From: Umezawaea endophytica
GTDB lineage: Bacteria > Actinomycetota > Actinomycetes > Mycobacteriales > Pseudonocardiaceae
Direction of reading: 5' to 3'
DNA length: 64,000 bases
Assembly (NCBI RefSeq): GCF_025061645.1
Contig: NZ_JANYMP010000040.1
Location: 1-64,000, forward strand
Of the stretch, positions 1 through 64,000 are shown in pieces. The stretch's first letter is position 1. Each line of letters begins with the position of its first letter. The notes beneath the pieces were generated by a model. It had not been told where the DNA came from, searched no databases, and saw only the letters and a program-made list of their open reading frames with translations. A program made the position numbers and the translations under genes.

Positions 1-437
1 ACCAGCCGCAAAACTGCGGCCCGATCCGGGGCATGTGCATATATTCAAAGCTAAAGATTTTGCTTAGGTGAAACTAGACGCCCTGGTCAAATCGGCCCTT
101 AGGGACCGCCGACTGGGTCTTCCCGTTTCGGAGACTGCCCACTCTACCACAACTTCTGGGAGCTTGGTTCGCACTCTCCGTCTGGCTCCGGCCCGCTGGG
201 CGGTCCGTGTTGGCCTGACTTGGAGAAAGTTACACGTGCCGGAACTGGAGGTCAAATCGGGGGTCCAACACCCGGCGCACACCAAGAAACCGCAGGTCAG
301 GTCAGGTGCTCCAGCCCTACGAGCACGCTATCGCACCGCCGTTCCGCGCAACAGTGTGACCGCCATCACCCAAAAGAGAACCAAACGGCCGCCGCCCCAA
401 AGCGGGACGACGGCCGTCGGATCGACGAAAACGCAGG
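1..437. other. Gene-free stretch downstream of tyrS
   Basis: No convincing protein-coding gene is seen. The part nearest tyrS holds its terminator. Positions 1-260 are noticeably richer in A/T than the rest of the window and contain a short hairpin at about 7-20 (CCGCA/TGCGG arms). Read on the minus strand the stretch could be the leader of a structural RNA operon starting beyond position 1, but no mature rRNA or tRNA sequence is present, so this is only a guess. Confidence 0.4.
385..417 (-). terminator. Intrinsic terminator of tyrS
   Basis: On the minus strand a 14-bp stem (two G-U pairs) with a five-base loop is followed by a T-rich run (the A-rich run at 371-384 on the plus strand). It begins about 20 bp after the tyrS stop codon, the expected place for a factor-independent terminator. 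Confidence 0.75.
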
Positions 438-1712
438 TCAGAGCTGCACCTGCACGCCCGCGGTGTTGCGCTTGCCCCGCCGGAGCACCAGCCACTTGCC
501 GTGCACGAGGTCCTCCTTGCCCGGAGTCCACTCCTCGTCGACGACCTTCACGTTGTTCACGTACGCGCCGCCCTCCTTCACCGTGCGGCGCGCGGCGCCC
601 TTGCTCTCGGCCAGCCCGGAGCTCACGAGCAGGTCCACGATCGTCGGCGACTCCGACAGCACCGCGGTGCCGGTCGGGGCCTCGGCCATCGCCGCGTCGA
701 GCGTGGACAGGTCGAGGCCCCCCAGCTCGCCGCGCCCGAACAGGGCCTGGCTCGCCGCGATGACCTGCTGCGTCTCGCGCTCCCCGTGCACCAGGTCGGT
801 GAACTCCTGGGCCAGCCGCTTCTGCGCGGACCGCAGGTGCGGGCGTTCGGCGGTGTCCCGCTCCAGCTCCTCGATCTCCTCCTTGGACACGAAGGTGAAC
901 AGGCGCAGGTAGCGGACGACGTCGGCGTCGCCCACGTTCACGAAGTACTGGTACCAGGCGTACGGCGAGGTCATCTCCGGGTCGAGCCACACGCTGCCGC
1001 CGCCGGTGGACTTCCCGAACTTGCGGCCCTCCGCGTCGGTGACCAGCGGCGCGGTCAGCGCGTGCACCGACTTGCCGTCGACCTTCCTGACCAGGTCGAC
1101 GCCGCCGAGGATGTTGCCCCACTGGTCCGACCCGCCGACCTGGAGCGAGGTGCCGTACGCGCGGTTGAGCTGGAGGTAGTCGTGCGACTGGAGCAGCAGG
1201 TAGCTGAACTCCGTGTACGACATCCCGTCGTTCTCCAGGCGCCGCTTCACGGTGTCGCGGCCGAGCATCATGTTGATCGAGAAGTGCTTGCCGACGTCGC
1301 GCAGGAAGTCCAGGACCGGCATCTGGGAGGTCCAGTCGAGGTTGTTCGCCACGATGGCACCGGTCGGGGTGTCGTCGAAGTCGACGAACCGCTCCAGTTG
1401 GCCGCGGATCCGGGTGGCCCACTCGACGACCGTGTCGAGCGTGTTCAGCGTCCGCTCGCCGTTGTCGCGCGGGTCGCCGATCATGCCGGTCGCGCTGCCC
1501 GACAGGACGATGGGCCGGTGGCCCGCCCGTTGGAACCGGCGGAGCAGCAGCAGCGGGACGAGGTTGCCCGCGTGCAGGCTCGGCGCGGTCGGGTCGAAGC
1601 CGCAATAGAGGGTGAGCGGGCCCGAGTCCAGGTCTTTCCGCAGTGCGTCGAGGTCGGTGGAATGCGCGATCAGGCCGCGCCAGGACAGCTCGTCAAGGAT
1701 GTGCTCGCTCAC
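438..1712 (-). CDS. tyrS: Tyrosyl-tRNA synthetase
   Basis: Class I aminoacyl-tRNA synthetase that charges tRNA-Tyr in the cytoplasm. The 424-residue length fits bacterial TyrRS. The HIGH-type motif appears as PSLHAGN near residue 45 and the KMSKS loop as KFGKS near residue 235. The C-terminal 80 residues look like the S4 RNA-binding domain that recognises the tRNA. The start is GTG, with a GGGGAGA ribosome-binding site about 10 bp upstream. It is monocistronic and ends in a strong hairpin. Confidence 0.97.
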
Positions 1713-1821
1713 GGGGGTCGATTCTCCCCTACCAGGTCGAGGGGGTTCACCGTGCAGTGCGGTTTGTGCCTGGCCCCGGAGGGGTAGTCGGGTCCTGGGG
1801 GTAACCGAGAGGACTCGACCG

Positions 1822-2379
1822 ATGACGTATCCGGATCGTGAACCGCGGCGCCCGGCCGAGAGGCACCCGCAGGGCGGGTACTCCGTCGAGGAGCAGCGGA
1901 CCGAGCAGATGCCCGCGCGCGACGTCCGGCGCGACGACTACCCGACGCAGGTGGGCGCGCCCGTCCCGCTCCAGGACGACCCGCGCCGCGAGAACGTGGT
2001 GCGGCGCGAGGAAGAGGTCGTGGAGCGTCCGCGCGACGACCACGCCCGCGTGAAGACCGTGATGGTGGTGTGCGCGGTCATCGACGTGGTGTGCCTGCTG
2101 TTCGCCATCGTGCTGGCGGTGCACATCTTCCTGGTGATCGGTGGCGCGAACGCGGCCAACGGCTTCGCGCAGATGATCGAGGGCTGGTCGGCGGCGGTGT
2201 CGCTGGGGCTGCGCGACCTGTTCACCCCGGAGAACCTCGGCGCGCGCACGCTGCTGAACGACGGGTTGGCCGCGGTCATCTGGCTGGTGCTGCGGGCCGT
2301 GCTCACGAACCTGATCACCCGGCTGGCGCTGCCGGTCGGCCAGCGCCGCGTCTGGTACCGCCGGACCGCCACCTACTAG
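1822..2379 (+). CDS. Small membrane protein with acidic/basic N-terminus, unknown function
   Basis: 185 residues. The first ~75 residues are hydrophilic and rich in Arg, Glu, Asp and Pro, so probably cytoplasmic and disordered. They are followed by a hydrophobic segment at about 78-103 ([20 protein letters not shown]) and one or two weaker helices near 155-175. The ATG at 1822 was chosen because longer in-frame extensions overlap the tyrS promoter region and are compositionally unlike coding sequence. Similar two-helix proteins are common in actinomycetes, but I cannot assign a function. It is transcribed away from tyrS and converges with the DNA glycosylase gene. Confidence 0.75.
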
Positions 2380-2395
2380 GACGACCGTCGTGGGG

Positions 2396-2422
2396 GCGGC
2401 CCCGCCACTCACGCGGGGCCGC
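2396..2422. terminator. Bidirectional terminator hairpin
   Basis: A perfect 10-bp stem (GCGGCCCCGC / GCGGGGCCGC) with a seven-base loop sits in the 49-bp gap between two convergent genes, so it can serve both. No strong T-run is present, which is usual in high-GC actinomycetes. Confidence 0.7.
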
Positions 2423-2428
2423 ACGACC

Positions 2429-4550
<2,122 letters not shown>

Positions 4551-4573
4551 TCACCCCATCGGCTCTGGGGTGC

Positions 4574-7159
<2,586 letters not shown>

Positions 7160-7163
<4 letters not shown>

Positions 7164-8034
7164 GCTTCATCCCCCATGACCATCGTGCCGACACCGCTGG
7201 AGGTGAAGACCTCCAGCAGCACGGAGTGCTCCAGCCTGCCGTCGATGACGTGCGCCTGCGGGACCCCGCCGCGCACCGCCCGCAGGCAGGCCTCCATCTT
7301 CGGGACCATGCCGCTGTCCAGGTGCGGCAACATCTTCTCCAGTTCGTCCGCGCCCACCTCGTGCAGCAGCGACGACCTGTCCGGCCAGTCCGAGTACAGA
7401 CCTTCGACGTCGGTCAGCACCACGAGCTTCTTGGCGTTCAGCGCGACGGCGAGCGCGCCCGCCGCGGTGTCCGCGTTCACGTTGTGCACCACGCCGTCGA
7501 CGTCCGGCGCGACCGAGCTGACGACCGGGATCCGGCCCGCCCGCACGATGTCCAGCACCGCGTCCGGGTTCACGCCGACGATGTCGCCGACCAGGCCGAT
7601 GTCCACCGGTTCACCGTCCACGATCGCCGGGCGGCGGCTCGCGGTGAACAGGTGCGCGTCCTCACCGGACATGCCGACCGCGTGCGGGCCGTGGGCGTTG
7701 ATCAGGCCGACCAGCTCCCGGCCGACCTGGCCGACGAGGACCATGCGGACGACGTCCATCGCCTCCGGCGTGGTGACCCGCAGGCCGCCGCGGAACTCGC
7801 TCTCGATGCCCAGCTTCTTCAGCATCGCGCCGATCTGCGGGCCGCCGCCGTGCACGACGACCGGGTGCAGGCCCGCGAGCTTGAGGAACACCATGTCCTG
7901 CGCGAAGGCCTGCTTGAGCCGGTCGTCGATCATGGCGTTGCCGCCGTACTTCACGACCACGACCGCGTCGCGGAACCGCTGCAACCACGGCAGGGCCTCG
8001 ACCAGGACGGCCGCCTTCTCCTGCGGGGTCCCGG

Positions 8035-8038
<4 letters not shown>
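7160..8038 (-). CDS. argB: Acetylglutamate kinase
   Basis: Phosphorylates N-acetylglutamate, the usual point of arginine feedback control. 292 residues of the amino acid kinase family, with [10 protein letters not shown] near residue 30, the substrate loop [10 protein letters not shown] near 65 and the [12 protein letters not shown] block near 180. Starts with GTG overlapping the argJ stop codon (GTGA), so coupled translation is expected. Confidence 0.97.
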
Positions 8039-10409
<2,371 letters not shown>

Positions 10410-11249
10410 TCAGCCCGGCTTCACCGCGACGAACTCACCGACGGTGAACACGCCAGCGGCGCGCGCGGCGTCGAGCGCCTTCTTGCCCTCCGCGAACACC
10501 TCGCTCTCCTGGCCCTCGTAGGAGTACCAGCCCTGGCCGTCCTCCGGCGGCGTGCTGCCCCAGCACTGCACGTCGGGGTAGAGGTCGACGGCCCGCTCCA
10601 CGACGAGGCCCGCGTCCTCGATCATCCCGCGGTAGCCCTCGACCGTCCCGTGCCACGGGATCGAGATGTGGTGCTCGACCGGGCCCATCCACCGCGCGAT
10701 CTGCTCGTCGGTCCGGTGCTCGCCGAACGGGCGCTGGAGCCAGTCCAGGCCGACCAGGCGCCCGCCGGGCTTGAGGATCCGCGCGGCGGCGCGGAAGAAG
10801 GCCGCCTTGTCGGGGAGGTGGCAGACCGACTCGTACCAGGTCACGGCGTCCAGGCAGCCGTCCGGCCACGCGGAGAGGGTGCGGTAGTCGTCGTCGCCGA
10901 TCGTGTGGAACGTGACCTGCTCGCCGAGCCCCTGGTCACGGGCGTACTCGCGGGCCCGCTGGGACAGCCACTCGTTGTTGCTCACGCCGACGATGTGCGC
11001 CCCGCTGACCGACGCCATGTGGACCGTCGCGCCACCCACACCGGAGCCGAAGTCGAGCGCGAACCCGCCCGCGGCGAGACCGGCGTCCGCTACCAGGCGT
11101 TCCTCCAGTGCGCGCGCGGCCTCGGCGGGCGAGTGGCCCGCCTCCTCCGACGCCAGGTCGCCGTGGTGCCAGAACGGGCCCATCAGCGCTTCGTAGGCCG
11201 GTCCCGCCACGTCGTAGTAGGCCCGGACCCGCTGCTCTACATCTCCCAC
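10410..11249 (-). CDS. SAM-dependent methyltransferase (small-molecule type)
   Basis: 279-residue class I methyltransferase. Motif I is LDFGSGVGGATVHMA near residue 65, the acidic end of strand 2 lies near GVSNNEWL, and the post-motif LKPGGRLVGLDW is near 160. The N-terminal YYDVAGPAYEALMGPFWHHG resembles tocopherol/geranyl-diphosphate C-methyltransferase relatives. The substrate cannot be told. It is divergent from the GntR/ABC operon, and no biosynthetic cluster surrounds it. Confidence 0.8.
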   Translation of the reverse strand: MGDVEQRVRAYYDVAGPAYEALMGPFWHHGDLASEEAGHSPAEAARALEERLVADAGLAAGGFALDFGSGVGGATVHMASVSGAHIVGVSNNEWLSQRAREYARDQGLGEQVTFHTIGDDDYRTLSAWPDGCLDAVTWYESVCHLPDKAAFFRAAARILKPGGRLVGLDWLQRPFGEHRTDEQIARWMGPVEHHISIPWHGTVEGYRGMIEDAGLVVERAVDLYPDVQCWGSTPPEDGQGWYSYEGQESEVFAEGKKALDAARAAGVFTVGEFVAVKPG

Positions 11250-11374
11250 TTGCCACCCTCCTCGAAAGTCCGCCAGAGGGTCGCACCGGGTGCTTCTCGG
11301 CCGGTACCGCCGTCGGGACGGAAGATCGACTGCCGGACGGGACTTGCGTCACCCGCGGTTCGCCCTGCATCATG

Positions 11375-11398
11375 CTTTCACCAATTAAGTAGTGAAAG
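11375..11398 (+). promoter_or_regulatory. Palindromic operator of the GntR/ABC operon
   Basis: A perfect 7-bp inverted repeat, CTTTCAC-N10-GTGAAAG, with an AT-rich centre in a high-GC neighbourhood. It ends eight bases before the GTG of the YtrA-type regulator, which is a typical autoregulatory site. Confidence 0.6.
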
Positions 11399-11406
11399 GG
11401 TCTTAG

Positions 11407-11790
11407 GTGATCGAGTTCCGGATCGACCGCCGCTCCGGGGTCGCCGCCTACCTGCAACTCGTGCACCAGACGAAGCAGGCGCTGCGGTTGGGCCTGCTCC
11501 GACCCGGCGATCGGTTGCCGACGGCCAAGGAGGTCATGACGGCGACCGCCATGAACCCCAACACGGTGCTCAAGGCGTACCGGGAGCTCGAACGCGAGGG
11601 GCTCGTCGAAGGCAGGCGGGGGCTGGGGACGTTCGTGATCGGGACGCTGGCGAGACCGGGCGCGAGCGACGACGGGCCGCTGCGCGAGGGGCTCGGGGCG
11701 TGGCTCGCGGAGGCCGAAGCGGGCGGGTTGGAGCGGGAAGACGTGGAGGCACTGGTGAAGGCCGTGCTGGACGAGCACTACGGGACGTGA
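11407..11790 (+). CDS. GntR-family regulator, YtrA type
   Basis: 127 residues. The N-terminal winged helix (about 10-78) contains LRPGDRLPTAKEVMTATAMNPNTV and ends in the GLGTFV wing. The short helical C-terminus lacks a metabolite-binding domain, which defines the YtrA subfamily. Such proteins usually repress an adjacent ABC transporter operon, and one follows ten bases downstream. The GTG start is supported by the conserved N-terminus and by the operator just upstream. Confidence 0.9.
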   Translation: MIEFRIDRRSGVAAYLQLVHQTKQALRLGLLRPGDRLPTAKEVMTATAMNPNTVLKAYRELEREGLVEGRRGLGTFVIGTLARPGASDDGPLREGLGAWLAEAEAGGLEREDVEALVKAVLDEHYGT

Positions 11791-11800
11791 GGAAGTTTCC

Positions 11801-12643
11801 ATGGACGAGGGGTCGGCCGCGCTCGTCGCGGCCGGATTGGGCAAGCGCTACCGGCGGGGCTGGGCGCTGGAGGACTGCACGTTCACGTTGCCGTCAGGCC
11901 GGATCGCGGCGCTGGTAGGACCGAACGGCGCGGGCAAGTCGACGCTGATGTCGCTGGCCACCGGGCTGCTCCGGCCGACGGCGGGCAGCGTCGAGGTGCT
12001 CGGCAGGCCGGGGTTCCTGGCGCAGGGCAAACCGCTGTACCAGGGGTTCACCGTCCAGGAGATGCTGCGGGCGGGCCGGATGCTGAACCCGGACTGGGAC
12101 GACGAGTACGCGCGGCGGCTGGTCGACGAGGCGCGGGTGCCGCTGGGGGCGCGGATCCGCACGCTGTCCGGCGGGCAGCGGACGCGGGTCGCGCTGGCCG
12201 TGACGCTCGGCCGCAGGCCGGAGGTCGTGCTGCTGGACGAGCCGCTGGCCGACCTGGACCCGCTGGCGCGCCAGGAGGTCATGCAGGCGCTGCTGTCGGA
12301 GGTCGCCGAGACCGGGACGACGGTGGTGCTGTCGTCGCACGTCATCGCGGACCTGGACGGGATCTGCGACCACCTGCTCCTGCTGTCCGACGGCCGGGTG
12401 CGGCTGGCGGGCGACGTGGAGGACCTGCTGGCCGAGCACCGGCTGCTGATCGGGCCGCGCTCGCTGGAGGTACCGCCGGAGTTCGTGGTGGAGCGGCGTG
12501 ACGTGGAACGCCAGTCGACGGTGCTGGTGCGGGGACTGGCGGACCTGCCGGATGTGGAGGTGCTCGACCCCACCCTGGAGGAGTTGACGCTCGGCTACTT
12601 CCGGGCGGGACGCGCGGCGGCGGAACGGGGGGTGGCGGCGTGA
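11801..12643 (+). CDS. ABC transporter ATP-binding protein
   Basis: 280 residues. Walker A GPNGAGKST is near residue 47, the signature LSGGQRTRVALA near 125, Walker B VVLLDEPLADLD near 147 and the switch His (SSHV) near 180. It energises the permease encoded next, probably as part of an antibiotic/peptide-response exporter of the kind paired with YtrA regulators; the substrate is unknown. GAGGAAG lies seven bases before the ATG, and the stop codon overlaps the permease start. Confidence 0.92.
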   Translation: MDEGSAALVAAGLGKRYRRGWALEDCTFTLPSGRIAALVGPNGAGKSTLMSLATGLLRPTAGSVEVLGRPGFLAQGKPLYQGFTVQEMLRAGRMLNPDWDDEYARRLVDEARVPLGARIRTLSGGQRTRVALAVTLGRRPEVVLLDEPLADLDPLARQEVMQALLSEVAETGTTVVLSSHVIADLDGICDHLLLLSDGRVRLAGDVEDLLAEHRLLIGPRSLEVPPEFVVERRDVERQSTVLVRGLADLPDVEVLDPTLEELTLGYFRAGRAAAERGVAA

Positions 12644-13509
12644 CCTGGGTGGCGTGGCGGCAGCAGCGGCTGCTGACGCTGGTGTCGTTGGGGCTGGTGG
12701 CGGTCGTGGCCGCCGGGATGGCCTGGCTGTGGGCCGACGTGTCCTCGGTGCTGCCGATGGACCTCGGACCGCTCGGCGAGCGGTACTCCGACTTCCTGTC
12801 CTACGTCCCGATGGTGATGCTGGTGCTTCCGGTGCTGCTGGGGATGTTCGCGGGAGCCCCGGTGTTCGCGCGGGAACTGGAGCAGGGGACGCACGTCTTC
12901 GGCCTGACCCAGTCCGTCGGCCGCGGCCGGTGGTGGGCGACGAAGCTGCTGGTGGCCGGGGTGCCGGTGACGGTCGCGATGACGCTGCTCGGCCTGCTCA
13001 ACGCGAAAGCGCTGGGACCGTTGAGCTTCATCATGACCAGCAGGCTCCAGACGCCGATGTTCGAGAGCCAGGGGATCGTCCTCGGCATGTACACGGCGTT
13101 CGCGTTCGCGCTCGGCGCCACGGCGGGGCTGCTCGTGCGCGGCACCCTCGGCGCGATGGCGGTCACCATCGGCGGGTACCTCGCGCTCCTGGTCGTCGTC
13201 GGCAACGCGGCCCGACCGCACTACGCGACACCGGAGTTCACGGCGTCCGGCTCGGCCGACCCCGGCGTGTGGCGGGTGGAGATCGGCTACCTCGACGCGC
13301 TGGGCAAACCGATGAACTTCGCCGCGGGTGACTGCGGGCTGGACTCGTTCCCGAAGTGCATGGCGGACCAGGGGATCGCCAGCCAGTTCACCAGGTTCCA
13401 CCCGGTGGAGCGGTTCTGGGACTTCCAGCTCCTGGAGAGCGGCATCTTCGTCCTCGCCGCCGCCGCGCTGCTCGGCGCGGGCGCGTGGGCGGTGCGCCGG
13501 ATCCACTAG
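12640..13509 (+). CDS. ABC transporter permease (ABC-2 like)
   Basis: 289 residues with about six membrane helices: near 15-33, 52-75, 105-125, 148-172, 180-197 and 265-285. A loop of about 65 residues between helices 5 and 6 contains two cysteines (DCGLDSFPKCM) and is probably extracytoplasmic. Starts with GTG overlapping the ATPase stop codon (GTGA). Together with the preceding genes it forms a three-gene regulator-ATPase-permease operon. Confidence 0.85.
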   Translation: MTWVAWRQQRLLTLVSLGLVAVVAAGMAWLWADVSSVLPMDLGPLGERYSDFLSYVPMVMLVLPVLLGMFAGAPVFARELEQGTHVFGLTQSVGRGRWWATKLLVAGVPVTVAMTLLGLLNAKALGPLSFIMTSRLQTPMFESQGIVLGMYTAFAFALGATAGLLVRGTLGAMAVTIGGYLALLVVVGNAARPHYATPEFTASGSADPGVWRVEIGYLDALGKPMNFAAGDCGLDSFPKCMADQGIASQFTRFHPVERFWDFQLLESGIFVLAAAALLGAGAWAVRRIH

Positions 13510-13522
13510 TCCGCCATGTCCA

Positions 13523-16500
13523 CTATGGACACGGCGGCCGGTAGGGCAGGCCGGGGAAGTGCCGGGCCCACTGGTCGGCGCTGATCGGCGGGGCGGCGAT
13601 CGAGCAGATCCGGTCCACCACCCGGTCGACGTCGAGTTCCCACATCCGCACGGTGTGGTCGCCTCCGGCCGAGGCGAGGGCCCGGCCGTCCGGGCTGAAC
13701 GCGACGGCCCAGATCCGGTCGGAGTGGCCCTTGAGCACCAGCGGGTCGCGCGGGTCGGCCACGGTCCACACCCGGACCGTCTCGTCGTTGCCCGCGGTCG
13801 CCACCAGCCGGTGGTCGGCGCTGAACACGACCCGCTGCACCGGCCCCTGGTGCCCGGTCAGCGTCGTGAGCAGCGCGGGACGACGCGGGTCGGCGAGGCC
13901 CCACAGCTTCGCGGTGGCGTCGATGCTCGCCGTGGCGAGCACGGACCCGGCGAACGCCACGGCGGACACGGTGCCGCTGTGGCCGGTCAGCGGCGGCAGG
14001 GCCACCGGGTGGTCGGGGTCGGCGACGTCCCACAGGGCCACCTCCCAGTGGTCGGTGGCGACGGCGAGCGTGCGGCCGTCGCCGCTGATCGCCAGGTTCG
14101 AGAACTGGTCGTACGGGTTGCTGGTGACCGTGCTCCGCAGCCGCGGGCGCAGCGGGTCGGTCACGTCCCACAGCGCGACCAGCCCGTCGACGTTCGACGT
14201 CACCAGCAGCGAGCCGTCGGCGGTGAACGCGCCCGTCACCGCGCCGTCGGACTCGGCGGGCAGCGCGGTGGGCTCGGTCCCCCGCCACAGCCGGACGGGA
14301 CCCTTGACGTCGCCGGTGACGAGGACGTCGCCGCGCGGCGAGTACTCCACGAAGCCGACCGGACCGGTGTGCGCGGGCAGTCGGGCGGTTTCGGCGGCGT
14401 GCAGCGGTTCCGGGCGCCACGTCCGCGCGGTCGCGTCCTCGGAGCCGGACGCCAGCGTGCGGCCGTCCGGGCTGAAGTCCAGCGACCACACCGCTCCCGT
14501 GTGCCGGGCGACGGCGAGGCCGCCGAGGTCCTCCAGCCGGACCACGCGGTCGTCGCTCGTGGTGGCGAGGGTCTTGCCGTCCGGGCTGAACGACGCCGAC
14601 CAGACGGCGTCGGTGTGGCCGGTGAACGCCACCAGCTCGGAGGGCGCGCGGAGGTCTGCGACGTCCCACAGCCGCGCGGTCTTGTCGTCCGTGGCGGTGG
14701 CGAGCATCCGGTCGTCCGGGCTGAACGCGAGGCCGTGCACCATTCCCGCGAAGGCGCTGGTGGTCGAGAGCAGCACGGGCAGGCGCGGATCGGTGACGTC
14801 CCACAGCCTCGTCTTCCGGTCACCGCCGCCGGTGGCCAGCGTGCGGCCGTCGTGGCTGAACGCCACGGCGAGCCCTTCCGGCGGGGTGTCCACGATGGAC
14901 AGTTGCAGGCCGTTGTCCATGTCCCACAGGCGGGTCGTGCCGTCCCAGCCCGCGGAGGCGAGGACCCGGCCGCTGATCGCCAGCCCGTGCACCAGCGCGG
15001 TGTGGCCTTCGAACGTCCGCAGGGGCGCCGGGTGGCGGGGTTCGGCCAGGTCCCACAGCCGGATCGTCCCGTCCTCGCCCGCCGTGGCGAGCGCCGCGCC
15101 GTCGGCCTGGAACGCCACGGCCTCGACGTGGCCCACGTGCGCGCCGATGACCGCCAGTTCCACCGGGGCGGACGGGGTGGCCACGTCCCACAGCCGCGCG
15201 GTGCCGTCGTAGCTCGCGGTCGCCAGCTTCGAGCCGTCCGGGCTGAACGAGATGGCGTGCACGGCGTCGCCGTGGCCGACGAGCCTGCCGAGTTCCCGCG
15301 GCCGGTGCACGTCGCGGACGTCCCAGAGCACCACGACCCGGTCGCGCGCCGCCGTCGCGAGCAGCGCGCCGCCGGGGTGGAAGACCGCCGCGGTGGTCGC
15401 CTCGCTGTGCGCGGTGATCCTGGTGGCGTAGGGAGCGGCGAACGTGCTGAGCAGGCTGTCGCGCGCCTCGGGCAGCGGCGCCAGCCGGTACGCGGCCAAC
15501 CGCAACTGCGCCGCCAGCGCGGGATCGGTCTGGCCGAGCACGTCGGCGTCCGTGACCGCCTTGCGCGCCAACGTGACCGCGAGCTGCGCGTCCGCGTCGC
15601 CGCGGGCTCGGACGGCGACGACCGTGGCCGCGACGGCGACCACCAGCAGCACCGACAGCACCCCGACGAGCTGCCGCAGCCTGCGCGTCCGCCGCCGCGC
15701 GGTCTCCCGTTCCCCCGCCTCGGCGGCGACGCTCGCGTCGAGGAACGCCCGCTCCCGCTCGTTGAGCACACCCGGATCGCGCTGCGCCCAGTCCTTCGTG
15801 AGGGCCAGCGGAACGCCTCGGTAGAGCGAGCCCGCGTCCTTCCCGTGCGACTCCCACGCCTGTGCGGCCCCGGTCAGGTGCCGGTGCACCCGCAGGCCCG
15901 CGCGGTCCTCGGCGATCCACTCCACGAGTCGCGGCCACGACCGCAGCACCGCCTCGTGGCTCAGCTCGACCCCGTCGTCGTCCACGGTCAGCAGCCGGGC
16001 CCGCGCGAGGCGTTCCAGCACCACCGCGTGGTCGCCGTCCAACTCGGCCCGCCGGACCCGGCGCTTGGTGTCCTCCGTGCCGTCACCGGGTGCGATGAGC
16101 CGCAGGAACACCTGGCGCGCCAGGGTTCTGCGCTCCTCGTCGAACTCGGCGTAGACGTCTTCCGCCGACTTCGCGATGGCCCCGGCGATGCCGCCGGTCG
16201 CCTCGTAGCCCGCGAGGGTCAGCGTGTCGTCCTGGCGGCGGCGCCACGTCTCCAGCAGCGCGTGCGACAGGTGCGGGAGCACACCGGGTTCACCGGTCGC
16301 GTCGGCGACCAGCCTGGCCACCAGGTCCGCCTCCACGACGCAGCCCGCCTTGACCGAGGGCTGGGTGATCGCCCGCCGCAGGTCCTCCGTCGACATCGGC
16401 CCCACCAGGAGCTGGCCCGCCTCCACCGCCTCCGCCAGTTCGGGGTGGTCGGCGCAGCGACCGTAGAAGTCCGCCCGCAGCCCGAGCACGACCCGCGTGC

Positions 16501-17119
16501 GGTGCGGCAGCGCGACGAGCCCGGCGATGAACGCGGCCCGCTCCCCGTGGTCGCCGCAGAGCGTGAAGACCTCTTCGAACTGGTCGACCACCAGCAGCGT
16601 CGTCGACCTCAGGTCGTCGAGCTTCGCCAACGGGTGCGCGCCCGGCGTGATCAGCCTCGCCCGCCCACCAGCGGACGCCAGCAGGCCCGCGCGCAGCAGC
16701 GACGACTTGCCCGACCCGGACGCGCCTACCACCGCCACCAGACCGCGTTCGGCCAGCCGGTCCCCCAGCTTCTCCAGCAGCCGCTCCCGGCCGAAGAACC
16801 GGTCCGCGTCCTGCTCACCGAAGCTGGCGAGACCGACGTAGGGCGAGACCGACAGCCTCGACTCCGAGAGCGAACGCCACCGCCGCTCCCACTCCCCCTC
16901 GTCACCGCCGCAGCCGCGCACGTACGCGAGGAGCACCGGCAGGCTGGGCAGCCGCTGGCCCCTGGCGGCTTCGGCGAGCGTCGTCGGCGAGTAGTGCGTG
17001 GCGCGACCCAGTTCCCGGTAGCCGGGCGAGCCCGCTCGCTCCCGGAGCTTCCTCAGGTCGAACGCGAAGTGCTGGACCGGCCCGGCGTGCGGATCCACCG
17101 GACTCTCAGGACGCGGCAT
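13523..17119 (-). CDS. HTH-STAND NTPase with WD40 repeat propellers
   Basis: 1198 residues. An N-terminal Xre-like helix-turn-helix (about 12-80) precedes a conserved YVGLASF linker. The STAND NTPase has Walker A GASGSGKSSLLRAG near 130 and Walker B LLVVDQFEEVF near 178. A single membrane helix (about 482-505) follows, and then some fourteen WD40 repeats (about 565-1150), enough for two seven-bladed propellers. Repeats carry the usual FSPDGRTLA...RLWDV pattern. Proteins of this layout act as signal-sensing switches in actinomycetes; the ligand is unknown. Start ATG 17119 is preceded by GGGGAGGGG. It converges with the ABC permease gene. Confidence 0.9.
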   Translation of the reverse strand: MPRPESPVDPHAGPVQHFAFDLRKLRERAGSPGYRELGRATHYSPTTLAEAARGQRLPSLPVLLAYVRGCGGDEGEWERRWRSLSESRLSVSPYVGLASFGEQDADRFFGRERLLEKLGDRLAERGLVAVVGASGSGKSSLLRAGLLASAGGRARLITPGAHPLAKLDDLRSTTLLVVDQFEEVFTLCGDHGERAAFIAGLVALPHRTRVVLGLRADFYGRCADHPELAEAVEAGQLLVGPMSTEDLRRAITQPSVKAGCVVEADLVARLVADATGEPGVLPHLSHALLETWRRRQDDTLTLAGYEATGGIAGAIAKSAEDVYAEFDEERRTLARQVFLRLIAPGDGTEDTKRRVRRAELDGDHAVVLERLARARLLTVDDDGVELSHEAVLRSWPRLVEWIAEDRAGLRVHRHLTGAAQAWESHGKDAGSLYRGVPLALTKDWAQRDPGVLNERERAFLDASVAAEAGERETARRRTRRLRQLVGVLSVLLVVAVAATVVAVRARGDADAQLAVTLARKAVTDADVLGQTDPALAAQLRLAAYRLAPLPEARDSLLSTFAAPYATRITAHSEATTAAVFHPGGALLATAARDRVVVLWDVRDVHRPRELGRLVGHGDAVHAISFSPDGSKLATASYDGTARLWDVATPSAPVELAVIGAHVGHVEAVAFQADGAALATAGEDGTIRLWDLAEPRHPAPLRTFEGHTALVHGLAISGRVLASAGWDGTTRLWDMDNGLQLSIVDTPPEGLAVAFSHDGRTLATGGGDRKTRLWDVTDPRLPVLLSTTSAFAGMVHGLAFSPDDRMLATATDDKTARLWDVADLRAPSELVAFTGHTDAVWSASFSPDGKTLATTSDDRVVRLEDLGGLAVARHTGAVWSLDFSPDGRTLASGSEDATARTWRPEPLHAAETARLPAHTGPVGFVEYSPRGDVLVTGDVKGPVRLWRGTEPTALPAESDGAVTGAFTADGSLLVTSNVDGLVALWDVTDPLRPRLRSTVTSNPYDQFSNLAISGDGRTLAVATDHWEVALWDVADPDHPVALPPLTGHSGTVSAVAFAGSVLATASIDATAKLWGLADPRRPALLTTLTGHQGPVQRVVFSADHRLVATAGNDETVRVWTVADPRDPLVLKGHSDRIWAVAFSPDGRALASAGGDHTVRMWELDVDRVVDRICSIAAPPISADQWARHFPGLPYRPPCP

Positions 17120-17206
17120 GATCCCCTCCCCCGGCGGTGATCGTACCGAGAGCACCTGGGAGCACGACTTGACCTTGTCGCGGGGTAGGGGTTTGTACTG
17201 GGTGCC

Positions 17207-17929
17207 ATGCGAATCGGGGAGCTCGCCGCACTGGCCGGGGTGACGACGCGGGCGGTGCGCCACTACCACCGGCGGGGTCTGCTGCCGGAACCGCCGCGGC
17301 GCGCCAACGGCTACCGCGTCTACGGACTGCGCGACGCGCTCGTCCTGGCCCGCGTCCGACGGCTCTCCGAACTCGGTCTCAGCCTGGACGAGGTGCGCGA
17401 CGTCCTCGCCGACGGCACCGGCCGCGACTTCCACGAGATCCTCCTCGAACTCGACGACGACCTGACCCGCCAGGAAACCCGGATCCGGGACCGCCGGGCC
17501 AGGTTGGCGGCGCTGCTGCGGGGCGTCCCGACCGGCGAGGACCCGCTGTCCGCCGACCTGGCCGCGCTGCTGGAGGCCATCGGCCACCAGCCGGGGTCGA
17601 CGGCGGCGAAGGAGCGGGAACTGCTCGCGCTGCTCGACACCAGCCCGGACCGCGACCGCGTGCTGGCCGTCCTCCGCCCGCTCGCCGACGACCCGGCGGC
17701 CGTCGAGCGGGGTTCGGCGCTGAACCGGGAACTGGACGCGCTGGTCGACGCGGAGGTCGACGACCCCCGCGTCGGGCCGTTGGCCGCCGCGCTGGCCGAG
17801 AGCCTGCCCGCCGGGTTGGTGTCCGGCGAGGTCGAGGGCGGGTCGTTCGGCGAAGCGGTGCTGGAGTCGATGGCGCCCGCGCAGGCCGAGGTCGTCCGGC
17901 GTGCCCTCCGCCTGGTGGCACGGCGGTGA
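17207..17929 (+). CDS. MerR-family transcriptional regulator
   Basis: 240 residues. The N-terminal winged helix is clear (MRIGELAALAGVTTRAVRHYHRRGLL, with NGYRVY in the wing) and is followed by a dimerisation helix. The C-terminal ~130 residues are Leu/Ala-rich helices without cysteine clusters, so a metal sensor is unlikely and a small organic ligand or protein signal is more plausible. Divergent from the WD40 gene and coupled by a GTGA overlap to the next gene. Confidence 0.9.
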   Translation: MRIGELAALAGVTTRAVRHYHRRGLLPEPPRRANGYRVYGLRDALVLARVRRLSELGLSLDEVRDVLADGTGRDFHEILLELDDDLTRQETRIRDRRARLAALLRGVPTGEDPLSADLAALLEAIGHQPGSTAAKERELLALLDTSPDRDRVLAVLRPLADDPAAVERGSALNRELDALVDAEVDDPRVGPLAAALAESLPAGLVSGEVEGGSFGEAVLESMAPAQAEVVRRALRLVARR

Positions 17930-18483
17930 AGAGCCTGCTGCTGTGGGTGCGACGCGGGCGGGTGGGAGTGGGGCCGGACGACGTCGCGCTCGGTCACGCG
18001 GCCGAGCGGGTGCCGCTGATGATCGCGATGGCCTGCCTGCTCGCGCTGGAGACGGCGGTGGTGGGGCTGCTGGTGCCGTGGCCGGTGGTGCACGTGCTCG
18101 ACGTCTGCGCGGTGCTCCAGGTGCTGGTGCTCCTGGCCAGGGCGGTGACCCGGCCGCACGTCCTGCGCGCCGACTCGCTGGTGCTGCGGGACGGCGGCGC
18201 GTTCGAGGTCGTCGTGCCGCTGCGGCTGGTGGCCGCCGTCCGGGTGCGGCGGGAGCACCACACCGGGTTCCGGGCCGTGCGGCGGGACGGCACCGAGGTG
18301 GTGGTCGTCGCCGGTGACCGGACGACCGTGCGGCTCGACCTGGCCGAGCCGCTGGACGTGCCGCTGCCGGGCGGTGCCCGGTGCGCCGCCACGGCGCTGC
18401 GCTTCCACGCCGACGACCCCGCGGCGGCGGTGACGGCGATCAGCGCCCGGTGCCCGCGGATCAGCGCTTGCGGGCGAGCGTGA
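17926..18483 (+). CDS. Two-helix membrane protein, unknown function
   Basis: 185 residues. Two adjacent membrane helices at about 30-50 and 55-80 are followed by a C-terminal domain (about 80-180) rich in beta strands and Arg/Val, reminiscent of PH-like domains in actinobacterial membrane proteins. Starts with GTG overlapping the merR stop codon, so the two are co-translated. The end overlaps the convergent O-methyltransferase gene by 23 bp. Confidence 0.75.
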   Translation: MKSLLLWVRRGRVGVGPDDVALGHAAERVPLMIAMACLLALETAVVGLLVPWPVVHVLDVCAVLQVLVLLARAVTRPHVLRADSLVLRDGGAFEVVVPLRLVAAVRVRREHHTGFRAVRRDGTEVVVVAGDRTTVRLDLAEPLDVPLPGGARCAATALRFHADDPAAAVTAISARCPRISACGRA

Positions 18484-19108
18484 CGCCGTCGCGCAGGGGC
18501 AGCATGACCGAGTCGACCCGCTCGTCGCCGACGACGATGTCGTTCATCCGGCGCATCACGACGTCCGACTCGTCCTGGAACGAGTCGTCCAGGACGCGGC
18601 CGCCGCGCAGCACGTTGTCCAGCGCGATCAGGCCGCCGGGCCGCAGGCGCGTGACCAGTTCCTCGTAGTAGTCGGGGTAGCCGACCTTGTCGGCGTCGAT
18701 GAACGCGAAGTCGACCACCTCGTCCCGCGGGAGCGAGCGCAGCGTCTCCAGCGCAGGGGCCAGCCGGAGTTCGATCCGGTCCGCGACACCCGCGCGGTCC
18801 CAGTAGCGGCGGGCGATCGACGTCCACTCCTCGCTGACGTCGCACGCCAGCAGGTGGCCGTCGGTGGGGAGGCCGCGGGCGACGCAGATCGACGAGTACC
18901 CGGTGAACACGCCGACCTCGACGGCGCGGCGGGCGCCGATGAGCCGGACCAGCATGGTGAGGAACTCACCCTCGTCGTGCGAGATCTGCATCCCGGCCGA
19001 GCCTCCGGTAGCCGCGCGGGTCTCCTCCGCGAGGTCGCGCAGGACGTCGTCGGCGGGCGTGCAGTGGGCCAGCAGGTAGTCGCTCACGGCGGGGTTGATC
19101 AGGTCCAT
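18461..19108 (-). CDS. O-methyltransferase (catechol/caffeoyl-CoA OMT family)
   Basis: 215 residues. SAM motif VEVGVFTGYSS near residue 62, metal-binding aspartates in DFAFIDADKVGY near 133, and LIALDNVLRGG near 160: the signature of cation-dependent O-methyltransferases acting on vicinal hydroxyls. Start ATG 19108 gives the usual MDLINPAVSDYLL beginning; longer in-frame versions run into the divergent gene. Substrate unknown. Confidence 0.9.
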   Translation of the reverse strand: MDLINPAVSDYLLAHCTPADDVLRDLAEETRAATGGSAGMQISHDEGEFLTMLVRLIGARRAVEVGVFTGYSSICVARGLPTDGHLLACDVSEEWTSIARRYWDRAGVADRIELRLAPALETLRSLPRDEVVDFAFIDADKVGYPDYYEELVTRLRPGGLIALDNVLRGGRVLDDSFQDESDVVMRRMNDIVVGDERVDSVMLPLRDGVTLARKR

Positions 19109-19145
19109 GACGCCAAAGTAGCGGGCTTCGCCTACCTTGACCGGC

Positions 19146-19817
19146 ATGGATCTGGTCGGCGCGGCGCGAGCCGGACTGGTTCGGGTCGCGGCCCCGGCGA
19201 AGGCCGAGGACATGCGCCGGTACATGAAGTCCGAACTCCCGTTCCGCGGGGTCGCGAAGCCCGAGCGGTCGAAGCTGGCGAAGGCGCTGTTCGCCGCGCA
19301 CCCGCTGCCGGACGCCGACACGTGGGTCGCGACGGTGCTGGAACTGTGGCGCGGCGCCGGGTACCGCGAGGAGCGCTACCTGGCGCTGGACCTGCTCGGC
19401 GCCTACCCGAGGTGGTGGAGCACGAGCCTGCTGCCGCTGTACGACGAACTGGTCGTCACCGGCGCCTGGTGGGACTTCGTCGACGAGATCGCGAGCAGGC
19501 GCGTCGGCCCCCTGCTGCGCTCCGACCCGGACGTCGTCGCCCCGCTGATGCGGACGTGGGCGCGCGACGACGACCGGTGGCGGCGGCGCACGTCGGTGAT
19601 CTGCCAACTGGGCTCGAAAGCCGCGACGGACACCGACCTGCTGGCGGAGTGCGTCGAGGCGAACCTGGCCGACCCGGACTTCTTCCTGCGCAAGGGCATC
19701 GGCTGGGCCCTCCGCGAACACGCGAAGACCGACCCCGACTGGGTGCGGACGTTCGTGGACACCCACCCGGCGCTGTCGCCGCTGTCCCGGCGGGAAGCAC
19801 TGAAGCACCTCGGCTGA
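19146..19817 (+). CDS. DNA alkylation repair protein, AlkD-like
   Basis: 223 residues built of HEAT-like helical repeats. The AlkD hallmark WWDFVDEIA lies near residue 110, with the Trp/Asp pair that contacts the alkylated nucleotide. AlkD enzymes excise positively charged 3- and 7-alkylpurines without flipping the base. This is the second alkyl-base glycosylase in the window besides the Aag-type one near 2.4 kb. The ATG at 19146 is preferred to a TTG nine bases earlier. It ends two bases before the convergent gene. Confidence 0.88.
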   Translation: MDLVGAARAGLVRVAAPAKAEDMRRYMKSELPFRGVAKPERSKLAKALFAAHPLPDADTWVATVLELWRGAGYREERYLALDLLGAYPRWWSTSLLPLYDELVVTGAWWDFVDEIASRRVGPLLRSDPDVVAPLMRTWARDDDRWRRRTSVICQLGSKAATDTDLLAECVEANLADPDFFLRKGIGWALREHAKTDPDWVRTFVDTHPALSPLSRREALKHLG

Positions 19818-19819
19818 CC

Positions 19820-20596
19820 CTACGGTCGCAGCCGGTAGACAATCTGATGCGTACTGTATTCAGTAGACGTTGTGCGGTCCCGCTCCACCACCGTCACCGC
19901 GAGCACGTCGTCCCGCAGCTCCAGCCTCGCCGTGAACCGCCAGGACTCGTCCCCCACGTCCAGCACCTCGGCCAGCACGGTCCCGCGCAGGTCGCGGTCC
20001 ACGGCCACCAGCGCGCCGCCGTCGAACACGACGACCGTCCCGTCCGGCAGCACCACGGGAGCCGCGACCTGGCCGTGCCGCAACGGGTGACCGCGCTCGA
20101 CCGCGCCACCGGGCAGCAGCCGCACCACGGCGGACCGCGTCGGCTGACGCCGGTCGCACTCCACCACCCGCACGTCGTCGTCAGCGCCGACCACGTAGTG
20201 GCCGAACCCGCGCCACGCCGTCACCAGTGAGCCGTCGCGGTCGTGCAGCCAGGTGTCGAAGACGTCGTACCCCTCCAGCCCCAGCAGGAACCGACCACCG
20301 GACAGGGCCGCACCGCGCTCGCCGCGCAGTTCGGCGATCCGAGCCCCGGTGCGCAGGTCCAGCAGCAGCGCGGGCCCGAGGACGCCCCACTCGTGGTACT
20401 CCAGCGAGTCCGTCAGCACCAGCACCCGGTCCGCGCTCACGTGCGCCGCCCGCGGCTTGGCCCCGCACTCGTGCCGCCACCCCGCGGCCACCAGCGCGGT
20501 CACGTCGGCGGAGAAGGGCTCCAGCGCGTCCCGCGAGAAGGACGAACTCCCCGCGAACGTCGTGCGGTCGACCGGTTCGACGGTCCAGCGGGTCAA
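19820..20596 (-). CDS. Unknown soluble protein
   Basis: 258 residues rich in beta strands with repeated VLxxGxxVVxxGG-like patterns (for example VLPDGTVVVFDGG), suggesting a propeller-like fold, but no catalytic motif or close family is recognised. No membrane segment or signal peptide. I place the start at TTG 20596 because it lies two bases after the stop codon of the preceding gene and no ATG or GTG precedes the conserved-looking N-terminus. Confidence 0.6.
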   Translation of the reverse strand: MTRWTVEPVDRTTFAGSSSFSRDALEPFSADVTALVAAGWRHECGAKPRAAHVSADRVLVLTDSLEYHEWGVLGPALLLDLRTGARIAELRGERGAALSGGRFLLGLEGYDVFDTWLHDRDGSLVTAWRGFGHYVVGADDDVRVVECDRRQPTRSAVVRLLPGGAVERGHPLRHGQVAAPVVLPDGTVVVFDGGALVAVDRDLRGTVLAEVLDVGDESWRFTARLELRDDVLAVTVVERDRTTSTEYSTHQIVYRLRP

Positions 20597-20598
20597 TC

Positions 20599-21096
20599 TC
20601 AGCCCCTGGTCGCGTGACCCGAGTAGGTCAGCGGGAACACGAGGTCCTTGCACGCGGCGGGCACGTCGTGCGCCACCTGCACGACCATCCGGACCTCGAT
20701 CTCGCCCGCAGGCGGGATGATCACGGGGGTGTCCATCGGCACCACGCTGAGCAGGCCGGACGGGCAGCCGTCGACCTTGTTGCGCGCCGAGTCGACCGGC
20801 TGGCCGGGGATGGCGGACAGCTTCACCACGATGATGTCGACGGCGTTCGGGTTGGACAGCCGGACCTGCCGGACGCCCTCGGTGCCGGGCGACAGCTCCA
20901 CGGCCGCACCGGACACGTCGTTGATCTCGAACGGCTTGAGGTCCGAGACACCGGCCTCGCCCGCGCTCACGGAGTACGCCATCGCGGGGAGCTGGGGGTC
21001 CGGCCAGGTCAGGTGCATGGCGGCGACGACGGCCGCGCCGACACCCAGAATGGTCGTGGCGACGGCGACTTCCATTCGCGGGCCCAGACTTCGCAT
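20599..21096 (-). CDS. Membrane-anchored or secreted protein, unknown
   Basis: 165 residues. A single N-terminal hydrophobic helix (about 10-28) forms a signal anchor with no lipobox; the remainder is an extracytoplasmic beta-rich domain with two cysteines (near 110 and 149) that could pair. First gene of a two-gene unit with the downstream unknown protein (two-base gap). The 258 bp upstream holds its promoter region, but no clear -35/-10 pair is seen. Confidence 0.65.
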   Translation of the reverse strand: MRSLGPRMEVAVATTILGVGAAVVAAMHLTWPDPQLPAMAYSVSAGEAGVSDLKPFEINDVSGAAVELSPGTEGVRQVRLSNPNAVDIIVVKLSAIPGQPVDSARNKVDGCPSGLLSVVPMDTPVIIPPAGEIEVRMVVQVAHDVPAACKDLVFPLTYSGHATRG

Positions 21097-21354
21097 GGCG
21101 CAACTCCACAGGCCGTTGCTCCAGGCGGTGGGTTCGCCGCTAGCTCCCTACCGGACCGGCGACCAACTCGCCCGGCAGTTCATCGCTTCGCCCCTCGGCC
21201 CTGCGGGCCGCCCGCCAATCTTGGAGAACTTTCAACTGAGACGCAAGGACCATTCACCTAACGTGAGCCCGCGTCACTAGAGACTTAGGACCCCTCTACG
21301 ACCACCCACAGGACGGTGATCAGGCAGTACACCGATATTCCGCGCGACCGCGAT

Positions 21355-21388
21355 TCACCCGGTCGGCCTAGTCAGACCGACCGGGTGA
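21355..21388 (-). terminator. Terminator of pheST
   Basis: A perfect 12-bp stem (TCACCCGGTCGG / CCGACCGGGTGA) with a ten-base loop, beginning seven bases after the pheT stop codon on the minus strand. Confidence 0.75.
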
Positions 21389-21395
21389 CGTGGCG

Positions 21396-23870
21396 CTAAC
21401 GCAGGGTGGCGCCGTGCCGCTCGGCCAGCGAGGCCACGGCGGCGTCCCGCGCGGCGGTGGCCTCCTCGACCGTCAGCGTGCGGTCCGGCGCGCGGAACCG
21501 CAGCGCGTACGCCAGCGAACGCTTGCCCTCGCCCACCTGCTCGCCCGTGTAGACGTCGAACAGCCGGATGTCCTCCAGGAGGTCACCGCCGCCCGATTCG
21601 AGCACAGCGGAGACCTCAGCGGCGGGCACGGCCGCGTCGACGACGACCGCGACGTCGAGCAGCACCGGCGGGTACGCCGAGATGATCGGCGCGGGCCGGT
21701 TGTCGTTCAGCGGCAGCGCGTCCAGGTCCAATTCCATCGCGACCGTGCGCTTGGGCAGCCCGAGCGCCTCGACCACCTTCGGGTGCAGCTCACCGGCGTG
21801 GCCCACGGGCCAGTCGCCGACGCGCAGCTCGGCGCAGCGGCCGGGGTGCCATGGGGCGAGGTCGGACGCGACCACGCGCAGCGTGACGCCGTACGCCTTG
21901 CCGACGAGCTTCGCGGCCTCGACCGCGTCCGCCCAGTCGGCCTGGCGGCCCTTGCCCCACCAGCCCGCGTGCTCGCGGTGCCCGGCCAGCACGACGGCGA
22001 CGTGCACCGGCTGCTGCGGCAGCGCCGCGAACATGGACGCCACCTGCGCGTCGGTCGGCCGCTCGGCCACGCCGACGTCCGGCACCGGCACCTGCTGGGT
22101 GCGCGGCAGCGTGACCTGGGCGATGTTGAACAGCGCCACGTCCTTCTGGCCGCGCGCGAGGTTGCGCTGCACCGCGTCCAGCAGGCCGGGCAGCAGCGTG
22201 GTCGCCAGCGCGTGCTTCTCCGCCTCGAGCGGGTTCAGCACGCTGACCACGTTGCGGCGCGAGTCGTCCGGGATCAGCCCGAACGAGTCGAACACCGCGG
22301 GCGAGATGAACGGGAACGGCAGCACCTCGGTGTAGCCGTCCTCGGCCAGCGCGCGGGAGACCGTGCGGCGGCGGCGCTGCTGCTCGGTCAGGCCCCGACC
22401 GGCCGGGGCGGGCGGCAGCGTGGACGGGATCGTCTCGAAGCCCTCCAGCCGCAGCACCTCCTCGACCAGGTCGGCGGGCTGCACGAGGTCCGAGCGCCAC
22501 GTCGGCGGCGTCGCGGTGACCAGGGTCGTGCCGTCATCGCCGGTGCTGACCTCGACCTGGCAGCCGATCTGGCCGAGCCTGCGCGCGGTCACGCCGCGGG
22601 CGTAGCGCACGCCCGCGACGCGGTCCGGCAGGTTGATCGGCATGGTGACCGGGCCGGGCAGCTCCGGCGAGCCGACGTCGGTGCGGCCGGGCTTGATCGA
22701 GCCGTCGCCGTAGAGGTGCAGCAACTTCGCCGCGCGCTCCAGGGCCACCGGGGACAGCGCCGGGTCGACCGTGCGCTCGTAGCGCTTCGCCGCCTCGCTG
22801 GGCAGCTTGTGCCTGCGCACGGTGCGGGCGATGGTCGCCGGGTCCCAGATGGCGGCCTCCAGCAGGATGTCGCCCGTCTTGTCGCCGACCTCGGTCGACG
22901 CGCCGCCCATGACACCGGCCATGGAGATGACGCCGCTGTCGTCGGTGATGACGATGTCGTCCGCGTCGAGGACGCGCACGGTGTCGTCGAGCGTGGTGAG
23001 CTTCTCGCCCGCCTTCGCGCGCCGCACGACCAGGCCGCCGCGGACCTTCGAGGCGTCGAACGCGTGCAGCGGGTGCCCGAGTTCGATCATCACGTAGTTG
23101 GTCACGTCGACCGGCAGCGAGATCGAGCGGATGCCCGCGAGCATCAGCCTGCGGCGCATCCACCACGGCGTCGGCGCCGTCGGGTCGACCCCGCTGACCT
23201 GGCGCGCGACGAACCGGGCGCAGCCCGCGCCGTCCTCGAGGTGGACGGGCCACACCTCGCCCTCGGCCTCCGGGACCTCGACCACGGCCGGGTCGCCGAA
23301 CGCCACGTCGAACGCGCAGGCGATCTCGCGGGCGAGTCCGCGCACCGAGAACGCGTAGCCGCGGTCGGGCGTGGGCGTGACCTCCAGGACGGTGTCGTCC
23401 AGGCCGAGCAGCTCCACGGCGTCGTCACCGGGCTGGGCGGTGCCGCTGGGCAGCACGAGGATGCCCGAGTGGTCGTCGCCGAGACCCAGCTCCGAGGCGG
23501 AGCAGATCATGCCGTCGCTGGTGTGCCCGTACGTCTTGCGCGCGGAGATGGTGAAGTCGCCGGGCAGGACCGCGCCGGGCAGCGCCACGACGACCGTGTC
23601 GCCCTCGACGAAGTTCGTCGCGCCGCAGACGATGCCGTTGACCTGGTCGGGACCGACCTCGACCTGGCAGTAGCGGATGGGCTTCTTGAACTCCGTGAGC
23701 TCGGTGATCTCGACGACCCGCGCGGCGACGATCGGACCGGTGACGGGCCCGAGCGGGCGCACGTCGTCGATCTCCATGCCGATCCGGATGAAGGCGTCGG
23801 CCAACTCCTCCGGCGTGGGCGCCTCGGCGAACTCGAGGTGCTCGGTCAACCAGCTAACCGGAATACGCAC
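21396..23870 (-). CDS. pheT: Phenylalanyl-tRNA synthetase beta subunit
   Basis: 824 residues, normal for bacterial PheT. Visible domains: N-terminal B1/tRNA-binding region (MRIPVSWLTEHLE...), EMAP-like fold (about 40-150), B3/B4 editing domain (about 210-400), B5 domain and the C-terminal FDX-ACB anticodon-binding domain (about 730-824). Forms the alpha2-beta2 synthetase with PheS. Starts with GTG three bases after pheS. Confidence 0.97.
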   Translation of the reverse strand: MRIPVSWLTEHLEFAEAPTPEELADAFIRIGMEIDDVRPLGPVTGPIVAARVVEITELTEFKKPIRYCQVEVGPDQVNGIVCGATNFVEGDTVVVALPGAVLPGDFTISARKTYGHTSDGMICSASELGLGDDHSGILVLPSGTAQPGDDAVELLGLDDTVLEVTPTPDRGYAFSVRGLAREIACAFDVAFGDPAVVEVPEAEGEVWPVHLEDGAGCARFVARQVSGVDPTAPTPWWMRRRLMLAGIRSISLPVDVTNYVMIELGHPLHAFDASKVRGGLVVRRAKAGEKLTTLDDTVRVLDADDIVITDDSGVISMAGVMGGASTEVGDKTGDILLEAAIWDPATIARTVRRHKLPSEAAKRYERTVDPALSPVALERAAKLLHLYGDGSIKPGRTDVGSPELPGPVTMPINLPDRVAGVRYARGVTARRLGQIGCQVEVSTGDDGTTLVTATPPTWRSDLVQPADLVEEVLRLEGFETIPSTLPPAPAGRGLTEQQRRRRTVSRALAEDGYTEVLPFPFISPAVFDSFGLIPDDSRRNVVSVLNPLEAEKHALATTLLPGLLDAVQRNLARGQKDVALFNIAQVTLPRTQQVPVPDVGVAERPTDAQVASMFAALPQQPVHVAVVLAGHREHAGWWGKGRQADWADAVEAAKLVGKAYGVTLRVVASDLAPWHPGRCAELRVGDWPVGHAGELHPKVVEALGLPKRTVAMELDLDALPLNDNRPAPIISAYPPVLLDVAVVVDAAVPAAEVSAVLESGGGDLLEDIRLFDVYTGEQVGEGKRSLAYALRFRAPDRTLTVEEATAARDAAVASLAERHGATLR

Positions 23871-23873
23871 CGG

Positions 23874-26211
<2,338 letters not shown>

Positions 26212-26228
26212 CGTCCTCCCCTTCGGGG

Positions 26229-27770
26229 TCAGGTCGGCGGGTAGAGCGAGTAGGACGGGAAGTTGCCGTACAGCCGCTCGCCGGACGGCCCCTCCGTGAC
26301 GGCGTGCACCAGCAGCGCGCCACCGACGAACGCGCCGCGCCACGACGCGCCCCGGCCGCCGAAGACCTCGTCGCGGTCGCCGCGCGAGCGCGGTTTGTTG
26401 ATGCCGACCTTGAACGCCTGGAGGTCGGCGGCCAGCCTCCTGGCCGTGGCCTGGTCGTCGCACGCCAGCGTGGCCACGAGGGCACCGTTGCTGGCGTTCA
26501 TCGCGGACAGCAGTTCGGCTTCCGTGTCCACGAGGACGATCGTGTCGACGGGTCCGAACGGCTCGGCGTGGTGCAGGGGTGAGGAGCGCGGCGGCGAGAG
26601 GATCGCGGTCGGCGGCAGGTAGGCGGCGGTCTGCTGGCCGGGCAGGAAGCGGCCGTCGGCGAGCGACCCGCGGTAGAGCGGGACACCGCCCATCCGCACT
26701 GCCTCGTCCACCACGTCGGCCAGCTCCTTGGCCTTCGCGTCGGTGATCAGCGGGCCGAAGTCCAGTTCCGGCAACGGGTCGTCCGGGTGTTCGACCGCCA
26801 GCGGGTGGCCGAACGCGACCCCGCGCACGGCGGGCAGGTAGACGGCCAGGAAGCGGTCGAACAGCTCCCGCTGCACGACGTAGCGCGGGTAGGCCGTGCA
26901 GCGCTGCTTGGCGTAGTCGAACGCCTTGCGGATCTGCGGGCCGAGGCTGTCCCAGTCGCCGAACTCCCAGATGCCCCAGCAGTTCAGGCCCTCCTGCTCC
27001 AGGACGTGCCGCTTGTCGGAGTCGACCAGGCTCGCCACGATCTCGCCGCCGACCCCGCGCCCGCCGACGAACGAGAGGCAGCCGATGTCCGGCGAGCCGA
27101 CCAGCACCGGCGACAGCTCGCCGCCGCTGCCGCTGATCAGCGTCAGCGGCAGGCCGTGGCGGGACGCCAGCGCGGTCGCCAGCGTCAGGCAGCTCACGCC
27201 GCCGTCGGTCGGCGCCTTGGCGATGACCGCGTTGCCCGCGAGGACCTGCACGAGCATCGCGTGCACCAGCACGCTCATCGGGTAGTTCCAGCTCGCGATG
27301 TTGCTGACCGGGCCGCTCAGCGGCGCGCGGCCGTCCAGCATCGGGTCGATCTCCTCGACGTACCAGCGGACCCCTTCGACGCACCGGTCCACGTCGGCGG
27401 TCGCGAGCCGCCACGGCTTGCCGATCTCCCAGACCAGCAGCAGGGCCAGCAGGTCGCGGTGCGCCTGGAGGTCGTCCAGCGCGGCCGTGACGCGGGCCTT
27501 CCGCTGTTCCAGGGGGACTTCGGCCCACACGCGGTGGTCGTCGACCGCGGCGGCGACGGCGGCTCGGGCGCTGCCCGCGTCGAGTCGGGGTGGTCCGGCG
27601 ACGGTGGTGCCGTCGACCGGGGACGTGGCCGGGCTGGGGAAGCCCTCGCGGCGCCAGCGGCCGCCGTAGAAGTTGAGGAGCCGGTCGTCGTGGAACGCCT
27701 CCGGGGCGATCTCGGCGCAGCGGGCGTACAGCTCGCGCCACGACGTTCCCGGTTTGAGGATCAAGGACAT
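26229..27770 (-). CDS. Aldehyde dehydrogenase family protein
   Basis: 513 residues. The NAD(P)-dependent aldehyde dehydrogenase fold is supported by NIASWNYPMSVLVHAM near 185, GNAVIAKAPTDG near 210, the glutamate region EQEGLNCWG near 285 and the catalytic cysteine in QRCTAYPRYVV near 320. The usual ELGGK around the general base is replaced by EQEGLN, so it is a divergent subgroup. It sits 16 bp behind the Fe-S subunit of formate dehydrogenase with GGGAGG before its ATG, so it is co-transcribed with it. The substrate may be a C1 or C2 aldehyde such as glyoxylate, but this is only inferred from context. Confidence 0.85.
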   Translation of the reverse strand: MSLILKPGTSWRELYARCAEIAPEAFHDDRLLNFYGGRWRREGFPSPATSPVDGTTVAGPPRLDAGSARAAVAAAVDDHRVWAEVPLEQRKARVTAALDDLQAHRDLLALLLVWEIGKPWRLATADVDRCVEGVRWYVEEIDPMLDGRAPLSGPVSNIASWNYPMSVLVHAMLVQVLAGNAVIAKAPTDGGVSCLTLATALASRHGLPLTLISGSGGELSPVLVGSPDIGCLSFVGGRGVGGEIVASLVDSDKRHVLEQEGLNCWGIWEFGDWDSLGPQIRKAFDYAKQRCTAYPRYVVQRELFDRFLAVYLPAVRGVAFGHPLAVEHPDDPLPELDFGPLITDAKAKELADVVDEAVRMGGVPLYRGSLADGRFLPGQQTAAYLPPTAILSPPRSSPLHHAEPFGPVDTIVLVDTEAELLSAMNASNGALVATLACDDQATARRLAADLQAFKVGINKPRSRGDRDEVFGGRGASWRGAFVGGALLVHAVTEGPSGERLYGNFPSYSLYPPT

Positions 27771-27786
27771 GTGCGGACCTCCCGGT

Positions 27787-28710
27787 CTAGCGGTTCTGCA
27801 CGTGCTGCCACCCGAAACGGCCCTTGATGCAGAGGTTGCCGTGGGTCACCGAGCTGTCGTGCGGTGACGTGACCTTGACGATCTCGTTGTCCTGCACGTG
27901 GAGCGTGAGGTTGCAGCCGACGCCGCAGAACGTGCAGATGGTCGTGGTCTCGGTCTGCCGCTCCTCGTCCCACGTGCCGTTCTCGCGCCGGTCGTGCTCG
28001 GCCTTGAAGCTCAGCGCGCCCGTCGGGCACACCTCGACGCAGTTGCCGCAGTACACGCAAGCGCTTTCCGGCAACGGGTTCGCAAACTCGGTGGAGATCC
28101 GCGCGTCGAAACCGCGGCCCGCGACCGTGATGGCGAAGGAGTTCTGCCACTGGTCGCCGCACGCGTCGACGCACTTGTAGCAGAGGATGCACTTGCCGTA
28201 GTCGCGCACGTAGAGGTCGTTGTCGACCTTGACCGGCTGCCGCACGGTCGCCGCGGTCATCCCGTCCGGGACCTCGTGCTCGCCCGGCTGCCGGTGGTCG
28301 CGGTCGTCGCTCGGCGGCGCGGGCGGGCCGAAGCGCTCGGGCTCGGCGCCGGTTTCCTCCAGCCAGCCCTTGACCTCCGGCGTGGTGGACAGGTCGGTCG
28401 CCGACGCCAGCAGCTCCAGCACGACCTTGCGGCTGGTCTTCGTGCGTTCGGTGTCGGTGCGCACGACCATGCCGGGTTCGACCTTGCGCGAGCACGACGG
28501 CACTAGCGTCCGCGAGCCCTCGACCTCCACCATGCAGACGCGGCAGGCGTTCGCGGGTTGCAGCGTGTCGCCCTGGCAGAGCGTGGGGATCTTCGTGCCC
28601 GCCGCCGTGCAGGCGTCCAGGATCGTGGCGTTCTCGGGCACCCGCACGGGTTCGCCGTCCAGCTCGAACTCGACGAGCCTGCGCGGCAACCCGATGTCGA
28701 TGGCGGTCAT
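27787..28710 (-). CDS. Formate dehydrogenase iron-sulfur subunit (N-terminal half of FdsA/FdhF)
   Basis: 307 residues. A ferredoxin-type 2Fe-2S domain has Cys45, Cys56, Cys59 and Cys73. Two 4Fe-4S motifs follow (CILCYKCVDAC near 175 and CVYCGNCVEVC near 215). The protein ends with the molybdopterin-oxidoreductase Fe4S4 domain CTFCGVGC near 257 through LCIKGRFG. The protein stops exactly where the catalytic domain would continue in a normal FdsA; that part is encoded separately two genes upstream in the operon. The His-Cys cluster motif usual between the 2Fe-2S and 4Fe-4S domains is absent. ATG overlaps the previous gene by four bases. Confidence 0.88.
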   Translation of the reverse strand: MTAIDIGLPRRLVEFELDGEPVRVPENATILDACTAAGTKIPTLCQGDTLQPANACRVCMVEVEGSRTLVPSCSRKVEPGMVVRTDTERTKTSRKVVLELLASATDLSTTPEVKGWLEETGAEPERFGPPAPPSDDRDHRQPGEHEVPDGMTAATVRQPVKVDNDLYVRDYGKCILCYKCVDACGDQWQNSFAITVAGRGFDARISTEFANPLPESACVYCGNCVEVCPTGALSFKAEHDRRENGTWDEERQTETTTICTFCGVGCNLTLHVQDNEIVKVTSPHDSSVTHGNLCIKGRFGWQHVQNR

Positions 28711-30506
28711 GCGCGCTTTCCCCTCTCCAGCGGCTTCTCCAGGGCTCCTAGCCGGTCGATGGCCGACTCGATGGCGTTCCACGCCGTCTGGCCGAGCCCG
28801 CAGATGGACGAGTCCCGCATGACCTGGCCGACCTCGCGCAGCACCAGCAGGTCGTCGCCGCCGGTGCTGAGCTTCTTCCCGCCGACGACCCGGTGCAGCG
28901 CCTCCTCCTGGCGCACGGTGCCGATGCGGCACGGCACGCACTGCCCGCACGACTCGTCGCGGAAGAACGCGGCGATGCGCAGCAGGAACCCGCCGAGGTC
29001 GGCGGTGTCGTCCAGCACCAGCACCACCCCCGAGCCCAACGTGGTGCCCGCGGCGCGCGCGTCCTCCATTGTGAGCTTGAGGTCCAGCTCGTCGGGCCGG
29101 ACGAACCCGCCCGCCGCGCCGCCGAGCAGGATCGCCCGCAGCTCGCGGCCCTCCGGCACACCACCCGCGAGTTCCAGCAGCTCGCCGAGGGTCGCGCCGA
29201 ACGGGACCTCGTAGACGCCGGGCCTGCGAACGTTGCCCGACAGGCAGAACAGCTTCGAGCCGGACGAGCCCGCCGTGCCGATCCGGGCGTAGGCCTCGCA
29301 GCCCTCGGTGAGGATCAGCGGGATGTTGACCAGCGTCTCCACGTTGTTGACCACGGTCGGCTTGCCGAACAGCCCCTGCTCTACCGGGAACGGCGGTTTG
29401 CTGCGGGGTTCGCCGCGGAAGCCCTCGATCGAGTTGAAGATCGCGGTCTCCTCGCCGCAGATGTACGCGCCCGCGCCGCGCCTGATCTCGATGTCGAACG
29501 AGAAACCCTGGTGCCCCATGATGTTCTCGCCGAGGAAGCCGCGCTCGCGGGCCTTCGCGATGGCGTTCTCCAGCAGGTGCAGCGCCTTCGGGTACTCGCC
29601 GCGCAGGTACAGGTAGCCCTTGGCGCAGCCGGTGGCGAACGCCGTGATGGTCATCGCCTCCACCAGCGCGAACGGGTCGCCCTCGATCAGCACGCGGTCC
29701 TTGAACGTGCCCGGCTCGCTCTCGTCCGCGTTGCACACCAGGTAGTGCGGCCGGACCGGCTGCCGCGCCGTGGCGTCCCACTTGCGGCCGGTCGGGAACG
29801 CCGCGCCACCGCGCCCCATCAGCTTCGAGTCCGAGACCTCGCGGATCACGCCGACCGGGCCGAGCAGCAGCGCGTTGCGCAGGCCCGAGTACCCGCCGGT
29901 GGCGCGGTAGTCGTCCAGGCTGGTCGGGTCGACGACCCCGATCCGCTTGAGCAGCCGCAGACCGCCGTCCCCCTGCTGGGGAACCAGTGTCGGGACGTCC
30001 ACAGTGGAGGGACCGAGCGTGGCGACCTCCACCAGCGCCTCCGACGCGACCGGCGCCAGTAGCTGCTCGGTCGCGGGCTCGCCCGCCTGGAACACCAGCG
30101 CGGCGGGCGCGCGTTCGCAGACGCCGAGGCACGGGCTGCGCAACCACGTGACGTCACCGGTCTTGCCGCTCGCCGGGCCGAACGCGTCGGTGAGCGCGTC
30201 GGTCAGCCGTTCCGCGCCGTTGACCTTGCAGGCCAGGTCGACGCAGGCGTGCACGACCCGCTTCGGCCGTTCCACCAGGGAGAACAGCGAGTAGAAGCTC
30301 GCGACGCCGTACGCGTCGGCGGGCGGCACCTCCAGCGTCCGGCAGATGTGGTTGAGCGCGCCCTGGCTGATCCAGCCGACCCGGTCGTTGACCGCGTGCA
30401 GCGCGGGCAGCAGCAGGTCCCGCGACGGCGCCTGCCCGGCGACCGCCGCGTCCACGGCGGCCCGCTCGTCGTCGGTGGGCGTGGAGCTGAGGAACTGGAG
30501 GTCCAC
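28707..30506 (-). CDS. Formate dehydrogenase diaphorase subunit (NuoE-NuoF fusion)
   Basis: 599 residues. The N-terminal ~155 residues are the thioredoxin-like 2Fe-2S domain of NuoE/FdsG with CVDLAC near 88 and CLGVC near 127. Residues ~185-599 are NuoF/FdsB: FMN/NAD loop GRGGAAFPTGRKW near 230, GAGAYICGEETA near 350, and the 4Fe-4S ligands SCGQCVPCR with a later Cys in SICGLGQTA. It passes electrons from formate oxidation to NAD+. GTG start with GAGGAG nine bases upstream. Fusion of the two diaphorase subunits is known in several NAD-dependent formate dehydrogenases. Confidence 0.92.
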   Translation of the reverse strand: MDLQFLSSTPTDDERAAVDAAVAGQAPSRDLLLPALHAVNDRVGWISQGALNHICRTLEVPPADAYGVASFYSLFSLVERPKRVVHACVDLACKVNGAERLTDALTDAFGPASGKTGDVTWLRSPCLGVCERAPAALVFQAGEPATEQLLAPVASEALVEVATLGPSTVDVPTLVPQQGDGGLRLLKRIGVVDPTSLDDYRATGGYSGLRNALLLGPVGVIREVSDSKLMGRGGAAFPTGRKWDATARQPVRPHYLVCNADESEPGTFKDRVLIEGDPFALVEAMTITAFATGCAKGYLYLRGEYPKALHLLENAIAKARERGFLGENIMGHQGFSFDIEIRRGAGAYICGEETAIFNSIEGFRGEPRSKPPFPVEQGLFGKPTVVNNVETLVNIPLILTEGCEAYARIGTAGSSGSKLFCLSGNVRRPGVYEVPFGATLGELLELAGGVPEGRELRAILLGGAAGGFVRPDELDLKLTMEDARAAGTTLGSGVVLVLDDTADLGGFLLRIAAFFRDESCGQCVPCRIGTVRQEEALHRVVGGKKLSTGGDDLLVLREVGQVMRDSSICGLGQTAWNAIESAIDRLGALEKPLERGKRA

Positions 30507-30525
30507 GGTGACTCCTCACGCTGGT

Positions 30526-32481
30526 TCAGACGGGCACGACGGTGAACCGGTCGTCCTCGGTGATCCCCGGCGGCAGCTTCTCCACCCGGATCGCGGACGC
30601 CTTGTACTCGGCGGTGCCCGCGATCGGGCAGGTCGCCTCGATGGTGATCGAGTTGACGTCGATCTCGTCCGGGAAGTGGAACGTCATGAACGCCAGCCCC
30701 GGCCTGAGCCCGTCGTCGATCCGGACCGGCGCGACGATCGCGCCGCGTCGTGACGAGATCTGCACCAACTCGTCCTGGCGCACGCCAAGCAGTTCGGCGT
30801 CCTCCTGGCACAGGTCGAGCGTTTCCCCGCGCCGCAGCGGCGACTCGAACCCGCTCGACTGCACACCGGTGTTGTAGGAGTCCAGCCGTCGGCCGGTGGT
30901 GAGCCGCAACGGGAACTCGTCGGAGAGCAGGTCGACCGGCGGGCTGTGGTCCAGCACCGAGAACGGCGCGGGCCGCCCGCGCTTGGCCGGGTCCTCCTCC
31001 CACAGCCGACCGTGCAGGAAGCTCGGCTCGATCGTGTCCTCGCTGTAGCAGGGCCACTGGATCCCACCGAGGTCGGCGAGCCGCTGGTAGGTCATCCCGG
31101 CGTGCATCGGCGAGAGCTGCCGCAGCTCGTCCCACACCTGTTCGGCGCTGGTGTAGTCCCACTCGTCGTGCCCGAGCCTGCGGGCCAGGTCGCAGAGGAT
31201 CGCGATGTCGTCCCGCGCTCCTTCGGGCGCTTCGAGTGCTTTGCGCACGCGTTGGACGCGGCGCTCGCTGTTGGTGAAGGTGCCGTCGGTCTCGCACCAG
31301 GCGGCAGAGGCGGGCAGCACGACGTCCGCGAGCTGCGCGGTCTTGGTGAGGAAGATGTCCTGCACCACCACGTGGTCCAGGTTCGACAGGCGTTTGCGCG
31401 TGTGCTCCGAGTCGGCCTCGGACTGCACCGGGTTCTCGCCGATGATGTACACGCAGGTCATGTCCCCGCGTTCCATCGCCTCCAGCATCTGGGTGAGGTT
31501 CTGGCCCTTGTACGGCGGGATGGTCGAGCCCCACAGCGCGTCGTACTTCGCGCGGACCTCGGGGCTGAGGATGTCCTGGAACCCCGGCAGCCGGTCCGGG
31601 ATCGCCCCCATGTCACCACCGCCCTGCACGTTGTTCTGCCCGCGCAACGGGTTCAGGCCCGCCCCGTAGCGGCCGACGTGCCCGCAGAGCAGCGCCAGGT
31701 TGATCAACGACAGCACGTTGTTGGTGCCGTTGTGGTGCTCGGTGATCCCGAGCGTCCACGACATCTGCCCGCGGTCGGCGCGCGCGTAGGCGTGGGCCAG
31801 TTCCCGGATCAGCTCCTTCGGCACCCCGGTGACCTCTTCGGCGACCTCCAGCGTCCACGGCTCGACCGACGCCTTGAACTCGGCGAACCCCTCGGTCGCC
31901 CGCTCGATGAACGCCTCGTTCGCCAACCCGGAGTGGATGATCTCCCGCGCGACGGCGTGCGCCAACGGGATGTCCGTGCCCACGTGCAGTTGGAGCCACC
32001 GGTGCCCCCACTTCGCGGTGCTCGTCTTCCGCGGGTCGACCACGAAGAGCTTCGCCCCCTTGTGCACCGCTTTCAGCACGTGCTGGAAGAAGATCGGGTG
32101 CGCTTCCCGCGCGTTAGACCCCCACAGCACCACCACGTCGGCGTCCTCGATCTCCCGGTACGACGACGTCCCACCACCGCTGTCGAACACACGGGCCAAC
32201 CCGGCGACGCTGGGCGCGTGACAGGTGCGGTTGCAGGAGTCCACGTTGTTGGTCCCGATCACCGCACGGGTGAACTTCTGCGCCACGTAGTTCATCTCAT
32301 TGGTGGCCCGCGCACACGAGAACATCCCGAACGCGTCCGGCCCCTTCGCAGCGACGTTCCGCCGAAACCCCTCAGCCGCCCGCTCCAACGCCTCTTCCCA
32401 ACCGGCAGGCCTCAACACCCCGTGCTCCCGCACCAACGGCTCGACCAGTCGCACGTAGGGCTCACTCTTCCTGCGCCTCAT
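30526..32481 (-). CDS. Formate dehydrogenase catalytic (molybdopterin) subunit
   Basis: 651 residues covering the molybdopterin domain and the C-terminal dinucleotide-binding domain but not the N-terminal Fe-S domains. The active-site cysteine is Cys87 in NRTCHAPSVAG, followed by the conserved His88; the selenocysteine of E. coli FdhF is replaced by Cys. The start ATG 32481 is set by GGAGGT eight bases upstream; a GTG at 32499 would place that site inside the gene. First gene of the operon and preceded by a putative GntR operator. Oxidises formate to CO2, here probably the end step of oxalate breakdown. Confidence 0.92.
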   Translation of the reverse strand: MRRRKSEPYVRLVEPLVREHGVLRPAGWEEALERAAEGFRRNVAAKGPDAFGMFSCARATNEMNYVAQKFTRAVIGTNNVDSCNRTCHAPSVAGLARVFDSGGGTSSYREIEDADVVVLWGSNAREAHPIFFQHVLKAVHKGAKLFVVDPRKTSTAKWGHRWLQLHVGTDIPLAHAVAREIIHSGLANEAFIERATEGFAEFKASVEPWTLEVAEEVTGVPKELIRELAHAYARADRGQMSWTLGITEHHNGTNNVLSLINLALLCGHVGRYGAGLNPLRGQNNVQGGGDMGAIPDRLPGFQDILSPEVRAKYDALWGSTIPPYKGQNLTQMLEAMERGDMTCVYIIGENPVQSEADSEHTRKRLSNLDHVVVQDIFLTKTAQLADVVLPASAAWCETDGTFTNSERRVQRVRKALEAPEGARDDIAILCDLARRLGHDEWDYTSAEQVWDELRQLSPMHAGMTYQRLADLGGIQWPCYSEDTIEPSFLHGRLWEEDPAKRGRPAPFSVLDHSPPVDLLSDEFPLRLTTGRRLDSYNTGVQSSGFESPLRRGETLDLCQEDAELLGVRQDELVQISSRRGAIVAPVRIDDGLRPGLAFMTFHFPDEIDVNSITIEATCPIAGTAEYKASAIRVEKLPPGITEDDRFTVVPV

Positions 32482-32515
32482 CGGCAGACCTCCACACACG
32501 TCGCTGATCGTCGAC

Positions 32516-32530
32516 TGTATGCAACATACG
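32516..32530 (-). promoter_or_regulatory. Putative GntR operator, formate dehydrogenase operon
   Basis: TGTATGCAACATACG: 5-bp arms around a 3-bp centre, 35-49 bp before the catalytic-subunit ATG. The minus strand reads TTGCATACA, the half-site shared with five other sites in the cluster. Confidence 0.5.
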
Positions 32531-32642
32531 TTATTCGAGTGATCGCGGGAAGGGAAGGGGGAAGGGCGGTGAAGGCTGGCCGGGTGGGCGGAATCTGGGC
32601 GAAACCGGAGGGTGGGGTCGGGGTTGGGCCGGGGCTGGGGTT

Positions 32643-32810
32643 AGCAGGTGGCGCTGAGTCGGACCATGGGGCTGGCGCTAGAAGGTGGCACCGAGTTGGG
32701 CCAAGGGGTTAGGACTGGCACGTGGCACCAAGTCGGGCCAAGGGGTCGGGGCTAGAAGGTGGCGCCAAGTCGGACCAAAGGGCTGGGGCTAGAAGGTGGC
32801 ACCGAGGCCA
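32643..32810 (+). repeat. Tandem array of a 37-bp repeat
   Basis: Four full units begin at 32643, 32680, 32717 and 32754, each of the form AGAAGGTGGC-ACC-GAGT-GGACCAAGGGG-TGGGGCT with a few differences. A fifth starts at 32791 and decays after about 20 bp. A degenerate copy may precede at about 32606. Spacing is exactly 37 bp, which is not a multiple of three. No unique spacers, so not CRISPR. Confidence 0.85.
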
Positions 32811-33276
32811 GCCTCAGGGGGGTGGGGCAAGAACTGCTGCCGGGCCACCAACGCAACCAAAGCCAGAACCAACCAATGACCCACCACCACACCACAGCCA
32901 CGACAACGCTCGCCCCACCCGACAACCACCTCACACCCAACAACCACCAACACCCGCGCCACCGACCAACCGCCGACACCGCGCCTCAGCCACTCGCCCC
33001 CGCCGCACCACCGACCAACCGCACCGCAGACGCCACGCCCCAACCACTCCACCGCCGCATCACCAACCAACCGTCTGAAACCAGACCCAGCCACCTGCCT
33101 GCCGCGCCACCGACCGGCAGGCACCCCTCTCCCCCGCCACCCCTCTCCCCCGCCACCCTGCCCTGCCGCCCTGCCCTGCCCTCAGCCCGTTCGCGGATGT
33201 TCCGCCCGCCAAGGCACCTTCCCGCCCTGACGAGCGAAACCACCCACCGAGGCACGTGCCCCACGGTGCGAATCCC

Positions 33277-34266
33277 TCAAGCCGTAGGCACCACAGCGGC
33301 CGTGGTGCGGTTCAGCAGGTCGATCGCCGCGTACACGTTCCGCAACGCAGGCGCCGGAATCCGGGTCAGGTCGGCGATTTCCACCACCGCGCCGATGATC
33401 GCGTCGATCTCGAGCGTCTTCCCGGCCTCCAGGTCCTGCAACATCGACGTCTTGTGGTGCCCCACCCGCTGCGCCCCGTCGATCCGCTTCTCGATGGACA
33501 TCTCGGGGTTGCTCCCGGCGGCGCGGGCGATGGCCACGGTCTCGGCCATCATGTCGGCGACCAACCGGCGGGTGTCCTGGTGCGCGCAGATCTCCGCCAT
33601 CGTCGCCCTGGTCAACGCGCTCAACGGGTTGAACGCCACGTTCCCCATCAGCTTGATCCAGATGTCATCCCTCAGGTTGGACTCCACCGGGCACTTCAGC
33701 CCGCCCGCGACCATCGCCTCGCTGAGCGCCAGGCACCGGTCCGACACCCCGCCGCCGGGCTCCCCGATGGAGAACCGGGTGCCCTCCAGGTGCCGGATGA
33801 CGCCGGGGGCCTCGATCTCGGTGGAGCAGTACACGACGCAGCCGATCGCCCGACGGGTGTCGAGCACCGCGCTGACCGCCCCTCCCGGATCCACCGCCTC
33901 GATCCGCCGCCCCTCCAGCGGATGCCCCGTCAGCCCGTGGAAGTACCACCAGGGAATCCCGTTCTGCGCCGCGATCACCGACGTGTCCGGACCGAGCAGC
34001 GGCTTCAGCAACGGCCCGGCCGACGCGTACGAATGCGCCTTCAACCCGAGGAACACGTGGTCGACCTCCCCAACCTCCTCCGGATCGTCGGTGGCGTGCG
34101 GGTGTTCGGTGAAGTCCCCCCGCGGACTGAGCACCCGCACCCCGCGCGCCCGCAGCGCTTCCAGGTGCGGCCCCCGTGCCACCAGGTGGACCTCGACTCC
34201 AGCGCGATGCAGGGCAGCGCCCACATAGGCGCCGATCGCTCCTGCTCCGAGAACGGCGACTCTCAT
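33277..34266 (-). CDS. Ketopantoate reductase-like protein; candidate oxalyl-CoA reductase
   Basis: 329 residues. N-terminal Rossmann motif VLGAGAIGAYVGAAL, then LKAHSY near 76, the QNGIPWWYFHG block near 106, and the C-terminal helical domain with KLMGNVAFNPLSALT near 205 that carries the catalytic lysine of the PanE fold. Gene context points away from pantothenate synthesis: it is divergent from the GntR regulator and has its own operator copy. In Methylobacterium extorquens a PanE paralogue (PanE2) reduces oxalyl-CoA to glyoxylate; the same role here is inference. Start ATG 34266. Confidence 0.8.
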   Translation of the reverse strand: MRVAVLGAGAIGAYVGAALHRAGVEVHLVARGPHLEALRARGVRVLSPRGDFTEHPHATDDPEEVGEVDHVFLGLKAHSYASAGPLLKPLLGPDTSVIAAQNGIPWWYFHGLTGHPLEGRRIEAVDPGGAVSAVLDTRRAIGCVVYCSTEIEAPGVIRHLEGTRFSIGEPGGGVSDRCLALSEAMVAGGLKCPVESNLRDDIWIKLMGNVAFNPLSALTRATMAEICAHQDTRRLVADMMAETVAIARAAGSNPEMSIEKRIDGAQRVGHHKTSMLQDLEAGKTLEIDAIIGAVVEIADLTRIPAPALRNVYAAIDLLNRTTAAVVPTA

Positions 34267-34288
34267 GTCCTGCCTCATCTCTGCGTGA

Positions 34289-34308
34289 TTGCATACAGTA
34301 TACTGAAT
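34289..34308 (-). promoter_or_regulatory. Putative GntR operator before the reductase gene
   Basis: TTGCATACAGTATACTGAAT: GCATAC and GTATAC separated by one base, 23-42 bp upstream of the minus-strand ATG at 34266. AT-rich against a GC-rich background. Confidence 0.6.
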
Positions 34309-34423
34309 AACCTGGACAACACCAGGCCATCGCGCACGAAACGCAATCGGGTGATTACCCAGAGTCCGACATCGGCGACAATTGACCCGGTTGACGATCA
34401 ACGTGACGTACCGCACCTGAACT

Positions 34424-34445
34424 TTGCATACAACAACCTGTATGC
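34424..34445 (+). promoter_or_regulatory. Putative GntR operator, autoregulatory
   Basis: A perfect inverted repeat GCATAC-N8-GTATGC, 35 bp upstream of the gntR ATG. Shares the TTGCATAC half-site and the following CTGAA with the site before the 61-residue protein gene. Confidence 0.65.
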
Positions 34446-34479
34446 TGAAACCATTCATCCGACGAGCGAGGAGGTGGCC

Positions 34480-35214
34480 ATGAACCAGCCGACACCGTTC
34501 CCCGGCGACGTGACCACCGGACGCCGCGGTTCGCGAGCCGCGTTGAGCGGCGCCGCGGCCAAGCGCGTGGAGCGACCGGCACCGCTGCGCCAGGCGGTGT
34601 ACGAGGCGCTGATCGACCTGATCGTGAACCGCACCCTCCAGCCCGGCCAACACCTGGTCGAGGTGGAGCTGGCCGAGTACCTCGGGGTCAGCAGGCAGCC
34701 GGTGCGCGAGGCGCTCCAACGCCTCCAGACCGAGGGCTGGGTCGACCTGCGGCCCGCGCAGGGCGCGTTCGTGCACATGCCGACCGAGGAAGAGGCCGAC
34801 CAGCTCCTCAGCGTCCGCGCGGTGCTGGAGACGCACTCGGCCCGCCTCGCGGCGGAACGCGCCGAGGAAGCCGACGTCGACCACCTGTGGGAACTCCAGG
34901 CGAGGGGCCAGGCCGCCGTCGAGGTCAACGACATCGACGGCGTCGTGGCCGCCAACGCCGCACTGCACGCGTTCGTCACCAAACTGTCCGGCAACACCGT
35001 GCTCGCCGAGATGATCGGCATGGTCGACCGCCGCGTGCGGTGGTACTACACGCCGATCGCGGGCAGGCGCGGCGCGGACTCCTGGATCGAGCACGCCGAC
35101 CTGATCCGGGCCATCTCCGCGAAGGACGTCGAACTCGCGGGCACGATCATGACCCAGCACACCGACCGGACCCGGCAGGCGTACCACGACCGGCCTCGGG
35201 GCGATCGGGCGTAA
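34480..35214 (+). CDS. GntR-family regulator, FCD type; proposed oxalate regulator
   Basis: 244 residues. A ~35-residue leader is followed by a winged helix (about 36-105) with the FadR-type recognition region ELAEYLGVSRQPVREALQRLQ. The FCD ligand-binding domain (about 110-230) contains the acidic/His metal-ligand pattern (VRAVLETHSARLA, ALHAFV, WIEHADLIRAI). FCD regulators usually sense organic acids and release DNA on binding. Its position at the centre of the oxalate genes and the shared operator copies make oxalate, oxalyl-CoA, formate or glyoxylate likely effectors. GAGGAGG precedes ATG 34480. Confidence 0.9.
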   Translation: MNQPTPFPGDVTTGRRGSRAALSGAAAKRVERPAPLRQAVYEALIDLIVNRTLQPGQHLVEVELAEYLGVSRQPVREALQRLQTEGWVDLRPAQGAFVHMPTEEEADQLLSVRAVLETHSARLAAERAEEADVDHLWELQARGQAAVEVNDIDGVVAANAALHAFVTKLSGNTVLAEMIGMVDRRVRWYYTPIAGRRGADSWIEHADLIRAISAKDVELAGTIMTQHTDRTRQAYHDRPRGDRA

Positions 35215-35277
35215 CAACAGCGGTGGCACCAGCACCTACCTCCACGAGGGCGGTGATGGTCACCACTACCGCCCACA

Positions 35278-35299
35278 TTGCATACGAAAGCCTGTATTC
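35278..35299 (+). promoter_or_regulatory. Putative GntR operator before the 61-residue protein gene
   Basis: TTGCATAC with GCATAC-N8-GTATTC, the same spacing as the autoregulatory site and the same CTGAA extension. It lies 140 bp before the next ATG and 64 bp after the gntR stop codon, so it serves a separate promoter. Confidence 0.6.
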
Positions 35300-35439
35300 T
35301 GAATCCATCAGGGCAGGGTCAGCGTCGACCCGAGGAGCCCCCACCCGGCACGTCAGGCCTGGAAGGGCCATCGTTGACGGGAGGGCGCGCACCCGAAACC
35401 AACCGTCCACAGTGGACGGATCACAGTGAGGAGAAGATC

Positions 35440-35625
35440 ATGGGAAACCGGTTCACCGAAGCGTTCCGCCGTCCGCGCGGGTTCTCCGCCGACGGCCGCG
35501 TGCTGGGTCTCGGCCTGGCGACCGCCATGGAGGCGCAGCGCCGCAAGGACGAGTCCGTCACCGACGTCGAGGACTACCTCCGCGAGACCGCCGCGAAGGA
35601 CCAGGGCAGCTCGGCGATGCACTGA
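35440..35625 (+). CDS. 61-residue protein of unknown function in the oxalate regulon
   Basis: Small hydrophilic protein with no cysteines or membrane helix; the middle (ADGRVLGLGLATAMEAQRRK) is predicted helical. GTGAGGAGAAG is correctly spaced before the ATG, codon use is normal, and a putative GntR operator lies upstream, so I regard it as a real gene. No family is recognised. Between it and terC lie 273 bp with no gene. Confidence 0.7.
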   Translation: MGNRFTEAFRRPRGFSADGRVLGLGLATAMEAQRRKDESVTDVEDYLRETAAKDQGSSAMH

Positions 35626-35898
35626 CACCGCGTCCACGAGCACCAGGGCAGCCAAGACGGCCGAGGCGGCTCAGCGGTTCGGCGCAGAACAGCCACGACG
35701 GTTCAGCACAGAGCCCCCGCGACCACCACCGCCGCCGCGGCGGTTCGGCACCGCGGCGGGCAGGGTCGGCGGTGGCGCGGCAGCCGGGCGGTGCGGTACC
35801 GGCACCGCCTCCGCGCCGGGTGGGGCGCGGAGGCAGGCTTGCACGTCCGGTGGAAGAACAGCCGGGTGGTGGACTGAGCGGCACCACCCGACCGTCCG

Positions 35899-36885
35899 TC
35901 ATCCTCCGCTCCGCGACTCCGCTTCCCTCATCACGGCCGCGGCGCGACGTCGGGTCCCGACGAGGCTCGCGACCGTGGTGACCAGCAGGGTCACGACGAT
36001 CACGCCGAGGGACAGCGTGATCGGCACCTCCGGCGCCCACGGGACGCCGTGGTGGTGCAGGGCCTCGAAGATCAGCTTGAGGCCGATGAACGCGAGCACG
36101 AAGGCCAAGCCCTTGCTCAGGTAGATGAGCCGGTCGAGCAGCCCGCCCACGAGGAAGAAGAGCTGGCGCAGCCCCATGAGGGCGAACGCGTTGGCCGTGA
36201 ACACCAGGTACGGCTCCTTGGTGAGCCCGAAGATCGCCGGGATCGAGTCGACGGCGAACAGCAGGTCCGTGGTGCCGACCGCGACCATCACGATCAGCAT
36301 CGGCGTGACGACCCGCCGCCCACCGACGCGGGTGGTGATCGCCGCGCCGCGGTAGCCGTCCGAGGTCGGCACCACCCGCCGCACCAGGCGCAGCGCCGCG
36401 TTCTCGGAGAACTCGGCCTCGCCAGACGACTCGTCCTGCCTCAGCAGCTTCCACGCCGTGAACACGAGGAAGGCGCCGAAGACGTAGAAGAGCCAGTCGA
36501 ACCGGGAGATCGCGCTCGCTCCCGCCACGATGAAGACCGCCCGCAGCGCCAGCGCCAGCACGATGCCGACGAGCAGCACCTTCTGCCGGTACTCGCGCGG
36601 CACGGCGAACCTGGACATGATCAGCACGAACACGAACAGGTTGTCGACGCTGAGCGAGTACTCCGTGATCCAGCCCGCGAAGAACTCCCCGCCGTACCGA
36701 CCGCCCGCGAACAGCGTGACCCCGAGGCCGAAGACGACGGCCAGCGACACGTAGCCGAGCACCCACAGCAGTGATTCCCGGAACGAGGGGTCGCGCGGAT
36801 TCCGTGCCACGAGCCAGAAGTCGAACGCGATCACGGCCACGAGCCCGCCGATGGTCGCCAGCCACACCCAGGTGTGCAGGTCCAT
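35899..36885 (-). CDS. TerC/Alx-family membrane protein
   Basis: 328 residues with about nine membrane helices. The two conserved acidic clusters of the family are visible: EYSLSVDNLFVFVLI near 75 and GTTDLLFAVDSIPAI near 205. Family members export manganese or protect against metal stress (Alx, MeeF, TerC). GGAAAGG spaced seven bases before ATG 36885 sets the start; a TTG six bases upstream is too close to that site. Last gene of the oxc-frc operon, suggesting metal balance matters when oxalate, a metal chelator, is handled. Confidence 0.88.
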   Translation of the reverse strand: MDLHTWVWLATIGGLVAVIAFDFWLVARNPRDPSFRESLLWVLGYVSLAVVFGLGVTLFAGGRYGGEFFAGWITEYSLSVDNLFVFVLIMSRFAVPREYRQKVLLVGIVLALALRAVFIVAGASAISRFDWLFYVFGAFLVFTAWKLLRQDESSGEAEFSENAALRLVRRVVPTSDGYRGAAITTRVGGRRVVTPMLIVMVAVGTTDLLFAVDSIPAIFGLTKEPYLVFTANAFALMGLRQLFFLVGGLLDRLIYLSKGLAFVLAFIGLKLIFEALHHHGVPWAPEVPITLSLGVIVVTLLVTTVASLVGTRRRAAAVMREAESRSGG

Positions 36886-36887
36886 GC

Positions 36888-37433
36888 TCAAGCCTTTCCG
36901 GCGCGGGACGGATGTCGGGACCGCCTGCGCTCACGGGCTTCCGCCAACGCCGCCGCGTGCGCGACGTACCGCTCGAACAGCTCGGCTGCCGCTGGGTTAC
37001 CCGTTCGCACGCGCCTCATCCACCCCGGCGCGATCCGCTCGTGCAGCCAGAGGAACCCGATGGCCCAGCCGACGCTCACCATCGCCTGGTACGCCAGGAA
37101 CCCGAGCAGGTCGGACGGCAGACCCGGTGCGCCGCCGAGGATCCACCCGGACAGCACCTCGTGCGCCAGTCGCGCCAACGGGAAGCCGACGAACCAGAAC
37201 AGCGCGGCGGGTGCGAAGACCCCGATCCGGACCTTCCCCGATCCGACCAGCACGCCGTAGATCCCGCCGAGCACGGCCAGCGGCACGCCGAGGGTCAGCG
37301 CGGTGACCATCGCCCACCCCGGTGGCTGCCCCACCACCAGCGCCAGCGCGCCCGCCACGAAGCCCGCCGTCATGCCGACGACCGCGCCGGGCACGGCCAG
37401 TTCGCCGAGTCGTCTCACCTGTGCGATGGCCAT
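36888..37433 (-). CDS. Integral membrane protein, unknown function
   Basis: 181 residues with about four membrane helices (near 15-35, 40-60, 72-92 and 112-132) and a basic Arg-rich C-terminal tail (about 140-181). No family recognised. It sits one base after the Nramp-like transporter gene and two bases before terC, so it is tightly coupled to both and could be an accessory subunit. Confidence 0.75.
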   Translation of the reverse strand: MAIAQVRRLGELAVPGAVVGMTAGFVAGALALVVGQPPGWAMVTALTLGVPLAVLGGIYGVLVGSGKVRIGVFAPAALFWFVGFPLARLAHEVLSGWILGGAPGLPSDLLGFLAYQAMVSVGWAIGFLWLHERIAPGWMRRVRTGNPAAAELFERYVAHAAALAEARERRRSRHPSRAGKA

Positions 37434-37434
37434 G

Positions 37435-38940
37435 TCAGCCGACCACGACGCCGAACTTGACCAGGCTGAAGATGAGCATCCCCAGGTAGAACACCGCACC
37501 GAACCCGATGATCAGGTTCGTGACCAGCTTGGGGCGGATGGGTTTCGGCAGCATCCTGTTGTTCACCAGCAGGAGCACGACGCAGTAGGCGCCCATCGCG
37601 AACGTCGACAGGAACGCGAGCACGTCGAGGATCGCGCCCGGCCCGTCGGCGGGACCCCACAGCAGGATCACGATGCCGAACAGGATGACGCCCCAGAGGA
37701 ACCCGGCGTAGAGCTTGGAGACGCCGAACTTCTTGGCACCGGGCACGAAGTGGTACGCCATGTCGGACTGGCCGCGGGAGAACGAGTCGAACAGGCCCAG
37801 CGTGGCGTTGAGGCCGATCAGCGCGATGAACCCGAGGAACACGCCGCCGAGCACCGATCCGCCCGCCGAGGCGAACGCGTCGGACATGGCGTTGAGCGCC
37901 GCTTCGCGCTCGCCGGACTCGATGAGCCCCTTCACGTCCGGGCTCTGCCGCGACGCGGCCTGGGCGAGCACGGTGAAGGAGATCGTGACGAGCATCGTGA
38001 TGCCCCAGAACAGCAGCAGCGCGTCGAACGTGACCCAGCGCCGCCAGCCCTTCCACTTCTTCATCTCGTCCGCGTCGGACGTGTCGAACATGAAGCCGCG
38101 GGACGGCATCTCCTCCTCTTCGCCCGCGTGCCGGAGTCCGCGCACCTTCGGGATGTGCGCGCCCATGCCGGCGCCGCTGTCGCGCAGGTGCAGCGTGTAC
38201 CACATCTGCTGCATGCCGGACGGGCCCGCGAACGCGATCGAGCCGACGATGATCGGGAACCACGCGGCCGACATCGCCTGCTCGGGGAAGTACCCGAAGT
38301 GGAACATCCCGGTGATCGTGGAGACGACGTCCGACCACTGGCCGACCATCGCCGCGACGACCGACGTGCTCACGACGAGCAGACCGATCAGCATGGCCAG
38401 GACGTTCTCCAGCAACGGGTAGATGACCCTGGCCATGCTGAAGAGGATGCCGACGAGCACCAGGCCCACGCAGGCCGAGACCACCCAGGGGATACCGGTG
38501 ATCCTCTCCAGCGCGGCCGCACCGGCCGAGAGGTGGCCAGGCCAGATGTAGACGAGCATCGCGACCACGAAGAAGAACCACATGATCGGCTTGAACACGC
38601 GCGCGGCGCCGAAGAAGATGCTCTCCCCGGTGGCCATGGCGTAGCGGGCCATCTCCAGCATCACGACCGCCTGGAGCGTGACGCCGATGAGGAACAGCCA
38701 CCGGATCTCGGGCCCGAACAGCAGCACGAGACGGGGCCACATGTACGACTCCCCCATGCCGACGCCGAGCGCGACGAGGAAGACGGTCGGTCCTAGCAGG
38801 TGGATGGAAGGTGGTGCGTCGGGCAACTTGCGGATGGGCATCGGTTCCAGTCGCCCCGCTGGCCACACCCGCTCGACCGAGGGCGGAGGGGTCACTCCGC
38901 TCTCGGACGAGCTTGCGGCCGGGGCGTTCGACGAGTCCAC
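37435..38940 (-). CDS. Nramp-like (LeuT-fold) transporter
   Basis: 501 residues with roughly eleven to twelve membrane helices after a ~50-residue disordered Ser/Pro-rich N-terminus. Overall pattern matches Nramp relatives, but the metal-binding motifs are changed: TM1 reads GVGMGESYMWPR instead of DPGN, and TM6 reads AFAGPSGMQQMWY instead of MPH. A ~55-residue charged cytoplasmic insert (about 260-315) separates the halves. A GTG at 38940 with GGGAGG seven bases upstream is the best start. In the operon after the acyl-CoA synthetase gene; it may carry oxalate, a metal-oxalate complex or a cation. Confidence 0.8.
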   Translation of the reverse strand: MDSSNAPAASSSESGVTPPPSVERVWPAGRLEPMPIRKLPDAPPSIHLLGPTVFLVALGVGMGESYMWPRLVLLFGPEIRWLFLIGVTLQAVVMLEMARYAMATGESIFFGAARVFKPIMWFFFVVAMLVYIWPGHLSAGAAALERITGIPWVVSACVGLVLVGILFSMARVIYPLLENVLAMLIGLLVVSTSVVAAMVGQWSDVVSTITGMFHFGYFPEQAMSAAWFPIIVGSIAFAGPSGMQQMWYTLHLRDSGAGMGAHIPKVRGLRHAGEEEEMPSRGFMFDTSDADEMKKWKGWRRWVTFDALLLFWGITMLVTISFTVLAQAASRQSPDVKGLIESGEREAALNAMSDAFASAGGSVLGGVFLGFIALIGLNATLGLFDSFSRGQSDMAYHFVPGAKKFGVSKLYAGFLWGVILFGIVILLWGPADGPGAILDVLAFLSTFAMGAYCVVLLLVNNRMLPKPIRPKLVTNLIIGFGAVFYLGMLIFSLVKFGVVVG

Positions 38941-39008
38941 GGTTGGGCCTCCCACGGGAGATGCGGAACTGGCTTCTCGACTGACCTCCAAGGCAGCGGT
39001 GGTCGGCG

Positions 39009-41153
39009 CTAGAGCAGCCGGGCGGACCGCGCCCAGCGGTACTTCGCGCCGAGGACCGCGACCGGCTTCTCGGTGGTGTACGGGTACGCGACGACGCCGT
39101 GCCGGTAGAGGTAGTCGCTGGCCTCTTCCACCTCGACGTCCCCGGAGAGCGAGGCGACGACCGGCTTGTCGATGCCGTTGCTCCGGTACTCCTCCACCAC
39201 TTCGACCACGAGCTTCGCGAACACCATCGGCGGCGTGACGATCGTGTGCCAGTACCCCAGGATCAGGGCGTGGATCCGCTCGTCCGCCAACCCGAGCGCG
39301 ATCGTGTTGCGGTAGGTCGACGGCGGTTCCCCGCCGGTGATGTCGACCGGGTTGCCCGCCGCGCCGAACGGCGGGATGAACTCCCGGAAGGCCGCGTCCA
39401 GGTCGTCCGGGATCTCCATGAGCGTCAGGCCGTTGTCCACGCAGGCGTCCGACAGCAGCACGCCGGAGCCGCCCGCGCCGGTGATGATGACGACGTTCTC
39501 GCCCTTGGGGGTGGGCAGCAGCGGGATGCCGCGCGCGTACTCCAGCATGTCGTTGAGGCCCGGTGCCCGGATGACGCCGCTCTGCCGCAGGATGTCGTCG
39601 TACACGCGGTCGTTGCCCGCGAGGGCCCCGGTGTGCGAGCTGGCGGCCTTGGCGCCCTGAGCGGTGCGCCCGGCCTTCAGCACCACGACGGGCTTCTTCG
39701 CCGACACGCGCTTGGCCGTCTCGGCGAACGAGCGCCCGTCCTTGAGGTCCTCCAGGTGCATCGCGATGAGCTGGGTGTTGGGGTCGGACTCGAAGAACGT
39801 CAGCAGGTCGTCCTCGTCGATGTCCGCCTTGTTGCCCACGCCCACGATGGACGACACGCCCATGCCCGCCGACCGGCTGAAGCCCAGGATGGCCATGCCG
39901 ATGCCGCCGCTCTGCGACGTGAGCGCCACACCGCCCTTGACGTCGTAGGGCGTGCAGAACGTCGCCGACAGGTTCTCCGGCGTGTAGTAGTAGCCGTAGA
40001 TGTTCGGTCCGAGTATCCGGGTGCCGTGCTTGCGGGCGATGGCCACGACCTCGTCCTGGAGCTCGTGGTTGCCGGTCTCGCCGAAGCCGGACGGGATCAG
40101 GATCGCGCCCGCCACGCCCTTGGCGCCGACCTCCTCCAGCGCCTGCGGCACGAACCTGGCCGGGATGGCGAACACCGCGACGTCGATGTCGCCCGGCACG
40201 TCGGTGATGCTCTTGAACGCCTTGCGGTCCATGATCTCGGTGGCCTTGGGGTTGATCGGGTAGATCTCCCCCGCGTAGCCGCCGTCGACCAGGTTCCTCA
40301 TCACCGAGTTGCCGATCTTGCCCTCCTCCGCCGACGCGCCGATCACGGCGACGGCGACGGGCCGCATGACGCGGTTCATCGAGGCCAGGATCTCGTCCTG
40401 GGTGAAGCGGTGCGGCACCTTCGCCGCGTCCGCGTCGACCAGGATCCGCACGTCGACCGCGGTCGCGCCGGTCGGCGTGGCGAGCACGGGGTTCAGGTCG
40501 ACCTCGGCCAACTGCGGGAAGTCCGTGACGAGGTCGGACACCCTGGTGATGAGGTCGGCGAGGGCTTTGCGGTCCACACCGGGGTTTCCGCGCACGCCGC
40601 GCAGGATCTCCGCGGCGGCGATCCCGTCGACCATCGACGCGGCGGTCTCGGAGTCGGTCGGCGCGAGCCGGAACGTCACGTCCTTGAGCACCTCGACCAG
40701 GATGCCGCCGAGGCCGAACGCGACGATCTTGCCGAACGTCTCGTCGGTGACCGCTCCGACGATGACCTCCTGGCCCTCGGTCAGCATCTGCTGCACCTGC
40801 ACGCCGACGATCTTCGCATCCGCCCGGTAGGCCTTGGCGTTGTCGACGATCGTCCGGAAGCCCTCGGCCACCTGGGAGGCCGTCTTCAGGCCGACGAGCA
40901 CGCCGCCCGCCTCGGTCTTGTGCAGGATGTCCGGTGAGACGATCTTGAGGACGACCGGGAGGCCGATCTCCTCGGCCATCGCGACGGCCATCTCCGACGA
41001 GACCGCGAGAGCCTCCTCCGGCGTCTTGATGCCGTAGGCGTCGCAGACCCGCTTGCCCTCGGGCGCGGTCAGCGAGTCGCGGCCGTCGGCGCTCACCGCC
41101 CTGAGCACTCCCTCGACCGCCGCGCGGTCGTAACCCGTTGCTGTGTCAGGCAT
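39009..41153 (-). CDS. ADP-forming acyl-CoA synthetase (acetate-CoA ligase family)
   Basis: 714 residues with the beta-type half first: ATP-grasp domain (about 20-240), then CoA-binding Rossmann domain (about 265-360; AVIGASAEEGKIGNSV), the succinyl-CoA-ligase-like domains and a C-terminal linker. The phosphorylated histidine is in SSHTGALAGND near 520. The family makes acyl-CoA from an acid, CoA and ATP. In this operon the acid could be oxalate or formate, giving oxalyl-CoA or formyl-CoA to prime the CoA-transferase cycle. ATG 21 bp after frc. Confidence 0.88.
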   Translation of the reverse strand: MPDTATGYDRAAVEGVLRAVSADGRDSLTAPEGKRVCDAYGIKTPEEALAVSSEMAVAMAEEIGLPVVLKIVSPDILHKTEAGGVLVGLKTASQVAEGFRTIVDNAKAYRADAKIVGVQVQQMLTEGQEVIVGAVTDETFGKIVAFGLGGILVEVLKDVTFRLAPTDSETAASMVDGIAAAEILRGVRGNPGVDRKALADLITRVSDLVTDFPQLAEVDLNPVLATPTGATAVDVRILVDADAAKVPHRFTQDEILASMNRVMRPVAVAVIGASAEEGKIGNSVMRNLVDGGYAGEIYPINPKATEIMDRKAFKSITDVPGDIDVAVFAIPARFVPQALEEVGAKGVAGAILIPSGFGETGNHELQDEVVAIARKHGTRILGPNIYGYYYTPENLSATFCTPYDVKGGVALTSQSGGIGMAILGFSRSAGMGVSSIVGVGNKADIDEDDLLTFFESDPNTQLIAMHLEDLKDGRSFAETAKRVSAKKPVVVLKAGRTAQGAKAASSHTGALAGNDRVYDDILRQSGVIRAPGLNDMLEYARGIPLLPTPKGENVVIITGAGGSGVLLSDACVDNGLTLMEIPDDLDAAFREFIPPFGAAGNPVDITGGEPPSTYRNTIALGLADERIHALILGYWHTIVTPPMVFAKLVVEVVEEYRSNGIDKPVVASLSGDVEVEEASDYLYRHGVVAYPYTTEKPVAVLGAKYRWARSARLL

Positions 41154-41174
41154 GTCCGGCTGTCTCCTCGGGTA

Positions 41175-42404
41175 TCAGATGACGCCTGCGGTGCGGAGCT
41201 CGCCGAGCTGCTCGGGGCTGTAGCCCAGTGCGCCCAGCACTTCGTCGTTGTGCTCACCGAGCAGCGGCGAGGTCTCGATGTCGACCGGCGAGTCGGACAG
41301 CTTGATCGGGCAACCGACGGTCTTGAACGAGCCGCGCTGCGGGTGCGGCACCTCGACGACGGTGCCGATCGCCGCGAGCGTCTCGTCCTCGATCAGCTCC
41401 TTGGTGGACAGGATCGGCCCGCACGGGACGTTGTGGGCGTTGAGCCGGTCCATCACCTCCCACTTGGTGTGCTTGAGCGTCCAGTCCTCGATCAGCGCGA
41501 ACGCCTTGTCCAGTTTGGACAGACGAGCCTCCGGCGTCGCCCACTCCGGGTCGGCGCCGAGTTCCGGTTTGCCGATCAGCTCGGTGATGGGCTTCCAGCC
41601 GACGGGCTGGATGATCACGTAGATGTAGTCGTTCGGCCCGCCCGGCGCGCAGCGCACCGCCCAGCCGGGCTGGCCGCCGCCGGAGGCGTTGCCCGAGCGC
41701 GGGACGTCCTCGCCGAAGGACTCGTTGGGGTACTCGCCCAGCGGGCCGTGGGTGAGCCGCTGCTGGTCGCGCAGCTTGACCCGGCACAGGTTCAGCACCG
41801 CGTCCTGCATGGCGACCTGGACGCGCTGGCCGCGGCCGGTGGACGTCCGCTGGTACAGCGCGGCGAGGATGCCCGCCACCAGGTGGATGCCGGTGCCGGA
41901 GTCGCCGATCTGCGCGCCCGTCGCGGTCGGCGGGCCCTCCTCGAAGCCGGTGGTGCTCATCGAACCGCCCATGGCCTGCGCGATGACCTCGTAGGCCTTG
42001 AAGTCCGCGTAGCGGCCGGGGCCGAAACCCTTGATTGAGGCGTAGATCAGGCCGGGGTTGAGCTCGGACAGCCTCGCCCACGGGAACCCGAAGCGGTCGA
42101 TCACGCCGGGGCCGAAGTTCTCCACCAGCACGTCGGTGTTCTCGACCAGCTTCGTGAACACCTCCTTGCCCTGCTCGCTCTTCATGTTCAGCGTGATGCT
42201 GCGCTTGTTGGCGTTGAGCATCGTGAAGTAGAGGCTGTCCACGCCGGGCATGTCCCGGAGCTGGCCGCGGGTGATGTCACCGCGGCCGGGGGTCTCCAGC
42301 TTCACCACGTCGGCGCCGAGCCACGCGAGGAGCTGCGTGGACGACGGTCCCGACTGGACGTGCGTCATGTCGAGGACGCGGACGCCCTCCAGTGCCTTTC
42401 CCAT
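41175..42404 (-). CDS. frc: Formyl-CoA:oxalate CoA-transferase
   Basis: 409-residue class III CoA-transferase. Aligns by eye along its length with Oxalobacter Frc: N-terminal [25 protein letters not shown] near 62, catalytic Asp168 in [10 protein letters not shown] (Asp169 in Oxalobacter), [19 protein letters not shown] near 200 and the glycine loop SGGGQPGW near 242. It transfers CoA from formyl-CoA to oxalate, releasing formate and giving oxalyl-CoA. Directly behind the ThDP decarboxylase gene (30-bp gap) in a six-gene minus-strand operon. Confidence 0.95.
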
Positions 42405-42434
42405 GGGGAAGTCCTCCCGCTAGAGGGGCGCGCG

Positions 42435-44189
42435 CTACTTGTACATGGTCTGGTTCATGGTTCCGGGCGCGTACGCGTCCGGATCGACCCAGACGTTGAT
42501 CAGCGAGGGCAGCCCGGACTCGCGAGCGCGCCGGAGCGCGGGCGCGATGTCCTTGGGGTCGCGCACCTCCTCGCCGTAGCCGCCGAGCATCTTGGCGAAC
42601 TGGTCGTACTTCACGTCGCCGAGCGTGTTGCCGACGCGTTCCCGCTCCACGCCGTACTTCTGGGCCTGGCCGTAGCGGATCTGGTTCATCGACGAGTTGT
42701 TGCCGACGATGCCGACGAACGGGAGGTCGTAGCGGACGAGGGTCTCGAAGTCCCAGCCGGTGAGGCTGAAAGCGCCGTCGCCGAACAGCGCGACGACCTC
42801 CTTGTCCGGGCGGGCGAGCTTGGCGGCGAGGACGAACGGGACGCCGACGCCGAGCGTGCCCAGCGGGCCGGGGTCCATCCAGTGGCCGGGGGACTTGGGC
42901 TGCACGACCTGGCCGGAGAACGTGACGATGTCGCCGCCGTCGCCGATGTAGATCGAGTCCTCGGTCAGGAACTCGTTGATCTCGTGCACCAGCCGGTACG
43001 GGTGGATCGGCGAGGCGTCGGACATCAGGTTGGGGAGCCTGCGCTGCCGCGCCTGCTCCTCCACGCCGTGCAGCTCCTCCAGCCACGCCTTGCGGCCCAC
43101 GGCGCCGTTGTCGACCCGCCCGGAGGCCGCGGCGGCGACGGCGGACAGCACGAGGCCCGCGTCGCCGACGATGCCGAGGTCGATGTCGCGGTTCTTGCCG
43201 ACGGTGCGGTAGTCCAGGTCGACCTGCACGACCGTCGCCTTCGCCGAGAGCCTGCGGCCGTAGCCCATCCGGAAGTCGAACGGCGTGCCGACGATGACGA
43301 TCACGTCGGCGTTGTCGAACGCGTACCGGCGGGAGAGCTGGAAGTGGTGCGGGTCGCCGGGCGGCAGGCTGCCGCGGCCCGCGCCGTTCATGTAGGCCGG
43401 GATGTTGAGCTGCCGCACCAGGTCCACGGCCGCGTCGGTGGCGCGCGTCGTCCAGACCTGGCTGCCCAGCAGGATCGCGGGCTTCTTGGCGCCCACCAGG
43501 AGGTCCGCCAGCCGCTCCACGTCCGCGGGGTCGCCGCCGGAACGCGTGGAGGCGCGGTACCGGCCCTCCTCGGGGACGCGGGCCTTGTCCACGGGAACCT
43601 TGGCGTCCAGGACGTCGCGCGGGATCTCCAGGAACGACGGGCCAGGAGCGCCGTGGTAGCACTCGCGGAACGCCATCGACACCAGGTCGGCGATCCGCGC
43701 GGTGGCCGGGACGGTGGCGGCGAACTTGGTGATCGGCGTCATCATGTCGACGTGCGGCAGGTCCTGCAACGAGCCCATCTTGTGCTGGCTCAACGATCCC
43801 TGGCCGCCGATCAGCAGCATCGGGCTCTCCGCGCGGAACGCGTTCGCCACACCGGTGACCGCGTCGGTGGTGCCGGGGCCCGCCGTGACGACGGCGCAGC
43901 CGGGCTTGCCGGTGACGCGGGCGTACCCGTCGGCCGCGTGCGCCGCCACCTGCTCGTGGCGCACGTCGATGACCTTGATGCCCTCGTCGACGCAGCCGTC
44001 GTAGATGTCGATGATGTGGCCGCCGCACAGGGTGAAGATCGTGTCGATGCCCTCGGCCTTCAACGCCTTGGCCACCAGGTGTCCACCGGAGATCAGTTCC
44101 GGACCGGCCGGGGTGGGATCGGTCGGGGTGCCGTCGGTGCCGGGCGCAACGCTGCCGCCTGAGGCAGCCTCGGTCGCTGTCCGCGCCAT
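42435..44189 (-). CDS. ThDP-dependent enzyme, probable oxalyl-CoA decarboxylase
   Basis: 584 residues, acetolactate-synthase fold. Pyrimidine domain contains the activating glutamate in VRHEQVAAHAADGYARV near 80. The ThDP/Mg motif is GDGAFSLTGWDFETLVRYDLP near 465, continuing to GNNSS. Neighbouring frc makes oxalyl-CoA to formyl-CoA plus CO2 the likely reaction. However, where Oxalobacter Oxc has the active-site Tyr-Glu pair (DYEEMDQ), this protein has SLQDLPHVD, closer to actinobacterial acetolactate-synthase-like proteins. The call therefore rests largely on context. First gene of the operon. Confidence 0.75.
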   Translation of the reverse strand: MARTATEAASGGSVAPGTDGTPTDPTPAGPELISGGHLVAKALKAEGIDTIFTLCGGHIIDIYDGCVDEGIKVIDVRHEQVAAHAADGYARVTGKPGCAVVTAGPGTTDAVTGVANAFRAESPMLLIGGQGSLSQHKMGSLQDLPHVDMMTPITKFAATVPATARIADLVSMAFRECYHGAPGPSFLEIPRDVLDAKVPVDKARVPEEGRYRASTRSGGDPADVERLADLLVGAKKPAILLGSQVWTTRATDAAVDLVRQLNIPAYMNGAGRGSLPPGDPHHFQLSRRYAFDNADVIVIVGTPFDFRMGYGRRLSAKATVVQVDLDYRTVGKNRDIDLGIVGDAGLVLSAVAAAASGRVDNGAVGRKAWLEELHGVEEQARQRRLPNLMSDASPIHPYRLVHEINEFLTEDSIYIGDGGDIVTFSGQVVQPKSPGHWMDPGPLGTLGVGVPFVLAAKLARPDKEVVALFGDGAFSLTGWDFETLVRYDLPFVGIVGNNSSMNQIRYGQAQKYGVERERVGNTLGDVKYDQFAKMLGGYGEEVRDPKDIAPALRRARESGLPSLINVWVDPDAYAPGTMNQTMYK

Positions 44190-44259
44190 AACTGGTCAAC
44201 TCCTTAGTTCGCTCCACTCGGCCGGTCCGGCTGGCCGCTCCGGTGATGTTCTCTGTAGA

Positions 44260-44281
44260 TTGCATACCGTATGGGGTAGGC
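44260..44281. promoter_or_regulatory. Putative GntR operator between the divergent oxc and sucC operons
   Basis: TTGCATACCGTATGG: GCATAC and GTATGG one base apart, with a further GTAGGC giving the N8 spacing as well. It lies 71 bp from the oxc-like ATG and about 150 bp from the sucC start, in a 243-bp divergent promoter region that is AT-rich around the site. Confidence 0.6.
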
Positions 44282-44432
44282 ATATAGTTACGCCTCGTTG
44301 GGGCCGATGTCCAGAGGGCGTCAGGAAGATTTCGGTGACGTGACCCGGTCGGCCCGTTATCCCTCCCAGACCGGTCGCCGCACGGGGTCCCACGCCCGTG
44401 CGGCCCGGTCGCGCGCAGAGAGGACGGCCGCC

Positions 44433-45590
44433 TTGGACCTCTACGAACACGAGGCGAGAGACCTGTTCGCCGCCCACGGAGTACCGGTGTCCGCCGGTCT
44501 CGTCGCCACGACACCCGAGGAGGCCCGCGCCGCCGCCACCGCGATCGGCGGGGCCGTGGTGGTCAAGGCGCAGGTCAAGACCGGTGGCAGGGGCAAGGCG
44601 GGCGGGGTGCGGTTCGCCCCGTCGCCCGACGACGCGGCGAGTGCGGCGGACGCGGTCCTCGGCATGGACATCAAGGGCCACACCGTCCACAAGGTGCTGG
44701 TGACCGCGGCCAGCGAGATCGCCCAGGAGTACTACTTCTCCTTCCTGCTGGACCGGGCGAACCGGACGTTCCTCGCGATGGCGTCCGTGGAGGGGGGCGT
44801 GGAGATCGAGGAGATCGCCGCGTCCACCCCCTCCGCGCTCGCCAGGGTCCCCGTCGACGCGCTCGCGGGCGTCGACCTCGCCAAGGCGCACGAGATCGTT
44901 GCGGCGGCGGGACTTCCGGTCGAGGTCGCACCGGTCGTCGTCGCGCTGTGGGAGGTGTTCGTCACCGAGGACGCCACCCTGGTCGAGGTGAACCCGTTGG
45001 CGCGCACCAAGACCGGTGAGGTGCTCGCCCTGGACGGCAAGGTGACCCTGGACGACAACGCCGCGTTCCGGCATCCGGGGCACGCCGCGTTCGCCGACGA
45101 CCACGCGGGCGACCCGCTGGAACGGGCGGCGCGGGAGAAGGGCCTCAACTACGTCAAGCTCGACGGCGAGATCGGCGTCATCGGCAACGGCGCCGGGCTG
45201 GTGATGTCGACGCTGGACGTCGTGGCGCAGGCGAGCACCGAACTCGGCGGGTCGGGTCCGGCGAACTTCCTGGACATCGGCGGCGGCGCGTCGGCGCAGG
45301 TGATGGCCGACGGGCTGGAGGTCGTCCTCGGCGACCCCGGCGTGCGCAGCGTCGTCGTGAACGTCTTCGGCGGCATCACCGCGTGCGACGCCGTCGCGGA
45401 CGGGATCGTGCGGGCCCTGGAGATCCTCGGCGACCAGGCGCGCAAGCCGATCGTCGTGCGGCTGGACGGGAACAACGTCGACGAGGGGCGGCGGATACTG
45501 AAGACCGCCGACCACCCGCTGATCACGTTGGCGGACACCATGGACGGCGCGGCCCACCAGGCGGCCTCGCTCGCGGCTCAGGGGGTGTGA
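44433..45590 (+). CDS. sucC: Succinyl-CoA synthetase beta-like subunit
   Basis: 385 residues. ATP-grasp domain with [18 protein letters not shown] near 42 and [19 protein letters not shown] near 187, then the C-terminal CoA-ligase domain ([17 protein letters not shown] near 287, [16 protein letters not shown] near 310). I choose TTG 44433, giving the standard [12 protein letters not shown] start, with AGAGAGGA about ten bases upstream. Probably a paralogue of the TCA-cycle enzyme dedicated to this regulon; it could supply succinyl-CoA as a CoA donor or act on another dicarboxylate. Confidence 0.88.
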
Positions 45591-45591
45591 G

Positions 45592-46473
45592 ATGGCGATC
45601 TTCCTCAACGAGGGCAGCCGGGTCGTGGTGCAGGGCATGACCGGCTCCGAGGGCACCAAGCACACGCGGCGGATGCTGGCCGCGGGCACGAACGTCGTCG
45701 GCGGGGTGAACGCCCGCAAGGCCGGGCTGTCCGTCGACTTCGACGGCCGTTCGCTGCCGGTCTTCGGCGACGTGGCCGAGGCGATGGCGAAGACCGGCGC
45801 GGACGTGTCCGTGCTGTTCGTGCCGCCGAGGTTCGCCAGGGACGCCGTGGTCGAGGCCGTCGACGCGGGCATCGGGATGGCGGTGGTGATCACCGAGGGC
45901 ATCCCGGTGCACGACACCGCCGCGTTCTGGGCGCACGCGGTGAGATCAGGGCGCACGCGGATCGTCGGACCGAACTGCCCCGGCGTCATCTCCCCCGGCA
46001 AGGCCAACGCGGGCATCATCCCGGCCGACATCACCAAACCCGGCGGCATCGGGCTGGTGTCGAAGTCGGGAACCCTGACCTACCAGTTGATGCACGAGCT
46101 GCGGGACTTCGGGTTCTCCACGTGCGTCGGGATCGGCGGCGACCCGATCGTCGGCACCACGCACATCGACGCCATCGCCGCGTTCGAGGAGGACCCGGAC
46201 ACCGAGCTGATCGTGATGATCGGCGAGATCGGCGGTGACGCGGAGGAGCGGGCCGCGGAGTTCGTGCGGGACAACGTGTCCAAGCCCGTCATCGGGTACG
46301 TCGCCGGGTTCACCGCGCCCGAGGGCAGGACGATGGGGCACGCGGGCGCGATCGTGTCCGGCTCGTCCGGCACGGCCGCGGCGAAGCAGGAAGCCCTGGA
46401 GGCGGCCGGGATCCGGGTCGGGCGGACGCCCGGTGAGGCGGCGGCGTTGGCGAGGGCCCTGCTGGAGGCGTGA
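45592..46473 (+). CDS. sucD: Succinyl-CoA synthetase alpha-like subunit
   Basis: 293 residues. CoA-binding Rossmann domain ([15 protein letters not shown] near 12) and ligase domain with the phosphohistidine in [13 protein letters not shown] near 245. Also [19 protein letters not shown] near 125. Separated from the beta subunit by a single base, so the two are made together and form the usual alpha-beta enzyme. Ends in a strong terminator. Confidence 0.92.
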
Positions 46474-46474
46474 A

Positions 46475-46513
46475 CCTGCCGGGGCCCACCCGTCGCGGGT
46501 GGGCCCCGGCAGG
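46475..46513. terminator. Bidirectional terminator between sucD and fdhD
   Basis: A perfect 18-bp stem with a three-base loop, one base after the sucD stop codon and 34 bp after the convergent fdhD stop codon. The most stable hairpin seen in the window. Confidence 0.8.
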
Positions 46514-46547
46514 GATTCGGGAGCGGGGGACGGCGCTCCCGAAAACC

Positions 46548-47387
<840 letters not shown>

Positions 47388-47813
47388 TGGTCCACCAGTT
47401 CGTCGTCGGGTCGTGGCAGAGCGCCAGGCAGTCGGCCAGCAGGTGGTGCAGCACGTCGTCGCGCCGGTCCCCCGCCCTGAGGGCGACGATCCTGGTCGCG
47501 TGCGCCACCACGGTCGGCGCGATCAGCCTGCCGCGCAACGGTTTGATGCCCGCCAGCGAGGTGCAGTGCAGGACCAGGTCCACCACCGGCGCGCGGGTCG
47601 TGTGCAGGAGTCCCGCGGCGAACGGGAGGAGGAGTTGCCGTCCGTCGTCGGTGCACTCGTCGTTGACGGACCTCGCGATCGACGCCAGCACCGGGTGGAC
47701 GGCGGCGGGGCGGTCCGACCAGACCTCACCCGCCAGCGTCGACACCAGTTCCAGCAGGCACTGGCCGTGGCCCGGCGTCGGGTGCCTGCCGCGCGACAGC
47801 CTCGGCACGCGGG

Positions 47814-49118
47814 TCATGACGTCGGGAGGAGTCGGGAGCGGCCCGGCTGCACCAGAGCCCTGGTGAGCAGTGCGCCGGTGAGGCCGACCAGTCCGGCGGC
47901 GATGAACGCGACCGGGTAGCCGTGGGTGGTGACCACCGCGCCCGCGACGCCGACGCCGAGCACACCGCCGAGCGCCTTCGCGCTGTAGAGGAGGCCGAAG
48001 TTCTGCAAGCCGCTCTCCTCGCCGAAGTACTCGCGGACCAGCGCCACCAGCAGCGTGTAGCAGCAGCCCGTGCCCAGCCCGGCGAGGCAGGCGCCCAGCA
48101 GCAGCGCGGCCGGGCGGTCGTGGGTGCCCGCCCACAGCAGGAGGAACTGGGCGGCGCTGCCGGTGAGCAGCGACAGGTACCAGGTGCGGCGTCGGCCCAG
48201 CCGGTCGGAGATCCGGCCGACCAGTACCCGGCCGCCGCCCGTGCACGCGGCGAGCGCGCTGAGCGCCACCGCGGCCCACAGCGGGTCGGTGCCGCTGAAC
48301 GTGGCCAGGAAGGCCAGGTCGAACAGCGACACGGCCGCCGCGAGCGCCACCGCCAGGAACATCGGCGCGACCGCCCCGCTGCGCAGGGCTTCGGCGGGCA
48401 GGTACTGGCGGACCGCCGACTGGTTGCGCCGCCGGGCCTTGTCCAGCGCCCACGCGCGCGGCTCGACGTGCGCGGGCCACCAGTGCTTCGGCGGGTCCTC
48501 CAGCGCGATGCCCGCGCCGACGATCACGGCGAGCACGACGATCGCCGCGGCGTCGAGGAACAGGGTCTTGGTGCCCGTGTTCAGCACGAGACCCGCCAGC
48601 AGCACGAACGGGACGCAGCCGTAGGCGAACGCTCCGCTGACGACGCCGACCCCGGACGTCACGCGCTCGGGGAACCAGCGGACCACCGTGCCCACGCAGG
48701 CCGCGTAGACCAGACCGGCGCCGACGCCGCCGAGCAGCGAGTAGCCCAGGTAGATGGTGACCAGGCTCGTGGCGTGGGCGAGGGTCGTGAGACCGATCCC
48801 GCACAGCACCCCGCCGACGACCACCGCCAGCGCCGGGGGCAGGTGGCCCCGGTCGCGCAGCCACGCGGCGGGGAACGCCGTGCCCGCCTGGCAGACGGTC
48901 CACAACGCCAGCGCCCAGACCACGTCGGTCAGCCGGTGGCGCTCCACGAGCACCGGGACCACCGCGCCGAACCCGTACTGCTGGATCCCGGCGGCGAACA
49001 TCGCCGCCCAGGCGGACCACAACATCCAGTTCCTCGACCGGCCCAGCAGCTCCCGGTCCGACTCGCCAACGCGGTACCGCCTGCCGTAGACGTCCCGCAT
49101 CTCCTGTGGTTCGGGCAC
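47814..49118 (-). CDS. MFS transporter, oxalate:formate antiporter (OFA) type
   Basis: 434 residues with twelve predicted membrane helices and a long central loop (about 210-250). The helix-11 motif LYSAKALGGVLG near 380 contains a membrane-embedded lysine matching the substrate-binding Lys of Oxalobacter OxlT. The DRLGRRR loop near 305 is the MFS A-like motif. It likely exchanges oxalate for formate or imports oxalate. ATG 49118 lies 26 bp from a putative GntR operator. First gene of the transporter-unknown-fdhD operon. Confidence 0.85.
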   Translation of the reverse strand: MPEPQEMRDVYGRRYRVGESDRELLGRSRNWMLWSAWAAMFAAGIQQYGFGAVVPVLVERHRLTDVVWALALWTVCQAGTAFPAAWLRDRGHLPPALAVVVGGVLCGIGLTTLAHATSLVTIYLGYSLLGGVGAGLVYAACVGTVVRWFPERVTSGVGVVSGAFAYGCVPFVLLAGLVLNTGTKTLFLDAAAIVVLAVIVGAGIALEDPPKHWWPAHVEPRAWALDKARRRNQSAVRQYLPAEALRSGAVAPMFLAVALAAAVSLFDLAFLATFSGTDPLWAAVALSALAACTGGGRVLVGRISDRLGRRRTWYLSLLTGSAAQFLLLWAGTHDRPAALLLGACLAGLGTGCCYTLLVALVREYFGEESGLQNFGLLYSAKALGGVLGVGVAGAVVTTHGYPVAFIAAGLVGLTGALLTRALVQPGRSRLLPTS

Positions 49119-49143
49119 ACTCCCACCCCACTTACATTGGAGA

Positions 49144-49160
49144 TCGTATACAGTATTAAG
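49144..49160. promoter_or_regulatory. Putative GntR operator between transporter and moeA-like genes
   Basis: GTATAC-A-GTATTA inside an AT-rich block, matching the one-base-spaced form of the other sites; the half-site is TCGTATAC rather than TTGCATAC. It could serve both divergent genes. Confidence 0.5.
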
Positions 49161-49213
49161 TAACCTCTTTTATAACACCGCCCGTGCCGGATGTCCACGT
49201 CGGGAGCGCTCTC

Positions 49214-50500
49214 ATGACCACTTGGCCAGCAGCCCGACAAGCGGCCCGCGACGCCGCGAAGCCCCTGGAAGCGGTGGAGGTCCCACTGGCGGACGCCCTG
49301 GGCGCCGCGCTCGCCGAACCACTCATGGCCCACACCCCCATGCCCGCCTTCGACACGGCGGCGATGGACGGCTACGCCGTCGCGGGCCCGCCGCCGTGGA
49401 CGCTGGTCGGGGAGGTGCGGGCGGGTGGGCTTGTGGTGGTTCGTCGGGGGGATGGGGGTGGTGGGGTGGGTTGGGCCGGGGTGGGTTGGGCTGCGGGAGA
49501 CCTGGGTCGGGGAGGTGGGGGTGCGGGAGATCTCGGCCGGGGAGGCGGGGATGCGGGAGACCAAGGTCCGGGAGGCGGGGCCACTGGAGACCAAGGTCCG
49601 GGAGGCGGGACCACTAGAGACCAAGAATCAGGAGGCTGGGGCGCGGACCGCCAAGGCCTAGGAAGCGGGAGCGCAGGAGACCAAGGCCGGGGAGACGGAG
49701 ACGCAGGAGAACAAGGCTTGGGAAGCGGGGGCGCGGGACATCGAGATGCGGGAGAGGCAAGCGTGGGAGACCGGGCCAAGCGAGGCCTGAGCGCGGACGA
49801 CTGGAAAATTCCGGTGGTCGATCGTGCCGTCCGGTCGTGCGATGCGCTGGTGGGCGAGGGCGAGCGAGGGGCGGACGGGGCCTCGGGAGCGCCTACCGGG
49901 TGCCGCGAAAGCGAGAGCTACGCGGGACTCCGCACGACCTCCAGCAGTCCCGAGCCAGCCTCCAGCAACTTCAGGTCACCCTCTGACAACTCTCAGCCGG
50001 CCTCCTGTGATTACGAACCGACCCCCACCGGTTCCGCGCCCGACCTTCACAGCCCCGAACCGACCCCCACCGACCCCGCGCCAGGCCCTAGCAGTTCCCC
50101 ACCAACCGACCTGCGGGCCGACGTGCGGGTCGCCGGGGTCGCGTGCAGGCCGGGGCATCCGCAACTGCTGGCCGTCTTCCCGGACGGGCGGTGCGTGGTG
50201 GGGCTGCCGGGGAACCCGTTCGCGGCGCTCGGAGCGTGCGTCACGCTGGTGGAACCGCTGGTAGGAGCCCTGGCGGGACGGCTCGTGAAGCCCGCGGTCA
50301 CGGTGGAGCTGCGGGGGGCCGTGGTCGCGCACCCGCGGGACACCCGGCTGGTTCCGGTCGTCCTGTCCGGTTCGACCGCCGCACCGGTCGGTCATGACCG
50401 ACCGGGCACGCTGTGGGGCGCCGCGCTGGCCGACGCGCTCGCCGTCGTGCCTCCGGGCTGGTCCGGTAGCCCGGTCGAGGTATTGCACCTGTCCGGCTAG
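49214..50500 (+). CDS. MoeA-like molybdenum cofactor protein with replaced centre
   Basis: 428 residues. Residues 1-75 match the MoeA N-terminus including PAFDTAAMDGYAV, which keeps the first conserved Asp. Residues ~300-428 match the MoeA C-terminus including GLPGNPFAALGACV and the last beta-barrel domain. The central molybdopterin-binding domain (TGDEL, GGVS and DSN-type motifs) is missing; residues ~85-300 are a Gly/Asp/Gln-rich repeat and then a Ser/Pro-rich string. It is likely unable to insert molybdenum alone. Start ATG 49214 is preceded by GGGAG. Either a decaying gene or an unusual cofactor carrier; the frame has stayed open. Confidence 0.7.
   Translation: MTTWPAARQAARDAAKPLEAVEVPLADALGAALAEPLMAHTPMPAFDTAAMDGYAVAGPPPWTLVGEVRAGGLVVVRRGDGGGGVGWAGVGWAAGDLGRGGGGAGDLGRGGGDAGDQGPGGGATGDQGPGGGTTRDQESGGWGADRQGLGSGSAGDQGRGDGDAGEQGLGSGGAGHRDAGEASVGDRAKRGLSADDWKIPVVDRAVRSCDALVGEGERGADGASGAPTGCRESESYAGLRTTSSSPEPASSNFRSPSDNSQPASCDYEPTPTGSAPDLHSPEPTPTDPAPGPSSSPPTDLRADVRVAGVACRPGHPQLLAVFPDGRCVVGLPGNPFAALGACVTLVEPLVGALAGRLVKPAVTVELRGAVVAHPRDTRLVPVVLSGSTAAPVGHDRPGTLWGAALADALAVVPPGWSGSPVEVLHLSG
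49496..49795 (+). repeat. Ten tandem 30-bp repeats inside the moeA-like gene
   Basis: Units start every 30 bp from 49496 to 49766. They encode ten-residue blocks such as GDLGRGGGGA, GDQGPGGGAT and GEQGLGSGGA. The second to fourth units are most alike; later ones drift, and the last is barely recognisable. The repeat length is a multiple of three, so changes in copy number keep the frame. Confidence 0.85.
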
Positions 50501-50582
50501 TGGAAACGACCGCCTGTGAAGGCGTGTGGCGCACTAGGATCGTAGGTTCAGACCACGCGACCCCGAGGTGAGCAGCACACCC

Positions 50583-52367
50583 ATGTCCCACACCTTCGGT
50601 GTCGACCTGCGCGGGATGATCGACCTCCTGAGCCACCACCTGTACAGCAGCCCTCGCGTCTACGTGCGGGAACTGCTGCAAAACGCGGTCGACGCCATCA
50701 CCGCGCGCCGCGCTCTGGACCCGGACGCCCCCGCCGAGGTGCGCATCGAGCCCATCGAGACGGCGGGCGGTGTGCTGCGCGTCACGGACACGGGCATCGG
50801 TCTGTCCGAGGGCGAGGTGCACGACCTCCTGTCGACCCTGGGGAGGACGTCCAAACGAGACGACCTGGGGTTCGCGCGGCAGGGTTTCCTCGGCCAGTTC
50901 GGGGTCGGCATGCTGTCGGCGTTCCTGGTCGCCGAGGAGATCAGGTTGACCACTCGGTCAGCGGGTGGCGGCCCGGCCGTGCGGTGGACGGCCGACGCGT
51001 CGGGCAACTACCGGGTCGAGGTCGACGACGGCGCGCACGACGCCGTCGGCACGACGATCGAGCTGGTGCCGAACCGCGACGCGGAGCACTGGCTGACGAC
51101 GGACATGGTGCGCGCCCTGGTGACCGAGTACGGCGACCTGCTGCCGGTCGCGGTGCACGTCGCGGGTGAGGTCGCGACGACCGGGGAGCTGCCGTGGGGG
51201 CGCCGGTCGGAGGAGACCGGTTCGGACCTGACCGAGCGGATGGCCGACTACGGCGAGGAGCTGTTCGGGTTCCGGCCGTTCGACGCGATCCCGATCGAGG
51301 TGCCGACGGTCGGGCTGTCCGGGGTCGCGTTCGTGCTGCCCGAGGGCGTGCACCCCGGCACGCGCCAGTCGCACCGGGTGTACCTGAAGCGGATGCTGGT
51401 CGGGGACGGCGTCGAGGGGCTGCTGCCGGACTGGGCGTACTTCGTGCGCTGCGTGGTCGACTCGTCGGCGCTGCGGCCGACCGCGAGCCGCGAATCCCTG
51501 TACCAGGACGAAACGCTGCTGGCCGTGCGCGACGAACTGGGCAAGCAGGTGCGGGACTGGTTGGTGCGCCTGGACGCGACCGACCCGGACCGCACGTCGC
51601 AACTCCTGTCCGCGCACCACCTCGGCATCAAGTCGCTGGCGCGGGCGGACGACGAGATGCTGCGCCTCGTCGAGCGCTGGCTGCCGTTCGAGACGACCGA
51701 GGGCGCGGTGCCGCTGCGGCAGTTCCGCCGGATGCACGGCACCGTGCTGTACGTGCCGAACGTGGACGAGTTCCGCCAGCTCGCGCCGGTCGCGCAGGCG
51801 CAGGGCATCGGGCTGCTCAACGCGGGGTACGCCTACGACGTGGAGATCCTGGACCGGCTGGTGGCGCTGGACGGCGCGGTCGCCGCGCGCCAGGTCGCGC
51901 CAGGTGAGCTGCTGGCCGCGCTGGACCACCCGGAGCCGCTGTTCGACTCGGAGCTGAAGTCGCGGCTGGCCGAGGCCCGCGGCGTGCTGGACCGCCACGA
52001 CTGCGAGGCCGTGACGCGCGACTTCGACCCCGTGTCGCTGCCCGCGCTGCTCATCTCCACTGTGGACGGTCAGCGCAAGCGCGACACCGAGGAGATCTCC
52101 GGTGAGGCGGACCCGCTGTGGGCGGAGCTGCTCGGCGAGCTGGTGGGGGACGCGCCGACGGCGAGCCAGCAGTTGGTCCTCAACTGCCGCAACCCGTTGG
52201 TGCGCAGGCTGGCCGCGCTGTCCGACCCCGCGCTGGTCGCGCTGACGGTCGAGTCGCTGTACGTGCACGCGCTGCTGCAAGCGCGACGCCCGATGCGGCC
52301 CAAGGACACCGCGGCGCTGAACCGTTCGTTCCTGGAGTTGCTCAACCGGGCCGTGGGGGACCGATGA
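50583..52367 (+). CDS. Hsp90-like GHKL ATPase
   Basis: 594 residues. The Bergerat ATP fold is clear: N-box RELLQNAVDAI near 27, G1 DTGIGLS near 72, and G2 GFLGQFGVGMLSAF near 100. The middle domain (about 220-450) contains the Hsp90 pattern YLKRMLVGD and RPTASRESLYQDE. The C-terminus is shorter and unlike HtpG, as in other actinobacterial Hsp90-domain proteins. ATG 50583 is chosen for MSHTFGVDLRGM; a GTG at 50568 is possible. Overlaps the next gene by four bases, so the two products probably act together. Confidence 0.88.
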   Translation: MSHTFGVDLRGMIDLLSHHLYSSPRVYVRELLQNAVDAITARRALDPDAPAEVRIEPIETAGGVLRVTDTGIGLSEGEVHDLLSTLGRTSKRDDLGFARQGFLGQFGVGMLSAFLVAEEIRLTTRSAGGGPAVRWTADASGNYRVEVDDGAHDAVGTTIELVPNRDAEHWLTTDMVRALVTEYGDLLPVAVHVAGEVATTGELPWGRRSEETGSDLTERMADYGEELFGFRPFDAIPIEVPTVGLSGVAFVLPEGVHPGTRQSHRVYLKRMLVGDGVEGLLPDWAYFVRCVVDSSALRPTASRESLYQDETLLAVRDELGKQVRDWLVRLDATDPDRTSQLLSAHHLGIKSLARADDEMLRLVERWLPFETTEGAVPLRQFRRMHGTVLYVPNVDEFRQLAPVAQAQGIGLLNAGYAYDVEILDRLVALDGAVAARQVAPGELLAALDHPEPLFDSELKSRLAEARGVLDRHDCEAVTRDFDPVSLPALLISTVDGQRKRDTEEISGEADPLWAELLGELVGDAPTASQQLVLNCRNPLVRRLAALSDPALVALTVESLYVHALLQARRPMRPKDTAALNRSFLELLNRAVGDR

Positions 52368-55171
52368 CCGACAAGCTGGCCGCCGAGGAGCAGTTCACCG
52401 AGGCCTACCACCTGCCGCCGGGCATGCAGCGGCACGAGGCGCTCGAACAGGCGGCACGGGTCGCGGACGCGGCGGACCACCAGCAGTTGGCGGTGTCGTG
52501 CCGGGTCGCGCTGATCCGCTCCTGCTACGACCTCGGCCGCTACGACCTGATGCTGGCGCCGTTCGCCTGGTGCACCGCCGCGGAGAAGCGCGGGCCGGAG
52601 GACTTCGGCCGCTGGGAGTCGCACACGTTCGACTGGTGCCACAAGTGGATCGCGAACGGGCTGCGCCGCGACCCCCGGTTCAGCCTGGCCCAGCTCAACG
52701 CCGTGGTCGACCAGTTCGCGGACCGCTACCGCAAGCACGGCTTCTCGCAGCAGCCGGTGCACGGCGTGCGGGCGACGCTGGCGCTGCACGTCGGCGACGA
52801 CGCGGCGTACCGCGAGCACCTGACGAAGTTCCTCGCGCTCGACCGCGGTCCGATGAGCGACTGCGAGGCGTGCGTCGTCGAGGACCAGGCCACCCACCTG
52901 AGCAGGCTGGGCAGGCACGCGGAGGCCGTGGCGCTCGCGGAACCCGTGCTGCGCCAGGACACCACGTGCTCGACGCAGCCGCAGGGCATCCTCACGGCGC
53001 TGCTGCCCGCGTTCATCGCGCTGGGCGACCACGAGCGGGCGAGCAACGCGCACCTGGTGGCGTGCAGGCTGATCAAGGACGACAAGCTCGCGAACTACCT
53101 CAACACGCACCTCGAGTTCTGCGCCACGGCGGGGCACGTCGCGCGCGGCGTGGACCTGCTCTCCGGGAACCTCCACCGCGTCCACCACTCCCCCAGCCCG
53201 GCCGAGGCGATGGACTTCGCCGCCGCCGCGGCGCTGCTGCTCAGCCGGGTCCCCGCGCACGTCGAGTTCGAGGTGCCGCAGGCGGACGGCGTCACCACGC
53301 GCACCCTCGACGCGGCGGAACTCCGCGCGGAGCTGGAGGAGTCCGCGCTCGCGTTGGCCAAGCGCTTCGACGAGCGCAACGGCACGAGCGCGGTCGGCGA
53401 CGGGGTGCGCGAAACGCTGCTGCGCCCGGACACCGAGCACGTGCCGCTGGCCGTTCCCGTCCTCACGCCCGCCGACGTCGTGGAGGAACCGGACGGGCTC
53501 GACCTCGCGTCGGACCCGGTCGAACTGGCGGAACGCGCCAACACCGCGTTCGACGCGGGCGACTTCGTCACCGGCAGCAGGCTGCTGCGGTCGCTGCCCG
53601 CGGACATGGACGCGCTGCTGCCGGACGCGCTCGCCGCGCAGCTCATGGCGAAGCGCTTGACCGCCGGTGCGTCCCGCATCCCGCGCGAGCAACTGCTGGC
53701 CGGGTTCGCCGACGTCGTCGACCAGCTCGCCGACGCGGGCGAGGCCGACCTGGCCAACCGCTACCGGGCCAGGCTCTCGGTGTGGCGGCTGCCGGAGGAC
53801 GGACTGGAGGCGAGCACCGCCGTGGCCCAGGAGTGCCTGGCCGAGGCCGACGTCAACGGCACGCCGATCACCGCCGTCCTGGCGCGGCTCGTGCTGGCCG
53901 AACTGCTCGACCACGCGCACGAGCACGAGCCCGCCGCGTTCCTGATCGCCGAGGCGCGCGCCCAGGCCGAGGCGGAGGCGCCGAAGCTCGTGGCCAGGGT
54001 GCGGGTCGACCACGCCGAACACCTGGCCCGCCGCCAGGACCTGACCGGAGCGCTCGTCGCGGTCGGCGAGGTGCTGGCCGACGAGCTGCCGGAGAGCGTG
54101 CGGTTCGACGGGCTGAGGATCAAGCTGCGCCTGGAAACCGTGCTGGGGCAGGGCGAACCCGCCATGCGCACCGCGGAAACCCTGGTGGCTAGGGCATCCC
54201 GGTATCCGGGCCGGTGGCGGGCGGAGGCGCAGCGGCTGCGGGCGATCACCGTCGAGGAGCTGGGCCTGGAGGCCACCCACCTCGGTGAGCTGCGCGAAGC
54301 CGTGGCCGCGTGCCGCGAGTTCGGCGGCGAGGCGCACACCGCGCAGGCGTGCTACTCGCTCAGCGGCGGCTACCTCAAGACCGGCAGGCTGGTCGAGGCG
54401 GCGGAGACGCTGGAGGAGGCGCTGCGGCTCGTCCAGTCCGCGGGCGTCGAGGCCGAGCTGGGTCTCCAGGTGCGGTTCCGGCTGGGCCAGACGTGCGCGC
54501 AGCTCGGCGAGAACCAGGCCGCGCTGCGCCACCTGACGATCTCGCTGGAGCACATCGGCCCCGACGAGCACTGGCAGCGCGCGGTCGCGCTGGACGCGCT
54601 CGCCAACGCCCGCCGCAGGCTCGACCAGCTCGTCGAGTCGTCGCACACCTACGCCGAGGCGGCGCGGTTCTGGACGCTGATCGACCAGCCCGGCGAAGCC
54701 GCCGGGTCCTGGGTCGAAGCGGCGAACGTCCTGCCCGCCGGCCAGTCCACCGAGGGCCTGGCCGCCCTCGCCCAGGCGGAGCACCTGCTGCCGGGGATCG
54801 ACGACGTCGGGGGCCGCACCCACATCGCCGCCAGGATCGCCGCGATCCGGGCGTTCCTGCACGCGCAGGCGGGCGAGTACGACCTGGCGATCGAGCAGAA
54901 CGCGCTGGCCGAACAGGCGGCGATCGACCTGGAGGACGCGGGCTGGCAGGCGTTCCTCGTCGCGCGGGGCGGCCGGTTCCGCCTGCGCGCGGGCGACGCG
55001 CCCGCCGCCGAGACGGCCGCCCGCCGGGCCGCCGAGCTGATCGGCGACGAGACGCCGACCGAGGTCGTGGCCGAGGTGGTGTCGGTGCTGGAGGACGCGT
55101 TGGCGGAACTCGACCGGCCGACGGGAACCGATCCGCTCGTGCGGGCGTTGACGGCTCGGCTGGACGGCTGA
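52364..55171 (+). CDS. TPR-like helical repeat protein, partner of the Hsp90-like ATPase
   Basis: 935 residues made almost entirely of paired helices. TPR-like units are clearest at about 590-860 (e.g. QACYSLSGGYLKTGRLVEAAETLEEAL). No catalytic motif, membrane helix or signal peptide. Starts with ATGA overlap on the Hsp90-like gene; TPR proteins are classical Hsp90 co-chaperones, so a physical complex is likely. The first ~350 residues are less repeat-like and contain several Cys/His residues. Confidence 0.8.
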   Translation: MTDKLAAEEQFTEAYHLPPGMQRHEALEQAARVADAADHQQLAVSCRVALIRSCYDLGRYDLMLAPFAWCTAAEKRGPEDFGRWESHTFDWCHKWIANGLRRDPRFSLAQLNAVVDQFADRYRKHGFSQQPVHGVRATLALHVGDDAAYREHLTKFLALDRGPMSDCEACVVEDQATHLSRLGRHAEAVALAEPVLRQDTTCSTQPQGILTALLPAFIALGDHERASNAHLVACRLIKDDKLANYLNTHLEFCATAGHVARGVDLLSGNLHRVHHSPSPAEAMDFAAAAALLLSRVPAHVEFEVPQADGVTTRTLDAAELRAELEESALALAKRFDERNGTSAVGDGVRETLLRPDTEHVPLAVPVLTPADVVEEPDGLDLASDPVELAERANTAFDAGDFVTGSRLLRSLPADMDALLPDALAAQLMAKRLTAGASRIPREQLLAGFADVVDQLADAGEADLANRYRARLSVWRLPEDGLEASTAVAQECLAEADVNGTPITAVLARLVLAELLDHAHEHEPAAFLIAEARAQAEAEAPKLVARVRVDHAEHLARRQDLTGALVAVGEVLADELPESVRFDGLRIKLRLETVLGQGEPAMRTAETLVARASRYPGRWRAEAQRLRAITVEELGLEATHLGELREAVAACREFGGEAHTAQACYSLSGGYLKTGRLVEAAETLEEALRLVQSAGVEAELGLQVRFRLGQTCAQLGENQAALRHLTISLEHIGPDEHWQRAVALDALANARRRLDQLVESSHTYAEAARFWTLIDQPGEAAGSWVEAANVLPAGQSTEGLAALAQAEHLLPGIDDVGGRTHIAARIAAIRAFLHAQAGEYDLAIEQNALAEQAAIDLEDAGWQAFLVARGGRFRLRAGDAPAAETAARRAAELIGDETPTEVVAEVVSVLEDALAELDRPTGTDPLVRALTARLDG

Positions 55172-55249
55172 CGGAGCCCGTCCTGGGCTAACGAAGCCCG
55201 CACGGCCCGCGACTGTGACCTTGGAGGTCCGCCGACCCGAGGGAGCGCG

Positions 55250-58207
55250 ATGACCGGCGTTGTGGAAACCGCTCTGGGGCGCGCCGCGGTCCAGGCGTCG
55301 AAACCGCTCCTCGAACCGCTGCTGGCGAAGTTCAAGCGCAACCTGGCCCAACGCGGCTACGGGCCCGCCGACGTGCTGACGCTGCTGGAGCGGATCCCCG
55401 GCCCGCACAGCGCGAACTACTGGCCCGCGAGCCTGCTGGAGCTGCTGCCGCACGGCGTGACCCAGCGCCAGGTCGACGCCTTCACGAAGACCCCCGAGTT
55501 CGCCACGTGCGCGCGGCAGGCCATCGCGGTGGCGATCATGAACGCGGAACCGGTGTACCGCAACACCATCACGACGAGCCTCACCCTGTCGATCGCGCCG
55601 CACGTGCCGGGAGTCAGCCGCGAGCGGATCACGCCGTACGTGCAGGCGTTCGCGGACCACCTCCTGGAAGCGTCCCGAGGCGTCGCGCGCAAGCTGCGGG
55701 ACTCGATCGGCAACTCCCAGGAGCTGATCACCTGGGCGGAGTCGACCATCGTCTCGCAGACGCTGGCCTCCATCGACAAGTACGCCACCACCCTGGTGGC
55801 ACAGAAGGAATCGCACGGCGACTACCGGAAGTGGGTCGACGACTACCGGAAGCGGTTCGCCGAGGCGCACCGCATGATCGACATCCCGGACCTCGGCACC
55901 CGGCGGGAGGTCGCCTACACCGAGCTCTTCGTCGAACCCACGATCCGGGAGATCGACAGCGAGACCCTGCTCTTCCGCACCACCAGGTCGAAAGCGGAAC
56001 TGGTCGCGGACGAGGTCGGGTTCACCACGTTGACCAGGCAGGCCGTCCTGCTCGGCGATCCGGGCGCGGGCAAGTCCACGGCGAGCACGATCCTGGCCGT
56101 CACCGCGGCCGAGACCGGGCAGGCGGTCCCGTTCATCGTGGTGCTGCGGCACGTCGGCACACCGGAGTTCAGCATCACCGGGCTGCTGTGCGACCAACTC
56201 TCGACCCACCACCAGGTGACGGTCCCGCGGTCGTCCGTCGAACGCCTGCTGCACGAGGGTGAAGCCCTGCTGGTCTTCGACGGCCTGGACGAGATCCCCC
56301 GCGGAGCGGACCGCGTCCGGATCGCGCGGACGATCGAGGGCATCTCGCGCGCGTACCCCTACACCCGCGTCGTGGTGACGTCGCGGATCATCGGCTACCC
56401 GATCGCCCGGCTCAACCCCGCGCAGTTCAACGAGTACGCGATCTGCGCGTTCGACCGCGCGCAGGTGGACGACTACGTGGACAAGTGGTTCCGCAACCAG
56501 ACCGCGGCCGGGCGGTGGACGACCACGGAGATCGCCTCCCGGTTCAAGCGGGAGACCGCCACCCTCAACGACCTGGTCACGAACCCGCTGCTGCTGGCGT
56601 TCATCTGCATCCTCTACCGGGGCAGGAAGACGATCCCGCGCACCAGGGCCCGGCTCTACAGCCGGTGCGTCGAACTGCTGCTCGGCGAGTGGGACAAGAC
56701 GAGGGAGATCATCGACGAGGTCCCCGACCTCGAACTGCTGCAAATCACCCTGTCCAGGATCGCGTCGCTCTCGTCCAGGCTGGAGAAGGCCTCGCCCCGG
56801 TTGACGTCACGGGTGATCGAGGAGGACCTGGTGCCCTTCCTGCTCCAGGAGGGCAAGGGCAGCGCGAAGTCCGCGGCGGCCTTCGTGCGGGACCTGCTGG
56901 CGATCTGCCGGGGCAGGGCGTGGATCTTCACCGACGTCGGCCTCGACGTCGACCACGAAGAGGTGTTCGCCTTCACCCACGCGAGCTTCCGCGAGTACTT
57001 CGAAGCCCTCTACCTGATCAGGAACTGCGCGAACAGCGCCGAACTGGCGGAGCACCTCTGGCCGCACGCGACGAGCGGCCGGGCGGAGGTGTACGCGCAG
57101 ATCTGCGTGTCCCTGCACAACATCGGCAACGCGGCGGGCGGGTCGGAGGTCGTCCTGTCGATGTTGGCCGCGCTGGAGGAGAAGCTGCCGCTCCCCGATC
57201 CGGACCTGACGAAGACGTCCTCCGGGGTGGAGAGGGAATCGTTGCGGGAGGCGTTCCGCAGGCAGACCGTGCTGCGGGAGTCGGTCCTCATGTACGTGGT
57301 CAAGATGTCCGACTGCGTCCCGATGAGCCGCGCGGCCCTGCAACAACTGCTGGGGTACACGGTCCGCCAGGTCCCCGTCGGGCGCGTGGGGGCGATGAGC
57401 CTCGTCCTGGAGTCGTCCTACCACCACAAGGACGTGGTGATCGAACTGCTGGGCGAACTGCTCCGGGGGTCGGTCGGCCGGGAGGACGACCAGGACCGGC
57501 TGGTGTACCTGTGGTTCGCGATCCACGCGGGCTACCTCGCGGACTCCGTCGAGGACGGGCTCAGCACCCAGGCGGTCAAGGCGCTGCGCGCGATCGTGCA
57601 GGAGCAGTTGCCCTTCGTGGAACGGCTGACGGCGAACCGCGGCGAACTCGGGTACGCGATCCGGTGCCAGGCGGGAGCGTTGCCGGAGAACGCGTTCGCG
57701 TCCGGGACGGTGTGGAGCTTCGTCGACAAGTACACCGACCTGTTCCAGTGCTTCGACCAGCTCATCCCCTCGGTAGGGCCGCAGTCCGTCGCCACCTGGG
57801 TGCTCGACTCGCTGTCGATGGCTGACCGGGGCACCGCGCCCGTCGCGGCCGCGATGAAACTGCTGCGCGCGGTCGCCACCGGTGTCGAGCAGCACGGCCC
57901 GGTGTTCGAGAACCTGCTCATGCCCACGCGGGCGGCGACCGGCAACTGGGACATCGGCGGCCAGTTCGAGGAGGTGCTGGAACGGTCGTGCGGCTACCCG
58001 CTCGCCTGCCGGGAAGGACTGCTCTACCTGGCGACCGGGTGCGTGGAACTGGCCGAGCTGTGGCAGAACGACCGCGGCACCTCGCGCGAACGGCTCTACG
58101 AGTGGGCACGGGTCAACACCGCGTCCCGGCACGCCGTCGACTACCTGGAGCGGTGGTCGACGGGCGCGCTGACGGTGTGGAAGACCGAGAGCCAGGGGGT
58201 GTCGTGA
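55250..58207 (+). CDS. NACHT-domain STAND NTPase
   Basis: 985 residues. An N-terminal helical domain (about 1-225) of unknown type precedes the NACHT module: Walker A LLGDPGAGKST near 267, Walker B LLVFDGLDEI near 340, sensor region VVVTSR near 378, and the winged-helix part with FTHASFREYFEALYL near 580. The C-terminal ~390 residues are helical without clear repeats. Bacterial NACHT proteins include antiphage defence factors related to eukaryotic NLRs. Gap to the TPR gene is 78 bp; GGGAG before ATG. Effector activity cannot be read from the sequence. Confidence 0.85.
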   Translation: MTGVVETALGRAAVQASKPLLEPLLAKFKRNLAQRGYGPADVLTLLERIPGPHSANYWPASLLELLPHGVTQRQVDAFTKTPEFATCARQAIAVAIMNAEPVYRNTITTSLTLSIAPHVPGVSRERITPYVQAFADHLLEASRGVARKLRDSIGNSQELITWAESTIVSQTLASIDKYATTLVAQKESHGDYRKWVDDYRKRFAEAHRMIDIPDLGTRREVAYTELFVEPTIREIDSETLLFRTTRSKAELVADEVGFTTLTRQAVLLGDPGAGKSTASTILAVTAAETGQAVPFIVVLRHVGTPEFSITGLLCDQLSTHHQVTVPRSSVERLLHEGEALLVFDGLDEIPRGADRVRIARTIEGISRAYPYTRVVVTSRIIGYPIARLNPAQFNEYAICAFDRAQVDDYVDKWFRNQTAAGRWTTTEIASRFKRETATLNDLVTNPLLLAFICILYRGRKTIPRTRARLYSRCVELLLGEWDKTREIIDEVPDLELLQITLSRIASLSSRLEKASPRLTSRVIEEDLVPFLLQEGKGSAKSAAAFVRDLLAICRGRAWIFTDVGLDVDHEEVFAFTHASFREYFEALYLIRNCANSAELAEHLWPHATSGRAEVYAQICVSLHNIGNAAGGSEVVLSMLAALEEKLPLPDPDLTKTSSGVERESLREAFRRQTVLRESVLMYVVKMSDCVPMSRAALQQLLGYTVRQVPVGRVGAMSLVLESSYHHKDVVIELLGELLRGSVGREDDQDRLVYLWFAIHAGYLADSVEDGLSTQAVKALRAIVQEQLPFVERLTANRGELGYAIRCQAGALPENAFASGTVWSFVDKYTDLFQCFDQLIPSVGPQSVATWVLDSLSMADRGTAPVAAAMKLLRAVATGVEQHGPVFENLLMPTRAATGNWDIGGQFEEVLERSCGYPLACREGLLYLATGCVELAELWQNDRGTSRERLYEWARVNTASRHAVDYLERWSTGALTVWKTESQGVS

Positions 58208-58226
58208 CGCCGCCGGGACGAACCGG

Positions 58227-59081
58227 CTAGTCCTTGCGCCGCAACGCCTTCGCCGAGGCGTACAGGCAGACGGCGGCGGCGGTCGCCAGGTTGAGGCTTT
58301 CGGCCGCGCCGTAGATCGGGACCTTGAGCGAGGTGTCCAGGTCGGCGATCACGGTGTCCGGCAGGCCGTGCGCTTCGCTGCCGAAGACCCACGCCGTGGG
58401 GTGGGCGAGGTCGCCGCGCTGGTCCGCGGTGTCCAGGTCGTCTGTCGCGTAGCCGTCCGCTGCGACGAGCGCGAGACCCGCTGTGCGACAGGCTTCGAAG
58501 ACCTCGGCCGCGTCGCGGGCGCGGGCGATCGGCAGGTGGAAGACGCTGCCGGTGGAGGCGCGGACGCACTTGCCGTTGTGCGGGTCGACGGTGTCGCCCG
58601 CGAAGATCACCGCGTCGGCGCCGGTCGCGTCGGCGACCCGGACGACCGTGCCCGCGTTGCCGGGATCGGTGACGCCGTGCAGCACGGCCACCAGGCGCGG
58701 CGTGCCGCGCAGCGCGGTCTCCAGCGGCACGTCGACGGGATCGCACACGGCCAGAAGACCTTGGGGCGTCACGGTTTCCGAGAGCCCCGCGGCGGCCTTG
58801 TCGGTGATCGCGTTGATCCGCACGCCCGCTTCGAGCGCGGAGTCCACGATGGACCGGTTGCGTTCCGCGGCGGTGTCCGTCACGAACAGCTCGTGGACCC
58901 GGCCGCGACCCGCCGCGGACCAGACGAGCGCTTCGCGAACGGCTTGGGCGCCTTCGGCGAGGAATTGTTCCGCGCGGTCCCTGCCCGGACGGCGGGTCAG
59001 CCTCCGAGCAGCAACGACCCGAGGTGTCCGTTCGGTGAACGGAGCTGCCTCGGGTCGTTGTGCGCGAGTGTGGTCGCTCAG
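58227..59081 (-). CDS. TrmH/SpoU-family RNA 2'-O-methyltransferase
   Basis: 284 residues. N-terminal substrate-binding domain (about 30-105), then the SPOUT knot with the three motifs: [16 protein letters not shown] near 130, [11 protein letters not shown] near 232 and [18 protein letters not shown] near 255. Modifies 23S rRNA or tRNA. No ATG, GTG or TTG exists between the rplT stop codon and the conserved N-terminus; the best start is CTG at 59081, overlapping the rplT stop (CTGA) with GAGG seven bases before. Sits at the end of the infC-rpmI-rplT operon as in many actinomycetes. Confidence 0.9.
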
Positions 59082-59470
59082 GCCTTGTCCTCGGCCAGCG
59101 GCGCGTTCACGTCGTCCGGCATGGCGGCCTTGGCCAGCTCGACGATCGCGGTGAAGGCGGCCGGGTCGCTGACGGCCAACTCGGCCAGGATCTTGCGGTC
59201 GACCTCGATCTCGGCCAGGCGCAGACCCTGGATGAAGCGGTTGTAGGTCATGCCGTTCGCGCGGACCGCGGCGTTGATGCGCTGGATCCACAGCTTGCGG
59301 AAGTCGCCCTTGCGCGCACGGCGGTCGCGGTACGCGTAGCCGAGCGAGTGGAGCACCTGCTCCTTGGCCTTGCGGTACAGCCTTGAGCGCTGGCCGCGGT
59401 AACCGCTGGCGAGCTCAAGGGTGGTACGGCGCTTCTTGTGGGCGTTCACGGCCCTTTTGACGCGTGCCAC
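59078..59470 (-). CDS. rplT: Ribosomal protein L20
   Basis: 130 residues, basic. N-terminal [19 protein letters not shown] and the conserved [21 protein letters not shown] and [16 protein letters not shown] blocks identify L20. An acidic 12-residue C-terminal extension ([12 protein letters not shown]) is present, as in some actinomycetes. Assembles early on 23S rRNA. Confidence 0.97.
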
Positions 59471-59543
59471 TGTTCATCCTGTCGATCTCGTGGGGCCCGG
59501 CGGGTGGCGCCGGGGCCCCGGTGTCCAAGGGGGTGGGGCAGGC

Positions 59544-59738
59544 TCAGATGCCGAGCAGCTTCTTCAGGCGAGGCACGTCGTTCTTCGCGACCTCGACCGT
59601 GCCGCTGAGCCGCCGGGTCAGCTTGCTCGACTTCTTCTCGAGCAGGTGGCGCTTGCCCGCCTTCTCGCGAAGCAGCTTGCCGCTACCGGTGACCCTGATC
59701 CGCTTGGAGGTCCCTTTGTGCGTCTTGTTCTTCGGCAT
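59544..59738 (-). CDS. rpmI: Ribosomal protein L35
   Basis: 64 residues, strongly basic: [18 protein letters not shown] at the start and the [14 protein letters not shown] core. Start ATG 59738 is fixed by homology; longer in-frame versions are not coding. Lies between infC and rplT as in nearly all bacteria. A G/C hairpin in the 73-bp gap to rplT may trim or stabilise the message. Confidence 0.96.
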
Positions 59739-59805
59739 TTCCGTCCTCGTCTCGTGCTGCCACCGGGATGGGGCGGCAATGCGCCTTGCGGCCGAAGCCG
59801 CAAGA

Positions 59806-60429
59806 TCACTCCTGCGCTGTACCCGCGTCCTGCTCGGTCGCGGCGTCCACACCGTCGCCGTAGTCCGGCTTCAGGGGACGGGTCTTCGTGGTCTTGTGCG
59901 GCGCCAACACCATGATCATGTTGCGGCCGTCCTGCTTCGGGTTGGACTCGACGAAGCCCAGCTCGGCGACGTCCTCCGCCAGCTTCTGGAGCAGCCGGTA
60001 ACCCAGCTCCGGGCGCGACTGCTCGCGACCGCGGAACATGATCGTCACCTTGACCTTGTTACCACCGGACAGGAACCGGGCCACGTGGCCCTTCTTCGTC
60101 TGGTAGTCGTGCGGGTCGATCTTCGGCCGGAGCTTCTGCTCCTTGATGACCGTCAGCTGCTGGTTGCGGCGTGACTCGCGGGCCTTCTGCGCGCTCTCGT
60201 ACTTGAACTTGCCGTAGTCCATGAGCTTGCAGACCGGCGGCCGAGCCTGCGCGGCGACCTCCACGAGGTCCAGATCCGCTTCCTGGGCGAGTCGGAGCGC
60301 GTCCTCGATGCGAACGATCCCGACCTGCTCGCCGTTCGGTCCAACGAGACGGACCTCCGGCACCCGAATGCGGTCGTTGATGCGCGGCTCGGTGCTGGCG
60401 GGAGCACCTCGGTTCGAGGGACTTGTCAT
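59806..60429 (-). CDS. infC: Translation initiation factor IF-3
   Basis: 207 residues. N-terminal domain with [19 protein letters not shown] near 17, linker, and C-terminal domain with [19 protein letters not shown] near 120. A ~25-residue acidic C-terminal tail (after [12 protein letters not shown]) is an actinobacterial trait. Uses ATG at 60429, not the rare AUU/AUC start of enterobacterial infC, so that autoregulation by start-codon discrimination is unlikely. First gene of its operon, with a long leader. Confidence 0.96.
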
Positions 60430-60457
60430 TCACGTCCTTTGAGACTCGTTGTGCGCC

Positions 60458-60494
60458 AAAAACAAGAGCCCCGACACCATTGCTGGTGCGGGGC
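60458..60494 (-). terminator. Attenuator-like hairpin in the infC leader
   Basis: On the minus strand a 10-bp stem with one bulged base and a six-base loop is followed by TCTTGTTTTTGG, a T-run rare in this genome. It ends about 30 bases before the infC ATG and would stop transcription before infC unless prevented, so it looks like a regulated attenuator. Confidence 0.65.
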
Positions 60495-60652
60495 CCGCCT
60501 CCGACCGATCACCCTTCACCGACGCGCGAACGCGTCGGGCGGAACGGCACGGTGGCCTTCCGCGGGGACCGGAACCCGGCTGCCTGAACGGCTGCACGGG
60601 TGGGAGCGGGGCTCCACTTGCCGCCCTCGCACGAACGAGGGCTGGTCGCGCC

Positions 60653-60679
60653 GTAAAGAGTAGCAGACGGAGTTGTCAA
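60653..60679 (-). promoter_or_regulatory. Possible infC operon promoter
   Basis: TTGACA at 60674-60679 (minus strand) is a consensus -35. The matching -10 is unclear (TTACGG at 17-bp spacing). If used, the infC leader is about 220 nt long and contains the attenuator hairpin. Confidence 0.4.
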
Positions 60680-60724
60680 CCCCCGAATCGGCGACCCGTT
60701 CCGCCGTCTTGCGACAATGTCCGG

Positions 60725-61066
60725 GTGACCGAGCAGCCCGAAGTCGACGTCCGCGAACTGTCCGACGTGCCCAGCATCGAGGTGATCAGCAGGGCGGCCG
60801 TCATGCTGCTGTCCGCCGCCGCCGAACGCCTCGGCCTCGCCGACGAGGACCCCGAGACCAGCCCGCGCCGGGACCTGGATGAGGCCCGACGGCTGATCAC
60901 CGCGCTGGCCGGGCTGATCACCTCGTCCGTCGAGTACCTCGGCCCGCACGCCGGGCCGCTGCGGGACGGGTTGCAGTCCGTGCAGCGGGCGTTCCGCGAG
61001 GCGTCCGTGGTGCCGGACGCGCCCGGCGCCGGTCCGGGCGAGAAGTACACCGGGCCGGTCTACTAG
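60725..61066 (+). CDS. DUF1844 family protein
   Basis: 113 residues, mostly helical, with acidic N-terminus (VRELSDVPSIEVISRAAVMLLSAAAERLGL) typical of DUF1844 proteins, a conserved actinobacterial family of unknown role encoded beside infC. GTG 60725 follows a GACAAT box by six bases and has no ribosome-binding site, so the message is probably leaderless. Its end overlaps the convergent gene by four bases. Confidence 0.85.
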   Translation: MTEQPEVDVRELSDVPSIEVISRAAVMLLSAAAERLGLADEDPETSPRRDLDEARRLITALAGLITSSVEYLGPHAGPLRDGLQSVQRAFREASVVPDAPGAGPGEKYTGPVY

Positions 61067-61659
61067 CCCCGGATCCCCAACCTGGCCAGGCGGCGGGACG
61101 CCAGCACCGCGATCACCTCGGGGTCGCCGCGGCGCCAGCCGTCGACCGGGTCGTCGTCGAACCTGGCGAGCTGCGCCAACGACATGGTGTTCAGCGCGTG
61201 CAGCGCCAGCAGGTCGGTGCGGCCCGTGTCGCGCAGCCGCCTGGCGGCGAACGCCCTGCGGGCGAAGCGGAGGCGCAGCGGCAGCCAGGTGATCAGCAGG
61301 AACACCAGCGGGACGGCGATCAGGGCCACCGCCAGCCAGTGGGCGACCGTCTCCACGGCCTCGATCTGCGCCCTGCCCACGTCGGAGAGGGTCGTGCCCG
61401 CGTCCGTGCCCTTGCCCAGCGCGCCGGCCAGGTCGTCGCCCACCACCGGCACCCGGCCCGCGCTGCCCGCGGCGTCGGAGAAGGCGTCGTGCACGCGGTT
61501 GCCCGCGTTGACCAGGCCGTCGCCGGGGGCCCTCGCGGTGAGGACGCCGTCGCGGGCGCCCAGCGCGAACCAGACCCAGAACGCCACCCAGCCGAGTGCG
61601 AGCACGTCGGCGATGACCTGACGGGTGAACCGCGCGGCACCATCCGCGTACCACTTCAT
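61063..61659 (-). CDS. Membrane protein, unknown function
   Basis: 198 residues. Two membrane helices (about 18-38 and 107-130) flank a ~70-residue extracytoplasmic loop; the C-terminal ~65 residues are basic and cytoplasmic. Similar proteins lie next to the DUF1844/infC region in other actinomycetes, but no function is known to me. ATG 61659 was chosen; a TTG two codons upstream is also possible. Confidence 0.75.
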   Translation of the reverse strand: MKWYADGAARFTRQVIADVLALGWVAFWVWFALGARDGVLTARAPGDGLVNAGNRVHDAFSDAAGSAGRVPVVGDDLAGALGKGTDAGTTLSDVGRAQIEAVETVAHWLAVALIAVPLVFLLITWLPLRLRFARRAFAARRLRDTGRTDLLALHALNTMSLAQLARFDDDPVDGWRRGDPEVIAVLASRRLARLGIRG

Positions 61660-61726
61660 GCGCAACGTCTATCAGCATCCAGGTTCGACGGATAGTGGCG
61701 GGTGGCCGCCCGCTAAGGTGCGGTCG

Positions 61727-64000
61727 GTGTCCACCACGTTCGGCGACCTGCTCCGCACCCACCGCGTCCGTTCCGCTCTGACGCAGGAGGAGTTGGCCGC
61801 CGGTTCCGGTGTGAGCGTGCGCGCGATCAGCGACATGGAGCGCGGCCGGGCCAAGGGGCCGCAGCGGCGGACGGTCGAGGCGCTCGCGCGGGTGCTGGGT
61901 CTCGACGGCGCTGAGCTGCGCGAACTGGTCGACACCGCCAAGGCGGGCCGGATGCGGCACCAGGCCCCCGCGGCGCCGTGGGCGCTGCCGCCGGACGTGC
62001 CGGACCTGACCGGGCGGGCGGCGGAGCTGCGGCGGTTGGAGCAGGTGGCGGGCGGTGGCCGGGCGACGGAGGTCGTCGTGGTGCACGGGCCGCCGGGCGC
62101 GGGCAAGACGACGTTGGTGGTGCACGCCGCGTACCGGCTCGCGGAGCGGTTCCCGGACGGCTGCCTGTTCGTGAACCTGCGCGGGATGGACGCGCGGCCG
62201 GTGCCGCCGGGCGAGGTCATGCACAAGGTGCTGCGGACGCTGGGCATCCCGGAGGAGCGGATCCCGGCCGTCGAGGAGGAACGGGCCTCGCTGTACCGGG
62301 CGGAGCTGCGGGGGCGGTCCACCGCGCTGGTGCTGGACAACGCGGCCGACGAGGCGCAGGTGCGGCCGCTGCTGGCGACCGGGTCGTCGTCGCTGGTGCT
62401 GGTGACGTCCCGGCAAACGCTGGGAGGGCTGGAGGTGGGCGCGCGGCTGGCGCTGGACGTGTTGTCCGGCGCGGAATCCGTGTGGCTGCTGGGCGCCATC
62501 GCCGGTGTGGAGCGGATCTACGCCGAGCAGGCCGACGCCGAACGGGTCGCCGAGCTGTGCGGGCGCCTGCCGCTGGCGTTGCGGATCGCGGGCAACCGGT
62601 TGGCGAGCAGGCCGCGCTGGACGGTCGCGCACCTGGCCGAGCAACTGGGCGACGAGGGCCGCAGGCTCAGCGCGCTCACGTCCGGCGACCTGCGGGTGCG
62701 GGCCGCTTTCCTGATGTCCTACCAGCACCTGAACGAGCGGGCCGCGCTGGTGTTCCGGCGGATGTCGCTGGCGCCGGGCGGCGACGTGACGCCCTCGCTG
62801 GTCGCGGTGGCGGCGGGGATCGCGGAGGACGCGGCCGAGGAGACGTTGGAGGAACTGGTCGACGCGAGCCTCGTGGAGGTGTCCGCGACGGCGGGCCGGT
62901 ACGTGTGCCACGACCTGCTGCGGGTGTTCGCGCGGGAACGACTGGCCGCGGACGAGTCGCCCGCGGTCCTCGACGAGGCGCGGTGGCGGACGATCGACTG
63001 GCTGCTGCGCGAGGCGCGGTCGTCGGCGCGGGTGTTCGGGCCGAACGGGGCCGACGGGGACCGCGACCACGCGGCGACATGGTTGCAGCGCGAGACCGGC
63101 CACTGGATCGGCGCGCTGCGGTTGGCGCACGCCGCGCGGCGGCACCGGACCGTGCTGGACGTGGCGACGGCGATGCACTGGTACTCCGACCAGCGCGGTG
63201 ACGGGCTGCTGTGGCACGAGGTGTTCCGCTACGGCGTCGACGCGGCCCGCGCGCTCGGCAGCAGGCGCGACGAGGCCGTGCAGCTCAACTTCGTCTGCTG
63301 GACGCTGTGCGTGCTCCTGGACCAGCAGGACGCGGCGCTGGTGGTGCACGAGCAGGCGTGGGCGGCGGCGGTCGACTGCGGCGACCTGGCGGAGCAGGCG
63401 TGGGCGCTCTACTACCGGTCCGCGATCGAGCGGCGCCAGGGTCGGCTGGACGAGGCGAGCGCGTTCGCCGTGCGAGCGGTCGAGGGGTTCGAAGCGGCGG
63501 GTGACGAGCTGTCGGTGCAGTTCGCCCTGTCGAACCTGGGGATACTGCTGCACCTGTTCGGCCGGTACGCCGAATCGGCCGAGGTGCACCGCAAGTGCGT
63601 CGCCTTCCACCGGGCGCGCGTCGAGGACAGGCCGCACGACCGGGAGACGCTGGCGGTCAACCTGCTGAGGCTGGCCGCGAACCTGATCGCGTTGCGGGAC
63701 TGGGACTCCGCGCGCGAGGCGTGCGAGGAGGCGCTGGAGCTGGCGCGGTCGACGCAGGCGCGCAACTCCGAGTCGGACGCGCTGTTCCGGCTCGGCGCGG
63801 TGCTGCACGGGCAGGGTGACGGCGCGGGCGCGGTGGCGCGGCTGCGGGAGGCCGTCGAGGTGGTCAACCCGATGCGCACGACGGCGCTGGTGGAGATGCT
63901 CGGCCTGCTCGCGACCGTGCACGACGGCCTGGGCGAAACCGACCAGGCGAGGTCGTACCGGTTGCGGGCGTTGGACATCTGCACGCGCTCGGGGACCGCG
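61727..64000 (+). CDS. HTH-NB-ARC-TPR regulator, partial (runs off the window)
   Basis: 758 codons seen, no stop. N-terminal Xre helix-turn-helix (about 4-62; LTQEELAAGSGVSVRAISDMERG), NB-ARC NTPase with Walker A GPPGAGKTT near 122 and Walker B ALVLDNAADE near 200, then helical TPR repeats from about 530. Related to AfsR/SARP-like regulators but with an Xre rather than OmpR-type DNA-binding domain. GTG 61727 is seven bases behind a TAAGGT box with no ribosome-binding site, suggesting a leaderless message. Target genes unknown. Confidence 0.88.
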   Translation, partial: MSTTFGDLLRTHRVRSALTQEELAAGSGVSVRAISDMERGRAKGPQRRTVEALARVLGLDGAELRELVDTAKAGRMRHQAPAAPWALPPDVPDLTGRAAELRRLEQVAGGGRATEVVVVHGPPGAGKTTLVVHAAYRLAERFPDGCLFVNLRGMDARPVPPGEVMHKVLRTLGIPEERIPAVEEERASLYRAELRGRSTALVLDNAADEAQVRPLLATGSSSLVLVTSRQTLGGLEVGARLALDVLSGAESVWLLGAIAGVERIYAEQADAERVAELCGRLPLALRIAGNRLASRPRWTVAHLAEQLGDEGRRLSALTSGDLRVRAAFLMSYQHLNERAALVFRRMSLAPGGDVTPSLVAVAAGIAEDAAEETLEELVDASLVEVSATAGRYVCHDLLRVFARERLAADESPAVLDEARWRTIDWLLREARSSARVFGPNGADGDRDHAATWLQRETGHWIGALRLAHAARRHRTVLDVATAMHWYSDQRGDGLLWHEVFRYGVDAARALGSRRDEAVQLNFVCWTLCVLLDQQDAALVVHEQAWAAAVDCGDLAEQAWALYYRSAIERRQGRLDEASAFAVRAVEGFEAAGDELSVQFALSNLGILLHLFGRYAESAEVHRKCVAFHRARVEDRPHDRETLAVNLLRLAANLIALRDWDSAREACEEALELARSTQARNSESDALFRLGAVLHGQGDGAGAVARLREAVEVVNPMRTTALVEMLGLLATVHDGLGETDQARSYRLRALDICTRSGTA

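What the first reader, a model, noticed from the sequence alone, without database searches (positions are those of the whole stretch)
32481..50500. An oxalate/formate regulon with one operator motif before every transcription unit
A TTGCATAC half-site with a GTATnC partner occurs at six places: before formate dehydrogenase, the PanE-like gene, gntR itself, the 61-residue gene, between the oxc/frc operon and sucCD, and between the OxlT-like and moeA-like genes. The sites are AT-rich islands in GC-rich DNA. Two spacings occur: one base (three sites) and eight bases (two perfect or near-perfect repeats). I saw no further copies outside the cluster. Together they tie transport, activation, decarboxylation, formate oxidation and cofactor maturation into one regulon under the FCD-type GntR protein.
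Basis: partly seen in the sequence, partly recalled or inferred. Interest (0 to 1): 0.8.

Follow-up and report, generated by a model that had tools for sequence, protein, structure and literature searches.

The report
Oxalate genes under one shared switch
A soil actinobacterium carries its oxalate and formate genes under one rare, evolutionarily conserved DNA switch that very probably belongs to a GntR regulator in the same cluster; the regulon looks real, the enzyme called oxalyl-CoA decarboxylase is not of the usual type, and neither binding nor the inducing signal has been tested.

Summary
The motif is real and its clustering is far from chance. TTGCATAC occurs 10 times in the 11.02-Mb genome: five times between genes of this cluster, five times inside other ORFs. 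ATAC-N-GTAT occurs at five places, three here; CATAC-N8-GTAT at two, both here. Two details fail: the site by the OFA transporter is GTATAC-A-GTATTA, and the formate dehydrogenase site has GTCGAC as partner.

In 100 family genomes, 37 of 38 with gntR carry TGCATACNGTAT, against 2 of 62 without; one genome with oxc but no gntR has no motif. The site precedes oxc in 79 of 80, 23 of 29 and 27 of 27 loci in three overlapping samples. Half-sites keep a roughly 7-bp register: inverted with 1 or 8 bp between, or direct repeats in gntR promoters, as in NanR.

'Oxalate' is supported by a true formyl-CoA transferase and, in Phyllobacterium, an OxlT beside the same enzyme. But the 'oxc' enzyme fails the oxalyl-CoA decarboxylase model and lacks most of its key residues, and the moeA-like gene lacks its middle domain. 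Binding, effector and sign of regulation are untested.

The parts
32510..32524 (-). Operator 1 (fdhF promoter): TTGCATAC-A-GTCGAC, one-base spacing with a variant right half; 28 bp upstream of fdhF
   Evidence: IR1 upstream of fdhF in 3 of 4 family loci and 1 of 12 named loci; in those 12 named loci fdhF follows panE in the same direction
34289..34303 (+). Operator 2 (panE promoter): TTGCATAC-A-GTATAC, IR1
   Evidence: site upstream of panE in 26 of 29, 14 of 14 and 3 of 3 loci
34424..34445 (+). Operator 3 (gntR promoter): TTGCATAC-N8-GTATGC, IR8; right half overlaps a TATGCT -10-like hexamer (by eye)
   Evidence: IR1 or IR8 upstream of gntR in 26 of 38 and 26 of 38 genes; IR or 7-bp direct repeat in 32 of 37 family and 30 of 30 Streptomyces promoters
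35278..35299 (+). Operator 4 (61-aa ORF): TTGCATAC-N8-GTATTC, IR8
   Evidence: IR8 upstream of orf61 in 8 of 10 named and 2 of 19 family genes
44260..44274 (+). Operator 5 (between oxc operon and sucCD): TTGCATAC-C-GTATGG, IR1
   Evidence: upstream of oxc in 79 of 80, 23 of 29 and 27 of 27 loci
49146..49158 (+). Operator 6 (between OFA transporter and moeA-like gene): GTATAC-A-GTATTA, IR1
   Evidence: same ofa/moeA divergon with IR1 in L195, L204, L205
34480..35214 (+). gntR, FCD-type GntR regulator, 244 aa (P0001), the proposed reader of the sites
   Evidence: PF00392 and PF07729; N159, H163, E204, H205, H227 invariant in 68 of 68; AlphaFold2 mean pLDDT 84.7 and FCD structures among the best fold matches
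30526..32481 (-). fdhF, formate dehydrogenase alpha-like subunit
   Evidence: TIGR01591 654.6 bits, just under its cut-off 666.25
28707..30506 (-). NuoE/NuoF fusion, likely diaphorase subunit of the formate dehydrogenase
33277..34266 (-). panE-like, candidate CoA-acylating glyoxylate dehydrogenase (oxalyl-CoA reductase)
   Evidence: NF005089 456 bits against cut-off 223; 46% to the PanE-like gene of the C. metallidurans cluster; function by analogy with C. necator ApbA2 (PMC7486775)
35440..35625 (+). 61-aa ORF, conserved, function unknown
   Evidence: no family in Pfam or NCBIfam; relatives at 42-67% in many loci
35899..44189 (-). oxc(42435-44189)-frc(41175-42404)-acs(39009-41153)-nramp-like(37435-38991)-orf180(36895-37433)-terC(35899-36891) operon
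   Evidence: frc TIGR03253 651 bits against cut-off 504; oxc not a canonical OXC
44433..46473 (+). sucC (44433-45590) and sucD (45592-46473), succinate-CoA ligase homologues
46548..49118 (-). OFA-like MFS transporter (47814-49118), small ORF not annotated here, fdhD (46548-47387)
   Evidence: fdhD NF001943 397 bits against cut-off 269; MFS_1
49184..50500 (+). moeA-like gene without its middle domain
   Evidence: only MoeA_N and MoeA_C matched; 30-bp tandem repeats inside; relatives have the middle

Best explanation
The six sites are operators of the FCD-type GntR protein encoded at 34480-35214. It most likely acts as a local repressor. A dimer, possibly with a neighbouring dimer, grips half-sites of the form GTATGC (variants GTAT[TCA]C, GTAGAC, GTCGAC) placed about 7 bp apart: inverted with 1 bp between, inverted with 8 bp between, or as 7-bp direct repeats in its own promoter in many relatives. 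Binding over promoters shuts down the oxc-frc-acs-nramp-orf180-terC operon, sucCD, panE, the formate dehydrogenase genes, the 61-aa gene, the OFA transporter/fdhD unit, the moeA-like gene and gntR itself. A small acid or CoA ester of the pathway, held by the metal-type FCD pocket, would release it, so that oxalate uptake, CoA activation, decarboxylation, reduction to glyoxylate and formate oxidation switch on together. Shown by computation: sites, rarity, conservation, co-occurrence, spacing rule. Inferred: binding, repression, effector, and that the divergent TPP enzyme decarboxylates oxalyl-CoA.
For: Genome-wide rarity and clustering. Co-occurrence in 100 family genomes: gntR in 38, oxc in 38, both in 37; motif TGCATACNGTAT in 37 of 38 gntR+ against 2 of 62 gntR- genomes, whereas the reversed control pattern is in 10 of 38 and 6 of 62 (counted by hand). 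Six of the seven genera whose sampled members differ for oxc or gntR agree on both genes. G010 has oxc but neither gntR nor motif; G022, same genus as the window, has none of the three. Class sample: 29 of 29 oxc+ genomes among 394 have gntR. Of the 42 named loci without gntR in the fetched stretch I tested 30, all Streptomyces: 30 of 30 genomes have one gntR orthologue. Sites upstream of oxc 79/80, 23/29, 27/27; of frc 0/80, 0/33, 0/28; of acs 0/79, 0/31; of sucD 0/75, 0/14. Spacing over 145 loci: inverted n=1: 230, n=8: 91, n=14: 62, n=15: 10, any other n from 0 to 25 at most 4; direct n=3: 130, n=9: 61, n=10: 40, any other at most 9. 7-bp direct repeat in 30 of 30 Streptomyces gntR promoters against 0.0027 per 300 bp in loci L026-L085. 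Precedents: NanR on GGTATA repeats (PMC8012715, passages); extra half-sites 7-12 nt from FadR-type palindromes (PMC4494728, section 17); metal-dependent acid sensing by an FCD protein with an Asn-His-His triad (PMC4746285, passages).
Against: No binding or expression data. Related genomes are not independent, so Fisher values overstate, and the three locus samples overlap. Sites are not universal: 12 of 38 gntR genes in each of the two larger samples and 6 of 29 family oxc genes lack IR1/IR8 within 450 bp. fdhF has an exact site in 1 of 12 named loci; OFA genes in 6 of 99 and 9 of 20 (many being the OFA gene behind acs); fdhD in 0 of 11 and 1 of 1. Outward pairs GTAT-N5-ATAC show a small unexplained peak of 21. 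G087 and G011 (74% complete) carry the motif without gntR; G040 has gntR without that exact pattern. The sites read AC-N-GT, not the usual FadR-type GT-N3-AC. No sigma-70 promoter was found by the scan around gntR, so overlap with promoters is by eye only. 9 of 11 gntR+/oxc- regions show no IR1/IR8 in the 13-20 kb fetched around gntR.
Confidence: 0.82

Rival explanations
1. The regulon is real but its signal and core are formate (or formyl-CoA), not oxalate: a formate dehydrogenase regulon to which oxalate genes were added.
For: 9 of 11 class genomes with gntR but no oxc match have fdhD within 10 kb of gntR; formate dehydrogenase, fdhD and moeA-like units carry sites.
Against: IR1/IR8 sites are nearly constant at oxc and panE but patchy at fdhF; 29 of 29 oxc+ class genomes have gntR; fdhD near gntR may be old gene order only, and how often it lies there in oxc+ genomes of the same groups was not counted.
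Confidence: 0.3
2. The TPP enzyme is a 2-hydroxyacyl-CoA lyase or carboligase, so the cluster degrades a 2-hydroxy acid through formyl-CoA and not oxalate.
For: Nearest solved chains are 2-hydroxyacyl-CoA lyase 7pt1-7pt3 (about 286 bits), which PMC11271303 (passages) names as the A. chiangmaiensis 2-hydroxyisobutyryl-CoA lyase; chains named oxalyl-CoA decarboxylase score 262 (8vzk) down to 215 (7ayg), 199 (2q27) and 183 (2c31). NF058623 lyase 368 bits against TIGR03254 OXC 242 bits, both below their cut-offs. A GntR gene is listed next to the lyase gene of that organism too (PMC7176365, passages).
Against: The one residue that differs between the five lyase chains shown (Glu in 7pt1; recalled to be the catalytic Glu493) is Ile here; frc passes the oxalate_frc model and matches YfdW at 474 bits; in Phyllobacterium the same enzyme type sits beside frc and an OxlT that passes TIGR04259, 601 bits against cut-off 335 (a second Phyllobacterium record annotates oxlT too).
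Confidence: 0.2
3. The sites are read by another regulator, or are promoter elements, and gntR only travels with the cluster.
For: Right halves resemble -10 hexamers (TATGCT, TATTCT, TATACT) by eye; linkage alone could produce co-occurrence.
Against: In 30 of 30 Streptomyces genomes tested gntR lies outside the fetched oxc stretch (some still on the same contig) and the oxc site is present; in the one genome with oxc and no gntR (G010) the motif is missing; half-site spacing follows a protein-like rule; gntR's own promoter has half-site pairs in 30 of 30 and 32 of 37 cases.
Confidence: 0.1
4. GntR acts as an activator or dual regulator, as CitO does, rather than as a repressor.
For: CitO, an FCD protein, activates with citrate (PMC4746285, passages); no promoter was recognised by the scan around gntR, so occlusion is not shown.
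Against: Sites lie 22-34 bp from the fdhF, panE, gntR and ofa start codons, close to where a transcription start would be; most FCD catabolic regulators are repressors (recalled).
Confidence: 0.25

Closest known systems
NanR, E. coli sialic-acid repressor (FCD/FadR type), operator (GGTATA)3
   Same: FCD GntR protein; GTAT-type half-sites; tandem half-sites less than one helical turn apart; three operons of one pathway under one operator type (PMC8012715, passages).
   Different: NanR family model not met (80.8 bits, cut-off 260); here most sites are inverted (1 or 8 bp between), with direct repeats best seen at the regulator's own promoter; different pathway.
FadR-subfamily catabolic regulators in general (GlcC, LldR, PdhR, VanR and others)
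   Same: Domain structure, local catabolic regulon, near-palindromic sites, extra half-sites 7-12 nt away (PMC4494728, passages and section 17); VanR/AlkR, PmiR and McbR are among the best fold matches.
   Different: Consensus there has TKGT/ACMA boxes with 3, sometimes 2, nt between GT and AC; here AC-N-GT, and one regulon mixes several spacings.
C. necator frc-oxc and apbA2 oxalate genes
   Same: Same logic: frc-oxc plus a PanE-type CoA-acylating glyoxylate dehydrogenase nearby; frc-oxc deletion abolished growth on oxalate (PMC7486775, passages). C. metallidurans CH34 has the same gene set with a 65% identical TPP enzyme.
   Different: Whether the C. necator Oxc is of the window type was not tested; its regulation was not described in the passages seen.
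A. chiangmaiensis 2-hydroxyisobutyryl-CoA lyase cluster
   Same: Nearest solved relative of the TPP enzyme; formyl-CoA product; GntR gene beside it.
   Different: No frc, oxalate transporter or panE named for that cluster in the passages seen; its Glu position is Ile in the window enzyme.

Membership tests
GntR superfamily, FadR/FCD type | GntR wHTH plus FCD domain | tested here: met
   PF00392 68.2 bits, PF07729 84.1 bits, both over cut-off
GntR superfamily, FadR/FCD type | Asp/Asn and three His of the metal-type FCD pocket | tested here: met
   N159, H163, H205, H227 invariant in 68 of 68 orthologues; metal itself not testable; assignment of the four residues to the pocket is by pattern
GntR superfamily, FadR/FCD type | Usual operator TKGT-N2-3-ACMA | tested here: not met
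   Sites are ATAC-N-GTAT or ATAC-N8-GTAT; inverted spacing peaks only at 1, 8 and 14-15
NanR | NCBIfam NF003011 score over cut-off | tested here: not met
   80.8 bits against 260
NanR | Tandem direct GTAT-type repeats | tested here: inconclusive
   7-bp direct repeats in 30 of 30 Streptomyces and 18 of 37 family gntR promoters; at other targets they occur as part of triple half-sites in some loci
Oxalyl-CoA decarboxylase (canonical) | TIGR03254 over cut-off 739.4 | tested here: not met
   242 bits; no protein over cut-off in 33 actinobacterial genomes, own included, and over cut-off in 1 of 14 control genomes; E. coli OXC scores 1045.8
Oxalyl-CoA decarboxylase (canonical) | E56, Y120, E121, Y483, S553 | tested here: not met
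   Alignment with E. coli OXC keeps only E56; Y120-E121 aligns with L-Q, Y483 with I, S553 with N (residue list from PMC10192776 section 3.2; positions transferred to E. coli OXC by local motif)
Oxalyl-CoA decarboxylase (canonical) | Decarboxylation of oxalyl-CoA | not testable with these tools
   needs an enzyme assay
2-Hydroxyacyl-CoA lyase, actinobacterial | NF058623 over cut-off 600; catalytic Glu | tested here: not met
   368 bits; Ile at the Glu position (that it is catalytic is recalled)
Formyl-CoA:oxalate CoA-transferase (Frc) | TIGR03253 over cut-off 504 | tested here: met
   651 bits; E. coli YfdW 474 bits
Oxalate/formate antiporter OxlT | TIGR04259 over cut-off 335 | tested here: not met
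   No NCBIfam family at E 1e-50 or better for the window transporter; the Phyllobacterium neighbour scores 601
CoA-acylating glyoxylate dehydrogenase (PanE2/ApbA2) | Oxalyl-CoA reduction | not testable with these tools
   Only homology and gene context
Functional MoeA | Middle domain between MoeA_N and MoeA_C | tested here: not met

The most novel reading that the evidence does not exclude
Many actinobacteria, and some proteobacteria, degrade oxalate with an oxalyl-CoA decarboxylase that arose separately from the known one, out of the lyase/benzaldehyde-lyase side of the TPP family. It works with Frc, a PanE-type oxalyl-CoA reductase and two CoA ligases (SucCD to prime activation, the ADP-forming ligase to recover ATP from formyl-CoA) that would fill enzyme steps for which no gene is known. 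In the actinobacteria all are under one FCD regulator that reads half-sites on a 7-bp register in several architectures within one regulon.
Probability: 0.4. Interest if true: 0.75.

Novelty: new variant of a known kind. Interest (0 to 1): 0.6.

Why it matters
Oxalate is a large carbon pool in soil and many actinobacteria carry these genes, yet none of my searches of the held open-access library listed, by title and start of abstract, a paper on a dedicated oxalate regulator in them. The operator gives a search key that finds the regulon without annotation, and it ties genes of unknown role (61-aa protein, Nramp-like protein, two CoA ligases) to oxalate. PMC10192776 (passages) says that no gene is known for oxalate CoA-transferase (EC 2.8.3.2) or formyl-CoA hydrolase since the 1960s; the co-regulated ligases are testable candidates for those steps (my inference). 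The spacing rule gives a clean test of how one GntR dimer can read several operator layouts.

Tried and rejected
Motif as chance: rejected on clustering and conservation, although the one-mismatch window scan and the raw genome count are not clearly above chance. Motif as a general promoter element: not favoured (see rivals); the sigma-70 scan found none in 34200-35460. Conservation into proteobacteria: 1 of 4 proteobacterial loci (C. metallidurans) has ATACNGTAT before oxc, so not claimed. Control genes: upstream regions of frc, acs, sucD, terC, orf180, nramp-like and the NuoE/NuoF fusion have none in the samples counted. The first upstream count was wrong for oxc because the window protein has a longer N-terminus; one search replaces it. 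Rows dropped: genes with under 200 bp of upstream DNA, below an identity floor, or with a match starting after residue 60; so 29 oxc genes were counted from 37 family regions and 27 from 28 class loci. The AlphaFold2 model of the Nramp-like protein was poor (mean pLDDT 45) and was not used. Literature searches listed no oxalate regulator of actinobacteria; most subscription papers are not held and RegPrecise was not searchable, so an earlier prediction may exist. PMC10192776 reports an all-actinobacterial OXC group with key residues conserved in nearly all bacterial sequences; I did not test whether it contains window-type enzymes, so canonical OXC may exist in other actinobacteria.

Full report
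What is there. The window is 64 kb of contig 40 of an 11.02-Mb genome; its oxc protein is closest (93%, best of the 80 loci kept) to that of Umezawaea tangerina, then to Lentzea, Kutzneria and Saccharothrix proteins at 89-91%. The cluster holds fdhF and a NuoE/NuoF fusion, a PanE-like gene, gntR, a 61-aa ORF, an operon oxc-frc-acs-nramp-like-orf180-terC, sucCD, an OFA-like transporter with fdhD, and a moeA-like gene.

Sites. TTGCATAC occurs exactly five times in the window, always between genes of the cluster. In the whole genome it occurs 10 times; the other five copies lie inside open reading frames of at least 100 codons without a GTAT partner at spacing 1 or 8. ATACNGTAT occurs at five places, three in the cluster; of the other two one is inside an ORF and one between ORFs, with flanks unlike the cluster sites. 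CATACN8GTAT occurs at two places, both here. The site at 49146 lacks TTGCATAC, and the fdhF site has GTCGAC where GTATnC was claimed; GCATACNGTMKRC occurs in the genome only at the fdhF and panE sites. Rough Poisson values for the clustering are 1e-11, 9e-8 and 3e-6. Against: with one mismatch the window count equals chance, and the genome count of the octamer is close to that of its reversed control (10 against 7).

Conservation. ATAC-N-GTAT stands within 450 bp upstream of oxc in 79 of 80 (exception L011), in 23 of 29 genes from 37 regions around gntR orthologues of the same family, and in 27 of 27 counted from 28 loci of a class-wide draw. panE: 26 of 29, 14 of 14, 3 of 3. gntR (IR1 or IR8): 26 of 38 and 26 of 38. 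sucC: 73 of 75, 13 of 17, 8 of 8. frc, acs, sucD, terC, orf180, nramp-like and the NuoE/NuoF fusion: none where counted. fdhF: 1 of 12 and 3 of 4. fdhD: 0 of 11 and 1 of 1. OFA transporters: 6 of 99 and 9 of 20; further OFA or ofa/fdhD/moeA units with a site were found elsewhere in other genomes (L195, L196, L200, L201, L203, L204, L205). The samples overlap and related genomes share ancestry, so these are not independent events.

Who reads it. In 100 family genomes a gntR orthologue (55-82% identical to the window's in the others, clearly apart from paralogues at 39% or less, but for a second 53% copy in G029) is in 38, oxc in 38, both in 37. TGCATACNGTAT is in 37 of 38 gntR+ genomes and in 2 of 62 others; the reversed control is in 10 and 6. 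G010 has oxc, no gntR and no motif, and no IR1/IR8 lies in the 19 kb around its oxc. G022, of the window's genus, has none of the three. In 394 class genomes 29 have oxc, 40 have a gntR of at least 54% identity, and all 29 oxc+ are gntR+; ten further genomes with 40-44% matches were not counted as orthologues. Of the 42 named loci without gntR in the fetched stretch I tested 30, all Streptomyces; each genome has one gntR orthologue, 59-65% identical, and the oxc site is present.

How it is built. Over 145 loci (2.39 Mb) the distance between inverted ATAC and GTAT is 1 in 230 cases, 8 in 91, 14 in 62, 15 in 10, and at most 4 for any other value from 0 to 25; direct GTAT repeats peak at spacers 3 (130), 9 (61) and 10 (40); outward pairs show one small unexplained peak, spacer 5 with 21. 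Many sites hold three half-sites, for example CATAC-N-GTATGCA-GTATG, so the 1-bp and 8-bp forms are nested 7 bp apart. gntR promoters of Streptomyces carry GTAGAC-T-GTAGAC in 30 of 30; 32 of 37 family promoters carry a 7-bp direct repeat or an IR site. Known parallels are NanR on GGTATA repeats (PMC8012715, passages) and extra half-sites 7-12 nt from FadR-type palindromes (PMC4494728, passages and section 17). The mix of layouts within one regulon is what looks unusual to me.

The regulator. GntR and FCD domains are met. N159, H163, E204, H205 and H227 are invariant in 68 of 68, the pocket type that in CitO binds a metal and citrate (PMC4746285, passages). The AlphaFold2 model (mean pLDDT 84.7, residues 1-31 of low confidence) matches VanR/AlkR, PmiR, McbR and other FCD proteins. 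It is not a NanR or PhnR by the family cut-offs.

The pathway. Frc is a true formyl-CoA transferase by its model and by similarity to YfdW. The PanE-like gene resembles, by family and gene context, the CoA-acylating glyoxylate dehydrogenase of C. necator and M. extorquens (PMC7486775, passages), which would connect oxalyl-CoA to glyoxylate. The 'oxc' product does not pass the OXC model (242 bits against 739), keeps one of five key residues, and its nearest solved relatives are 2-hydroxyacyl-CoA lyase chains, whose varied Glu position is Ile here. No protein passes the canonical OXC cut-off in the 33 genomes checked. In Phyllobacterium the same enzyme type (66-68%) lies beside frc and oxlT, which is the best argument that it is a second kind of oxalyl-CoA decarboxylase. 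In the 3 of 8 plasmid records that list a gene there, it is called only a thiamine pyrophosphate-binding protein.

What stays open. Binding, sign and effector. Nine of 11 class genomes with gntR but without an oxc match have fdhD within 10 kb of gntR, and nine of the 11 regions show no IR1/IR8; so the ancestral signal may be formate-related. Two of the 11 (L241, L243) keep frc, a neighbouring site and sucCD but have no oxc between sucC and frc.

Papers. I saw passages of PMC4494728 (and its section 17), PMC8012715, PMC10192776 (and its section 3.2), PMC7176365, PMC11271303, PMC7486775, PMC4746285 and PMC12927642; of all others only search listings.

Noticed in passing
window 49430-50120 (moeA-like gene): The middle domain of MoeA is replaced by 30-bp tandem repeats and low-complexity codons in one open frame; relatives L195, L204 and L205 have a middle domain.
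   Followed up: partly
window 37435-38991 and relatives in 39 loci (2 short matches dropped): An Nramp-like protein without the DPGN metal motif (the stretch reads GVG[ML]GE[SAT]YMW in 39 of 39; the canonical motif is recalled) follows acs where the Streptomyces and most Amycolatopsis loci have an OFA transporter, so it may be an oxalate carrier; NCBIfam Nramp_1 matches, Pfam and PDB sequences do not.
   Followed up: partly
window 32631-33180: Tandem repeats of 37, 52, 26, 16 and 13 bp fill much of the gap between fdhF and panE.
   Followed up: no
L241 about 17760-17900, L243 about 15800-15960: Two genomes have the operator between sucC and frc but no oxc there, as if oxc had been lost while its promoter stayed.
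   Followed up: no
L121 (G029): Two gntR homologues (about 70% and 53% to the window protein) flank one oxc cluster.
   Followed up: no
window 35440-35625: The 61-aa ORF is conserved (42-67%), in some loci in two copies, often next to terC, and matches no Pfam or NCBIfam family.
   Followed up: no
L237, L253 (C. metallidurans and Caballeronia records): Proteobacterial clusters carry the same set panE-gntR-sucDC-oxc-frc-acs with 61-71% identical oxc, frc and acs but only a 30-31% GntR.
   Followed up: partly
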